In this document: one piece after another, positions 1 through 47,433 of the stretch | Numbering within the stretch: position 1 is the first letter of the stretch | Layout: the number at the start of each line of letters is the position of its first letter | Assembly (NCBI GenBank): GCA_001871515.1 | Contig: MNXW01000276.1 | Span: 1-47,433 of the forward strand | DNA length: 47,433 nucleotides | Direction of reading: 5' to 3' | DNA from: Comamonadaceae bacterium CG2_30_57_122 | GTDB taxonomy: Bacteria; Pseudomonadota; Gammaproteobacteria; Burkholderiales; Burkholderiaceae_C | Position numbers and translations under genes: made by a program | The notes under the pieces: generated by a model | Database searches by the model: none | Told to the model about the DNA's origin: nothing | What the model saw: only the letters and a program-made list of their open reading frames with translations

Positions 1-118
1 TCAGCGGCCACCAGGTTCGCAGCAGCGCCGCCAGGCTGACGTTGATATAACCCAGGTTGGTCAGCAGAAAAAATGTGCCAACGCACACCAGCACAATGGC
101 TGCAAAATTACCCTTCAT
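1..118 (-). CDS. Partial small membrane protein, LiaI/LiaF-like (DUF5668-type)
   Basis: Only the first 39 codons lie in the window; the gene runs off the left edge. The ATG is at 118 on the minus strand. The visible protein begins MKGNFAAIVLVCVGTFFLL and continues with TNLGYINVSLAALL, a single hydrophobic segment (residues about 5-20) followed by a short loop and a second hydrophobic stretch ending in RTWWPL. This short hairpin of membrane segments with a Trp-Trp-Pro end resembles the small LiaI/LiaF-type transmembrane proteins, often next to stress or envelope regulators. The family call is from memory of the pattern and is tentative because only a fragment is visible. Confidence 0.5.
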   Translation of the reverse strand, partial: MKGNFAAIVLVCVGTFFLLTNLGYINVSLAALLRTWWPL

Positions 119-216
119 GGTGATCCTTTTTGATGGTTTGAAATGAGCCGCATTGTCGCTACTTTGCTCGCGCCCAGGCTGGTCAAGCGGTGTGTTGCGC
201 CGTTACCATTACCGCC

Positions 217-624
217 ATGAAAAAGCCCCCGCTTGCCGACCACGCCGCCTGCCCCTGCGACAGTGGCAAAACCTACGCCAACTGCTGTGGCCGCTGGCAC
301 GCAGGTTACACACAAGACCAGCCAGCGCCCACACCCGAGGCGCTGATGCGCTCGCGCTACAGCGCCTATGTGCTGGGCCTGATCGACTACCTGCTGGCCA
401 CCTGGCATCCCAGCACCTCGCCGGGCGAGTTGGCGCTGTCACCGGTCAAATGGCTCGGCCTGGAAGTGCGCCACGCCCAGGCCACCGGTGACGTGGGTGT
501 GGTGGAGTTTGTGGCGCGTTATCGGGACGCTGGCCGTGGTGTGCGCCTGCATGAAATCAGCCGCTTTGTGCGTGAAGACGGGCGCTGGCTGTACATCGAC
601 GGTGAGCAGCAGGATGAAGCTTAA
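217..624 (+). CDS. ychJ: YchJ-like protein with N-terminal SEC-C zinc motif (UPF0225)
   Basis: This 135-residue protein has an N-terminal zinc-binding SEC-C type motif (CPCDSGK at residues 12-18, then CC at 23-24), followed by the conserved segment LMRSRYSAYVLG and a C-terminal cone-like domain ending in a Trp-containing strand (DGRWLYIDG). That is the usual YchJ/UPF0225 architecture and length. The biochemical role of the family is unsettled. I start it at the ATG at 217 rather than at an in-frame upstream start codon at 190, because homologues begin just before the Cys motif. It is transcribed alone and divergently from the partial membrane gene. A dispersed repeat copy begins right at its stop codon. 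Confidence 0.85.
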   Translation: MKKPPLADHAACPCDSGKTYANCCGRWHAGYTQDQPAPTPEALMRSRYSAYVLGLIDYLLATWHPSTSPGELALSPVKWLGLEVRHAQATGDVGVVEFVARYRDAGRGVRLHEISRFVREDGRWLYIDGEQQDEA

Positions 625-680
625 TTGCTATTTAATAAATAGCTTAGGGCTCGTAAAGTAATAAGGGCTACATGCCCAAA
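625..680 (+). repeat. Dispersed CTATT/GGGCTA repeat, copy 1 (intergenic)
   Basis: It begins one base after the ychJ stop. It shows the family pattern: an AT-rich near-palindrome TTGCTATTTAATAAATAGCT, a spacer, then AAGGGCTACATGCC. It is relatively diverged. Same orientation as ychJ. Confidence 0.6.
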
Positions 681-782
681 ACGTTCACATGAATTGTCTT
701 GCGCCGGGGCGTGCGTACCAACCCTCCGGGCATGCGGGGCTGGTTGTCATGGCATCTCGCAGCATGAAACATGTGCTGCCAG

Positions 783-830
783 CGTAGGGCGGGCTTCAGC
801 CCGCCATGGCCGACTAAAGTCGGCCCTACG
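783..830. repeat. REP-like double hairpin
   Basis: Two adjacent perfect hairpins, GGCGGGCT-TC-AGCCCGCC (788-805) and GGCCGACT-AA-AGTCGGCC (808-825), are enclosed by an outer pair GTAGGGC/GCCCTAC (784-790 and 823-829). This is the architecture of a bacterial REP/BIME-type palindrome. It sits in the intergenic space between ychJ and the convergent ABC ATPase gene, where it could also act as a transcription barrier. The rest of 681-854 shows nothing I recognise. Confidence 0.7.
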
Positions 831-854
831 AACGCCAGTTTCAAGCCTTATGGC

Positions 855-1571
855 TCAGTTCACGGTCACCGTGTCGCTGTGCAACTTGCCGTCCACCAGC
901 TCCAGCAAACGGTCACAACGAGCGGCCAGATGGGCATCGTGGGTCACCACCAGGAACGAGATGCCGCGCTCGGCGTGCAAGCGGCGCAGCAGGGCAAATA
1001 CGTCGCTGCTGGCGGCCTGATCCAGATTGCCGGTGGGCTCATCGGCCAGTACCAGCGGCGGGTTCAGCACCACGGCGCGGGCAATGGCCACGCGCTGCTG
1101 CATGCCGCCCGAGAGTTCGGCGGGGCGTTTGTGTTCAGCGCCCGCCAGGCCCACGTCGGCCAGCAAGTCACGCGCATGTTGCAACTGCTGGGCACTCACC
1201 TGGCCATGGATCATCATCGCTGGCAGCGTCACGTTTTCCAGCGCGGTGAAGGCCGGCAACAGATGGTGAAACTGAAACACAAAGCCCAGGGTTTGCCGGC
1301 GGCGCAGCGTCAGACCCGCGTCGTCCAAGCCACGCATTTCCTCGCCTTGTAACTGGTAAGAACCAGTCGTCATAGGCTCCAGCAAGCCCAGGATGTTGAG
1401 CAGCGTGCTTTTGCCCGAGCCTGACGGCCCCATCAGCGCCACAAACTCGCCACGCGCTACTTGCAAGTCAATGCCGTGCAACACCTCGGTCTGGCTTGGC
1501 AGCCCCAGGTTGTAGCTTTTGTGAATGCCTTTAAGCGCTATTAAAGTAGTAGCTGCTTGCGCTTGTTTCAT
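855..1571 (-). CDS. ABC transporter ATPase, LolD/MacB family
   Basis: This 238-residue protein is a complete ABC nucleotide-binding domain: Walker A GPSGSGKST (48-56), Q-loop around residue 100, signature LSGGMQQR (153-160), Walker B VLADEPTGNLD (174-184) and switch His in VVTHD (211). It hydrolyses ATP to power the FtsX-type permease encoded just upstream. With the membrane-fusion gene this makes a MacAB/DevBCA-like tripartite exporter. It could be named lolD, but the adaptor gene argues for an exporter rather than lipoprotein sorting. The gene starts 22 bases after the permease stop. Its first 13 codons (MKQAQAATTLIAL) lie inside a dispersed repeat copy, so the N-terminus and probably the ribosome-binding site come from the repeat. 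Confidence 0.9.
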   Translation of the reverse strand: MKQAQAATTLIALKGIHKSYNLGLPSQTEVLHGIDLQVARGEFVALMGPSGSGKSTLLNILGLLEPMTTGSYQLQGEEMRGLDDAGLTLRRRQTLGFVFQFHHLLPAFTALENVTLPAMMIHGQVSAQQLQHARDLLADVGLAGAEHKRPAELSGGMQQRVAIARAVVLNPPLVLADEPTGNLDQAASSDVFALLRRLHAERGISFLVVTHDAHLAARCDRLLELVDGKLHSDTVTVN

Positions 1572-1600
1572 AAGGGCTAGAGGCTAATTTTGTTTATAAA
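1528..1600 (+). repeat. Dispersed CTATT/GGGCTA repeat, copy 2 (overlaps start of the ABC ATPase gene)
   Basis: On the plus strand it reads GCGCTATTAAAGTAGTAGCT, then GCTTGCGCTTG, then AAGGGCTAGAGGC. It covers the start codon of the minus-strand ATPase gene (ATG at 1571) and the gap to the permease stop at 1594, so the gene reads it in antisense. Confidence 0.8.
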
Positions 1601-2820
1601 CGGATGGCTTGCGCCGGGTCCATGGCCGCCGCCCGGCGCGCCGGTGCAATGGCAGCCAGCACGCCGCAGACGCTGGCCAGCAGCGCTACCTTCAGGCCGG
1701 TGTCCCACGGCAGGGTGATGTTGAACAGCGGCTGGCCGTCCGCCCCTTTCACAAAATAGGTGAAGGCAGCAATCAACCCCACTGCAATCAAAATACCCAA
1801 AGCCGAGCCCAGCACACCCACCACCGCGCCCTGCAGCAAAAACACCCGCAAAATCTGCGCGCGTGTGGTGCCCATGGCGCGCAGAATGCCAATCTCGCGC
1901 CCTTTTTGCACCACCGACACCACCAGCACACTGGCAATGCCCAGCACCACCACGATCATCACCACGCTGCGAATGATGCCGGTGCTGACCGACTGTGCGT
2001 TCAGCGCTGAGACCAGTTGCGCGTTGTTCTCTTGCCAGCTCTCCACCTTGTAGGGGTAGCGCGCGCGCAGGTCTTCGGCTAGTTTTTGCGCTGTCCAGAC
2101 ATCATGCAGTTTGATGTCCAGGTTGGTGACACCACCGGGCAGGCCCAGCAGGTTTTGCGCTGCACGCAGCGGCACGATGACGGTGCGCCGGTTCAGGTCG
2201 CGCACGCCCAAATCCACCAGCGCTGTAACGCGCACCGACTCTGTGACCGCGCCGGTTTGCAGGCTAAAACGGTCCCCCACGCGCACGCCCAAATCATCGG
2301 CCAACTCGCGCCCCACAATGCCTTCACCCGGAGCCAGCCGCGCCACACCGGCCACCACTTTGCTGCGCAGCCCCACAATGCGGTCATAGCGGTCCAGCTC
2401 CACCCCCAGCAAGGCAATCGACTGCTGTGCCTCACCGCGCAACGCCAGGCCAGAGCCCGACACCATCGGCGACACGTCCGAAATTTCTGGCATGGCTTCA
2501 AGCACCGGCAGCAGCAGCTGCCAGTTGACCACCGAGCGCAGACGCTGGGCGCGGGGTTGGGTCTCGGTCAACGCCATCACTCCTGGCTCAGCCAGGCGGG
2601 CGCTCTGCACCACGTCTTGCGGTGAACGCAGCGTGATGTGGCCTTGCGCCCCCAGGGTTTTTGTCAAGGTGCTGGCTTGCAGGCCGCCGATGAGCGCCGA
2701 GATGTAAGCCACCACCGCCACCCCTGCGGCCACCCCCACAATGATGAGCAGGGTCTGCATACGCCCTTCGCGCAAAAAGCGCAGTGCCACCAGCCATTCA
2801 AACCCTAAGCGCTTGCCCAT
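1594..2820 (-). CDS. FtsX-type ABC permease (LolC/E, MacB core family)
   Basis: This 408-residue inner-membrane protein has one N-terminal membrane helix (about 20-45), a large periplasmic domain (about 46-275) and three C-terminal helices (about 280-305, 325-355, 375-395), ending in the conserved PARRAAAMDPAQAIR box of FtsX-like permeases. That box is seen in LolC/LolE, DevC and the MacB C-terminus. It is expected to pair with the ATPase encoded just downstream and the periplasmic adaptor encoded 12 bases upstream, forming a tripartite efflux or export pump. The substrate cannot be read from the sequence. All three genes are on the minus strand and very tightly spaced, so they are almost certainly one operon. 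Confidence 0.88.
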   Translation of the reverse strand: MGKRLGFEWLVALRFLREGRMQTLLIIVGVAAGVAVVAYISALIGGLQASTLTKTLGAQGHITLRSPQDVVQSARLAEPGVMALTETQPRAQRLRSVVNWQLLLPVLEAMPEISDVSPMVSGSGLALRGEAQQSIALLGVELDRYDRIVGLRSKVVAGVARLAPGEGIVGRELADDLGVRVGDRFSLQTGAVTESVRVTALVDLGVRDLNRRTVIVPLRAAQNLLGLPGGVTNLDIKLHDVWTAQKLAEDLRARYPYKVESWQENNAQLVSALNAQSVSTGIIRSVVMIVVVLGIASVLVVSVVQKGREIGILRAMGTTRAQILRVFLLQGAVVGVLGSALGILIAVGLIAAFTYFVKGADGQPLFNITLPWDTGLKVALLASVCGVLAAIAPARRAAAMDPAQAIRL

Positions 2821-2832
2821 GATGTGCGCGGC

Positions 2833-4149
2833 TCAACGGCCCATGGTGTTGGTGATTGCAGCGCCGGCTGCGCCACCTTGCGTGCCCTTGGCCTGGGCGG
2901 TGTGGGTGGGGTTTGACGCGCTGACTTCGCGCACACGCACTTTTTGGCCAACCCTCAGGCCAGGCTTCAGCAGCAGCACATCGCCAGCCTGCAAACCCTC
3001 CAGCACTTCAGCAGCTTGCAGCGAGCGCACCCCCAGGCGCACGCGTTGCAACTGCGCCCGGCCATCCAGCGCCACCAGCACCTGGGCTGTGTTGTCGGTC
3101 GCATCGGGTGAGGTGCGCAGCGCCGCCAGTGGCACGGTTAAGGCGTGGTCACGGCGGGCGGTTTCTACCTCGACCGACAGCGTCATGTCTTCGCGCAAAA
3201 AAGCCGGGGCGCTTTGCGTCAACGTCAGGGTGACTTCGACCGCGCCGCGTTGCGCATCCACCGCCGGGGCAATGAAAGCCACCTGCGCGCCCAGGCGCTG
3301 ATCAGCAAACGCATCGGCCACCACCGTGGCGGGTTGGCCCACCGCCAGTTGCGCCAAAAAGCGCTCGTCTACCTGGGCTTTGAGCTGCGTGGGCCCGGCC
3401 AGCGCCAGGCTCAACAGCGCGCGTCCCGGCTGCACAATTTGCCCAGGCTCCACGCTGCGCGCCAGCACGCGCGCATCAGCTGGCGCGCGCAACACGGTTT
3501 GGCTCAAGCGTGCTTGCGCGGCTTGGCTGGCCGCCTGCGCCAATGTCAGTTGGGCTTGTGCCTGGGTGATGTCGGTGCCGGCATCCAGGTTGGCTTGCAC
3601 CTGCGCTGCAGCGCCGTCCTGCACGGCTTGTGCCACACCCAAGGCACGCTGCGCTTCGTCCAGCCGTGCCGGGCTCAAAAATCCCTGGGAGACGAGTTGC
3701 TGGGTACGTGCCACGTCGGCCTTTGCCGCTTGCAGCGTGGCCTGGGCTTGCGCCAAAGCAGCGTGCGTCTGCACACGGCCGGTAGAGCGCAGCCCCTGCA
3801 GCCGGGCCAGCGCCTGGGTTTGGGTGGCTTGCGCCTGATGCAACGCGGCAAGTAGTTCGTCAGACTCCAGTTGCACCAGCGCCTCACCGGCGTGCACCTG
3901 GGCACCTTCGCGCACCAGCACCTGCGCCACCCGCGCGGTGAGCGTGCTACCCACGTCCACCCGCGCCAGGGTAGCCACACGGGCAGAAAACTGCACGCTG
4001 CGCACCAGGTTGCCGGCTTGCACGGTGACACTGTCGACCAGCGGCGCGCGTGTCGTCCACCAAAGAAGCGCGGCCAGCAGCGCCAAAAGCAAGGGGATCA
4101 CCCACCGGCGTTGTCGCGGTAGCCGGGAAAGCCAAGATTGAAAATGCAT
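2833..4149 (-). CDS. Periplasmic adaptor (HlyD/MacA-type membrane-fusion protein)
   Basis: A 438-residue membrane-fusion protein. One N-terminal anchor helix (residues about 17-35) is followed by a barrel-sandwich/lipoyl half-motif (RVAQVLVREGAQVHAGEALV) and a long Ala/Gln-rich coiled coil (about 95-210). The second lipoyl half carries RAPADARVLARSVEPG, then beta-barrel and membrane-proximal domains, with a Pro/Gly-containing C-terminus. It would link the permease/ATPase to an outer-membrane channel. I chose the ATG at 4149; an in-frame extension to 4200 would place charged residues ahead of the anchor and overlaps the gene remnant upstream. It is first in the three-gene operon. Confidence 0.85.
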   Translation of the reverse strand: MHFQSWLSRLPRQRRWVIPLLLALLAALLWWTTRAPLVDSVTVQAGNLVRSVQFSARVATLARVDVGSTLTARVAQVLVREGAQVHAGEALVQLESDELLAALHQAQATQTQALARLQGLRSTGRVQTHAALAQAQATLQAAKADVARTQQLVSQGFLSPARLDEAQRALGVAQAVQDGAAAQVQANLDAGTDITQAQAQLTLAQAASQAAQARLSQTVLRAPADARVLARSVEPGQIVQPGRALLSLALAGPTQLKAQVDERFLAQLAVGQPATVVADAFADQRLGAQVAFIAPAVDAQRGAVEVTLTLTQSAPAFLREDMTLSVEVETARRDHALTVPLAALRTSPDATDNTAQVLVALDGRAQLQRVRLGVRSLQAAEVLEGLQAGDVLLLKPGLRVGQKVRVREVSASNPTHTAQAKGTQGGAAGAAITNTMGR

Positions 4150-4181
4150 GTGCCTGATGGTAGCGAATGTCGCAGGCAGAC

Positions 4182-4400
4182 GCCCAGGTACATCACCCAC
4201 GAGCCTTCAAAGCCCGAGGCCTCTGCCGATGCGTCGTCCGGGTTGAGAAACCAGGTTCGGTCGCCAGGCACGTAGTAGCGTGGTGGCAGGGGTGACTCCA
4301 TGCTGCCCTGCTCGCGCAAAAACACCTTGTGAAACTCGGCCGAGCGAATCGGGCGCTGTGGCCACAGGGTTTGCAACTGTTGGTACAGCGGCGGGTTGCA
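4182..4400 (-). pseudogene. Remnant of an unrecognised coding gene
   Basis: One minus-strand frame reads like real protein for about 73 residues (from CNPPLYQQLQTLWPQRP through RYYVPGDRTWFLNPDD to EGSWVMYLG). It has no start codon upstream and runs straight into the 5' part of the adaptor gene. Its composition is protein-like (Trp, Tyr, Pro, charged residues), unlike the shadow frames nearby. I read it as the truncated middle or end of a gene whose two ends were lost when the flanking operons came together. I do not recognise the family. The rest of the 4150-4544 gap holds only this and a repeat copy. Confidence 0.4.
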
Positions 4401-4485
4401 CAGCGCTCAATATTGCCGTGAATGGCAATCCCTTCGGGAGACTGCAGGTTGGAACTTTGTGCCGCACGCACAGTCCGTGTATAAG

Positions 4486-4550
4486 GCTAGCTACTATTTT
4501 TATAGCTTCTAGCCCTTTAATTTAAAGGGCTACAGCTTAATTACTTATAT
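4486..4550 (+). repeat. Dispersed CTATT/GGGCTA repeat, copy 3
   Basis: GCTACTATTTTTATAGCT, then CTAGCCCTTTAATTTAAAGGGCTACAG: the usual AT-rich near-palindrome followed by the GGGCTA box, here itself part of a perfect hairpin (AGCCCTTTAA/TTAAAGGGCT). It touches the last codons of yacG and could serve as its transcription terminator. Confidence 0.75.
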
Positions 4551-4769
4551 ATTTTTGGGTGTGGTGGAAGGTGGCACTTGTGCATCGTCAGGCGGTGCTG
4601 AGGCGGGCAGGGTGAACTGTTCGCTGGCCCAGGCTCCGAGGTCAATTTTTTTGCAGCGTTCTGAGCAAAACGGGCGATACCGGTTGCTGGGCGCGTACAA
4701 GCTGTCGCCGCCACAGGTGGGGCAGCGCACCAGTTTCAAAACCGGCTCGTCTGGTGTGGACGGTGTCAT
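4545..4769 (-). CDS. yacG: YacG, zinc-binding DNA gyrase inhibitor family
   Basis: This small 74-residue protein has the YacG zinc-ribbon: CPTCGG (about residues 16-21), then [14 protein letters not shown] (about 35-48), giving four Cys ligands and the conserved DLGxWA box. In E. coli YacG binds GyrB and inhibits gyrase. The start is the ATG at 4769, whose ATGA overlaps the zapD stop, indicating translational coupling. An in-frame GTG two codons earlier is possible. The C-terminal tail is Pro/Ser-rich and not conserved. It is last in the pilB-pilC-pilD-coaE-zapD-yacG run. Confidence 0.92.
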
Positions 4770-5521
4770 GCGCACAGGGTCAGCTCAAAAGGGACGTCGT
4801 CCGACACCGCATGCGGGCGGTTGTCTGACCCCTGACGCATCAAGCGAATCGACACCATCAGACGGTTGCCGCTGATTTCCGGACTGACCGCCAGGTGCTC
4901 GTCCAGCGCCAGGCGCATCAGCAAAAAGGTGCGACCTGGCGGCAGGTTTTGTTGAAATTGACCACCGTTGGCCATGACTTTTTGTGGCGCACCCGAGTCA
5001 CGCAGCAGCTTGAGCAACAGGTCAACGGCTTGTGTGAAAGGTATCAGGCATGCCATCCATTGGGTTAACTCGCCCTGTCGCACGCTGCCCGGCAGGTGTT
5101 GCCAGGCGTAATACGCCGGCAGATCAAATTCGCAAGTGCCCCCCGGGATGCTGATGCGGCTGCGTATGCTCATCAACCAATCGTTTTCCGTTAGGGCTTG
5201 CCCGGCCTTGCCCGGTTGGGTGTTCAGTGCTTCAAAGCATTGCTCCAGTTCGGTGATGACATTTTCTAGCGCGGTCTCGGCAATGGCGGGGTTGCCCCGG
5301 TAGGCTTGCAGCGTGTGCTTTTGCCGGTCAAGGTCTTTGAGCAGGTCCGATTTCAGGTCGGGCCGAGCCGCCACGTCCATGACTTCAAACAAGGTTACCA
5401 GCGCAAAGTGGTGGTCTAGTGCATCTACCCGGGCTGCCAGCTGGTTCAGGCGCAATGAAAGGTGTTCCAGTCGCAAATAGGTGCGAACGCGTTCGTGCAA
5501 GGGGTATTCGTAAAGGATCAC
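4766..5521 (-). CDS. zapD: Cell division protein ZapD
   Basis: This 251-residue protein matches ZapD (formerly YacF). It begins with [20 protein letters not shown], has a mostly helical N-terminal half, the conserved [18 protein letters not shown] segment and a beta-rich C-terminal half with FLLMRLALD. ZapD cross-links FtsZ filaments at the Z-ring in the cytoplasm. The start codon is GTG at 5521. Gene order coaE-zapD-yacG is the standard arrangement in proteobacteria and supports the call. The 27 bases between coaE and zapD contain no terminator-like structure. Confidence 0.93.
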
Positions 5522-5548
5522 GCTGATGTTGCCCGTGTCTGAAAAAAG

Positions 5549-6154
5549 TTAAACCGATGATAGCCGCAAGCCCGCAGCCAAGACGCGCACCTGGCTGGTC
5601 AATTCGTCCAGGCTCAGGTGTTCATTGAAGATGACCGCGTCGGCCGCCGCCAGGCGGGTGTGACGGCTGGCTTGCGTGGCCATGATGGCCAGCACCTGGG
5701 CTTTATCTAGCGCACTGCGTGCCATGACGCGGCGGATTTGCGTCTCGGGCAGGCAGTCCACCACCAGCACCTGGTCGACGCTTTGGCGCCAGTGGGCAGA
5801 TTCCACCAGCAGGGGCACATCAAACACCAGACACTTGGCGCCTTGGTTGATGGCCTCCTGGGTCAAGCGTTCGGTTTCTTGGCGAACCAAGGGGTGAACA
5901 ATGGCTTCGAGCTGCTGTTTGGCCGCGGCATCAGCAAAAACCAGCGCACGCATGCGCGGCCTGTCAAGCGACCCGTCGGCGGCAATGAATTCACTGCCAA
6001 AGCGGCTCCGGATAGGGGCGATGGCCAAGCCACCCGGTGCGGTGACCGAGCGTGAAATCGCGTCGGCATCCAGCACCGCAGCCCCGGCCTGTTGCAGCAG
6101 TGCGGCGACGGTGCTTTTGCCGCTGCCAATGCCACCGGTCAAGCCCAACCGCAT
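5549..6154 (-). CDS. coaE: Dephospho-CoA kinase
   Basis: A 201-residue enzyme that phosphorylates the 3'-hydroxyl of dephospho-CoA in the last step of coenzyme A synthesis. The P-loop LTGGIGSGKST lies at residues 4-14. The DAD motif of the CoA-binding domain (DADAIS) follows, then FDVPLLVES and the lid region with R-rich helices. The open frame extends much further upstream, but that part is antisense-like text over pilD; the ATG at 6154, right before the P-loop, is the real start and leaves 14 bases after the pilD stop. Confidence 0.95.
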   Translation of the reverse strand: MRLGLTGGIGSGKSTVAALLQQAGAAVLDADAISRSVTAPGGLAIAPIRSRFGSEFIAADGSLDRPRMRALVFADAAAKQQLEAIVHPLVRQETERLTQEAINQGAKCLVFDVPLLVESAHWRQSVDQVLVVDCLPETQIRRVMARSALDKAQVLAIMATQASRHTRLAAADAVIFNEHLSLDELTSQVRVLAAGLRLSSV

Positions 6155-6168
6155 AACGCACGGCACGT

Positions 6169-7011
6169 CTACAGCCCCACCGCCCTGAGCATGGCGTTGG
6201 GCCCCACCAGCATGGCGGTTAGGCCAGCCCCGGCCAGAAACGGCCCAAACGGAATGTAGCCGCCTTCGCGCAAGCCGCTGGAAAACTTCATGGCAATGCC
6301 AATGACTGCGCCGATCACCGAGGCCATCAAAATAATGGGAATCAGCGCCTGCCAGCCAAACCAGGCGCCCAGCGCTGCAAACAACTTGAAGTCGCCAAAG
6401 CCCATGCCTTCTTTGCCGGTGGCGAGTTTGAACGCCCAGTACACCAGCCACAACGACAGGTAGCCAGCAACCGCTCCCCAAAGGGCATCGGGCAAGGTGA
6501 CCTGGGTCCATTTCAGCGCGGCGCAAATTAGCCCCGCCCACAGCAGCGGCAGGGTGATGCTGTCGGGCAGCAGGGTGGTGTCCCAGTCGATCATGCCCAG
6601 TGCCAGCAGCGCCGCCGCAAAGCCGCACCAAGCCAAGCCGGTGGTGTTGGCTCCCCAGTGCCAGCCGCAGTAAAAAAACAGCACACCGGTGGCCAGTTCA
6701 ATGGCCGGATAGCGCAGGCTGAACGGGGCGCTGCAGGCACGGCATTGGCCACGCAGCACCAGGTAACTGAGCACCGGAATGTTCTCAAACCATGCCAGTT
6801 GGTGGTTGCAGGCTTGGCAGCGTGAACGCGGCAGCATCAAATTGAAGGGGGCCGAGGCGGGCAGTTCCTGGCCTTGCAGCTCAGCGCATTCGGCTTTCCA
6901 TTGCGCCTCCAGCATCACCGGCAAGCGGTAGATCACCACGTTCAAAAAACTGCCAATCAGCAGCCCCAGCACGCCCAGCAGGGCAGCATCAACACCCGGA
7001 GTCAGCAGCAT
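6169..7011 (-). CDS. pilD: Type IV prepilin leader peptidase/N-methyltransferase
   Basis: A 280-residue polytopic inner-membrane aspartic protease that cleaves and N-methylates type IV prepilins. It shows the N-terminal GSFLNVVIYRLP box, the cytoplasmic zinc loop with CQAC (near residue 65) and CRAC (near 92), and both catalytic Asp motifs: MIDWDTTLLPD and GFGDFKL. About seven to eight membrane segments are visible. The ATG at 7011 overlaps the pilC stop as TGATG; a TTG one codon earlier is less likely. Operon with pilB and pilC. Confidence 0.95.
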   Translation of the reverse strand: MLLTPGVDAALLGVLGLLIGSFLNVVIYRLPVMLEAQWKAECAELQGQELPASAPFNLMLPRSRCQACNHQLAWFENIPVLSYLVLRGQCRACSAPFSLRYPAIELATGVLFFYCGWHWGANTTGLAWCGFAAALLALGMIDWDTTLLPDSITLPLLWAGLICAALKWTQVTLPDALWGAVAGYLSLWLVYWAFKLATGKEGMGFGDFKLFAALGAWFGWQALIPIILMASVIGAVIGIAMKFSSGLREGGYIPFGPFLAGAGLTAMLVGPNAMLRAVGL

Positions 7012-8225
7012 CAAACCACTTGCCCCAACTTGAAGATGGGCAGGTACATGGCCACCACAATGCCGCCGATGACTGTGCCCAGAATCACGATGATGATGGG
7101 CTCCATCAGGCTGGAAATGCCGGCCACCATGTCATCCACCTCAGACTCATAGAAGTCAGCGGCCTTGCCCAGCATGTGGTCAATGGAGCCGGACTCTTCG
7201 CCAATGGCGCACATTTGCAGCACCATGCTCGGGAACAGGTTGGCATTGGTCATGGCGGCGGTCAGCGCGGTACCGGTCGAGACCTCTTGCTGGATTTTTA
7301 GCGTGGCCGACTCGTAGACCCAGTTGCCTGAGGCTCCGCCGACCGAGTCCAGCGCTTCCACCAGGGGTACACCGGCGGCAAACATGGTGGACAAAGTGCG
7401 AGTCCAGCGAGCGGTGCAGGATTTGTCCACCAACACGCCAAAAATGGGCATCTTCAAGAGCAGGCGATCCATGAACTGCTGCATTTTGACGTTGCGCCGC
7501 CAGGACTGCATGAAGAAGTAAAAACCACCGCCAATACCGCCAAAAATCAGCCACCAATACTGAACAAATATTTCACTGATGGCAATCACCGCCAGGGTGG
7601 GTGCGGGCAGGTCAGCCCCAAAGTTGGAGAACACCTCTTTGAACGCCGGTACAACAAAAATCATGATCACCGCAGTGACCACAAAGGCCACCACCAGCAC
7701 CGAGATCGGGTACATCAAGGCGCTCTTGATTTTGGACTTCATGGCCTCGGTTTTTTCCATGTAGACCGCCAGCCGGTCGAGCAGCTGATCCAGGATACCG
7801 GCGGTTTCACCGGCTTCGACCAGGTTGCAATAAAGCGCGTCAAAGTACAGCGGGTATTTGCGAAACGCCACACTCAGTGAGGTGCCGGTTTCGACATCGG
7901 TGCGGATGTCGTTGAGCAGCCGCGTCACGCTGGGGTTGGGGTTGCCACGGCCCACAATGTCAAACGCCTGCAGCAGCGGCACACCAGCTTTCATCATGGT
8001 GGCCAGCTGTCGCGTGAAGATGGCCATGTCTTTGGGCTTGATGCTGCGCCCAGCGCTCATGCGGCGTTTTTTAATTTTGGTGGGGGTGATGCCCTGGCGT
8101 CTCAAGGTTGCTGTGACCTGGTTCTCACCCCCGGCACGGGTTTCACCACGCACCTGTTTGCCGTTGCGGTCTTTGCCTTCCCATTCAAAGACAAGTTCCT
8201 TGATTTTTGATTTTTCAGTGGCCAT
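7011..8225 (-). CDS. pilC: Type IV pilus inner-membrane platform protein PilC
   Basis: A 404-residue T2SSF/PilC family protein with two homologous cytoplasmic domains (about 70-195 and 275-395), each followed by membrane helices. Conserved segments include FTRQLATMMKAGVPLLQAF and the mirrored WTRTLSTMFAAGVPLVEAL. PilC is the inner-membrane base that couples the PilB/PilT motors to pilin polymerisation. The ATG at 8225 is 19 bases after the pilB stop, and the stop overlaps pilD. Confidence 0.95.
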   Translation of the reverse strand: MATEKSKIKELVFEWEGKDRNGKQVRGETRAGGENQVTATLRRQGITPTKIKKRRMSAGRSIKPKDMAIFTRQLATMMKAGVPLLQAFDIVGRGNPNPSVTRLLNDIRTDVETGTSLSVAFRKYPLYFDALYCNLVEAGETAGILDQLLDRLAVYMEKTEAMKSKIKSALMYPISVLVVAFVVTAVIMIFVVPAFKEVFSNFGADLPAPTLAVIAISEIFVQYWWLIFGGIGGGFYFFMQSWRRNVKMQQFMDRLLLKMPIFGVLVDKSCTARWTRTLSTMFAAGVPLVEALDSVGGASGNWVYESATLKIQQEVSTGTALTAAMTNANLFPSMVLQMCAIGEESGSIDHMLGKAADFYESEVDDMVAGISSLMEPIIIVILGTVIGGIVVAMYLPIFKLGQVV

Positions 8226-8244
8226 GGTAAGTTCAAGTACCTTG

Positions 8245-9990
8245 TTAGACGTTGGTGACGTTCAGCACTTCTTCAAGCGATGTGAGTCCCGTTTTGACTT
8301 TGTGCAAGCCCGCATCACGCAGACTGTGCACACCTTCGCGCTTGGCTTGCTCGGCGATTTCCAGAGCGCTGCCGTCTCGAAGGATGATGCGCTGTATATC
8401 TTCGCTGATTGGCATCACTTGGTAAAGCCCTACACGCCCTTTGTAACCGTTGTTACACGCATTGCAACCTACTGGATGGTAAGGTTTCCAGCTGCCATCT
8501 ATTTCTTCGGGTTGAAAACCAGCATCCATCAAGGTCTTGATTGGCAAATCTATGGTTTTTTTACACACCGGACACAGGCGTCGGGCTAGCCGCTGCGCCG
8601 TGATCAGGATCACGCTAGAGGCAATGTTGAACGGTGCAATGCCCATGTTGCGCATCCGGGTGAGCGTGGTGGGGGCATCGTTGGTGTGCAAAGTTGATAG
8701 CACCAGGTGACCTGTTTGCGAGGCCTTGATGGCAATGTCTGCAGTTTCAAGGTCGCGGATTTCTCCCACCATGATGATGTCCGGGTCTTGCCGCAGAAAA
8801 GACTTGAGGGCTGCCGCAAAGGTCAGGCCGGCCTTGTCATTGACGTTAACCTGGTTGACACCGGGCAAGTTGATCTCTGACGGGTCTTCGGCAGTGGAGA
8901 TGTTGACCCCCGGTTTGTTCAAGAGATTCAGGCAGGTGTAAAGCGACACGGTTTTTCCTGACCCCGTGGGGCCGGTCACCAAAATCATGCCGTAGGGCCT
9001 TTCGATGGCTTGTAGCAAGCGCTCTTTTTCTTCCGGCTCGTAGCCCAGCGCATCAATGCCCAGTTTGGCGCTGCTGGGGTCCAGAATCCGGATCACGATC
9101 TTTTCGCCAAACAGCGTGGGCAGGGTGCTGACGCGAAAATCAATGACACGATCCGGGCCAATCTTGAGCTTCATCTTGCCGTCTTGAGGCACGCGTTTTT
9201 CGGAGATGTCCATGCGCGAGATCACCTTGATGCGCGAGGCCAGTTTGTCCTTGATGGCAATCGGTGGCGACGCCATTTCACGCAACTCACCGTCTATGCG
9301 AAAGCGCACCCGGTAGTTGTGCTCGTAGGGCTCAAAGTGCAAGTCCGAGGCGCGCATGGAGAACGCGTCGATCAGCATCTTGTGCAAGAACCTGACCACC
9401 GGCGCATCGTCCACCTCGGAGCTGGCCAGGGGCGCGTTATCAGTGGTAGGTTCTGAGGACAACTCATCAAATTCAAAGTTGCCGCCCACGATGTTTTCAA
9501 TCGACTCGGTGGCGGTGACGGTGTTGCTTGATGCCAGCTTGAGCAACTTGTCGTATTCAGCCACCACCCAGTCCACATTCATCTGGGTCGCAAACTTGAT
9601 GCGCTCCAATGCCTTGTGGTCAGAGGGGTCTGCGGTGGCTACGATCAAACGACTTTGCCGCTTGCCCAGCACCACCAGCCGGAAATCACTGCAAATTTTG
9701 TTGTCCAGCAGTCCAGTGGGCAATTTTTGCGGGTCTACCTCGGCCAGATCAAGCAGTGGCACGCCAAAGGCCAGCGACAGGGTATGCGCCAGGTCAGCCG
9801 CCGACACGGCCCCGGAGCCGGTGAGTTCGGCAATGAAGCTGGTTTGGTGCGCCAGGGCTTTGCGGTAAATTTCCTCGGCAAACTTTTGCTCCAGTTTGCC
9901 AGCCGTGACCAGGGTACGACCCACGCCGGGCAGCGCATTGGGTTCGTTGGTAGCAAGGGCAGCAGGGGCGGTGGGTTCGGCAGTGGCCAT
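8245..9990 (-). CDS. pilB: Type IV pilus extension ATPase PilB
   Basis: A 581-residue hexameric ATPase that drives pilus extension. It has an N-terminal MshEN/T2SSE-N domain (about 20-150) and an N2 domain with RASDLHFEP (213-221). These are followed by Walker A GPTGSGKT (340-347), the Asp and Walker B boxes (DIIMVGEIRD, 404-413), the His box TGHLVLSTLHTNDA and a zinc tetra-Cys site (CPVC at 473-476, CNAC near 515). Length and domain order are normal. It is first in the pilBCD-coaE-zapD-yacG run, and no pilin gene lies beside it in this window. Confidence 0.95.
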   Translation of the reverse strand: MATAEPTAPAALATNEPNALPGVGRTLVTAGKLEQKFAEEIYRKALAHQTSFIAELTGSGAVSAADLAHTLSLAFGVPLLDLAEVDPQKLPTGLLDNKICSDFRLVVLGKRQSRLIVATADPSDHKALERIKFATQMNVDWVVAEYDKLLKLASSNTVTATESIENIVGGNFEFDELSSEPTTDNAPLASSEVDDAPVVRFLHKMLIDAFSMRASDLHFEPYEHNYRVRFRIDGELREMASPPIAIKDKLASRIKVISRMDISEKRVPQDGKMKLKIGPDRVIDFRVSTLPTLFGEKIVIRILDPSSAKLGIDALGYEPEEKERLLQAIERPYGMILVTGPTGSGKTVSLYTCLNLLNKPGVNISTAEDPSEINLPGVNQVNVNDKAGLTFAAALKSFLRQDPDIIMVGEIRDLETADIAIKASQTGHLVLSTLHTNDAPTTLTRMRNMGIAPFNIASSVILITAQRLARRLCPVCKKTIDLPIKTLMDAGFQPEEIDGSWKPYHPVGCNACNNGYKGRVGLYQVMPISEDIQRIILRDGSALEIAEQAKREGVHSLRDAGLHKVKTGLTSLEEVLNVTNV

Positions 9991-10004
9991 AAGTTACAAA
10001 TGTA

Positions 10005-10247
10005 TTACTGGTGCAGGCGATCTAGTTTGACACGCACACTGAAATAAAGAAAGCATAGCATCAAGCTGTTGACAGCGTAGAACACATCGTTGTACAGCAG
10101 GTTCCTGATGGTATGCACCAGCCGCTTGACACGCCCGCCTTTCAGCACGGTGCACAAATAATCTTGTTGCTCGGTTGAGCCAAATGACACCTCTTCATGT
10201 TCGTTTGAACCTAGGAGGCTGTCGGACTTTCGGTACATCGGCTGCAA
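10005..10247 (-). CDS. Small ORF of doubtful status upstream of pilB
   Basis: An 80-codon open frame with one hydrophobic segment (FYAVNSLMLCFLYFSV) and a basic middle part (KGGRVKRLVH). Its first 13 or so codons come from the terminal repeat of the MITE-like element at 10210-10401, so the frame as it stands may have been created or altered by that insertion. I recognise no family and see no ribosome-binding site. It may be the 3' remnant of a former gene, or the pilB leader region may simply be non-coding. Confidence 0.25.
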   Translation of the reverse strand: MQPMYRKSDSLLGSNEHEEVSFGSTEQQDYLCTVLKGGRVKRLVHTIRNLLYNDVFYAVNSLMLCFLYFSVRVKLDRLHQ

Positions 10248-10401
10248 TCCGACCGCAGCGGTCTATTTTTTACCGTCTTTTTGACTCATGGCTACGGCTA
10301 TGAGCCAGCAAATCCGGCAAAAACTGCCCTCGCTGGGGTCGAATTTGGCTACGCCGCTCTTCGAGAACGCTTCGATGCCGAAAGTCCGACAGCCTCCTAG
10401 G
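10210..10401. mobile_element. MITE-like element 1 with 24-bp perfect terminal inverted repeats
   Basis: The ends at 10210-10233 and 10378-10401 are perfect 24-bp inverted repeats beginning CCTAGGAGGCTGTCGGACTT. The 192-bp unit encodes no transposase. The five bases TTGAA occur directly on both sides (10205-10209 and 10402-10406), which fits a target-site duplication; alternatively the CTAG near each end is the duplicated target. Inside is a near-palindrome CTCATGGCTACGGCTATGAG (10286-10305). It lies in the non-coding gap between the esterase gene and pilB; outside the element, 10402-10473 shows nothing recognisable. Confidence 0.8.
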
Positions 10402-10473
10402 TTGAAATGTATACCGCCATCGGTAAGGTTGTGTTGACCCGCATCTAATCGGGGCTTGACACCTCTCTGAAGC

Positions 10474-11154
10474 TCAAGCGGCGGTGTGACCCAGCACCTG
10501 GGTCAAAAAGGCGGCAATGTCGACCACTTCGCGCGGGTGCACACTGTGCGGCATTGGGTAGCTGTGCCATTGCACCGGGTAGCCCAAGCGGGTGAGCAGG
10601 TCGCGGGTGGCCTCGCCACGCGCCGGGATCACCACTGGGTCCTGGCTGCCATGCGCCATGAAGATGGGGGTGTGGGCGTTGGCACGGGTGCGCTCGGCAT
10701 CAAAGGTGTCTGCCAGCGGCAGGTAGCCTGACAGTGCCATGATGCCCGCCAGCCGGTGTGCAAAGCGTAAGCCGGTGTGTAGCGCCATGGCGCAGCCTTG
10801 CGAGAAACCCGCCAGCACGATCCGATCGGCCTGGATGCCTCGGGCGATTTCGTGCGCGAGCAGGGCGCAAATGGCTTTTTCAGAAGCGCGAATGCCGATG
10901 TCGTCCTGGCGGCTGAGCAGGTCTGTGCCACGAATGTCGTACCACGCCGGCATCACGTAGCCGCCGTTGAGGGTGACGGGCATGCTGGGTGCATGCGGAA
11001 AAATAAAACGAATCGGCGGGCAGCCGGACAAATCAAGCTCGGGCACCAAGCCCGCAAAGTCGTTGCCGTCAGCGCCCAGGCCGTGCAGCCAGATCACGGC
11101 CGCCGTGGGTTGGGGCGCTGTTTCGATTTGAATGTGGGGTAGCAGGGGTGTCAT
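10474..11154 (-). CDS. Carboxylesterase/phospholipase, alpha/beta hydrolase family
   Basis: A 226-residue single-domain alpha/beta hydrolase of the carboxylesterase/acyl-protein-thioesterase type. It has the oxyanion region WLHGLGADGNDF, the nucleophile elbow GFSQG, the acid DPVV and the catalytic His in the segment MPHSVHPREV. It should hydrolyse short-chain esters in the cytoplasm; the natural substrate is not visible. I start it at the ATG at 11154. A TTG at 11172 would overlap the stop of the upstream GGDEF gene (TTGA), so coupling is possible. Confidence 0.88.
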   Translation of the reverse strand: MTPLLPHIQIETAPQPTAAVIWLHGLGADGNDFAGLVPELDLSGCPPIRFIFPHAPSMPVTLNGGYVMPAWYDIRGTDLLSRQDDIGIRASEKAICALLAHEIARGIQADRIVLAGFSQGCAMALHTGLRFAHRLAGIMALSGYLPLADTFDAERTRANAHTPIFMAHGSQDPVVIPARGEATRDLLTRLGYPVQWHSYPMPHSVHPREVVDIAAFLTQVLGHTAA

Positions 11155-11168
11155 AGGGGGTAAAGAAG

Positions 11169-12203
11169 TCAAAAAAGCTCAATGTCGCCCACATTGCTGG
11201 CTTCGGCTGCCAGCTTGCCCTGTGCCACCAGTGTTTCATAGTTGCACACTTGGTTGCGTCCGTGCTCTTTGGCGTAGTACACCGCTTTGTCGGCGCGCTC
11301 AAACGCTGCGCTGGGTGAGTCGCCATGCCTGATTTCGGTAAAGCCGACACTGATGGTGATGTGCTCCACCTGCGGAAATTGGTGTTGCTCGGTGTTGCTG
11401 CGCAGGCGCTCAAAAGCCACCTCCGCCTGCCCCCCTTCGGTGCAGTGCATCAACACCACGAACTCTTCACCACCAAAACGGTAAAGCTGGTCATGAAAGC
11501 GAAAGGTGCTGCGCATCAGGCGTGCCAGCAGCAACAGTACCTCGTCGCCAATCAGGTGACCAAAGTTGTCATTCACATGTTTGAAATGGTCAATGTCGAG
11601 CATGGCCAGCCAGTAGCTGCCACCCGCCTGGCTGTGGCGTCGGTCATCGGTGCTGAGTTCACTGGCTTGGATTTGGGTGGCGGTGGCTTTCAGGAACGCG
11701 CCATCAAAGGTTTTTCGGTTCAGGAGCTCGGTGAGTGCATCGCGCTCGCCATAGTCCAGCAGGCCTTGGAAGTTTTGGTACAGGCGCAGCACGGCGCTGA
11801 CCAACCTGACCGACTCCTCGTACAGTGGCGGCGTGCTGCGTAATTCCAGTACGCCGTTGGCCGCACTTTGTGTAGCCAGTGGGAACACACCAATACCCGT
11901 TTCAGTTTCAGTGGCGATGACTGGTTGGTGGCTGCTCAGGGCCAGCTGGCGTTGTGGGTAGTCGGCAGCGGGCGGTAAGTCGTCAAGTTCTGACCAGCCT
12001 TGATCCGGCTGATACTGGTCGATGCCGTTTTGCACCAGGGCGCAGGTCAGCCAATGTTCGTTGCCACTGGGACCCACCAGGCGGTAAATGGCGATGTTGT
12101 CAAGTTGCAGCAACTCGCGCAGGGTTGCCAGCAAAGCGGTATCGAGGGAGTCCCGGTCGCGCAAGGCGGTCAAGTCCGCTAGTTGATCAACGATTTTCGT
12201 CAT
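11169..12203 (-). CDS. GGDEF-domain diguanylate cyclase with N-terminal GAF-like sensor
   Basis: A 344-residue protein. The N-terminal part (about 1-160) looks like a GAF-type sensor domain (LLQLDNIAIYRLVGPSG; GVFPLATQSAANGVLEL). The C-terminal part is a GGDEF domain with DALTELLNRKTFD, LDIDHFKHVNDNFGH and the active-site loop RFGGEEF. An intact GGEEF loop predicts synthesis of cyclic di-GMP. No RxxD inhibitory site is obvious just before the loop. No membrane segments are seen, so it is probably cytoplasmic. Its neighbour is the esterase, possibly coupled. Confidence 0.9.
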   Translation of the reverse strand: MTKIVDQLADLTALRDRDSLDTALLATLRELLQLDNIAIYRLVGPSGNEHWLTCALVQNGIDQYQPDQGWSELDDLPPAADYPQRQLALSSHQPVIATETETGIGVFPLATQSAANGVLELRSTPPLYEESVRLVSAVLRLYQNFQGLLDYGERDALTELLNRKTFDGAFLKATATQIQASELSTDDRRHSQAGGSYWLAMLDIDHFKHVNDNFGHLIGDEVLLLLARLMRSTFRFHDQLYRFGGEEFVVLMHCTEGGQAEVAFERLRSNTEQHQFPQVEHITISVGFTEIRHGDSPSAAFERADKAVYYAKEHGRNQVCNYETLVAQGKLAAEASNVGDIELF

Positions 12204-12297
12204 TAGGGCAGTTTAGCTTTGTGTGAGTGGGATGCTGGTTGGGATAAACCACTACGCGCCATCAGCGCGGTTTTTGCTGTGAGGTGTACGCGACACA

Positions 12298-12706
12298 TCA
12301 GAGCTGCTGAACAGCGCTTCGCAACTCGGCGTTGAAGACCCGATCAAAAATGCGCATTGCCACTTCTTGCAAGAGTTTACTCAATTGGCTTGGGTAATCC
12401 AGCGCCTGCCACAGCCCCAAAGCTAACGAACAAGTATCCAGCAGCAAGGTGGCGAGTGCTCCGGTCGGTCTCGGAAAGTTGCATTTCTCTGGTCAATTGC
12501 CCGTCCGGAACAGGTGCCTGGACACCCCCGTCTTGCCCAGCCGCAATGATCCAGTAGACAGGTTTGAACCCGCACGCTTTTGGCCAGACCTGCGGCACGA
12601 GCGATGTCGGCTGCAGAGGCAAGCGAGCGCCGCTGGATGAAAAGCTAAAGTGTGGCTTCAAGCACCATAGTGCGGCGGTTTTCTCGTGCTTCAATGTTGA
12701 GCGCAT
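12298..12706 (-). pseudogene. Frameshifted gene remnant, family unknown
   Basis: On the minus strand one frame (12377-12706) carries about 80 protein-like residues ending near QLSETDRSTRHLA. At about 12440-12465 the protein-like reading continues in another frame, LLLDTCSLALGLWQALDYPS followed by KLLQEVAMRIFDRVFNAELR, to a TGA at 12298. The switch suggests a frameshifted, dead gene fragment rather than two short genes. There is no convincing start or ribosome-binding site. The rest of the gap 12204-12833 holds only the presumed promoters of the GGDEF and rsmD genes. Confidence 0.4.
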
Positions 12707-12833
12707 TGCGTCTCAAGGGTATGACGTTGTTTTGATGAAACGAACTGCTAGCTATTTGACGGCGCACAGTTGGGCGAAATACCCATCGGAACACAGGTCG
12801 TGGCGCTTTAGTCCGGCAGGTAAGATCAGGCGC

Positions 12834-13472
12834 ATGAAAAAAGCCCCATCCCAAGCGCCCGTGCGCCCACCCCGACCGCCCCGGGCACGCCTGGTGCAAA
12901 GCCACGAGGTGCGCATCATTGGCGGCCTGTGGAAGCGCAGCAAACTGCAGGTGGCCGACAAGCCTGGCCTGCGCCCCACCCCCGACCGGGTGCGTGAAAC
13001 CCTGTTCAACTGGCTCGGGCAAGACCTGAGCGGCTGGCACTGTCTGGATGCCTTTGCCGGCACCGGGGTGCTGGGGTTTGAGGCCGCTTCGCGCGGGGCC
13101 AAACAAGTGCAGTTGGTGGAGAAGGATGCCGCGCTGGTGGAGCAGCTCAAAAAAATGCAGGCGCACTTGAAAGCCGATGCCGTGCAAGTGCTGCGTGGTG
13201 ATGGTGTGGCCGCCTTGCGGCATGCGCCTGGCAACAGCCTGGAGTTGATTTTTCTCGACCCACCCTTTGACTCGGCGCTGTTCGAGTCCGCAGTGATGGC
13301 GGCGGCGCAAGCCGTCACTGCGGGTGGCTTTGTGTATCTGGAAGCACCCAAAAAATGGCTGGACGCGCAGTTGCAGCCGCTGGGCTTGCGGCTGCATCGC
13401 CACCTGAAAGCCGGCATGGTGCACGCGCATTTACTCCAGCGTCTGTCCACCACGGCAAGCCCAGCGGGTTGA
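12834..13472 (+). CDS. rsmD: 16S rRNA (guanine(966)-N(2))-methyltransferase RsmD
   Basis: A 212-residue SAM-dependent methyltransferase that modifies G966 of 16S rRNA. It shows VRIIGGLWKRSKL, RPTPDRVRETLFNWL, the SAM motif DAFAGTGVLGFEAASRGA, and the catalytic/binding motif FLDPPF. The open frame extends 270 bases further upstream, but the basic start MKKAPSQAPVRPPRPPRARL at ATG 12834 matches the usual beginning. It lies 36 bases before coaD, the typical rsmD-coaD pairing. Confidence 0.94.
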   Translation: MKKAPSQAPVRPPRPPRARLVQSHEVRIIGGLWKRSKLQVADKPGLRPTPDRVRETLFNWLGQDLSGWHCLDAFAGTGVLGFEAASRGAKQVQLVEKDAALVEQLKKMQAHLKADAVQVLRGDGVAALRHAPGNSLELIFLDPPFDSALFESAVMAAAQAVTAGGFVYLEAPKKWLDAQLQPLGLRLHRHLKAGMVHAHLLQRLSTTASPAG

Positions 13473-13508
13473 TAATCAAAACGTGACCACTCCATCAGGA
13501 AACTTGCC

Positions 13509-14012
13509 ATGCACCCACCTGTGATCGCCGTTTATCCGGGCACGTTTGACCCGATCACGCTGGGCCATGAAGACGTGGTGCGCCGCGCGGCGCAGCTGTT
13601 TGACCACCTGATCGTGGCAGTGGCCGCAGGGCACCACAAGAAAGCCATGTTTTCGCTCGCCGAGCGCATGGACATGGCACGTGAAGCGGTCAAAAATTAT
13701 CCCGGTGTGCAGGTGGAAAGTTTTGAAGGTTTGATGCGTGATTTTGTCGTGGCGCGCGGTGCCCGGGCCATGGTGCGAGGCCTGCGAGCCGTGACCGATT
13801 TTGATTATGAGTTTCAGTTGGCCGGCATGAACCGAAGTTTGATGCCCGACGTGGAAACCGTGTTCTTGACCCCCAGCGACAAATACCAATTCGTCTCGAG
13901 CACCTTTGTGCGCGAAATCGCCACACTGGGCGGTGAGGTGGACAAATTTGTTTCCCCTGGCGTGAACCAGCGGCTGCTGCAAAAGGTGCGCAGTCAGGCT
14001 GGTAAAAATTAA
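13509..14012 (+). CDS. coaD: Phosphopantetheine adenylyltransferase
   Basis: A 167-residue nucleotidyltransferase that transfers AMP from ATP to 4'-phosphopantetheine, the penultimate CoA step. The N-terminal [14 protein letters not shown] contains the T/HxGH nucleotide-binding motif. [20 protein letters not shown] and the C-terminal [15 protein letters not shown] are both diagnostic. Length is normal. A Shine-Dalgarno-like AGGAAA precedes the ATG. The final enzyme of the pathway, coaE, lies 7.4 kb away on the other strand. Confidence 0.96.
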
Positions 14013-14030
14013 CTTGTGTTTGGAGCAACC

Positions 14031-14492
14031 ATGAAGATACTTTTACCCTTTGACGGCTCCGCCGTGGCGCTTGAAGCGGTGCGTTTTGCCATTCGCATGG
14101 CGGCTGATGGTTTGAACACCAGCGTGGTGCTGGCCAACGTGCAGGAGCCGGCCACCCTGTACGAACTGATGGTGGCGCATGACCCGCAGGTGATCGAGCA
14201 GGTGAGCGCGCAAGCCGGAGCCCATACCCTGCAGCCGGCGCAGGCATTGCTGGACGCTGCGGGTTTGCCCTATGAGAGTGAAGTGGCCTCGGGCGATCCG
14301 GCTCACACCCTGGTGGACATTCTTGAAAACTATGGCTGCGACCTGGTGGTCATTGGAGCCAGTGGCACCAGCACCTTGCGCAGCGCCTTGTTGGGCTCGG
14401 TCTCCAACGAAGTGCTGCACGCGGCCGGCGTACCGGTGATGATTGTCAAAGGGCTGGAGGAGCCGCAAGACACCGCTGACACCACGGAATAA
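14031..14492 (+). CDS. Universal stress protein (UspA family)
   Basis: A 153-residue single Usp domain. It starts MKILLPFDGSAVALEAVRFA and has the ATP-binding loop GASGTSTLRSALLGSVSNEVL, the Gx2Gx9GS pattern of nucleotide-binding Usp proteins, and ends in VPVMIVKG. The cellular role is generally stress tolerance; the specific role here is unknown. The start at ATG 14031 is preceded by TTGGAG at a good distance. It follows coaD by 18 bases. Confidence 0.9.
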   Translation: MKILLPFDGSAVALEAVRFAIRMAADGLNTSVVLANVQEPATLYELMVAHDPQVIEQVSAQAGAHTLQPAQALLDAAGLPYESEVASGDPAHTLVDILENYGCDLVVIGASGTSTLRSALLGSVSNEVLHAAGVPVMIVKGLEEPQDTADTTE

Positions 14493-14540
14493 GCCCGACT
14501 TTTAAAATCAGGCCATGTACAACGTTTACAGGTGTCTCGC

Positions 14541-14828
14541 ATGGCTCTGTTGATCACCGATGCATGCATCAACTGCGATGTCTGTGAGCCCGAGTGCCCC
14601 AACCAAGCCATTTACATGGGGCCTGAAATCTACGAGATTGACCCGGCCAAATGCACCGAATGCGTGGGTCATTTTGACGAACCCCAGTGTGTGCAGGTGT
14701 GCCCGGTGAACTGCATCCCGATTCACCCGCAATGGGTCGAAAGCCGTGAAACCTTATGGCAAAAATACCAGCGCCTGCAGGTCACGCCTTTGGTTGCAGT
14801 TCAGGCAGGCGATGAGGCTGCTTTTTGA
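14541..14828 (+). CDS. YfhL-family 2[4Fe-4S] ferredoxin
   Basis: A 95-residue ferredoxin with two cluster-binding Cys groups: CINCDVCEPECP (residues about 9-20) and CTECVGHFDEPQCVQVCP (about 38-55). The longer spacing in the second group is typical of YfhL/Alvin-type ferredoxins. It carries electrons at low potential in the cytoplasm; its partner is not visible. An in-frame GTG at 14532 is possible, but the ATG at 14541 matches homologues (MALLITDACINC). Its last 28 bases overlap the 3' end of the convergent minus-strand gene. Confidence 0.93.
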   Translation: MALLITDACINCDVCEPECPNQAIYMGPEIYEIDPAKCTECVGHFDEPQCVQVCPVNCIPIHPQWVESRETLWQKYQRLQVTPLVAVQAGDEAAF

Positions 14829-15301
14829 GCTGCTTTCTTTTGCGTGGTTTTTTTCAAGCGTTTTTTCTGATCCGAACCGGGCACTTGCGCCACAAACACA
14901 TCGGGCTTGTGGTGTTTGGCTTGGATGCGTTTGGGTGTAATTTTGTGCACCACCGCGACATCGCTGGCGCTTGGTGTCATTGGCGATGTGGTGTCGGTGC
15001 TCGGTAGCGTGACAGGCGCTGGTTTCAAAGCCGCTTTTTCTTGTGCCAGGCGCTTTTTTTCAAGCAACTGGGCTTGCTTGGCATCTTGTCGCACTGCCTC
15101 GTCGGTTTGACGCTTCTGCTGTGCGTCACGCGTGTCGTCCACCTGGACGGTTTGACCACCGGGGCAGGGGATTTGGCTGTAACTGTTGCCACATCTATAA
15201 ACAATTTGGCCTCTAGCCCTTGTAGATAAAGCGCTAGTAGCTATTATAAAAATAGCTATGCAAAGCCAGCTGAGCGTTCGGCTTGGGAAGAGTGGGTTCA
15301 T
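14801..15301 (-). CDS. DUF4124-like exported protein with basic C-terminal tail
   Basis: A 166-residue protein. It has an N-terminal signal peptide (hydrophobic [16 protein letters not shown]), then [17 protein letters not shown], the short Cys-containing beta motif of the DUF4124 family. After that come a charged coiled stretch rich in Gln/Lys/Ala (about 65-95) and a Lys/Ala-rich end ([17 protein letters not shown]). Function is unknown; family members are envelope proteins. The ATG overlaps the pth stop (ATGA). The second half of the signal peptide is encoded by a dispersed repeat (15197-15258). Confidence 0.7.
15197..15258 (-). repeat. Dispersed CTATT/GGGCTA repeat, copy 4 (inside the signal peptide of the DUF4124-like gene)
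   Basis: Read on the minus strand: CATAGCTATTTTTATAATAG, then CTACTAGCGCTTTATCTACA, then AGGGCTAGAGGCCAAATTG. It is translated in frame as [19 protein letters not shown], so it supplies the hydrophobic core and the region just after it. Confidence 0.85.
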
Positions 15302-15954
15302 GGTTCGGTCTTGGTTTTTGTGGTGTCCAGCGCAATGTCTGCTGCAGCGGCATTGTCTGGCCGGGGTGGTTTGGGGCGTGCAGGCTTGCTGGTGTGCACC
15401 AGGAGCGTGGCGCGTTGCATGTCGCCGGTCAAAAAGTGCGGGACGGCTTTGAGCGCGCGATCAATCGTTTGGTCAATGGCAATGCGATGGTCTAGAGAAG
15501 GTTTTTTCAGTACCCAGTTCACCACCTCGGCTTTGTTTCCCGGGTGACCTACCCCCAAGCGCAGTCGCCAGTATTGGTCGGTGCCCAATTGGGCATGGAT
15601 GTCGCGCAGGCCGTTGTGTCCCGCATGGCTGCCGCCGAGCTTGAGCTTGGCCTCGCCTGGCGCGATGTCGAGTTCGTCATGCGCCACCAGAATGTCCTGG
15701 GGCGCAATTTTGAAGAAATTGGCCAGGGCTGCGACCGATTTTCCGCTTAGGTTCATGAAGGTTTGTGGTTTAAGCAGCCACACCGGCTGCCCTTGAAGGC
15801 TGACTCTAGCCACCAGGCCATGGTAGCTTTTGTCCATCACCAAAGTGGTATTGAGTTCGCGTGCCAACGCATCAATCCACCAAAAGCCAGCGTTGTGGCG
15901 CGTGTCGGCATAGTCTGCGCCGGGGTTTCCCAAGCCTATAAAAAGTCGAATCAT
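15298..15954 (-). CDS. pth: Peptidyl-tRNA hydrolase
   Basis: A 218-residue enzyme that releases peptides from stalled peptidyl-tRNA. It starts [20 protein letters not shown], with Asn in GNPG and the catalytic His in [45 protein letters not shown] and NGLRDI are also present. The C-terminal 20-25 residues ([20 protein letters not shown]) are a non-conserved extension. It lies upstream of the DUF4124-like gene and is separated from rplY by a MITE-like element. Confidence 0.95.
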
Positions 15955-15964
15955 GGTGTGATTG

Positions 15965-16144
15965 TCCCAAACAATCCATTAGGCGGCACTTCTTGCCTGC
16001 ATGATGCCTGGCGGCGTGCTTTGCGGCCATCTTGCACGTCCGTTCGTTGTCCATAGCTACGGCTATGAACGCCTCTCGGCCACCAGCCAAACTGCTTCGC
16101 AACTCACCTCGACATGCATTCATGCCCTAATGGATTGTTTGGGA
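15965..16144. mobile_element. MITE-like element 2 with 19-bp terminal inverted repeats
   Basis: The ends at 15965-15983 and 16126-16144 are perfect 19-bp inverted repeats (TCCCAAACAATCCATTAGG). The 180-bp unit has no coding capacity. I see no clear target duplication. It carries GCTACGGCTATGA (16056-16068), which also occurs inside element 1 (10291-10303). It sits between rplY and pth, splitting an otherwise compact block; apart from the rplY terminator, the gap 15955-16213 contains nothing else. Confidence 0.7.
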
Positions 16145-16164
16145 TTATGCAAAACTGATGGCGC

Positions 16165-16196
16165 AAAAAAAACGGCTCACATGTGAGCCGTTTTTT
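16165..16196 (-). terminator. Rho-independent terminator after rplY
   Basis: A perfect 18-bp palindrome CGGCTCACATGTGAGCCG (16173-16190) is flanked by A-runs on one side and T-runs on the other. It forms a strong stem with a U-tract in the minus direction, 17 bases past the rplY stop. It would also work on the plus strand. Confidence 0.85.
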
Positions 16197-16213
16197 CAGG
16201 ACGCGTGAAGCGT

Positions 16214-16867
16214 TTATTTTTTGGCGGCTGGTTTGGCTGCCGGTTTAGCTGCTGCAGGCTTGGCAGCATCGACTTCATCGGCCGGAGCTGCTACTGGTTC
16301 TGCGCCAGCTACAGCCACCACCGAGACCACCACCGGGTTTTTGTCGCCACCGTGGATCACCACGCTAACACCCTTGGGCATCTCGATTTGGGCCAGGTGC
16401 AAAGAAGCGCCTTTGCGCAGGCCACTGAGGTCAACCTTGATGAACTCAGGCAGATCGCTGGGCAGGCACAACACGTCGAGTTCACTGATGACGTGGTTGG
16501 CAATGCAGCCTTCTACCTTGACGGCTTGCGAGTTTTCATCACCGAAGAAGTGCAACGGCACCTTCATGTGCAGACGGGTGGTGGCATCGACGCGCTGAAA
16601 GTCCACGTGCAGCACGAGTTGCTTGAACGGGTGCATTTGCACGTCGCGCAGCAACACCGGGCTGGCTTTGCCGTCAATCTCCATGTTCAAAATGCTGGAG
16701 TGGAACGCTTCTTTTTTCAAGGCGTGCCACAGGGCGTTGTGATCCACTTCAATGGCCAATGGGGTGACAGCGCCACCGTAAACAATACCCGGCGTGCGGC
16801 CGGTAATGCGGAGACGGCGGCTCGCACCCGTGCCCTGCTTGGAACGCTCAAAAGCGGTAAATTTCAT
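16214..16867 (-). CDS. rplY: 50S ribosomal protein L25/general stress protein Ctc
   Basis: A 217-residue L25/TL5/CTC-type protein that binds 5S rRNA. It starts [19 protein letters not shown] and has the L25 domain (about 1-95) with RTPGIVYGG. The TL5-like beta C-terminal domain (about 100-185) follows, then a low-complexity tail of Ala/Lys/Pro repeats ([17 protein letters not shown]). The ATG at 16867 is preceded by AGGAG at a good distance; an upstream in-frame start at 16927 lacks this. It is downstream of prs, the usual order. Confidence 0.95.
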
Positions 16868-16962
16868 AACTAACTCCTGGAAGAGCCCACCGCGACCAGT
16901 GTGGCTCTGATTAAAAAAGCCGGACACCCAAAGCTGGATGCGTCAGCCACTTATGGTTCTGA

Positions 16963-17940
16963 TCAGAAAAGATTTTCCTGATCAGAAAACAAACTCATCA
17001 CGGATTTGCCCTTGGCAATGCGCTGCATGGTTTCGGCAATCAGCGGCGCCACATTGATCTGCCTGATTTTGGGGCAGGCGGCTGCGGCTTGTGTCAAGGG
17101 GATGGTATTGGTGACCACCACTTCGTCCAGTGCGTCATCCGTGCCGATGCGTTCAATCGCTGGGCCAGAAAAAATCGGGTGGGTGCAGTAGGCGTAAACC
17201 TTTTTTGCACCACGTTGTTTCAACACTTCTGCGGCTTTGACCAGGGTGCCCGCGGTGTCAATCATGTCGTCCATGATGACGCAGTTGCGACCATCAATTT
17301 CGCCGATCACGTGCATGACTTCACTGACATTGGCTTTGGGACGGCGTTTGTCGATGATGGCCAGGTCGCAGCCAAGTTGTTTGGCCAACGCCCGCGCACG
17401 TACCACGCCGCCAACATCGGGCGAGACCACAATCAGGTCGTCGTAATTTTTCAGGCGCAGGTCACCCAGCAGGGCTGGGGATGCGTAAATATTGTCCACC
17501 GGGATGTCGAAGAAGCCCTGGATTTGGTCGGCATGCAAGTCCATGGTCAGAACGCGAGCCACACCAACCGCTTGCAGCATGTTGGCCACCACTTTGGCAG
17601 AAATTGGCACCCGGCTGGAGCGTGGACGGCGGTCTTGGCGGGCATAGCCAAAATAGGGAATCACGGCGCTGATGCGTTCAGCCGAGGCACGCTTGAGTGC
17701 ATCGACCATGATCAGCAGTTCCATCAGGTTTTCATTGGTTGGCGCGCAGGTGCTTTGGATCACAAAGACATCACGGGTGCGCACGTTTTGTTTGATTTCT
17801 ACCGTGACTTCACCGTCAGAGAAGCGCCCCACTTCTGCGGCTCCCAACTCTGTTTTAAGGCAACGGGCAATGTCGGCGGCGAGCGCAGGATTTGCATTGC
17901 CAGTAAAAACCATGAATTCAGGGGGTTGATCGGCTTGCAT
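16963..17940 (-). CDS. prs: Ribose-phosphate pyrophosphokinase
   Basis: A 325-residue PRPP synthetase, the source of PRPP for nucleotide, His and Trp synthesis. It shows [20 protein letters not shown], the ATP-binding [16 protein letters not shown] with the flexible region, [20 protein letters not shown], and the PRPP-loop [13 protein letters not shown]. Length and motifs are normal. It starts at ATG 17940, 65 bases after the tRNA-Gln gene on the same strand, so the tRNA may be processed from a common transcript. Confidence 0.97.
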
Positions 17941-18005
17941 GAAAATCCCAACTTGTTAGTTGCTGTGTGCGGCGTTGTACTTCAAACGTGTACAACTTGA
18001 AAATT

Positions 18006-18082
18006 TGGCAGGGGAAGAAGGATTCGAACCTTCGCATGCTGGAATCAAAATCCAGTGCCTTAACCAGCTTGGCGACTCCCCT
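18006..18082 (-). tRNA. tRNA-Gln(TTG)
   Basis: 77 nt including encoded CCA. Acceptor AGGGGAG pairs with TTCCCCT, with G73 and CCA. The anticodon stem-loop CTGGA-TTTTGAT-TCCAG gives anticodon TTG, and the T-arm loop is GTTCGAATC. It lies between ispE and prs, the usual place in betaproteobacteria. Confidence 0.95.
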
Positions 18083-18132
18083 ACACGGGTGATCCATGAA
18101 ACATGGACTACCGAAAACCTGATTTTCGGAAT

Positions 18133-18966
18133 TTACCTAGCCCAGCCATACAGCGGGTGCAAAGGTAAATTGCCACATTGTCTGATTTGAAAACCCGGCA
18201 CAGCCTGAACCTTCATCTCATGCAATGTCCGCGCAAACACGGCACTTCCAGACCCGGTCATTCTGCCATTCAGCCCCAAACTCTTGACATAAGCCAAAGC
18301 CTGTGAAATATCGGGGCAAATCTGCTGAGCAACGGTCTGCAAGTCATTACAACCGAAGCCGTATGCGTTTGCAGCGAAGCCTGAGATTCTAGCGGATTTT
18401 GTATTCCTTTTTAAATCTGGACTTGAAAAAATTCGCTCTGTAGTGACACCCTGGGCTGGTTTGAGCACCAAAAACCGGGCTGGCGGCAGGTCGACGGGGC
18501 TCATTTTTTCACCAATGCCACTGACCCAGGCGTTTTGTCCGGCCAGAAAAAAGGGAACGTCAGCCCCCAGACTCAGACCCAGCGGCAGCAAGGTATCTAG
18601 CCCCAGCCCGAGCTTCCACAAGCGGTTCAGCGCCAGCAGTGTGCTGGCCGCGTCAGAAGAGCCGCCGCCCATGCCGGCCTGGGATGGAATGCGTTTGTCG
18701 ATGGTGATGTGGGCTCCCAACCGGATGCCGCTCAATTGCTGCAAGGCGCGCGCCGCACGCAACACCAGGTCGTCTGCGGGCAAAGCTTCACCGATGTCTT
18801 CTCGGCTGAGCTGCCCGTCTGGGCGTACCTCAAAGTGCAGGGTGTCGCACCAGTCGATCAGCATGAACACCGACTCCAGCAGGTGGTAACCGTCGGCTCG
18901 GCGACCCACAATGTGCAGGAAAAGATTGAGTTTGGCAGGAGCCGGGATGTCGTAGAGGGATTTCAT
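18133..18966 (-). CDS. ispE: 4-diphosphocytidyl-2-C-methyl-D-erythritol kinase
   Basis: A 277-residue GHMP kinase of the MEP isoprenoid pathway. It begins YDIPAPAKLNLFLHIVGRRA, has DGYHLLESVF and the ATP loop PSQAGMGGGSSDAASTLLAL, and MTGSGSAVFA near the C-terminus. The C-terminal LPLHPLYGWAR is close to the usual end. It starts at ATG 18966, 24 bases after the lolB stop, and is probably co-transcribed with the TPR gene and lolB. Confidence 0.95.
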   Translation of the reverse strand: MKSLYDIPAPAKLNLFLHIVGRRADGYHLLESVFMLIDWCDTLHFEVRPDGQLSREDIGEALPADDLVLRAARALQQLSGIRLGAHITIDKRIPSQAGMGGGSSDAASTLLALNRLWKLGLGLDTLLPLGLSLGADVPFFLAGQNAWVSGIGEKMSPVDLPPARFLVLKPAQGVTTERIFSSPDLKRNTKSARISGFAANAYGFGCNDLQTVAQQICPDISQALAYVKSLGLNGRMTGSGSAVFARTLHEMKVQAVPGFQIRQCGNLPLHPLYGWAR

Positions 18967-18990
18967 GGGCGCACATGCCGCGTGGCAGGG

Positions 18991-19503
18991 TCAGGGTTCC
19001 AAAATCAGGCGCAATTGGGCGGGGGGCGCAGTCAGGCGTTGTGCCGTGATTTTGCCTTCGGCAAAGTTCGCCAGATCGACCTGCCAGCCGTCGGCTGACA
19101 GGTGCTGGCCGTTGAGCCAGGCAAACAGCGCCGAGACCGGAACATCCGTCCCCAGAAGGTCTTGGATCAGGGGCGCGAGCCCGTCAAACGTGCGGATTTG
19201 GCCTTGAGTGGCCAATGTTGCTTCGGCTGGAGACCAGTGAATGGCCGCTGCTGTGCTGCCCAGAGGGGTAAAAAAAATCAGCTCACCAGCATCTGGTGTG
19301 CCGGTTAATTCAAAGCTGGCACTGAAGGATTGTGCGGCGGATGCGGGCGCATCTGCGGGCGCTTGCACCTGGATCGCCAGGCGACCATGCCAAGCGTTAT
19401 ATTTTTGGTAATTTTGACCTGTAGCCCTTGTGTTTATTGTGCATCCAGCTATAAATAACATAGCAAATAAAAAACAGCTTAACGCTGCAGCACCACGTTT
19501 CAC
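18991..19503 (-). CDS. lolB: Outer-membrane lipoprotein insertion protein LolB
   Basis: A 170-residue lipoprotein. The lipobox LFIAGC puts the lipidated Cys near residue 21. The LolB barrel follows (RLAIQV, FSASFELTG, GELIFFTPLGST, a Trp-containing QVDL and the C-terminal QLRLILEP). It receives lipoproteins from LolA and inserts them into the outer membrane. The start is GTG at 19503, overlapping the TPR-gene stop as GTGA. The second half of the signal peptide and the first mature residues (FIAGCTINTRATGQNY) are encoded by a dispersed repeat copy. The position before ispE supports the call. Confidence 0.88.
   Translation of the reverse strand: MKRGAAALSCFLFAMLFIAGCTINTRATGQNYQKYNAWHGRLAIQVQAPADAPASAAQSFSASFELTGTPDAGELIFFTPLGSTAAAIHWSPAEATLATQGQIRTFDGLAPLIQDLLGTDVPVSALFAWLNGQHLSADGWQVDLANFAEGKITAQRLTAPPAQLRLILEP
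19410..19468 (-). repeat. Dispersed CTATT/GGGCTA repeat, copy 5 (encodes the lolB lipobox)
   Basis: Read on the minus strand: TTTGCTATGTTATTTATAGC, then TGGATGCACAATAAACACA, then AGGGCTACAGGTCAAAATTA. Translated in frame as AMLFIAGCTINTRATGQNY, so the lipidated Cys codon lies within the repeat. Confidence 0.75.
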
Positions 19504-21230
19504 AGCTTAACCTGCAGGCGCTTGAGGGTTTGGTTCAGGTTTTCATTGTCCGGGTTGAGTTTGAAGGCCTCGCGCCAGATTTGCAGGGCTTCTGCCGGAC
19601 GCTTCAGGCTCCAAAGCACCTCGCCCAAATGGGCTGCAATCTCGACATCGGGCTTGTGTTGGTAAGCGGCTTGAAGCAACTGCAGTGCAGTTTCCAGGTT
19701 GCCCAAACGGAATTCCACCCAGGCCAGGCTGTCGCTGATGTAAGCATCGTTGGGCGCCAGGGCCACCGCCTGGTTGATCAGTGCCTTGGCCTCGGGCAGA
19801 CGCAGGTGGCGATCAGCCAGTGCGTAACCCAGGGCGTTGTAAGCCTGGGGGTCATTTGGTCGGGCGGCGATGAGCTGGCGCAACAAACGCTCCATGTCAT
19901 CGAGTTCGCCCAGCTTTTCGTGCACCATGGCCAGGTCATAAGCCATATCCGGATCATCAGGATGATCGGCCAGGCTGGCTTGAAGCAAGCTGCGGGCACG
20001 TTTGAACTGTTGGTGTTCTTTGAGTAATTGCACTTGGGCAGATCGTTTCAGCCTGGCATCACTGGCGGTTTGATCGGGTTGAGATTCAATCAGTGCCAGA
20101 GCTTGTTCAAGTTGCCCTTGGCGTGCCATCAAACCGGCGCGGCGAATTTGCGCTCGCAGCAGGTCGTCGGCGTTGTCAACGCGCAGGAGCCAAGCATCAG
20201 CCTGCTTGAAATCTTTTTGTTGCTCGTCCAGTTGCGCCAGTGAAAACAAAGCCTGGGTGCGGCCACGTTGATAGTCAGTAGATGCGGTCTTGGTGGCGCG
20301 CTCGGTCAGTTCCAGGTAATGCTGTAGTTGACTTCTGGCGGCTTCGATGTGCCCTTCTTGCATGGCCAGTGCGCCTTCAATGAGCCAGGTGTCAGGGTAG
20401 TCTGGGGTTTGCTGGCGTATGGCTTGCAACTGCACCTTGGCATCGGCTTCGCGCTTGGCGTTGAGCAGCGCCTTAATGTATGCCATGCGAAATTCTGGCC
20501 GTGCGTGTGGTATGTGTTGCTGCACCAACTGTTCAGCGGTTGCCTGTTCGGGTTCCATCAGGGACAACGCCAGCAACGCTGCGTGTTCAGAACGCGGATT
20601 CAGCTTGATCCCGTTAATAGCTGCCGCCAAAGCCGCAGGTGCGTCGCCCGCACGCAGTGCCATGCGCCCCACTACCGCCCAGGCAGTGGGGCCCAAGGTG
20701 TGGTCTTGCAGATAAGAGGCCAAGGTCTTTTTGACGGTGGCGCTGGCCAGGGCGTGGTCACTGACACGCTTGAACAGGGTGGGGATGGCCCAGAGGGTGT
20801 CTTGTTTTTCGTTAGCCGCAGACAACTGCAAATCACGTTTCAAAGGTTCCAGTGTTTCCGGGATACGGTTTAGCCCCAGTAGCACCTGCAAAATGTACTG
20901 GTTGGCTTCTCTGGAGCCGGGCTGTGCCTGACTCCAGGCTTTTGCGGCCAGCAAAGCGGTCTCCCCGGAGCGCACTTGCAGCGCCATGTGTACTGCGCGT
21001 CGAAACAGGTTGGGGTCATTGGTTTTGCGAGCACCGTCAAGCATCAGGGCATAACCCGTGGCGGGGTCGTCGCCACGGGCGTTGAGTTCACCCAGCAGCA
21101 GTTGGTAAAACAACGCGCTGTCAAGTGCAGAACTTTGGGCTCGGGGTGTTGAGTCGGATGAAGGTTGGGCCTGGGTGGTGAGGCTTAGGCTCAGCAGCAG
21201 AGGCAAAAAGAAGCAGGTTTTGAGATGCAT
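19500..21230 (-). CDS. Exported tetratricopeptide-repeat protein
   Basis: A 576-residue protein with a signal peptide ([20 protein letters not shown]) and many TPR-type helix pairs through its length, clearest near the C-terminus ([60 protein letters not shown]). It is likely a periplasmic or outer-membrane scaffold. Homologues precede lolB-ispE in many betaproteobacteria, but the exact role is not known to me. I start it at ATG 21230; the TTG at 21248 would put charged residues ahead of the signal peptide. It is first in the lolB-ispE operon and divergent from mutM with only 38 bases between starts. Confidence 0.85.
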
Positions 21231-21268
21231 CCGGTCATAATAATCCAAGCTTGTTACTATTTTTTTGT

Positions 21269-22084
21269 ATGCCTGAATTGCCTGAAGTTGAAGTGACGCG
21301 TTTGAGTTTTGCTGCGCAAATCCAAACCGCCAGGGTATTGGCTGCGCGCGTGGGTAAACCCTTGCGTTGGCCGTTGGGGTGCGCCCCTGCAGACTTGACC
21401 GGGCGGGTGGTTCAGTCAGTGGGACGACGGGGCAAATATTTGCTGATTGAATTTGATCGGGGGCTGCTGCTGGTGCATTTGGGCATGTCAGGGAGCTTGC
21501 GTTTTGCTACCCATTTGCCGGCATCAGGTGTGCATGACCATTTTGATCTGGTGACCACACAAGGCATTCTCAGACTCAACGACCCCAGGCGTTTTGGTGC
21601 GGTGGTGTATGTCGAGAGTTTGACGGATGCAAGAGCCGTCAAGTTACTCGGCCGTTTGGGCATGGAGCCCTTGTCCGATGAATTTGATGGAACGCGTTTT
21701 TTTCTCCAACTCCATCCGCATCGGTCAAGCATCAAACAAGTGTTGCTGGCCGGCAACGTTGTTGTGGGGGTGGGCAATATTTATGCGTCAGAAGCGCTTT
21801 TCATGGCCGGTATACGTCCAACCACTCGTGCGGCAAATCTGAGCAAACCACGGGTGACACGCTTGCATGAGGCGGTGCGTGAGGTGCTTGCGCGAGCGGT
21901 CGACAGAGGCGGTAGTACCTTGCGGGATTTTTCCAATGCCGATGGCCAGGCTGGCCATTTTCAGCTGGAGGCCATGGTTTATGGCCGCGCTGGCGAAGCT
22001 TGTAAACAGTGTGGATCGTCAATCAAAATGATTCGGCAAGGTCAGCGTTCCACCTTTTATTGCCCGGCTTGTCAGAAGCGATAA
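21269..22084 (+). CDS. mutM: Formamidopyrimidine-DNA glycosylase
   Basis: A 271-residue bifunctional glycosylase/AP lyase that removes 8-oxoguanine. The essential Pro-Glu start is intact ([11 protein letters not shown]). The H2TH region with [19 protein letters not shown] and the C-terminal zinc finger ([20 protein letters not shown] then CPAC) are present. The start at 21269 is fixed by the catalytic N-terminal Pro; an upstream frame start at 21251 would bury it. It works with mutY, 2 kb downstream on the same strand, in the GO repair system. Confidence 0.97.
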
Positions 22085-22142
22085 CCGGTGAACAATGTGA
22101 TGGCAGTGCTATATTGCCACGAATGGTTGTTGCGGAGGCGCA

Positions 22143-24104
22143 TTGGGAAATTCATTTAACGAAAAATTTGATCAGCACGGTGCTTGGCGGCGTGAGTTTG
22201 CCCTGCGCCTGAAATTGTTGGCGCAATGGCTGAAAGATCAGGAGCTTCTCGATGCCTCGGTTGAAGACCGTTTGCACCGGTTGGAGGCACAGGTGCGCGT
22301 TGACAAGGTCATGGTGGCTTTTGTGGCCGAATTTTCGCGTGGTAAATCAGAGCTGATCAACGCCATCTTCTTTGCCGACTACGGTCGGCGCATCATGCCC
22401 GCAAGCGCCGGGCGCACCACCATGTGCCCGACTGAAATGGGTTATGACGCGGACGTGCCGCCTTGTCTGCGACTGTTGCCGATTGAAACCCGCCTGCAGC
22501 CCCAGAGCCTGATGGAATGGCGCATGGTGCCCGAGAAGTGGGAGCGTACTGACCTGGACGTGGCCAACCCCAGGCAATTGGCCGAGGCTTTTGCCAAAGT
22601 GGCTGAAACCCGCCGTGTCACCCCTGAAGAAGCCAAGGCCCTGGGGTTTTGGCAGGAACCGTCGGCTCAGGTTGCCCCCTTGATGGATGCGCAGGGTCTG
22701 CTTGAAGTGCCTAAATGGCGTCATGCCCTGATCAACATTGCGCACCCTTTGCTCAAACAGGGCTTGATCATTCTTGACACGCCCGGACTCAACGCCATTG
22801 GTGCCGAGCCTGAACTGACCGTCAGCCTGATCCCGCAGGCGCAGGCGATTGTGTTCATCCTTGCTGCCGACACCGGTGTGACCCAGTCTGATCTGTCGAT
22901 CTGGCGCGAACACCTGGTGCAGGATGAGCGCGACACCTCCACCCGGGTGGTGGTGCTCAACAAAATTGACACACTGTGGGATGCGCTGGACAGTGCGCAG
23001 CAAGTGCAGGAGCAAATCGAAGGGCAAAAACAAACCACGGCCGGTTTGCTGGGCGTGGCGGCCAATCAGGTGGTGGCGGTATCGGCTCAAAAAGGTCTTT
23101 TGGCCAAGGTAAAAAACGACCCACAACTGTTGCAGCGCAGCTGTTTGGGACAACTTGAAGAGGCGCTCAGTCTAGGCATCATGGGGCGCAGGCAAAAAAT
23201 CCTGGCCCAGGCGGTGGCGCACGGCATTGACGAGTTGCGCAGCGAGACTTCAAGGGTGCTGCACATGCGCCGTGGTGATCTGACTGAGCAAACCATGGAG
23301 CTCAGTAGCTTGCGTGGAAAAAACACGCCAGTGATCAAAAACATGCGCGCCCGCATTGCCCAGGAGCAGGCTGAGTTTGACGCAGGTGGGGTCAAAATTC
23401 ATGCCGTTCGGTCGGTGCACTTGAAATTGCTGCGCGAGATATTCACCGTGCTCGGCCCACACAACCTCAAGCGCGAAATGGCTGAGTTGACAGCAGCTTT
23501 GCAGCAAAAAGGCCTGAAGCTGGGAATTAAGCGGGCTTATGGTGACACATTTGCGCGTTTGACTGCCAATTTGCGTCAGATGCAGGCCAAAGGGCATGAA
23601 ATTCACACCATGCTGGAGGCAACCTTTTTGCAGCTCAATACCGATTACGGGTTTTCCTTGCAAGTGCCAGAAGCGCCACAGGTGGACGCTTACCTTGAAA
23701 ATCTGGATTTAATCGAGCGCAGCCATGTGCAATACCTGGGACTGGGCAATGCATTTAGACTGGCACAACCTGAATTTGCACAGCGTTTGATCAGAGCCTT
23801 ATCCAACCGCTTGCGTATCGTGAATGAGACGGCGCTGGCCGATATAGAGGCCTGGAGCAAGTCAGCGGATGCGCAGCTTGATGCCCAATTGCGCGAGCGT
23901 CGCAAGAATTTTGTGCGCCGGCTGGAGGCCATTGACCGTATTGCGCATGCATCCAGTGGCCTGGACGAACGCATTGCAGAAATCAACCACCGCAAAGACG
24001 ACCTGGATCAAATAGAACTGAAGCTGAAAGAATTGACCCATTACCTGATTCAAATGACCGTGCCAGAGCGTTTTGGTGTGGCCGTTGATGCTTCAAAAAA
24101 CTGA
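22143..24104 (+). CDS. Dynamin-family GTPase
   Basis: A 653-residue large GTPase. G1 is EFSRGKSELINAIF (about 62-75), G2-like Thr in AGRTTMCPTEMGYD, G3 DTPGLNAIG (about 212-220) and G4 NKID (about 275-278). A long helical region follows (about 380-653) with predicted coiled coil at the end (RIAEINHRKDDLDQIELKLK). This resembles bacterial dynamin-like or YjdA/CrfC-type proteins, which act on membranes or on chromosome positioning; the role here is inferred only from the family. The start codon is TTG at 22143, with GGAGG four bases upstream (22134-22138). It lies between mutM and mutY and overlaps mutY by 17 bases. Confidence 0.8.
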   Translation: MGNSFNEKFDQHGAWRREFALRLKLLAQWLKDQELLDASVEDRLHRLEAQVRVDKVMVAFVAEFSRGKSELINAIFFADYGRRIMPASAGRTTMCPTEMGYDADVPPCLRLLPIETRLQPQSLMEWRMVPEKWERTDLDVANPRQLAEAFAKVAETRRVTPEEAKALGFWQEPSAQVAPLMDAQGLLEVPKWRHALINIAHPLLKQGLIILDTPGLNAIGAEPELTVSLIPQAQAIVFILAADTGVTQSDLSIWREHLVQDERDTSTRVVVLNKIDTLWDALDSAQQVQEQIEGQKQTTAGLLGVAANQVVAVSAQKGLLAKVKNDPQLLQRSCLGQLEEALSLGIMGRRQKILAQAVAHGIDELRSETSRVLHMRRGDLTEQTMELSSLRGKNTPVIKNMRARIAQEQAEFDAGGVKIHAVRSVHLKLLREIFTVLGPHNLKREMAELTAALQQKGLKLGIKRAYGDTFARLTANLRQMQAKGHEIHTMLEATFLQLNTDYGFSLQVPEAPQVDAYLENLDLIERSHVQYLGLGNAFRLAQPEFAQRLIRALSNRLRIVNETALADIEAWSKSADAQLDAQLRERRKNFVRRLEAIDRIAHASSGLDERIAEINHRKDDLDQIELKLKELTHYLIQMTVPERFGVAVDASKN

Positions 24105-25155
24105 TCTTTCTCCGCCCGAAGTGGCTGCGTTTCTGGCCCCTGCGGTGGTGGACTGGCAACTGCGCCACGGCCGACATGATCTGCCGTGGCAAAACACCCG
24201 CAATCCATATCGGGTCTGGCTCTCGGAGATCATGCTGCAGCAAACCCAGGTGGCCACCGTGCTGGACTACTTCGCCCGGTTTGTCGGGCGATTCCCTGAT
24301 GTACACGCGCTGGCTCAAGCCTCGCTGGACGAGGTGTTGCATTTGTGGAGTGGCTTGGGTTATTACAGTCGCGCCCGCAACCTGCACCGCTGTGCACAAG
24401 AGGTGATGAACCGTTTTGCTGGGGAGTTTCCGCAAACGGCCGCGCAACTTCAGTCGTTGCCAGGCATTGGCCCCTCCACGGCAGCGGCGATTGCGTCACT
24501 TTGTTTTGGTGAGCGTGTAGCCATTCTTGACGGTAACGTCAAACGGGTGTTGAGTCGCTATCTCGGGTTTGATGCAGACCTGGCGCAAGCGGCTCATGCG
24601 CGCCGGTTGTGGGCCGCGGCCACTGCCTTGCTACCCGACACAGACCTGTCCCAAAGCATGCCCAGGTACACGCAAGGCATGATGGACTTGGGGGCGACGC
24701 TGTGCAAGCTGAAAAAGCCCCTGTGTGCGCAGTGTCCGTTGCAGCCCCATTGTGTCGGGCATGCGCAAGGCCAGCCTGAGCGCTTGCCGGTTAAAACGCG
24801 CCGACTCAAACGCACGGCGCAATCCATCTGGCTGCTTTGGGCACGTAACGGGGAGGGTGCGCTGTGGCTCAGCCAACGCCCGACACCGGGTATTTGGGCG
24901 GGCTTGTATTGCTTTGCCATGTTTGACAGCCTGGCCGCACTACAGATGGCGTTACCCGAGGACGTGCGAGCGCATTTGGTGCCACAACCAGCTTTCAAAC
25001 ATGTGTTGACGCACAAGGATTTGTATCTGCATCCGGTGCAGGTGGTGTTGCCTCGCAGGCTCAAACTGGAGGCTTCAGGAGCCTGGTTTGAGCCCGAACA
25101 ATGGCCGCTGTTGGGACTGCCTGCGCCTGTGAGCAAGCTGCTGCGTCAGGTTTAG
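24088..25155 (+). CDS. mutY: A/G-specific adenine glycosylase
   Basis: A 355-residue base-excision enzyme that removes A opposite 8-oxoG. It has the catalytic Glu in [11 protein letters not shown] (residue about 47), the helix-hairpin-helix [13 protein letters not shown], the catalytic Asp in [12 protein letters not shown], the [4Fe-4S] ligands in [17 protein letters not shown], and a C-terminal NUDIX-like recognition domain (about 230-350). The ATG at 24088 is used; an in-frame TTG at 24073 is unlikely. The end overlaps the convergent rapZ gene by four bases. Confidence 0.96.
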
Positions 25156-26042
25156 CGCGCGTCCATCTCGCGGTGGCGCTTGAGGGTGTTCCACTTGCTG
25201 CTGAACAGTGCGGTGAGCTGTTCCACCAGGTAGACCGAGCGGTGTTGGCCGCCGGTGCAGCCAATGGCCACCGTGACATAACTGCGGTGGTTCTGCGCCA
25301 GCGCTTCCAGCCAGCTGTCCAAAAAAGCATGAATTTGCCCGAGCATGCGCGCCACCTCGGGTTCTTGCTGGAAGAAGGTAATCACTGCGTTGTCGCATCC
25401 GGTGAGATCTTTTAAGGCCGGGTCGTAATGCGGATTGGGCAGCATGCGTACATCAAACACATAGTCGGCATCGTTGGGAATGCCGCGTTTGAAGGCAAAA
25501 GACTCAAACACCAGTGTCAGTTGCTGCCCCGGCGTGGCGATCATGGACTTGATGTAGCTTTGCAACTGGGTCGGCCGGATCATGCTGGTGTCAATGACAT
25601 GCGCATGCGAACGCAATTCACCCAGCAGTTCGCGCTCCAGCTCAATCGCCTGCGTCAGGTCATGGCGCTGATCGGTCAGCAAGGAGCCATGAATGACCTG
25701 GGACAGCGGATGCCTGCGCCGGGTCTCGGAAAAGCGGCGCATCAGCGTGTCGGTGGTGGAGTCTAAAAATATCGAATCTATCAACACACCCTGAGCCTTG
25801 AGGGCTTGCAACTGCTTGGGCACCAGGGGTAGGGAACTGGCGCTGCGCACATCCATGGCAATCGCCAATTGCGAGGAGAAACCGCCTTGTTCCAGCATGA
25901 CCAGCGCAGTCAACAGTTCTGGCGGCAGGTTGTCCACGCAGTAAAACCCCAGGTCTTCGAGCGCATGCAACGCCACCGATTTGCCTGAGCCGGACATGCC
26001 GGTCAGAAGCACCAGATGCAAGGCTTCGGGGGCGGTTTTCAT
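25152..26042 (-). CDS. rapZ: RNase adapter / nucleotide-binding protein RapZ
   Basis: A 296-residue P-loop protein. Walker A is [14 protein letters not shown] (about 12-25). [18 protein letters not shown] and the C-terminal conserved box [19 protein letters not shown] follow, with an R/K-rich end. In E. coli RapZ delivers the sRNA GlmZ to RNase E, and it binds nucleotides and glucosamine-6-phosphate. In many betaproteobacteria it adjoins hprK-ptsN, which is absent here; instead it lies one base downstream of recN. I start it at the ATG at 26042, since the upstream codons overlap recN. Confidence 0.93.
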
Positions 26043-26043
26043 G

Positions 26044-27696
26044 TCATGTGCCTTGTGCTTGTAGCAGATCACGTGCGTGGGCCAGGGTGCTGTCCATCAG
26101 GCGTTCGCCGCCCAGCATGCGCGCCAGTTCCTTGACACGTGCTTCATCCGTCACAGCGCTCACCTGGCTGGTGGTGTGCGCCCCTTGGGTGTGCTTGCGC
26201 ACCACCAGATGGTGGTCGGCGCAGGCCGCCACCTGGGGCAGGTGCGTCACGGCTAGCACCTGGCGGTCGACACCCAGCTGCTGCATCAACCGCCCCACAG
26301 TTTCGGCCACAGCTCCGCCCACACCGGTATCCACCTCGTCAAAAATCAGGGTTTGGGCGCTGCCGAGTTGGCTGGTGGTGACGGCAATGGCCAGCGCGAT
26401 GCGTGACAGCTCGCCGCCTGAGGCGACTTTGTTGATGGGCCGCGGGGTGCTGCCCGGATGCCCTGCCACCAGAAACACCACCTCTTCAAGGCCGCTTTGC
26501 ATGGGCTCAGCCGCCGTCTGCAGGCTGACCTCAAACTGGCCGCCTTGCATGCCCAGGCCTTGCATGGCCTGGGTGATGGTTTGAGACAGTTTGGGGGCAT
26601 TTTTTTTGCGTGCGCGCGTCAGCAACGCGGCTTGGGTTGCGTAGATTTGCCAGGCGGCAGCCACGGCCTGCTCCAGCGCGTTCAGATCAGCGGCCGCATC
26701 CAGCGCGGTCAGTTCGTCGTGCCACTGCGCCAATAACGCGGGTAACTCTTCTGGATGGCGCTTGTAACGGCGCGCCAACGACAGCCACAGACTCATGCGC
26801 TCGTCGAGTTCACTCAGGCGCTGGGGCTCCAGTTCGGTGTTGCGCAGGTAGGCGTGAAGTGAATGCACCGCGTCGTCAAGCTGTGCCAGGCTTGAAGTCA
26901 AAACATCTCCTAGCCCTTTAAATACCTGGTCAATATGCTCTTGTTTTTGAAGTAACTCAAGCGCATTTCCAACCCGACTTCGGGCACTTGGTTCGTCTTC
27001 ATCAAGCGCTTGCAGGGCTGCTTGAGCGGCCTCAAGCAGCCCCTGCGTGTGCGCCAAGCGGGTGTGGTCGGCGTTGAGTTGCGGCCACTCGTCGGCTGCT
27101 GGGTTGAGCTTTTCAAGTTCTCCGATTTGCCAGCTCAGACGTTCACGTTCACTGAGCAAGCTCGATTGTGCGGCGTGCGCCTGGGTTAATTTGGTTTGCG
27201 CATCGCGCCACAGATGCCAGGCTTCAGCCGTGGCCGTGGTGCTGACTTGGGCATAGGCATCAAGCAGGGCGCGCACCGCCTCGGCGCGGGTCAGACTTTG
27301 CCAGGCATGCTGGCCGTGGATGTCAAGCAACTGCTCTCCCAGGGCGCGCAATTGGGTGGCGGTAGCGGGGCTGGCGTTGATCCAGGCGCGGCTTTTCCCC
27401 TGGTTGTCCACGGTGCGCCGCAGCAGCAGGGTGTCGTCCTGGTCATAGCCAGCCTCGTCGAGCCAGTGCAGGATGCCGGGCGTGGTGTCAAATTCGGCGC
27501 AGACCTCGGTGCGTGTGGCACCTTCGCGGATCAGGTTCAAGTCGGCGCGGCCACCGGTGACCAACTGCAGCGCGTCAATCAAAATTGATTTGCCCGCACC
27601 GGTTTCACCGGTCAGGACGGTAAAGGCTTGGGCCAGTTCCAGTTCCAGCGCATCCACAATGACGAAATCGCGCAGGATCATGCGTTTGAGACTCAC
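26044..27696 (-). CDS. recN: DNA repair protein RecN
   Basis: A 550-residue SMC-like ATPase for double-strand-break repair. N-terminal [20 protein letters not shown] is followed by Walker [16 protein letters not shown] (about 28-42). A long coiled-coil middle (about 160-370) follows, then the ABC signature [15 protein letters not shown], Walker [14 protein letters not shown] and D/H loops near [17 protein letters not shown]. The start codon is GTG at 27696, overlapping the nadK stop (GTGA); an ATG at 27681 is the alternative. Confidence 0.96.
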
Positions 27697-28595
27697 GTTG
27701 CAGTCACTCCTTCGTTCCAGTGCAATTTTTCTCTGAGGGTGTCAAAGTACGACCAGCCTTTGGGGTGCAGAAACCGCACATGGTGGTCAGAGCGGGTGAC
27801 CTCTATGCGGTCGCCGTGCAGCAAGGAGGCCAGAGACTGCATGTCAAAACTGGCACTGGCATCTCTACCTGCTACTATTTCAATAGCTATATGCGAAGTA
27901 TTAGCAAGGACTATAGGCCTGTTTGATAATGTATGTGGGGCAATCGGAACCATCACCCAACCCGGAATCGAGGGGTGCAGCAAGGGCCCGCCCGAAGACA
28001 GTGCGTAAGCCGTGGAGCCGGTGGGCGTGGCGATGATCAGGCCGTCAGCGCGTTGGTTGGCCACAAAATGACCGTCCACCTCCACCCGCAATTCCACCAT
28101 GCCCGAGGCGGCTCCCCGGTTAACCACCACATCGTTCATGGCCATGGCCTTGAATACGCAATGTCCATCACGCATGACGCGGGCGTTCATCAGGCTGCGG
28201 TGGTCTTCCACATAATGGCCGCGCAGCATGGGTTGAAGGCTTTCGGCAAAGCTGCCATAGGGAATGTCGGTGATGAAACCAAGCCGCCCCTGGTTGATGC
28301 CAATCAGGGGCACGCCGTAGGGAGCCAGCTGGCGGCCAATGCCCAGCATGGTGCCGTCACCTCCCACCACCAACCCCAGGTCGCACTGCGCACCAATCTG
28401 CGCCACGTCCATCAGGGGGTAACCGGTCAGCCCCATGTTGTGCGCGGTGTCTTGCTCGATGGCTACTTCGCAGCCTTGATTGTCCAGAAAATCAATCACC
28501 GCTTCCAGGGCGTTGCGTGAGCCGATGCCCGAAGCACCAGAGGCAATGGCCTGGTATTTGCCGATCAATGCCACGTGATGGAAATTTGACTTCAT
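27693..28595 (-). CDS. nadK: NAD kinase
   Basis: A 300-residue kinase that makes NADP from NAD. It shows [14 protein letters not shown] (about 79-92), [12 protein letters not shown], the conserved NDVVVNRG (E/D binding), and [20 protein letters not shown] with PTGSTAY. The ATG at 28595 is used, with a TTG at 28601 as an alternative. The segment [19 protein letters not shown] is encoded by a dispersed repeat read in antisense. It diverges from hrcA with 28 bases between starts. Confidence 0.95.
27867..27930 (+). repeat. Dispersed CTATT/GGGCTA repeat, copy 6 (inside nadK)
   Basis: Plus strand: GCTACTATTTCAATAGCTAT, then ATGCGAAGTATTAGC, then AAGGACTATAGGCCTGTTTG. It is antisense to nadK and translated there as [19 protein letters not shown]. 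Confidence 0.65.
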
Positions 28596-28623
28596 TTGCA
28601 AATTACATCACTAAAATGAAACG

Positions 28624-29628
28624 ATGCTCGATGACCGTGCCAAGTTATTGTTGAAAGCGCTGGTTGAACGCTACATTGCCGACGGCCAACCGGTGGGTTC
28701 GCGCACCTTGTCACGCGCGTCTGGCCTGGAGTTGTCACCCGCCACCATCCGCAATGTGATGTCTGACCTGGAAGAGCTGGGGCTGATCGCCAGCCCGCAT
28801 ACCTCGGCCGGGCGCATCCCAACTGCGCGTGGCTACCGTTTGTTTGTCGACACCATGCTGACTGTGCAGCGGGGTGAATTGGGTCCGCACAGCCTGGCTC
28901 CCGATCAACCCCAAAAAGTAATTTCAAACGCTGCCAACCTGCTGTCGAGTTTGTCGCAGTTTGTGGGTGTGGTGATCGCGCCACGGCGAACCTCGGTTTT
29001 TCATCACATCGAATTTTTGCGCCTGTCTGACCGGCGCGTGCTGGTCATCATTGTGTCGCCCGAAGGGGATGTGCAAAACCGGGTCATCTTCACTGAATCA
29101 GACTACACCCAGGCCAATTTGGTTGAGGCGGCGAATTACCTCAATGCCCATTACGTGGGTCTGGCCATTGACCAGGTGCGCGAACGTCTGAAAGCTGAGG
29201 TTGACTCCCTGCGTACCGAGATTGCAGCCTTGATGCAGGCGGCTGTGGCTGCCAATTCCGAGGTGTTGTCAGAGGCACAGGATGAGGTGGTGATCTCGGG
29301 AGAACGAAATCTGCTGTCGGTCAGTGACTTCTCCAACGACATGAGCCACTTGCGCCGCGCGTTTGATTTGTTTGAACAAAAGGCGCAACTCATGCGACTG
29401 CTCGATGTCACCGGTCAAGCCGAAGGAGTGCGTATTTTCATTGGCGGAGAAAGTCAGGTGGTGCCCTTTGAAGACCTGTCCATCGTCAGCGCACCCTATG
29501 AGGTGGACGGCATGGTGGTGGGTACCCTGGGCGTGGTGGGTCCCACCCGCATGGCTTACGACCGCATGATCCAGATTGTGGACATTACCTCTAAATTGGT
29601 CAGCAACGCACTGAGTCACCACAAGTAG
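28624..29628 (+). CDS. hrcA: Heat-inducible transcription repressor HrcA
   Basis: A 334-residue repressor of groE/dnaK-type genes. The N-terminal winged helix has [15 protein letters not shown] and [19 protein letters not shown], then [20 protein letters not shown]; the C-terminal GAF-like domain contains IFIGGE and [13 protein letters not shown]. It would bind CIRCE operators. No CIRCE element (TTAGCACTC-N9-GAGTGCTAA) is visible upstream of hrcA here, so autoregulation is not supported by the sequence. Confidence 0.96.
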
Positions 29629-29652
29629 GCCTTTACAATCGTTCGTTCGATC

Positions 29653-29729
29653 GGGCCGTTAGCTCAGTTGGTTAGAGCAGAGGACTCATAATCCTTTGGT
29701 CCACAGTTCAAGTCTGTGACGGCCTACCA
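29653..29729 (+). tRNA. tRNA with CAT anticodon, probably tRNA-Ile2 (lysidine type)
   Basis: 77 nt with encoded CCA. Acceptor GGGCCGT pairs with ACGGCCT. Anticodon loop CTCATAA gives CAT. Two features favour tRNA-Ile2 (C34 converted to lysidine by TilS) over elongator tRNA-Met: C4-G69 and C5-G68 in the acceptor stem, and the variable region TTGGTC, both as in E. coli tRNA-Ile2. It is not initiator tRNA (no mismatched 1-72 pair of that type and no GGG/CCC anticodon stem). Confidence 0.85.
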
Positions 29730-29740
29730 TCGAAAAAAAT

Positions 29741-29749
29741 TGCTATAAT
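29741..29749 (+). promoter_or_regulatory. Extended -10 promoter for tRNA-Arg
   Basis: TGCTATAAT (TG-N-TATAAT) ends 10 bases before the tRNA-Arg 5' end. No good -35 is present because that position falls in the preceding tRNA. A consensus extended -10 can act without one. Confidence 0.6.
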
Positions 29750-29759
29750 TCAGAGCTTA

Positions 29760-29836
29760 GCGGCTGTAGCTCAGTTGGATAGAGTACTTGGCTACGAACC
29801 AAGGGGTCGTGGGTTCAATTCCTGCCAGCCGCACCA
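29760..29836 (+). tRNA. tRNA-Arg(ACG), island attachment target
   Basis: 77 nt with encoded CCA. Acceptor GCGGCTG pairs with CAGCCGC. The anticodon arm TTGG-CTACGAA-CCAA gives ACG (A34 probably edited to inosine). The T loop is GGTTCAATTCC. From base 29792 onwards its 3' part is duplicated at 45649-45694; the island inserted there and left this tRNA copy intact. Confidence 0.95.
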
Positions 29837-29837
29837 T
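29792..29837. repeat. attL: 3' end of tRNA-Arg, left attachment repeat
   Basis: 46 bases, starting CTACGAACCAAGGGGT and ending CCGCACCAT, match 45649-45694 at 45 positions; the single difference is C at 29808 and A at 45665. The repeat begins in the anticodon loop and runs through CCA, the usual target segment for P4-type tyrosine integrases. Confidence 0.93.
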
Positions 29838-29845
29838 ATGAATCA

Positions 29846-29877
29846 AGGACTTAGCGTCGAAAGACACTAAGTCCTTT
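29846..29877. terminator. Hairpin terminator just inside the island's left end
   Basis: AAGGACTTAG and CTAAGTCCTT pair over a 12-base loop, followed by TCTTCTTTCC. It would stop transcription from the tRNA-Arg promoter from reading into the island. Confidence 0.65.
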
Positions 29878-30026
29878 CTTCTTTCCGGCGTTGCTCTTTC
29901 TTCTGGTTGCCGTTTCTCCAAACCTTCCTCGAATAGCAATCCTGCGAGATTAAGGGTTGAACTGACTCTGAGCGTTTGCACAGCAGGGGTTTTGCTCGCA
30001 TTTTCTCTTGTTCGATGTCCGTAGAT

Positions 30027-30092
30027 TTGCTACTTTATTAATAGCAGCTTGCGCACGTTCTACGAGGGCTAGAGGCCTATTTGGCATATAAA
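30027..30092 (+). repeat. Dispersed CTATT/GGGCTA repeat, copy 7
   Basis: TTGCTACTTTATTAATAGCA, then GCTTGCGCACGTTCTACGA, then GGGCTAGAGGCCTATTTGG: a near-consensus copy. With copy 9 it forms long diverged direct repeats (both continue into TGATCAGCCA and a GGCGGC stretch) that bracket most of the hairpin-rich region. Confidence 0.85.
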
Positions 30093-30859
30093 AAGTGCTG
30101 CGCATGGGTTTGATCAGCCACCGCGAAGGCGGCAGACAGTGACGACCCTTCGGCGTTCGATGTTGACGGGTTACCTCTACCAGCGCGGTCATGCCGGGCA
30201 CGTTGCCTGCTGAATGGCGCTGCGCGCTGGTGGCAGCGCACCCAACATCACCGCTTTCGTATTGCGTGAGTCTGTAGCTTTGGTCAGTGGCCAATGCGGA
30301 GTACCGCAATGGCCAGGCACCACGAGGCTGTCGCGTGGCTTCGGCCAGCAGCGCGGTCATGCTGGGCGGCCTGTTTTTTTGATTGAACTGCGCTGCGCGC
30401 TGTGGGCCAGTCCACCCAGCATCACCGCTTTCGTTTTGCCAGCGCTGTTGTGTCATTCAGTGCACGCGGCGCTGCTGCGCCCCGTACAGGTGATGGGGAG
30501 TTACATCGCCAGTGCTTCGCAAGTGTTGGTCAGTGCGCTGGAGCGCAGATATGGCCTCGGCTCGCTGGCGCATCGTGCTGGCGGCGCGGTAGCCAGCAGC
30601 GTGACCATGTGCCCCCGTGAGTCGCTTCGCTTTGTCACAGAGGCACATCGTCACTTTTCGCCAGTTCGTGAGGCCGGTTGTGCCAGTCAGCCGCAAAGGC
30701 GGCGTACCGCCCTTGCAGAGTCACACCCAATGAAAGCATGTGCTTCGCAAGGTGGCAGTCAGAGCGCTGTGGCGCTGGGTGTTGGTCTCGGCTCGCTGGC
30801 GCATCGTGGCTGGTTGCCCAGTTCGACCGCTGTTGGTGATCCGCAGCTACGGCAAAGTT

Positions 30860-30963
30860 ACATAACGCCGCATTGCATTCAGTGTCCGCCAGTCAGTCGC
30901 TAAAGCTCCTTTTGTGGCGGCCACCGCTGCGCGCCCTGCGGGTGAAAGCAACAGGCGTTATGC
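30860..30963 (+). other. Integron attC-like imperfect palindrome
   Basis: ACATAAC (30860-30866) and GTTATGC (30957-30963) stand like R'' and R' boxes; CATAACGCC and GGCGTTATG are perfect inverted repeats 102 bases end to end, with further partial pairing inside. GTTATGC departs from the GTTRRRY consensus at one position. No integron integrase gene is in the window, so this is a resemblance only. Confidence 0.35.
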
Positions 30964-31230
30964 AAAATTGCCTACGCTGAAGCGGTCGCGTCAGCCGCCT
31001 GCACTCCCCAGCCGCTTCGCGTCTTACGTGCAGTCGCCCGTCGCCCTTGTGGTGTGCTGGCACCGTGGCATTAGTCAGGCGCTGCGCGCATGGTTCTGGT
31101 CAGCGGCTTCGCCGTGCATCTGGTGTTTGCCCCCGCCCACCCCTGGGCTTGCTTGCTTCGCAGCATCGCCCGCGCGGTCTGCCCGTCCGCCCCCCAAGGG
31201 GGCTCCCTCAGTCCGCGCGCCAACTGGGTC

Positions 31231-31290
31231 GTTTTTGCTACATGTTTGGTAGCTTGTAACGCAAGGAATACGAGGGCTACAGGCCTGACG
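31231..31290 (+). repeat. Dispersed CTATT/GGGCTA repeat, copy 8
   Basis: TTGCTACATGTTTGGTAGCT, then TGTAACGCAAGGAATACGA, then GGGCTACAGGCCTGACGGCC. It runs directly into the double hairpin at 31279-31320. Confidence 0.7.
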
Positions 31291-31320
31291 GCCTGTAAGC
31301 CAGCGTGGCCGCTGGCTTAC
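31279..31320. repeat. Double hairpin
   Basis: ACAGGCC-TGAC-GGCCTGT (31279-31296) overlaps by two bases GTAAGCCAGCG-TGGC-CGCTGGCTTAC (31295-31320). Both stems are perfect. The two-hairpin layout recalls the REP-like unit at 783-830, but the stem sequences differ. Confidence 0.65.
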
Positions 31321-31344
31321 TACTCGGGCAAAAACGTTGCCGAA

Positions 31345-31412
31345 CTAGCTATTTAATTCATAGCTGCTTACGCACGTTCTACGGGGGCTAGCGGCATAAA
31401 AGGCATAAAGTT
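31345..31412 (+). repeat. Dispersed CTATT/GGGCTA repeat, copy 9
   Basis: AGCTATTTAATTCATAGCTG, then CTTACGCACGTTCTACGG, then GGGCTAGCGGCATAAAAGGC. It is closest to copy 7 and in the same orientation. Confidence 0.8.
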
Positions 31413-31467
31413 TCGCTGCACAGCGGTGTGATCAGCCATTCAGATGGCGGCTATCTCGACAGCTTTG

Positions 31468-32055
31468 TCAGTGGCGGGCGTGTTCATCTTCGGTTCCTTG
31501 CGGTATGGATGTGGGGTGCGCAGTGAAGCCGTCACAGCGCTGGAGTTGCATCACCAGATCGACAGGCAGTTGCGCATCGCGCGAGCGGATAGCGACACCG
31601 GCGGCCTGCCAGTTGCCACAGCGCCATGACCCGGCCCCATGCCCGGCAAAGTGCTTGCACTCCAGGCAAACGCGCCGGTCGTCCTGATCACGATCCCGCA
31701 GCACCAGCTTCTCGGCCAGCGCTTCGCCGTCGTTACGGGCTAAGCCCTTGTCGGTGAACTTGTGCAGGCGCGCCGCGAAGGTGTCAATCTCCGCCCCATT
31801 CATGGCCGATGAATGCGGCCAACACCAGCGGTCGAGGTCTTCGGTCACCGCAATGGAAGAATCGTGTTTTTCCAATACGGCGGGGGAGGGCACTGCCAAA
31901 ACTGACGAAAGCTGCTCTGGCTTTGCAGAAACGGCCTCGGTAGCTACTGCCGAAACTGCCAAAAGTCTCGCAACAGCGGTTTCGTCAGTTTTGGCAGTGC
32001 CGTTCTGGCCCTTTTGTGCAATTGCAGCCTTTGCACGTTCCGCCCAGGTGATCAT
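31468..32055 (-). CDS. Small Cys-containing island protein of unknown function
   Basis: A 195-residue protein starting MITWAERAKAAIAQKGQNGT. The first 80 residues are low complexity (Ala/Val/Thr/Glu); the middle has DLDRWCWPHSSAMNGAEID; and a possible zinc site CLECKHF...WRCGNW follows at about 140-160. I do not recognise a described function. The ATG overlaps the DUF3987 gene stop (ATGA), so it is translated with it and probably belongs to the replication-type module. An open frame reaching upstream to 32349 is antisense to nothing real and only overlaps DUF3987; I do not use it. Confidence 0.65.
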   Translation of the reverse strand: MITWAERAKAAIAQKGQNGTAKTDETAVARLLAVSAVATEAVSAKPEQLSSVLAVPSPAVLEKHDSSIAVTEDLDRWCWPHSSAMNGAEIDTFAARLHKFTDKGLARNDGEALAEKLVLRDRDQDDRRVCLECKHFAGHGAGSWRCGNWQAAGVAIRSRDAQLPVDLVMQLQRCDGFTAHPTSIPQGTEDEHARH

Positions 32056-33680
32056 TTCGCCACCTTCTTGATTTGCGGGTTGACGTAATAGCGCACCGTC
32101 GGGCGACCCAGTGTGTTGATGCCGTCCTGACTTTGCACATGGCCGTTTTCTTCCAAGATGGCCAGGGCGGTTTCGGCCTGTAGGGCGGTGGTGACGCCTG
32201 ACCATTGCTTGCGCACCATGTCGCGGACCGTGAAACCGTCCTCCAACTTGCCCTCGGCCAGTCGGCGGCTGACCATGCGGGCAGTGGTCACCTTGGCGGC
32301 CTCTACCAGCCCATAGATGCGTCGTGCATGGCCTGTCAGGTACTCGCACCAGGCGGCTGCGCGCAGTGCGCCGGTGGCCGTTACCGGGCCAATGGAGCCT
32401 TCTGCCAAGTGCAGGATTAGCGCGATGGAGCAGAACAGTTTTTCAAACTTTCCAAAGTGCTGCTGCATCAACGGGTTTTGCTCGCGGGCGATGTGCACCG
32501 TGTGCAGCTCGGTGCACCACTCCACAAAGATGTCTTGCGCGTCGTCGTCAAAGCAGAAATGCGGCAGCTTCACAAAGTCGTCGTTGGGTGCCGCGCCGTC
32601 CTGCACGGGGTCAAACACAGCCAGCCGGTCAAACAGATCACGCACAGCTTCACGCGCGCCCTTGACCGGGTAGCGGTCGCGCCATTCCCAAGCAACAGCG
32701 TTGGGGTACACCATCACTTGAAACCGCTGGATGCGGCCATCGTTGTCCAACGAGTTGGTGATACCGGCGAGGTAGCGCTCCAGCAATTCCGGCTGTATGC
32801 CGCCGAACACCGAGATGCACAGGTTTTTGATGTGCAGGCTCCCGCGCCCGATGCGGTCAATGTTGAAGCTGGCTGTACCGTTCCAGCCCTCCAGATAAAA
32901 AGCCTTGTCGCCTTCTTTGCCTTCTTTCTCCCAGGAGGCAAGCAGGCCGATCAACTCGTCCCGATAGACAAGCATCCCCTGCGGGTTATGCACTAGCAAG
33001 TCGCCCAACTTTTCCACCGTGGAGTCGTTGGATTTGAACCGGCGTTCCTTGGGCTCTTCCGGGGCTTGCAGGTCTTGCAGGTCGGCAATTGCGGCATTCA
33101 TCTTGAGGTGGTCTGGCTTGCCGCCTGCGGCCTTCTTCATGCTGGCCTTGACGGCGGATTGGTGCGCCTCAAAGGCAGCGGTTTCGGCGGCAAAAATCTT
33201 CTTGGCATCCTCTAGTTTCTCGGCTTCTTTGGCTTCCAGCCGGTCGAGAAAGCGCGTCACCGTGCCCAGGGCGGGAGACTTTTTGGAAGACGGGTCGCCC
33301 ACAATGCCACCAAACAGATTCGGGGTGACGATCCAGTCGTCCCGGCGCTTGGGCTTGATGCCGCAGCGCGCACCAATGACCGAGCCCAGGCAGACGACAA
33401 GCGCCGCCGCGATGTAGTCGGGCGAACAGGGCATGCGGTCGGCTTCGTCCAGTACAAAGTCGGCCAGCGTTGGGGGTAGTAGTGTCTTCGCGTCGAAGTC
33501 TGGAGCAAGGGGAAGATCAGTTTTTATCTCCGTGGGTGCTGGCCATATGCCTAATTGGCCTGTAGCCCACGTGGAATGTGCGTTAGCAGCTACTGAATTA
33601 ATAGCGTAATCAATGCACTCCTTTACCGCGTCTGGCCCTGCCAATAGATGTAAATCGTTGAAGTCGGTCATGTTGTTCAT
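32052..33680 (-). CDS. DUF3987-family protein (primase-helicase-like)
   Basis: A 542-residue protein of the DUF3987/YfjI type. IAAALVVCLGSVIGARCGIK is followed by NLFGGIVGDPSSKKSPAL, whose GDPSSKKSP is a P-loop-like motif (about residues 126-134). YRDELIGLLASWEKEG, AFYLEGWNGTASFNIDR and a winged-helix-like C-terminus complete it. Members are found in islands and phages next to TOPRIM proteins and are thought to act in replication. The ATG overlaps the TOPRIM gene stop (ATGA). Residues about 26-48 (YAINSVAANAHSTWATGQLG) are encoded by a dispersed repeat inserted in frame. Confidence 0.8.
   Translation of the reverse strand: MNNMTDFNDLHLLAGPDAVKECIDYAINSVAANAHSTWATGQLGIWPAPTEIKTDLPLAPDFDAKTLLPPTLADFVLDEADRMPCSPDYIAAALVVCLGSVIGARCGIKPKRRDDWIVTPNLFGGIVGDPSSKKSPALGTVTRFLDRLEAKEAEKLEDAKKIFAAETAAFEAHQSAVKASMKKAAGGKPDHLKMNAAIADLQDLQAPEEPKERRFKSNDSTVEKLGDLLVHNPQGMLVYRDELIGLLASWEKEGKEGDKAFYLEGWNGTASFNIDRIGRGSLHIKNLCISVFGGIQPELLERYLAGITNSLDNDGRIQRFQVMVYPNAVAWEWRDRYPVKGAREAVRDLFDRLAVFDPVQDGAAPNDDFVKLPHFCFDDDAQDIFVEWCTELHTVHIAREQNPLMQQHFGKFEKLFCSIALILHLAEGSIGPVTATGALRAAAWCEYLTGHARRIYGLVEAAKVTTARMVSRRLAEGKLEDGFTVRDMVRKQWSGVTTALQAETALAILEENGHVQSQDGINTLGRPTVRYYVNPQIKKVAK
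33544..33610 (-). repeat. Dispersed CTATT/GGGCTA repeat, copy 10 (in frame inside the DUF3987 gene)
   Basis: Read on the minus strand: TACGCTATTAATTCAGTAGC, then TGCTAACGCACATTCCACG, then TGGGCTACAGGCCAATTAGG. It is translated in frame as YAINSVAANAHSTWATGQLG without breaking the gene. Confidence 0.85.
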
Positions 33681-34498
33681 GCTGCCGCCGCCTTAAATAC
33701 GGGTACGGCAAGGGTGGCCCCCGTTACTTGCACCGCTGCCGTGGCTTTGGTCATGCCTGGGTTGCCGGGGGTCTGGTGGTCGTCGTCAGCAGCGATGATG
33801 ATTTTCAAAGCCGGGTACTTGGTGCGCAGTGCCACAGCGACCGCTTCTAGATTTCCCGCATTGAATGCGACAGCGACAGCGTGGCCGGTGCATTCATGGA
33901 TGCTTGCGCCGGTGGCAAAACCCTCGCAGACGATCAGCGCGCCATTGGGCTTGCCAATGCCGAAGTAACAGCCTTTGACCCGCCCACCCGACATAAACAT
34001 CTTGGTGCCGTCCGGCGCGATGGTTTGCAAGCTGTGCACGGTGCCTGCCGTGTCGCGCATCGGGATCAACAGTTTGTCGCCTTCGATTCTTGCGCCATGG
34101 GACTGGATGCCTTTGCGAGTCAGGTAGTCGTGCTGGGTGCAGAGTGTGGCTGCCGTCCAGCGCTTGAGTGCGTCGGCTGCTGCCAATTGCTGGCGTTGTG
34201 CCAGGTCGTCTTCACGCTGGCGCTGCATGGTCTTGACGCGCTCACGGTGCGCAAGCCGTTCCGCGTCGGTCATGGACGTGTCGGTCTTGCTGCACCAGTT
34301 TTGCGTGAAGCCCTCGCGCCAGTCGCCAAACGCCCCTGCGGCGATGCCGTCGGTGTGCAGCATGTACCAACCGTTTTTGTGGGTGGGTCTGCCGTTGGTA
34401 CTGAAACGGTGGATTGCGCCATCGTCAATGATTTCAATCGGTGGTGTCAGTCCCGCCGCCGCAATGGCCAGCCGGAATTGGTCGGTCAGGTCGTTCAT
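33677..34498 (-). CDS. TOPRIM-domain protein, primase-like
   Basis: A 273-residue protein starting MNDLTDQFRLAIAAAGLTPP. The N-terminal part (HRFSTNGRPTHKNGWYMLHT) is the short domain often fused to island primases. The TOPRIM half contains ALIVCEGFATGASIHECTG (catalytic Glu in CEGxATG) and IIIAADDDHQTPGNPGMTKA (the DxD motif), like the P4/DnaG-type TOPRIM in the alpha and RepB-like primases. Paired with the DUF3987 protein it would form a split primase-helicase for island replication. The ATG at 34498 is chosen; upstream codons in frame look non-coding. Confidence 0.83.
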   Translation of the reverse strand: MNDLTDQFRLAIAAAGLTPPIEIIDDGAIHRFSTNGRPTHKNGWYMLHTDGIAAGAFGDWREGFTQNWCSKTDTSMTDAERLAHRERVKTMQRQREDDLAQRQQLAAADALKRWTAATLCTQHDYLTRKGIQSHGARIEGDKLLIPMRDTAGTVHSLQTIAPDGTKMFMSGGRVKGCYFGIGKPNGALIVCEGFATGASIHECTGHAVAVAFNAGNLEAVAVALRTKYPALKIIIAADDDHQTPGNPGMTKATAAVQVTGATLAVPVFKAAAA

Positions 34499-34595
34499 AC
34501 ACACCCTTTCAACGCAACACCCAAGAGGATGGCAACGGCGTAGGGCGCGGACTGAATCAGCCAAGAGGCGAGGGCATGAAAAGTGGTCTTCATGG

Positions 34596-34853
34596 CTACA
34601 GCCCCCAAGCTGCCATCAGCTCTTGGCGCTTGGTGTGCAGCGTCTCGACCAATTCGCGGATTTGGGTATCCGTCTTGCCCGAGATACGAGCGGCATTCAG
34701 CGCTTCAATCTCATTGGACGGCCAGCCGACGGCGCGCGGCCCAAGGCTGACGGGCTTGGTCCACAAGCCTTGCGCAATGCGCAGGTAGATGGTGGAGCGG
34801 GAGTAGCCCGATTGGGTTTTGGCAGCAGGGATACGCAGGATGGTGGTCGTCAT
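34596..34853 (-). CDS. AlpA-family DNA-binding regulator
   Basis: An 85-residue winged-helix protein starting MTTTILRIPAAKTQSGYSRS, with TIYLRIAQGLWTKPVSLGPR and AVGWPSNEIEALNAARISG: the AlpA/MerR-like layout (recognition helix SRSTIYLRIAQGL, then wing GPRAVGWPSNEI). In P4 and CP4-57-type elements AlpA regulates integrase or excision. A GAGG Shine-Dalgarno-like stretch precedes the ATG at 34853. It is first in the minus-strand replication module. Confidence 0.88.
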   Translation of the reverse strand: MTTTILRIPAAKTQSGYSRSTIYLRIAQGLWTKPVSLGPRAVGWPSNEIEALNAARISGKTDTQIRELVETLHTKRQELMAAWGL

Positions 34854-35022
34854 GTTGGGTCCTCTTTGACGGGTATGGAATGAACTCAGACGCAAGTTTG
34901 GTTGGGCGTTTTGGGCGACAAAAGGCCCACGCGGTGGCGTGCTGCGAGTGCTGTTTCAGAGGGAAAGAGGGATGCGCGGCCTGGAACAGAACAGCGCGAA
35001 AGGAAGTGCTGTCAGGCGTAAA

Positions 35023-35049
35023 AGTTGGGCGAAAACTTTCCGCCCAACT
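35023..35049 (-). terminator. Rho-independent terminator after the unknown gene pair
   Basis: AGTTGGGCG and CGCCCAACT pair over a 9-base loop. On the minus strand a TTTTA tract follows the stem. It lies four bases past the stop at 35053. The gap 34854-35052 otherwise holds the alpA promoter region. Confidence 0.7.
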
Positions 35050-35052
35050 ATT

Positions 35053-35841
35053 TCAAGATTTCATGTGTTTCTTGATGGTGCTGGGGTCGCGGACGTGTAC
35101 TTTGTCCGCCTTCGCGATCTGCTGCGAATACCAAACGTCCGATTTGCCCGGACTCTTTTTAAGCAAAGCGCGGTACGCCTTTTGCCAAGTGGCGTACATG
35201 GCCTGCGTGTCGATCTTGCGTGCCTCTCGCTTGGCCGTGCTGGGCGTGTGGCGCGGGTCGGCGGTGGTGGCAGCATCGACCATTTGCCGAATCACTGCCT
35301 GGTCCAGCGTGAAGCTGCCATTCCCAAAACCGATGACATCTGTCAGTGGCATTGCATCCGCACCGACTACCAACGCCAAAGGCCCATGAATGCGCAAACA
35401 CAGCATCTGGGTGCGCTTGTTTCCTCTCGCCATGCCAATGGGTAGCAAACCGGCTTCAGATGCTTGAACGGTGCTGGGCTGCAAGCCCAGACTTGAGGCA
35501 ACAAATCCACAAACTGCCTGAGCATCGCAACGCCACAAGGCCAGCCGTGCAGCGGGGACGGGCACACGGTTGGTGTCGCTGCGCTTGTCACACACCACGA
35601 AGGACGTGACCGATCCGTTCGCGCGGGTCACCGTTTGCACGGGCATGCTGCAATCCTGTTCGCACCCGTCGCAAATTACGCTTTTGGCGGGGCGTGCTTT
35701 CAGCAACAAACCTTGTGACTTTAGGGCAGACACTGCCGCTGCGGGCCACTGGTTCAACTCTTCCGTGCTGACCGTGACGTATTCGCCAAGGCGCGCGCCT
35801 ATGCGGCCCAGCAACTCGATCAAGGCGGCTTGGGGTGTCAT
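35053..35841 (-). CDS. Unknown island protein B of a two-gene cassette (Cys motif, helical C-terminus)
   Basis: 262 residues. A short helical N-terminus (ALIELLGRIGARLGEYV) with a likely winged-helix feel (AAAVSALKSQGLLLKARPAK) is followed by a Cys group CDGCEQDC (about 57-64) and a further CDKR. The middle part has LWRCDAQAVCGFVASSLGLQ and IGMARGNKRTQMLCL. The C-terminal part is a strongly basic helical segment (MYATWQKAYRALLKKSPGKS, then DVWYSQQIAKADKVHVRD, ending STIKKHMKS) that looks like a helix-turn-helix. I do not know the family. Its ATG overlaps the stop of gene A (ATGA), and a terminator follows, so A and B form a closed two-gene unit. Confidence 0.7.
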   Translation of the reverse strand: MTPQAALIELLGRIGARLGEYVTVSTEELNQWPAAAVSALKSQGLLLKARPAKSVICDGCEQDCSMPVQTVTRANGSVTSFVVCDKRSDTNRVPVPAARLALWRCDAQAVCGFVASSLGLQPSTVQASEAGLLPIGMARGNKRTQMLCLRIHGPLALVVGADAMPLTDVIGFGNGSFTLDQAVIRQMVDAATTADPRHTPSTAKREARKIDTQAMYATWQKAYRALLKKSPGKSDVWYSQQIAKADKVHVRDPSTIKKHMKS

Positions 35842-37082
35842 TCCACCGTTGCAGTTGCAACAGTTGGGGCCGCATCCGCTGTGGCCACCTCTTCAGGTTC
35901 GCGCGGTTCAATGCCTGACGCACTGAGCATGTCACGTAGCTTCAGGCCCAGCTCGTCGTACTTGAGCGAGCAGGAGTTGGGGTAGGTGATATGGATGTTG
36001 ACCGTTTTGGGTGGCCGGTCGGCCTCCACCACCATCGACACGGCCAGGTCCACTTGGGTGACGCTGTACTGCGCCATGGGCATGGCGGTTTGGATGCGGT
36101 CCAGCAAGGCGTACACGGCTTGCGGGTCTTGGCTGGTGTCGGCTTCCAGCGAGATGCGTTCGCCTCGGGTGGCCCGTGACGACAGGCGCAGCTTCTTGAC
36201 GACAACGCTTTCGATGCCGCTGCCCAGCTCGTAGGTGAATTCAAAATTGCGCTGCCGCAGCGGCCCCAAGTCGTAAACGCGCGAGTCTTTGGGGTCGGGC
36301 GGCAGTTCGGGCAACTGCAGAATGGTTTCGGCAAACATGGCTTGCAGTGGCTCTATGGCTTTGTAGGAGCCGCGATAGTTCAGGTCCAGCGAACCTTCAG
36401 ACTGCGAGTAGACAAAGACAACCTCAAACGCCGGGTTGTGCGGGCGAATGCCAAACCGCCCGTTCACCCATTCGGGGCTTTGTTGCGAATAGTCTTCAGG
36501 GTAGGCAAAGAAGTAATCGAGGTCGCCCCGGCGAAAGGGCTCCACCACGCAGTTGTTGCCCCGACCCTCGGTGTGGTGAAAGTAGGTGCGGATGCGGTTG
36601 GCCAGCGCCTGGGTGCTGGTGGTGTCCACTCGCGCGGCGTTGTGCGGCAGGTTCTTGCGCTTGCGCCAGCGGGTCAGATTGTCGGCATGGTAGAAGTGCA
36701 TGGCACCACGCCAATACAGGTTGTGGTCCAGAAACGTGACCATGGCGCGCTCGAAGTGGTTGACCAGTGCGGCCAGCATTTCAGCGAAGGCAATGGCGGC
36801 GTTGGGGTCCACGTCTTGGTCCAGGTGCCATTTGGCTTCGTCCAGAATGGCGCGGCAACCCTTCTCGCAACTCATCTCAAAGACGTCGCGAAATTCGGCA
36901 TCCATGGTGTTGCGCTGGGCATCTGGCAAGGCCAGCCAAGCGGTAAACAACTCGTCGTGCCGGGTTTCGGACATGGCGGCAAAGTCGAACTCGCCAAACA
37001 CCGCACGCCCGGCAAAGTAGCGTGCCAACAGCGCGTTTGGCATGTGCCGAAAAAAGTCTCGGGTCGAGTAGTGACGGGTCAT
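35838..37082 (-). CDS. Unknown island protein A of a two-gene cassette
   Basis: 414 residues starting MTRHYSTRDFFRHMPNALLA. It is mostly soluble. The N-terminal half is helical and rich in aromatic residues (AMVTFLDHNLYWRGAMHFYH); the C-terminal half has mixed beta strands (FEVVFVYSQSEGSLDLNYRG; VVVKKLRLSSRA; AVSMVVEADRPPKTVNIHIT) and ends in an acidic/Thr-rich tail. I recognise no domain or catalytic motif. An open frame continues 77 codons further upstream, but it runs through the promoter of the divergent RHH gene, so I start at ATG 37082, preceded by GGAAAC. It is co-translated with protein B. Confidence 0.7.
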   Translation of the reverse strand: MTRHYSTRDFFRHMPNALLARYFAGRAVFGEFDFAAMSETRHDELFTAWLALPDAQRNTMDAEFRDVFEMSCEKGCRAILDEAKWHLDQDVDPNAAIAFAEMLAALVNHFERAMVTFLDHNLYWRGAMHFYHADNLTRWRKRKNLPHNAARVDTTSTQALANRIRTYFHHTEGRGNNCVVEPFRRGDLDYFFAYPEDYSQQSPEWVNGRFGIRPHNPAFEVVFVYSQSEGSLDLNYRGSYKAIEPLQAMFAETILQLPELPPDPKDSRVYDLGPLRQRNFEFTYELGSGIESVVVKKLRLSSRATRGERISLEADTSQDPQAVYALLDRIQTAMPMAQYSVTQVDLAVSMVVEADRPPKTVNIHITYPNSCSLKYDELGLKLRDMLSASGIEPREPEEVATADAAPTVATATVE

Positions 37083-37144
37083 GTTGTTTCCCTGCTCGAC
37101 GGTGAAATCAGCGTGGAACTCCACGCCATCGGACGCCTCTGAGC

Positions 37145-37192
37145 TTTGTTGTACAGTGCAGTATATCCACAGTACATATGCTGTATGGAGTA
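37145..37192 (+). promoter_or_regulatory. Promoter and possible operator of the restriction operon
   Basis: TTGTAC (37149-37154) and TACATA (37173-37178), 18 bases apart, fit a sigma-70 promoter. The related half-sites ACAGTGCAGTAT (37153-37164) and ACAGTACATATGCTGTA (37170-37186) are candidate RHH operators. GGAG (37187-37190) precedes the ATG at 37198. Confidence 0.5.
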
Positions 37193-37197
37193 ACACC

Positions 37198-37410
37198 ATG
37201 GCCTCCACCAAAACCACCACATTGACTTTTCGTATTGAGCCGGGGCTGAAAGAAGCGGTGCGCGCCGCCGCTGAGCTGGAACACCGGAGCATTGCCAACA
37301 TGATTGAAATCATGATTCGGGACTATTGCGGGCGGGTGGGTGTGCCGATTCAGGAACTAGCCAAGCCCCTTGAGAGCAGCCCAAAGCGCAAAGCAGCTAA
37401 GAAACTATGA
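37198..37410 (+). CDS. Ribbon-helix-helix regulator, first gene of the restriction operon
   Basis: A 70-residue protein: MASTKTTTLTFRIEPGLKEA, then AELEHRSIANMIEIMIRDY. It has the Arc/CopG-type fold: an N-terminal strand with alternating Thr/Leu/Thr/Phe/Arg contacts, then helices A and B. The basic C-terminal tail is KPLESSPKRKAAKKL. Its stop overlaps the mod start (ATGA), so it is translationally coupled to the methyltransferase. Likely job: autoregulation of the operon, as with restriction controller proteins, though those are usually HTH (C proteins) rather than RHH. A toxin-antitoxin antitoxin is an alternative, but no toxin is adjacent. Confidence 0.82.
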   Translation: MASTKTTTLTFRIEPGLKEAVRAAAELEHRSIANMIEIMIRDYCGRVGVPIQELAKPLESSPKRKAAKKL

Positions 37411-39356
37411 CTAACCAAACAATCGACCCTGTGGGTATTGACCAGTCGCCCGATCCCGCTGCGCAGCGGCGCGCCCAATTGGCGGCATTGATTCCCGAGG
37501 CCTTTTCCGAAGGTCAGCTCGACGTATCCGCCCTCAAGCGCGCGCTCGGGGGCGAAGCCCTGATTGAAGGCGGGGAACGCTATGCCCTCACCTGGGCGGG
37601 CAAGGCCAATGCCTACAAAGTCCTGCAAACACCTTCCCGCGCCACTTTGCGGCCCCAACGCGACCTGTCGGTCAATTTCGATGAGGCGCAGCATGTTTTC
37701 ATTGAGGGTGAAAATCTGGAAGTGCTGAAGGTCTTGCAGAAGGCCTATTTCGGCAAGGTCAAGTTGATCTACATTGACCCGCCTTACAACACCGGGTCTG
37801 ACAGTTTCATTTACCCCGACCGTTTTCAGGAAAGCAAGGAAGACTACCTGCGCCGCATCAATGACCTGAGCGATGACGGCATCCTGATGCGCGAAGGTTT
37901 CTTTCGCAAGAACAGCAAGGAAAGCGGGCATTACCACAGCAACTGGCTATCGATGATGCTGCCGCGTTTGTACATTGCGCGGAATCTGTTGCGTGACGAT
38001 GGCGTTATTTTTGTATCCTGTGACGATAACGAGGTTCATAACCTGAGATGCCTCATGAATGAGGTTTTCGGAGAGGACTGTTTCGCGGGGCAGATACCTG
38101 TTGTGAATAACCTCAAAGGCCGAAACGACCGCAAGTACATTGCGACTGCACACGAATATTTACTGATGTATGCGAAACCGGACTTTGAGTCTTTGGGATT
38201 GCCGCTCACGAGCAAGCAAGTGGGTGAATACAAGCAAGAAGATGAAGCTGGCCTCAAATTTCAGTGGCGTGATCTTAGGAAACGGGGTGGAGCCGATACA
38301 AAGGCACTTCGCCCCAAACTTCATTTCCCGGTCCATGTTGATCCCGATACGGGGGATTGCGCGATGGATAGGTCTGAGAAATATTCTGTAGAAGTCCGAC
38401 CAACCAAGGGAGATGACACGGACGGATGTTGGCGTTGGGGGTATTCGAAAGTAAAGCAGTCTGTGTCGGCTCTTCGCGGAGCAAAAGTCGAAGGTAAGGA
38501 GCGCTGGAATATTAGTTATCGGGTTTATTTAGAAGCCGATGGAAAGATGCGCGTTTCTAAGCCAAAGTCGGTATGGTTTGGCCCTGAGTTATCCACTGAC
38601 GCTGCGACTAAAGCTTTGAAAGGACTGATACCCGAAGTCGCTGATTTCACTCCCAAGCCTGTTGATCTCCTGAAGGCAATCATTCATCAGTCTATGGAGG
38701 AGGACGATCTCGCAATTGATTTTTTCTCTGGGTCATGCACTTTTGCTCAGGCAATGCTGGAGTTGAATCAGGCTGAGGATGTCAATCGATCGTTTATCTG
38801 CGCCCAGCTTCCAGAGAGCATCGATGCTCAATCGGCGTTGGGTTTAGCTGGATTCACTTCGATTGCACAGCTAGGGCGCACGCGGATCGTACGAGTGATT
38901 GAAGCCATGAAGGGATCTGCCGATTTGGCGACGCCAGCGACGGGAGTCCAAGGCTTTAAATCATTCCTTCTTTCTCCTTCCAATTTCAAACAATGGCGCG
39001 GCGACGGCATCGACACACCTGAACAACTGGCAGAACAAATGCTGATGTTTGCCAAGTCTGAAAAGCAAGGCGCAGCGGTGGAGCACATGCTTTACGAGTT
39101 GTTGCTGAAGTTCGGTCAAGAGCTGACCACGCCGGTTGAGCCGCTGGACGTTGCTGGTGGCAAGGTCTACGCCATCCATGGTCGAAAAATGCTGTTTGTG
39201 CTGGAGGCGTTTACCGATGCGATGATTCAGCCGCTGGTGGCGTTGAAGCCGCGCGAGATCATTGCGATTGATGGTGTTTTCCAAGATTGCGACCCGCTCA
39301 AGACCAATCTCGATTTGCAGTGCCGCGACGCTGGTATCAAGTTCACTTGTCTATGA
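37407..39356 (+). CDS. mod: Type III restriction-modification methyltransferase subunit (Mod)
   Basis: A 649-residue beta-group N6-adenine methyltransferase. Catalytic motif IV is DPPYNTG (about residue 123) in KLIYIDPPYNTGSDSF, and the SAM motif I FFSGSCTFAQAM is at about 438. In the normal order for this class, IV precedes I, with the target-recognition domain between (about 215-430). SNWLSMMLPRLYIARNLL and the FVSCDDNE segment are typical of Mod. Mod alone methylates; Mod2Res1-2 cleaves. The recognition segment (about 38020-38980) appears less GC-rich and has different codon use than the flanks, suggesting exchange of the recognition domain. Confidence 0.93.
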   Translation: MTNQTIDPVGIDQSPDPAAQRRAQLAALIPEAFSEGQLDVSALKRALGGEALIEGGERYALTWAGKANAYKVLQTPSRATLRPQRDLSVNFDEAQHVFIEGENLEVLKVLQKAYFGKVKLIYIDPPYNTGSDSFIYPDRFQESKEDYLRRINDLSDDGILMREGFFRKNSKESGHYHSNWLSMMLPRLYIARNLLRDDGVIFVSCDDNEVHNLRCLMNEVFGEDCFAGQIPVVNNLKGRNDRKYIATAHEYLLMYAKPDFESLGLPLTSKQVGEYKQEDEAGLKFQWRDLRKRGGADTKALRPKLHFPVHVDPDTGDCAMDRSEKYSVEVRPTKGDDTDGCWRWGYSKVKQSVSALRGAKVEGKERWNISYRVYLEADGKMRVSKPKSVWFGPELSTDAATKALKGLIPEVADFTPKPVDLLKAIIHQSMEEDDLAIDFFSGSCTFAQAMLELNQAEDVNRSFICAQLPESIDAQSALGLAGFTSIAQLGRTRIVRVIEAMKGSADLATPATGVQGFKSFLLSPSNFKQWRGDGIDTPEQLAEQMLMFAKSEKQGAAVEHMLYELLLKFGQELTTPVEPLDVAGGKVYAIHGRKMLFVLEAFTDAMIQPLVALKPREIIAIDGVFQDCDPLKTNLDLQCRDAGIKFTCL

Positions 39357-39365
39357 GGCCGCACC

Positions 39366-40448
39366 ATGTCTAATGTTCGCTCCTTGACCGTGACCGGTTA
39401 CAAGTCCATCCGCGAACTGCGGGAGTTTCCCCTTAGAGACCTGAATGTGCTCATAGGAGCGAATGGCGCTGGCAAGAGTAATTTCATTGGCTTGTTTCGT
39501 CTTTTGAATGAAATCGTTGAAGAACGTTTGCAGCTTTTTGTCCAAACGCAGGGTGGGCCGGACGCGATGTTGCATGGTGGGCGCACGCACACGGAGCGGG
39601 TGCACGCTGAGTTCTACTTTGCCAAGAATGGCTACAAGTTTGACTTGGTTCCGACTTCAGATAACCGACTGGTGTTTGAGAATGAGCAGAGTTGGTATTC
39701 GGGTGAAATACGTCCTGGTTCATACAGCGCCTCTCTTGGTTCTGGGCATGAGGAATCCAAACTCAAAGCCGCAACGGATAGCTACTCGCCGTATGTGCGA
39801 TCCTCGGTGACCAATTGGCGCGTCTACCATTTTCACGACACCAGCGAGCGCGCCAAGGTCAAGCAAAAACACGCGGCCAACGACAATCTGCGCCTGAAGC
39901 CGGATGCAGCCAATTTGGCGGCCTATTTGCGCATGCTCAAGCAAGACCACGAACCCGAGTACCTGAATATCGTTGGAACCATTCGATTGGTGGCTCCATT
40001 TTTTGATGATTTTGTGCATCGCCCAGGGGAGGTGGAAACGGTTGAATTGGAGTGGTTGCAAAAGGGCAATCCAGACACGCCGTACAAGGCGCACATGCTG
40101 TCTGATGGCACCTTGCGTTTCATTTGCTTGACCACGCTATTGCTTCAGCCCTCAGACAAGCTACCTGAAACGGTGTTGATCGATGAGCCGGAGTTGGGTT
40201 TGCATCCCTATGCCATTTCTGTGCTGGCTGACATGTTCAAGCAGGTTGCTGAAAAGCGGCAATTGATTGTGTCGACCCAGTCCGTAGAGCTGCTGAACGA
40301 ATTGACCCCGGAAGACGTAATCGTGGTCGATCAAGTAGATGGCGCATCAACCTTCCGCCGCTATACACAGGATGAGCTTTCTGGCTGGCTGGAGCAGTAT
40401 TCCATGGGTGAGCTGTGGAAGCGCAATGTGCTGGGCGGGAGGCCGTGA
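39366..40448 (+). CDS. AAA ATPase (AAA_21/OLD-like), inserted in the restriction operon
   Basis: A 360-residue ABC-type ATPase. The N-terminal strand is SLTVTGYKSIRELREF, Walker A IGANGAGKSNFIG (about 31-43), a signature-like LSDGTLRFICL (about 245-255), Walker B VLIDEPELGLHP (about 270-281) and the His switch replaced by STQSVELLNEL. This is the AAA_21/AAA_15 layout of OLD, RloA/AbiLi and related defence ATPases, without a fused TOPRIM; the partner encoded next may supply it. It lies 9 bases after mod, and its stop overlaps the next ATG (TGATG). Confidence 0.88.
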   Translation: MSNVRSLTVTGYKSIRELREFPLRDLNVLIGANGAGKSNFIGLFRLLNEIVEERLQLFVQTQGGPDAMLHGGRTHTERVHAEFYFAKNGYKFDLVPTSDNRLVFENEQSWYSGEIRPGSYSASLGSGHEESKLKAATDSYSPYVRSSVTNWRVYHFHDTSERAKVKQKHAANDNLRLKPDAANLAAYLRMLKQDHEPEYLNIVGTIRLVAPFFDDFVHRPGEVETVELEWLQKGNPDTPYKAHMLSDGTLRFICLTTLLLQPSDKLPETVLIDEPELGLHPYAISVLADMFKQVAEKRQLIVSTQSVELLNELTPEDVIVVDQVDGASTFRRYTQDELSGWLEQYSMGELWKRNVLGGRP

Positions 40449-41128
40449 TGGTGGAGGTCGTCGTTTTTGCCGAAGGGCCAACCGAAGAACAGTTCATCAA
40501 GCGCCTGGTGGCCCCAGCCCTGCGCCACTTGCAGGTGTTCGTGAAGCCGCAAATGCTCAAGACTTCGCAGGAGGCGCAGGGTGGGGCGATCAACTTTGAC
40601 CGCTTGAAGTTCAACGCCCGCAATACCCTGCGGCAGAATCCTAAATGCGTGCTCACCACGCTACTTGATTTGTATGGGTTGGATACGACATTCCCTGGTT
40701 TCGTGGAAGCGAAGGCCAAGCCCGATATGGACAGTCGGGTAAAGCACCTCAATGCGAAGTTGCATGAGGCATTGGTGGCGTATGTGGGCTGTAGGCCAGA
40801 GCGTTTCATCGCGCATATCCAGCCCTATGAATATGAAGGCTTGCTGTTTTCAGACCCCCAGGCGCTGGCGCAGACCGAGCCGGGTTGGTTGGCCAGCTTG
40901 CAAGAATTGGCAAGAGTGCGGGCGGCGTTTCCGACCCCGGAACACATCAACGACAGTATCGAAACCAAGCCCTCGCGGCGACTCGAACAGTTGCTGCGGC
41001 CCGGCTATAAAAAAACACGTCACGGGCCGTTGGCAGCCGAGCGAGTGACATTGGCCACCATGGAAAAGGAGTGCCCGCATTTTCGCGGCTGGATGGATAG
41101 CCTGCGCAATTTGGGAGGTGCCGTTTGA
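40448..41128 (+). CDS. DUF4276-family protein (TOPRIM-like partner of the ATPase)
   Basis: A 226-residue protein with EGPTEEQFIKRLVAPAL (about 9-25; the EGxTE motif resembles the TOPRIM catalytic Glu), the middle VLTTLLDLYGLDTTFPGF, and the family's FIAHIQPYEYEGLLFSDPQA (about 125-145). It ends in TLATMEKECPHFRGWMDSL. DUF4276 proteins often follow AAA_21-type ATPases in abortive-infection-like pairs (compare AbiLi/AbiLii, RloA/RloB). I take this as the nuclease-like partner; the biochemistry is inferred. The ATG at 40448 overlaps the ATPase stop. The gene's stop overlaps the res start (TGATG). Confidence 0.82.
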   Translation: MVEVVVFAEGPTEEQFIKRLVAPALRHLQVFVKPQMLKTSQEAQGGAINFDRLKFNARNTLRQNPKCVLTTLLDLYGLDTTFPGFVEAKAKPDMDSRVKHLNAKLHEALVAYVGCRPERFIAHIQPYEYEGLLFSDPQALAQTEPGWLASLQELARVRAAFPTPEHINDSIETKPSRRLEQLLRPGYKKTRHGPLAAERVTLATMEKECPHFRGWMDSLRNLGGAV

Positions 41129-43917
41129 TGAAGCTTCAATTCGATGCAAACCAGGATTACCAGCTCGAACCCATTCGTGCCGTGGTGGCGCTGTTCGAGG
41201 GGCAGCCGGATGCCTCGCATATATCCGTGTCACGGGACGATGAGCTTTCGAGTTTGAAACTGACCGAAATTGGCGTGGCGAACCAGCGCGTCATCACCGA
41301 TGCGCAGTGGCTGAAAAACCTGAACGCTGTGCAGAAAGCACAGGGCATTGAGTCGTCCGCTGCACTCGAGATAATCACATTGGACGACGGCACCCCTCTG
41401 GTTTCGCCGTTCGGGGCCTTCCCTAACTTCACTGTGGAGATGGAGACTGGCACCGGCAAGACCTATGTTTACCTGCGAACGGTGTATGAGCTCTCTAAGA
41501 CCTACGGCTTCAAGAAGTTCGTGATTGTGGTGCCGTCCGTGGCCATCCGTGAAGGCGTGCTCAAGAGCCTGCAAATCACCAAGGAGCACTTTCAGACGCT
41601 GTATGACTACGAGCGCGTTGAATTCACGGTGTACGACTCTACCAGGGTCAATCAGCTACGCAATTTTTCGCTTTCAAATGCGATCCAGATTTTGGTCATC
41701 AACATTGATGCCTTCGCCAAGGACTCTACCGAGGCCAATAGTGATGCCGTCGCAAAAAAGGCCAAAAAGAGCAAGGGCAACGTCATCAACCAGGTGCGCG
41801 AAACGGGCATCAAACCGATTGAATTTATTCAGGCAGCGAACCCTATCGTGATTCTGGACGAGCCGCAGAATCTGGAGACCGACAACCGCAAGCTGGCCCT
41901 TGCCCGGTTAGCGCCAATGTGTACGTTGCGCTATTCGGCCACACACCGCAATACCTATAACCTGATCCATTCCCTGGACCCGGTGCGCGCCTACGAACTA
42001 GGTTTGGTCAAGCAGATTGGCGTGGATTCAGTGATTGAATTGAAGGATGCCAACCAAGCTTTTGTCGAGGTGGAAGGCTTTAAGACCGGTGCGCGCAGTG
42101 TGTCGGCCAAGCTCTCGATCTGGGTCAATCTGGCGCAAGGCCCCGCGAAAAAGAGCGTCACAGTGAAGAATGGGGAAGACCTTTACAAGCTCTCGAATCA
42201 GCGCGAAATTTACCGCGATGGCTTCATCGTCAATGAGATCGACGCGGGTGAGGGCTTTGTTACCTTTGCCAATGATGTCAAGGTGCGCGCAGGCAGCCCG
42301 CATGGTGCGCTGACCGATGTCATTCTGCGCATGCAAATTGAGGCCACCGTGCGCCGTCATTTTGAGAAGGCGCAGAAGCTGCACCCGATGGGTATCAAGG
42401 TGTTGTCGGTGTTCTTCATTGACCGGGTGACCAATTACCGGGTCTATGGAGAGGACGGCGCGGCGACTCATGGCAAGTTCGCTGAATGGTTTGAAGAGAT
42501 TTACGAGCAATACCGTGCAAAGCCTGAATATGCAGGACTGATGGTCCATGACGGCGTGGAAGTCCACAACGGCTATTTTTCTCAGGATAAGCGCGCCGTG
42601 TCACCTTTCGAGACTGTGACCGGCAAGACGAATGCCGATGCCGAATCAAGCACGTTTGAACTCATCATGCGCGACAAAGAGAGGCTGCTGGACTTGGCAG
42701 AACCTCTGGCCTTTATCTTCAGTCACTCCGCGCTGCGCGAAGGCTGGGACAACCCGAACGTATTTCAGATTTGCACCTTGGCCGAATCCAGTTCGGAGAT
42801 CAAGAAGCGCCAGGAGATTGGACGTGGCCTGCGTCTGTGTGTGAATAAAGATGGCGAGCGTGTGCGCGACCGTGCCATCAATCGCTTGACCGTGATTGCC
42901 AATGAAAGTTACGAAGACTTTGCCAACCAGTTGCAGACGGAGATGGTCGAGGCGGGCGTGAAGTTCAAGCGCGAGATGGTGCAGAACGAGCGTGACAAGG
43001 TGACTGTGCGTTTGCGCAAGGGCTACGACACGGACAACCAGTTTTTGGCGCTGTGGGAAAAGATTCGGGCGCGCACCCGTTACCGCGTTCAGTACAAAAC
43101 GAGCGAATTGATTGCCAAGGCGGCGAGCCGCATCAACACGAAGATGCCGGTTATTGAACGCCCTAAGGTGGCGCTGACCCGTGCCGATATTGCCATCAAT
43201 GCGACTGGTGTCGCAGGCAAGCAGACTGGCTTTCGGACGCAGACGGTGGACGTGAAATATGCGATGCCAGATTTTGTAGGCCAGGTGCAGGCGAAGACGG
43301 GGTTGGCAAAGTCCACCGTGGCGCGCATTCTGCTCGATTCCGGGCGATTGGCGGATGCCGTGAATAACCCGCAGGCGTTTGTGGATCAGGCGGCGGAACT
43401 GGTGAACGCGGAGAAACGTGAGTTTCTGGTGTACGGCGACGGTTCCGAGGGCAGCGGCGTCCAATACGTGAAGATGGACGATGCCTTCTATGAAATGCGC
43501 CGGTTCGAGGCCAGTGATTTGATGGATGTATTCGCGGCCAACGTGCGCGCAGTAGAAAAACAAGAGAAAACGCTGTTCTCGCATATTGTCATCGACTCAA
43601 ATTCTGGCCCGGAGCGCCTCTTTGCACAGGCTTGCGAAGACAACGACGACGTGTTGTTTTATATCAAGCTGCCGCGCTGGTTTCAGATTGAAACCCCGGT
43701 CGGCCCGTACAACCCCGATTGGGCCTTGGCTTACCGAAATGACAAGGTGCTGTACTTTGTGGCTGAAACCAAGAAAACCGGCAATACCGATCATGTTCAG
43801 CTAGGCATGCTGCGCCCGCTTGAAGACTTGCACATTGAGTGTGGCAAGCGGCACTTCAAAAATTTTGAGCAGGTAACCTTTAAGGTCGTTAGCTCACTGA
43901 CGGAATTGGTGGCTTGA
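41128..43917 (+). CDS. res: Type III restriction-modification endonuclease/helicase subunit (Res)
   Basis: 929 residues. The SF2 helicase motor has Walker A METGTGKTYVYLRTVYEL (about 107-124), motif II ILDEPQNLE (about 245-253), motif III LRYSATHRNT and motif VI QEIGRGLRLCVN. The C-terminal PD-(D/E)xK nuclease contains YNPDWALAYRNDKVLYFVAE and TKKTGN (about 865-890; Asp then Glu-x-Lys). All catalytic motifs are intact, so the system is probably active. It overlaps the DUF4276 gene and is last in the operon. A GGGAGGG/CCCTCCC hairpin (43927-43951) follows between it and the convergent integrase gene. Confidence 0.94.
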   Translation: MKLQFDANQDYQLEPIRAVVALFEGQPDASHISVSRDDELSSLKLTEIGVANQRVITDAQWLKNLNAVQKAQGIESSAALEIITLDDGTPLVSPFGAFPNFTVEMETGTGKTYVYLRTVYELSKTYGFKKFVIVVPSVAIREGVLKSLQITKEHFQTLYDYERVEFTVYDSTRVNQLRNFSLSNAIQILVINIDAFAKDSTEANSDAVAKKAKKSKGNVINQVRETGIKPIEFIQAANPIVILDEPQNLETDNRKLALARLAPMCTLRYSATHRNTYNLIHSLDPVRAYELGLVKQIGVDSVIELKDANQAFVEVEGFKTGARSVSAKLSIWVNLAQGPAKKSVTVKNGEDLYKLSNQREIYRDGFIVNEIDAGEGFVTFANDVKVRAGSPHGALTDVILRMQIEATVRRHFEKAQKLHPMGIKVLSVFFIDRVTNYRVYGEDGAATHGKFAEWFEEIYEQYRAKPEYAGLMVHDGVEVHNGYFSQDKRAVSPFETVTGKTNADAESSTFELIMRDKERLLDLAEPLAFIFSHSALREGWDNPNVFQICTLAESSSEIKKRQEIGRGLRLCVNKDGERVRDRAINRLTVIANESYEDFANQLQTEMVEAGVKFKREMVQNERDKVTVRLRKGYDTDNQFLALWEKIRARTRYRVQYKTSELIAKAASRINTKMPVIERPKVALTRADIAINATGVAGKQTGFRTQTVDVKYAMPDFVGQVQAKTGLAKSTVARILLDSGRLADAVNNPQAFVDQAAELVNAEKREFLVYGDGSEGSGVQYVKMDDAFYEMRRFEASDLMDVFAANVRAVEKQEKTLFSHIVIDSNSGPERLFAQACEDNDDVLFYIKLPRWFQIETPVGPYNPDWALAYRNDKVLYFVAETKKTGNTDHVQLGMLRPLEDLHIECGKRHFKNFEQVTFKVVSSLTELVA

Positions 43918-43980
43918 GGGGCGCAAGGGAGGGGGACAAGTTGACCCTCCCCTTGAGTGCGGGTTTGACACGCCACGCGT

Positions 43981-45456
43981 TTACGCTATTAAGCTGGCCA
44001 GCCTTTGGCCAAGGGCATCAAACGCCTTGACTTGTTCAGCCTCGCGCCGGTCTTGGATGTAGACGCCACTCATACCCTGCTTGATGTGGTTCTCGCATTC
44101 GTTAATCACGTCGTTGGAGATGCCGAGTTGACTCATTAGCGTAGATGCGGTGCGGCGCAGGTCGTGCGCGGTCCAGCGGCCACCTTCCAGCACCAGCGCG
44201 TCAACGGACTTGGTTCTGTTTTGTAGGCGCGCGCTTTCGCTGCTTTGGCGGTCGGCCAGTTGTTTACCAAATGACTTGACGCACACCGGCCCAGTGGCCC
44301 GGCTATCAGGAAAGACCCAGGCCACTGGCTTACCAGTGTCGCGATGCGCTTCGCGCAAGGTGGCCAACTCGGTGAACTGTTGCACGGCGAAGTCGCTCAG
44401 GTGGATCAGGTGATCGCGTTGGTTCTTGGTGGTGGGCAGGTACCAAGTGCGGGCTTGCAGATCAACGAACCCGAGTTGCACTGCGCCAGACTTTTGCGCC
44501 GTGTTGTGCGCGTCTACAGTGGCCTGTAATGCCTGCTGCTGGGGCTTGGCATCGGCCCACACCGCGCCCATCAGCTCACCGATGCGGCAGCCGGTGGCCA
44601 GAATCAGCCACAGCCCAAGGACGGTGCGCCTGCTGAGATTGGCGGTGGACAGTCGCTTGACCAGCGCGGCCAGCTCGTCGTTTGACAGCACCCGGTCGCG
44701 CTTGATGTCTTTGCCGCCGACCTTGCGTTTGCTGATCAACTCAATCGGGCTGTGTTCGATGATTTCACGCTCAGCGGCGAAGCGAAACATTTGCTTGAGG
44801 TCGGCCAACAGCATGTTGGCGGTGCGCAGCTTGCCTTCGGCTTTGACGGCATCCAGGATGGCGAGGATGTCGGCCTTGCGCACGTCCATGACGGCGATTT
44901 CACCCAATGTGGCGAACACCCGCCGCTCAAACTGCTCGCGCACATACTGCCCGCCGTCTTTGCGTCCGATGCGCTTGCCGTCGCCGCCGATGTGGGGAGC
45001 CAGTTCGGTCGCGGCCCAGCGCTCGAACACCTGTTTGACGGTCAGCCGCCGCTGCCGGTCCAGTTCGGCCTGCTGCTCTGCCGTGGCCGCAGCGCGTTTG
45101 TCTTTGTCCGCCTGCTGGCGCGCGTCTTCGCTGGCTTGCAAGCGGTCGGCCTCAAGTTTGGCAAAGTGCTGGCGCAGGTCGCGGGCACCATCTTTGTATT
45201 GCTTTGACCAGCCCGCCACCTTTTCGCGGGCTGCCGCTAGGGTCAGATAGCCTTCACGCCCTTTGGGGTCGTAGGCACCCACCGCAAGGGTGTCGCGCTG
45301 GCCGGTGCTGGTGGTGTAACGGAAATAGAATGATCGCTCACCACCCGGTGTGATCCTGCCCAAGAACCGGCCAGCGCCGCGTGGTGCCGGGTCTGTAAAC
45401 CACTGGTCAGCGCCGTTTGGCTTTGACCCCATTTCTTTGTCTGTGATGATGCCCAT
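43981..45456 (-). CDS. Island 1 tyrosine integrase (P4-like)
   Basis: 491 residues. The N-terminal arm-binding part (about 20-80) is related to DUF4102 of P4-type integrases, followed by a charged coiled-coil linker (about 90-140), a SAM-like core-binding domain (about 140-240) and the catalytic domain. Catalytic residues visible are Arg in ATGCRIGELMGAVW, His-x-x-Arg in TAHDLRRTAS, His in ENHIKQG, and the nucleophile Tyr in GVYIQDRR. The linker is longer than usual. ATG at 45456, immediately beside four direct repeats (45469-45521). It should recombine the tRNA-Arg att sites. Confidence 0.93.
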   Translation of the reverse strand: MGIITDKEMGSKPNGADQWFTDPAPRGAGRFLGRITPGGERSFYFRYTTSTGQRDTLAVGAYDPKGREGYLTLAAAREKVAGWSKQYKDGARDLRQHFAKLEADRLQASEDARQQADKDKRAAATAEQQAELDRQRRLTVKQVFERWAATELAPHIGGDGKRIGRKDGGQYVREQFERRVFATLGEIAVMDVRKADILAILDAVKAEGKLRTANMLLADLKQMFRFAAEREIIEHSPIELISKRKVGGKDIKRDRVLSNDELAALVKRLSTANLSRRTVLGLWLILATGCRIGELMGAVWADAKPQQQALQATVDAHNTAQKSGAVQLGFVDLQARTWYLPTTKNQRDHLIHLSDFAVQQFTELATLREAHRDTGKPVAWVFPDSRATGPVCVKSFGKQLADRQSSESARLQNRTKSVDALVLEGGRWTAHDLRRTASTLMSQLGISNDVINECENHIKQGMSGVYIQDRREAEQVKAFDALGQRLASLIA

Positions 45457-45468
45457 GACCTGCTTTCC

Positions 45469-45521
45469 AGTTGCCGTTTGGTTGCCGTTTCTTCCGGCTG
45501 GTTGCCGTTCAGTTGCCGTTT
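45469..45521. promoter_or_regulatory. Four direct repeats, candidate integrase arm-type sites
   Basis: RGTTGCCGTTY occurs at 45469-45479, 45480-45490, 45500-45510 and 45511-45521: two adjacent pairs 11 bases apart, separated by 9 bases. A fifth copy, GGTTGCCGTTT, is at 29905-29915 near the other end of the island. They overlap the region just upstream of the integrase start, so binding could also repress int. Confidence 0.75.
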
Positions 45522-45648
45522 CTCGCTAGCTGTCATTGTACATCTTGGGTTGAATTAGGACGCTAAATGTTTGTAAGTAGTTGATTTGTAATGAATAAAA
45601 TAAATATCACGGATGCGGTTGTTTCTTTTGGAACGCAGTTTGTATTGA

Positions 45649-45694
45649 CTACGAACCAAGGGGTAGTGGGTTCAATTCCTGCCAGCCGCACCAT
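45649..45694. repeat. attR of island 1 / att of island 2
   Basis: A 46-base copy of the tRNA-Arg 3' end (45 of 46 identical to 29792-29837; A at 45665 instead of C). It lacks the 5' part of the tRNA, so it is not a functional tRNA gene. Confidence 0.93.
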
Positions 45695-45712
45695 CTTTTT
45701 AGTAAGAGAATC

Positions 45713-45744
45713 AATAGCTTAGAGGTTTCTGCCTCTAGGCTATT
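45713..45744 (-). terminator. Terminator overlapping the second integrase stop
   Basis: AATAGCTTAGAGG (45713-45725) and CCTCTAGGCTATT (45732-45744) form a stem with one mismatch. A long run of T follows on the plus strand (A-run ahead of it on the minus strand), and the stem includes the TAG stop codon. Likely bidirectional. Confidence 0.6.
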
Positions 45745-46916
45745 TTTTTTGCCTGGGTAGCTTTTGGGTAAGTCAGCTCCCGTACGGCATCTTCCTGCTC
45801 CATCCTCAGAGTGGCCAGACTCTTATTCCAACGGCCAGTGTCATCCCTGATTTTTTCCAGCGCGTCGTGCAGTTCCACGATCTGAGCCACGCTATAGTGC
45901 TGGGTCATCGAGGCTGTTGTGTGCCACAGAATGTCTGACCGGGTGCCCTCTGACACGCCAGCCTCCCGTAGCCGCATGCCCACAGTGTGGCGGAGATCGT
46001 GCACATGTAGGTCACCCAGTCCGGCAGCAGTCCGCGCCCGTTGCCAAGCAGTATTGTTCATGGTCTGGATGCGCCGGTAGGGCATCACTGGCGGCATGGC
46101 AGTGTTTTTGACACGTTCACGCCGGTACACGAACACATACTCTGGGTGCTGACCACGCACCGACTCAACAACCGATTGCGACACACTGTTGCAGATCACC
46201 ACGCGCACCAGCTTGCGTCCCTTGACGTTGCTGCGAGGCACCTCAAAGACCGAGATGCCTAGCTCGGGTACCTTGATCTCCCAATCCCAGCGGAGGCTAC
46301 AGGCCACATCGTCGCGCACGCCGCTGTTCAAAATGAACAATGACATGCGTGCCAGGTGGTCGGGCAGCTTGGGCATTAGGTTGCGCTGTTGGCCCCATGT
46401 GATGGGCATCGGCTCACGCTGATGGCCTACCAACGGCAGCATGGTGATCTTGGGCGCCTGCTCCAGCCAAGTATTGCCATCGTCATCCCGCCAGCTTGTG
46501 GCCGCAAGGTTGAGGATACGCCGCACCACACCCAGCGCCAGGTTGACCGTCTTGTGGGCACGACCTTCCTTCAGCCGCTCATTCTTGAACGGCAACAGTG
46601 TTGCATCGTGCACCTGGTGCAAGTCCAGTTTTCCGATGTATGGCATGACGCCCTGAAGCATGTAAATCTCGGTCTCAATAGATGCCTTCTCGGCATGCAA
46701 GCTGACGTAGTGGGCGGCCGCCTGGTCAAACGTGTAGGTGGTTCGCTTGCCGTGCACCACGGTCTCGCGTAATTCACCCAACGCCTGTATCAGCCAGCGT
46801 TCTGCTTCGTCATAACTCTTAAAGCCGCGCTGGCGAAATCGAGTGCCCCACTTGGACCGGTCGATCTGCCAGAGCCCGTTTTGGTCGGGGTAGATACCCC
46901 TTGTGTTTTGGCCCAT
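45735..46916 (-). CDS. Second tyrosine integrase
   Basis: 393 residues. The N-terminal part is short (IYPDQNGLWQIDRSKWGTRF), like phage-type integrases with a small DNA-binding strand region. The core-binding domain spans about 60-165. The catalytic domain has Arg in SGVRDDVACSLRWDW, HDLRHTVGMRLREAG, the HTT box and the nucleophile Tyr in MTQHYSVA. It is unrelated in detail to the first integrase but lies next to the same att sequence. ATG at 46916 overlaps the HTH gene by 127 bases in another frame; both N-terminus and upstream gene look real. Confidence 0.9.
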   Translation of the reverse strand: MGQNTRGIYPDQNGLWQIDRSKWGTRFRQRGFKSYDEAERWLIQALGELRETVVHGKRTTYTFDQAAAHYVSLHAEKASIETEIYMLQGVMPYIGKLDLHQVHDATLLPFKNERLKEGRAHKTVNLALGVVRRILNLAATSWRDDDGNTWLEQAPKITMLPLVGHQREPMPITWGQQRNLMPKLPDHLARMSLFILNSGVRDDVACSLRWDWEIKVPELGISVFEVPRSNVKGRKLVRVVICNSVSQSVVESVRGQHPEYVFVYRRERVKNTAMPPVMPYRRIQTMNNTAWQRARTAAGLGDLHVHDLRHTVGMRLREAGVSEGTRSDILWHTTASMTQHYSVAQIVELHDALEKIRDDTGRWNKSLATLRMEQEDAVRELTYPKATQAKKIA

Positions 46917-47185
46917 GTAATAACTCCTTTTTTGATGACGGGCCGTCCATTCCGAGGCACATTGTGCGCCAATGCTGCGGCATCGTTGGCGGCGTCATCT
47001 GGACGAGCTGCTGAGTCTTGTTTGAATTTATCGAAGAGCTGATCAAGGTCTTTGCGGTCAAAGACCACGCACGCGCCCTGACGCATGGCTACGAGCTGAG
47101 GACGCCACACCTCATCGAACGTGCGTCGTTTGACGCCGACGTATGCCATGGCTTCTTGATGGTTTAGTCCGCGCTTCAGGGTCAT
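46790..47185 (-). CDS. HTH protein, excisionase-like, upstream of the second integrase
   Basis: 131 residues. The N-terminal half (GLNHQEAMAYVGVKRRTFDE, then VWRPQLVAMRQGACVVFDR and KDLDQLFDKFK) is a MerR/excisionase-like winged helix. The second half is low complexity (Ala/Asp, then Ser/Thr/Gly/Lys). A strong AGGAGGGAGCA Shine-Dalgarno precedes the ATG at 47185. Its last 127 bases overlap the start of the integrase, which suggests coupled translation. It is likely the directionality factor of island 2. The remaining 47186-47433 shows nothing I can name. Confidence 0.65.
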   Translation of the reverse strand: MTLKRGLNHQEAMAYVGVKRRTFDEVWRPQLVAMRQGACVVFDRKDLDQLFDKFKQDSAARPDDAANDAAALAHNVPRNGRPVIKKGVITWAKTQGVSTPTKTGSGRSTGPSGALDFASAALRVMTKQNAG

Positions 47186-47433
47186 TGCTCCCTCCTAAGC
47201 CGGACGAGCCGGAACCAAAAAGGCAACACAAAACCTCGGTCGTGCGCAAGATTTTTGGACGTTCAGCCGATTTACGTCCCCGCAAATGTTCTTGGGTTGA
47301 CCAAGAGAAAGTTTGTAACCCATTGGGTTTAAAGGCATTTTGCCCATGGCGAAATAATCGCCGGATTCATTTTGACACATCAGAATTCTTCGCAGGAAAT
47401 GTGAAGACTGAACTTGTTAGAGACTAAGCCGGA

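Follow-up and report, generated by a model that had tools for sequence, protein, structure and literature searches.

A motif of about 70 bp dispersed through a Comamonadaceae genome arises in place at tested coding sites and may accumulate like a DNA uptake sequence

The window analyzed here, a stretch of 47,433 nucleotides from Comamonadaceae bacterium CG2_30_57_122, carries copies of one palindrome-like sequence both between genes and inside them. A preliminary description compared them to the Rickettsia palindromic elements, which are in-frame insertions and which, like the present sequence, resemble palindromic repeats and are translated in frame as part of genes. The locus raises the question of whether these copies were inserted into their host genes or came about in some other way.

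We initially assessed the family itself with a hold-out profile, built from 39 copies of the same genome lying outside the window. All ten copies previously listed for the window were recovered (E from 1e-19 to 3e-6), in line with the dispersed repeat family first described, and an eleventh was added at 26893-26958 on the minus strand (E 4e-4); the best reversed-sequence decoy reached E 1.6. The profile scan of the genome proposed in the preliminary description gave 109 copies at ≥12 bits in 682 kb (39 of the 109 being the training copies), or about one per 6 kb, with reversed decoys at no more than 6.9 bits. The 2.95-Mb assembly has 77 occurrences of the exact core, GGGCTAGAGGCC (46 forward, 31 reverse), and 0 of the core read backwards, and a spaced pattern gave 73 forward and 60 reverse matches with none in the control, a strong over-representation on both strands such as marks the DNA uptake sequences of Neisseriaceae (DUS) and Pasteurellaceae (USS). 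A covariance model made from nine window copies found at least 150 matches at E < 0.002 (150 of the 1009 candidates were scored, making this a lower bound). The motif family is confirmed. Its consensus is near TAATTGCTATTWWWTTAATAGCTGCTTGCGCTTATTTTATAAGGGCTAGAGGCCTATTTTTCTTATAAA, and column statistics (95 of the 109 copies, the other 14 having indels or lying at stretch edges) delimit a unit of about 66–70 bp with information near zero on both flanks. Noncoding copies carry about 70 bits spread over about 70 columns, rather than the short core of about 10 bp typical of DUS and USS. The copies in the window are as follows, with hold-out profile scores and, for genes, the z-score against synonymous recoding.

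620-694, plus strand: intergenic copy, the weakest of the ten listed (22 bits, E 3e-6; needs a gap)
1532-1597, plus strand: copy at an ABC-transporter gene (855-1571, minus strand; Pfam ABC_tran), whose start codon it covers (58 bits; z 5.8)
4485-4550, plus strand: intergenic copy (42 bits)
15196-15261, minus strand: copy over the apparent signal peptide of a DUF4124-like gene (14801-15301, minus strand; 55 bits; z 7.8; score 71.5, synonymous ceiling 73.3)
19404-19469, minus strand: copy in lolB (18991-19503, minus strand; Pfam LolB), covering what appears to be its lipobox signal peptide (42 bits; z 7.1)
26893-26958, minus strand: copy inside a recN-type gene (26044-27696, minus strand; Pfam SMC_N), in a different sense frame and absent from the earlier list (15 bits, E 4e-4; z 5.2)
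27866-27931, plus strand: copy antisense in the NAD kinase gene (27693-28601, minus strand; Pfam NAD_kinase; 25 bits, E 3e-7; z 7.6)
30024-30089, plus strand: copy in the tRNA-bounded island (65 bits)
31232-31297, plus strand: copy in the island (33 bits)
31343-31408, plus strand: copy in the island (45 bits)
33545-33610, minus strand: copy in the N-terminal part of the island DUF3987 gene (32052-33680, minus strand; 49 bits; z 6.3)

In an ungapped matrix the copy at 620 scores -21, inside the decoy range, and the recN copy scores +31.5 against -20.6 for the best decoy. The five coding overlaps first described (the ABC-transporter start, the DUF4124-like gene, LolB, NAD kinase in antisense and DUF3987) hold, as does the common sense frame shared by the LolB, DUF4124-like and DUF3987 copies. 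The ABC-transporter gene is one we take to be LolD-like; the name DUF4124-like denotes resemblance only, as Pfam gives this protein no family. The C-terminal Pfam domain of the NAD kinase spans 125 residues over 125 positions, and Pfam DUF3987 begins at residue 85, after the copy. Core DNA and the island carry copies alike, and related sequences are present in other genera of Comamonadaceae, both as previously stated.

In the genes tested, the motif is spelled out through the choice of codons and approaches the best match available to the protein. For 6/6 window genes, none of 4000 synonymous draws reached the observed score (z 5.2 to 7.8), and five of these genes stand at 76–98% of the best score their protein permits: NADK at 38.2 of 44.0, RecN at 31.5 of 41.6, LolB at 61.0 of 70.9, DUF3987 at 64.8 of 72.1 and the DUF4124-like gene at the values listed above.

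Orthologue lengths speak directly to insertion. At the motif site, orthologues are gapless in 63/63 cases for NAD kinase, 64/64 for RecN and 29/29 for PurK (the best-matching 29 of the 53 other genomes with a match). Across the genome, 31 coding copies had a match in a motif-poor relative, and among the 29 kept for good coverage the gain of 20–24 residues expected from insertion was seen in 0/29; there was no length change at 9, a TlyA-like gene was 18 residues longer at the copy and two other coding sites gained 9 (the two low-coverage sites left out of this test differed by -13 and +14). Overall, length change at coding sites was no greater than in control windows, 6.6% of which (of 879) gained ≥10 residues. 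Insertion of a mobile repeat at the tested coding sites is thereby refuted, and the parallel to the Rickettsia elements falls with it: the tested coding copies are length-neutral or vary like control windows, with no in-frame insertion lengthening the host protein. The preliminary description had itself named equal length in repeat-free orthologues as evidence against its proposal, and this is what the tested sites show. It is well supported that substitutions in sequence already present, with no unit inserted, gave rise to the tested coding copies and maintain them.

The use of reading frames agrees with this. No frame of the consensus is free of stop codons, and four frames have 2–4, yet coding copies occupy all six frames, 17 of the 52 in frames where the consensus has 2–4 stops (in genes including MutS, exonuclease VII, AroE and UvrA), and 21/52 are antisense to the host gene. 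Gene calls came from a simple hexamer caller that trims AT-rich starts; a rule supplied N-terminal extensions, and any copy within a called gene is necessarily open. At intergenic copies, the 80 syntenic loci checked for empty sites have spacers that vary in length, masking presence or absence.

From species to species, the score at a given site varies by degrees. The PurK site scores +24 to +71 in 20 genomes and -4 to -45 in ten motif-poor genomes, and its score follows genome-wide copy number with a Spearman coefficient of 0.73; tested by independent pairs, of which supported branches give 2–3, this correlation is not significant. The same gene offers an example of a true insert, with about 31 extra residues, which holds a different repeat (discussed below) rather than the motif. 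Across the genus the distribution is patchy, with the exact core in 36/60 genomes. A Rhodoferax-type profile found 0 copies in 381 kb from four conjugative plasmids, a scan that covered the plasmids and not their own chromosomes. Acquired DNA is not strictly motif-free, since there are four copies in the window's island and seven strong ones in a linear 'plasmid' stretch of Rhodoferax antarcticus, which counts against the uptake reading given below. A viral collection yielded 16 motif stretches, a count that lacks a denominator for viruses of this family.

What would place a motif in so many sites without inserting it? The reading we favor, at a probability of roughly 45%, is that this DNA-level motif of about 70 bp accumulates by drive in the manner of DNA uptake sequences. 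For the mechanism behind in-place evolution, we infer a type IV pilus uptake machine that would prefer motif-bearing DNA, after which recombination with the strand taken in would multiply motif matches and mend imperfect ones; permissive places would then fill, such as linkers, the ends of genes and signal peptides with a protein sequence already near the motif. Counting for this reading, 0/43 placed noncoding copies lie between divergent genes, against 74/346 gaps. DUS and USS use several reading frames and, like the motif, have many copies, both intergenic and coding. In-place evolution has been reported for USS, and for DUS and USS dialects among related species and rarity in acquired DNA (PMC3630211; PMC7811141; PMC2397512), the uptake sequences of Pasteurellaceae being attributed to point mutation and not to inserted elements (PMC7811141). 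In a relative, Verminephrobacter eiseniae, transformation is described as sequence-specific and pilus-dependent (PMC4212676). As in organisms with DUS or USS, the competence machinery is in the genome: a ComEC domain was found in 56/60 genomes of the genus, including this one, and an HHH_3 (ComEA-type) domain in 60/60. Both domains are also present in motif-free genomes, and the ComEC match is absent from two motif-rich genomes (G023 and G046, both fragmented assemblies); both observations weigh against the uptake reading. Competence genes were also considered as an explanation of the patchiness and rejected, as they are near universal and ComEC is missing in these two motif-rich assemblies.

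The motif differs from DUS and USS in several respects: it has about 70 bp and 70 bits against cores of about 10 bp, fewer copies (at the density given above), a different bacterial family and an uptake role that is here putative. It is far longer and richer than known uptake sequences, more so than specificity needs, and this too counts against the uptake reading.

A literature search joining 'DNA uptake sequence' and 'Comamonadaceae' found nothing, and short motif strings returned only unrelated titles among the matches listed; the repeat passages of one paper deal with CRISPR only (PMC2755013). There are, however, published word pairs that resemble the motif. Tong, Schliekelman and Mrazek (2017) reported, as a potential novel motif, ATAGCT(N)22CAAAAG with 125 copies in Polaromonas naphthalenivorans, 18 of them in genes, and GCTTAT(N)5AAGCG with 114 copies in Acidovorax ebreus (PMC5217627). 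The distances within the published pairs agree exactly with the present consensus, while a few letters differ (CTAGAG, AAGGG), which probably makes them two dialects of the present motif. Among our own sequences, 22 Acidovorax-type copies have the consensus AaGCGCT. BRE (Hot, 2011), about 90 bp long and dispersed in Bordetella and Comamonadaceae with some coding copies, has low counts as described, with 4 in Rhodoferax ferrireducens and 29 in Polaromonas JS666 (PMC3110155); it was compared with the motif by description only.

Among the alternatives, a selected binding site for a chromosome-organizing or segregation protein, which would evolve in place for the benefit that each site brings the cell rather than through better uptake of motif-bearing DNA, is unlikely but carries real weight. 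It would account for in-place evolution, for both orientations and for the absence from the four conjugative plasmids, and the patchiness would follow from gain and loss of the protein. However, about 70 bits per site is far beyond the need of about 400 sites in 3 Mb. In addition, the sites of one nearly closed genome are irregularly spaced (CV 0.88), and their strands do not follow replication (18 where the null mean is 17.2, for 66 of the 73 exact-core sites).

Ectopic gene conversion, in which short single strands from existing repeats overwrite chance look-alikes, would also preserve length and explain many similar copies, and in Neisseria recombination has been argued to be a source of new uptake sequences (PMC2397512). 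We consider it improbable here, as it predicts that protein-changing differences are carried along, whereas scores lie near the ceiling set by the protein. Linkage points the same way: z is above 3 for 2.7% of the 3160 column pairs, including a few widely separated ones, as conversion would allow (e.g., 13-74 and 17-69), but distant columns are independent on average (mean z 0.05 at 21–40 columns and -0.01 at 41–79). The absence of average long-range dependence also led us to reject subfamilies formed by copying, with the caveat that a single old burst could look alike.

A mobile repeat of palindromic type (REP, MITE or like the Rickettsia elements), inserted intergenically and in frame into genes, would fit the some hundreds of copies, the long consensus, the patchy spread, the gain in the TlyA-like gene and the presence of a RAYT-like gene, mostly with a copy at its 3' end, but is very improbable given the gapless orthologues, the control-like lengths and the occupied stop-rich frames. 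Like REP/RAYT systems, the motif is short dispersed DNA with inverted repeats in a genome with a RAYT-like gene, the kind of gene that the preliminary description had proposed to look for; such a gene is also present in motif-free genomes, however, and adjoins a different repeat. Y1_Tnp matches occur in 53/60 genomes of the genus, many motif-free ones among them at about 45–53 bits, and so do not track the exact core. Downstream of the RAYT-like gene, TCTGACCCC is found in 7/7 loci of the genus, including that of a motif-free genome (G003), and an exact GGGGTCAGA lies upstream in 2/7; it is this repeat that the PurK insert holds. The motif does not flank the gene, lying at its 3' side only (6/7 loci), where the noncoding spacer is nearly as long without the motif (84 bases, in the motif-free genome) as with it (92–100 bases, in five genomes), in agreement with an in-place origin. 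On these grounds, RAYT was ruled out as the driver.

Finally, an RNA element (a terminator, processing or stability hairpin) has two inverted-repeat blocks in its favor, along with the 19 of 43 placed noncoding copies that lie between convergent genes (14 of the 57 noncoding copies, at stretch edges, were not placed), but was ruled out as highly improbable by the lack of covariation in 14 paired columns (z -1.1 to 1.4), by an orientation about even with respect to transcription (13 with, 11 against), by the antisense coding copies and by Rfam, which at gathering thresholds gave three tRNAs in the window and nothing else.

These results correct a natural misreading, as an in-frame repeat within genes need not be an inserted element. 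Returning to accumulation by uptake-driven drive, we tentatively propose that the motif serves the Comamonadaceae, as a third and independent lineage with sequence-specific uptake, for self-recognition, and that it is the longest and richest such signal known to us, with dialects in Rhodoferax, Polaromonas and Acidovorax. In-place accumulation by drive has been described mostly in two families of bacteria. Adding a third, in which the motif is several times longer, would reveal the extent to which drive can rewrite genomes and the protein-coding DNA in them, and would open the uptake signal of transformable Comamonadaceae to direct tests. If this is true, the codons, and in places the protein sequence, of core genes have been reshaped over about 1% of the genome, and the motif would reveal Comamonadaceae-derived DNA in other places, one being the DUF1010 cassette found in clinical class 1 integrons. 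Whatever the mechanism, the motif is usable as a mark of DNA origin.

We aligned nine window copies of the motif and used this first alignment as a query against 375 kb of the assembly's own genome, which yielded 48 copies at E < 0.001. A hold-out profile was then built from 39 of these, all outside the window, and run against the window. The ten copies of the preliminary description were all recovered (E 1e-19 to 3e-6), together with one further copy in a recN-type gene (26893-26958, E 4e-4); the best match in reversed sequence reached only E 1.6. Across 682 kb of the own genome, 109 copies scored at least 12 bits, with a top score of 6.9 bits among reversed decoys. The density in these 682 kb is biased, as they comprise the window and 40 stretches mostly picked for holding matches. 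The 2.95-Mb assembly contains 77 exact instances of the 12-base core and none of its reversed form.

Per-column information is confined to about 70 columns, with values near zero at either edge, and totals about 70 bits for 45 noncoding copies and 56 bits for 50 coding copies (both inflated by small samples). The two inverted-repeat blocks showed no covariation (14 pairs, z -1.1 to 1.4). Adjacent columns are linked (mean z 1.55), whereas columns more than 20 apart are independent on average (mean z 0.05 and -0.01); z exceeds 3 in 2.7% of 3160 column pairs, a few of them far apart. Given the lack of stem covariation and the average long-range independence, the unit acts like a sequence motif of double-stranded DNA and not like a hairpin, and no clear subfamilies emerge.

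The family had been likened to the Rickettsia palindromic elements, which insert into genes. Among the 80 syntenic loci compared, the NAD kinase site was gapless in 63/63 orthologues and the RecN site in 64/64, with graded motif scores (-82 to +33 and -133 to +41, respectively); in NAD kinase, 125 residues across the site cover 125 positions of the Pfam C-terminal domain. Site-spanning alignments were gapless in 24 of 43 cases for LolB and 8 of 15 for the DUF4124-like gene, the others being gapped in divergent signal peptides. For comparison with a motif-poor relative, 2.0 Mb of genome G037 was examined, in which five matches reached at least 12 bits, one strong and four weak. The strong copy is possibly a remnant or a newcomer:

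L222 (a G037 stretch), 16855-16927: motif copy, 52.8 bits

Thirty-one coding copies were matched to G037, of which 29 had good coverage; the low-coverage two (-13, +14) were left out. Length change at the 29 sites was zero in nine and ranged from -13 to +18, exceeding +9 only in a TlyA-like gene (+18), and none showed the gain of 20–24 residues that a whole copy would bring; 6.6% of 879 control windows were at +10 or more. Both MutS sites were gapless against G037, and a MutS homologue among the matches listed differs by two residues at one site and stops before the other. The PurK site was gapless in 29/29 genus orthologues, which were the top matches among 53 other genomes that had one, and in both PDB homologues among the matches listed. 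As the NAD kinase, RecN and PurK sites are gapless in orthologues and length changes at coding sites are no greater than in control windows, the parallel with inserted elements does not hold for the coding sites tested, and the coding copies very probably evolve in place.

The PurK motif score is +71 in the own gene and +24 to +62 in 19 orthologues. In ten others, whose genomes contain 0 to 4 exact cores, it lies between -4 and -45 with a similar peptide. Mapped onto the best PurK tree, the motif state must change six times, and well-supported branches force two of these changes. Other repeats were also seen:

L144 (own-genome stretch with purK), 19377-19441: 65-bp palindromic element, distinct from the motif and with the ends GGGGTCAGATTCC...GGAATCTGACCCC, in an insert of ~31 residues in purK
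L144, ~18554-18764: insert-like stretch opening with the same start, in a gene that we take to be YrdC-like
Window, ~786-832: GC-rich inverted repeat adjoining the first motif copy, seen by eye

The ~31-residue insert is missing from many orthologues, and the ends of its element match those beside the RAYT-like gene; this element looks like a true in-frame insertion. The GC-rich inverted repeat appears to represent a further repeat family, possibly a relative of BRE, another repeat of the same bacteria (PMC3110155).

When six window genes were recoded synonymously, the observed score was reached in 0/4000 draws each (z 5.2 to 7.8), and in five window genes it is 76–98% of the maximum possible at unchanged protein. 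The PurK score equals its synonymous ceiling, its copy having been one of the 39 training copies. The coding copies are written by codon choice. The noncoding site beside the RAYT-like gene agrees with in-place writing: stop codon and downstream repeat are separated by 92–100 bases in five motif-bearing genomes versus 84 in a motif-free one, and by 66 in one genome with a longer reading frame.

By our own gene calls, the 109 copies comprise 43 within genes, 9 in N-terminal extensions, 35 across gene ends and 22 intergenic. Since called coding sequence makes up 85% of the DNA, copy density is about six-fold higher in noncoding DNA (0.56 versus 0.09 copies per kb). Among placed noncoding copies, 0/43 lie between divergent genes, versus 74/346 gaps, and 13 run along and 11 opposite to transcription. 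All six reading frames occur among the 52 coding copies (18, 17, 9, 4, 3 and 1), of which 21 are antisense to the host gene. No frame of the consensus is free of stop codons (four frames have 2 to 4), and copies within called genes are open by construction; the MutS, exonuclease VII, AroE and UvrA genes carry copies in stop-rich consensus frames. The commonest sense frame reads approximately AI..IAACA...TRARGQ, a peptide that accounts for copies located, as judged by eye, in the signal peptides of LolB, the DUF4124-like protein and a protease-like protein. The last is a third recurrent signal-peptide-like site:

L061, L062, L063, L065, L072, L082, L085 and L116 (eight of the 80 syntenic loci), ~16 to 20 kb: motif at the N-terminus of the protease-like protein, presumably M16-type

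Coding copies in DNA-repair genes include two in mutS and others in recN-type, uvrA and exonuclease VII genes (L170, L143 and the window), as examples rather than a rate. Uptake sequences are reported to be enriched in DNA-repair genes.

The exact core was found in 36 of 60 sampled genus genomes, at 0 to 113 copies, and a looser core with at least 25 matches in 17 of 160 family genomes (own genome included in both), bearing out the expectation of relatives elsewhere in Comamonadaceae. A spaced pattern with 133 matches in the own genome had none in 112 genomes of the class outside the family, a search that could miss dialects. By consensus, an Acidovorax-type AaGCGCT (22 copies) stands in place of the Rhodoferax-type GaGGGCT (41 copies).

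Four conjugative plasmids held no copies over a total of 381 kb (for the Rhodoferax ferrireducens plasmid, 250 kb out of 257 kb were covered), and seven strong copies lie within 23 kb of a linear plasmid record from Rhodoferax antarcticus. Four copies also lie inside the window's island, as had been claimed, and a cassette carries another:

Window, 29788-29837 and 45645-45694: pair of direct repeats of 50 bp with 96% identity, of which the first overlaps the tRNA-Arg 3' end; they probably delimit the 15.9-kb integrated island holding the four copies
L309 (plasmid pCTX-M3, class 1 integron, aadA2-dfrA12 interval), 1484-1549: motif copy antisense to the DUF1010 gene, 40 bits

The motif consensus matches 1765 plasmid records, at DUF1010 or elsewhere, and 24 of 30 plasmid rows among the matches listed name a DUF1010 protein. 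So good an antisense copy hints that the cassette may have come from a motif-bearing relative of Comamonadaceae.

In-place evolution of a motif is compatible with two kinds of cause: the cell uses each site, or motif-carrying DNA is transferred with bias. Uptake signal sequences of Pasteurellaceae are described as arising by point mutation rather than as inserted elements, and as building up by molecular drive (PMC7811141), whereas a Neisseria study favours recombination as the origin of new DNA uptake sequences (PMC2397512). Among the papers searched, none combined 'DNA uptake sequence' with 'Comamonadaceae'. The potential novel motifs of Tong and colleagues include two spaced pairs, one from Polaromonas and one from Acidovorax, whose spacing fits the present motif (PMC5217627). 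Against accumulation by biased uptake stand the size of the motif, its copies in the island, the occurrence of competence genes where the motif is absent, and two motif-rich genomes that gave no ComEC match. In the same family, Verminephrobacter eiseniae is reported to take up DNA sequence-specifically via type IV pili, the accessible text naming no signal sequence (PMC4212676). This makes drive by DNA uptake the most economical reading, and we put the probability that the motif accumulates in this way, as a whole, at slightly below one half (about 0.45).
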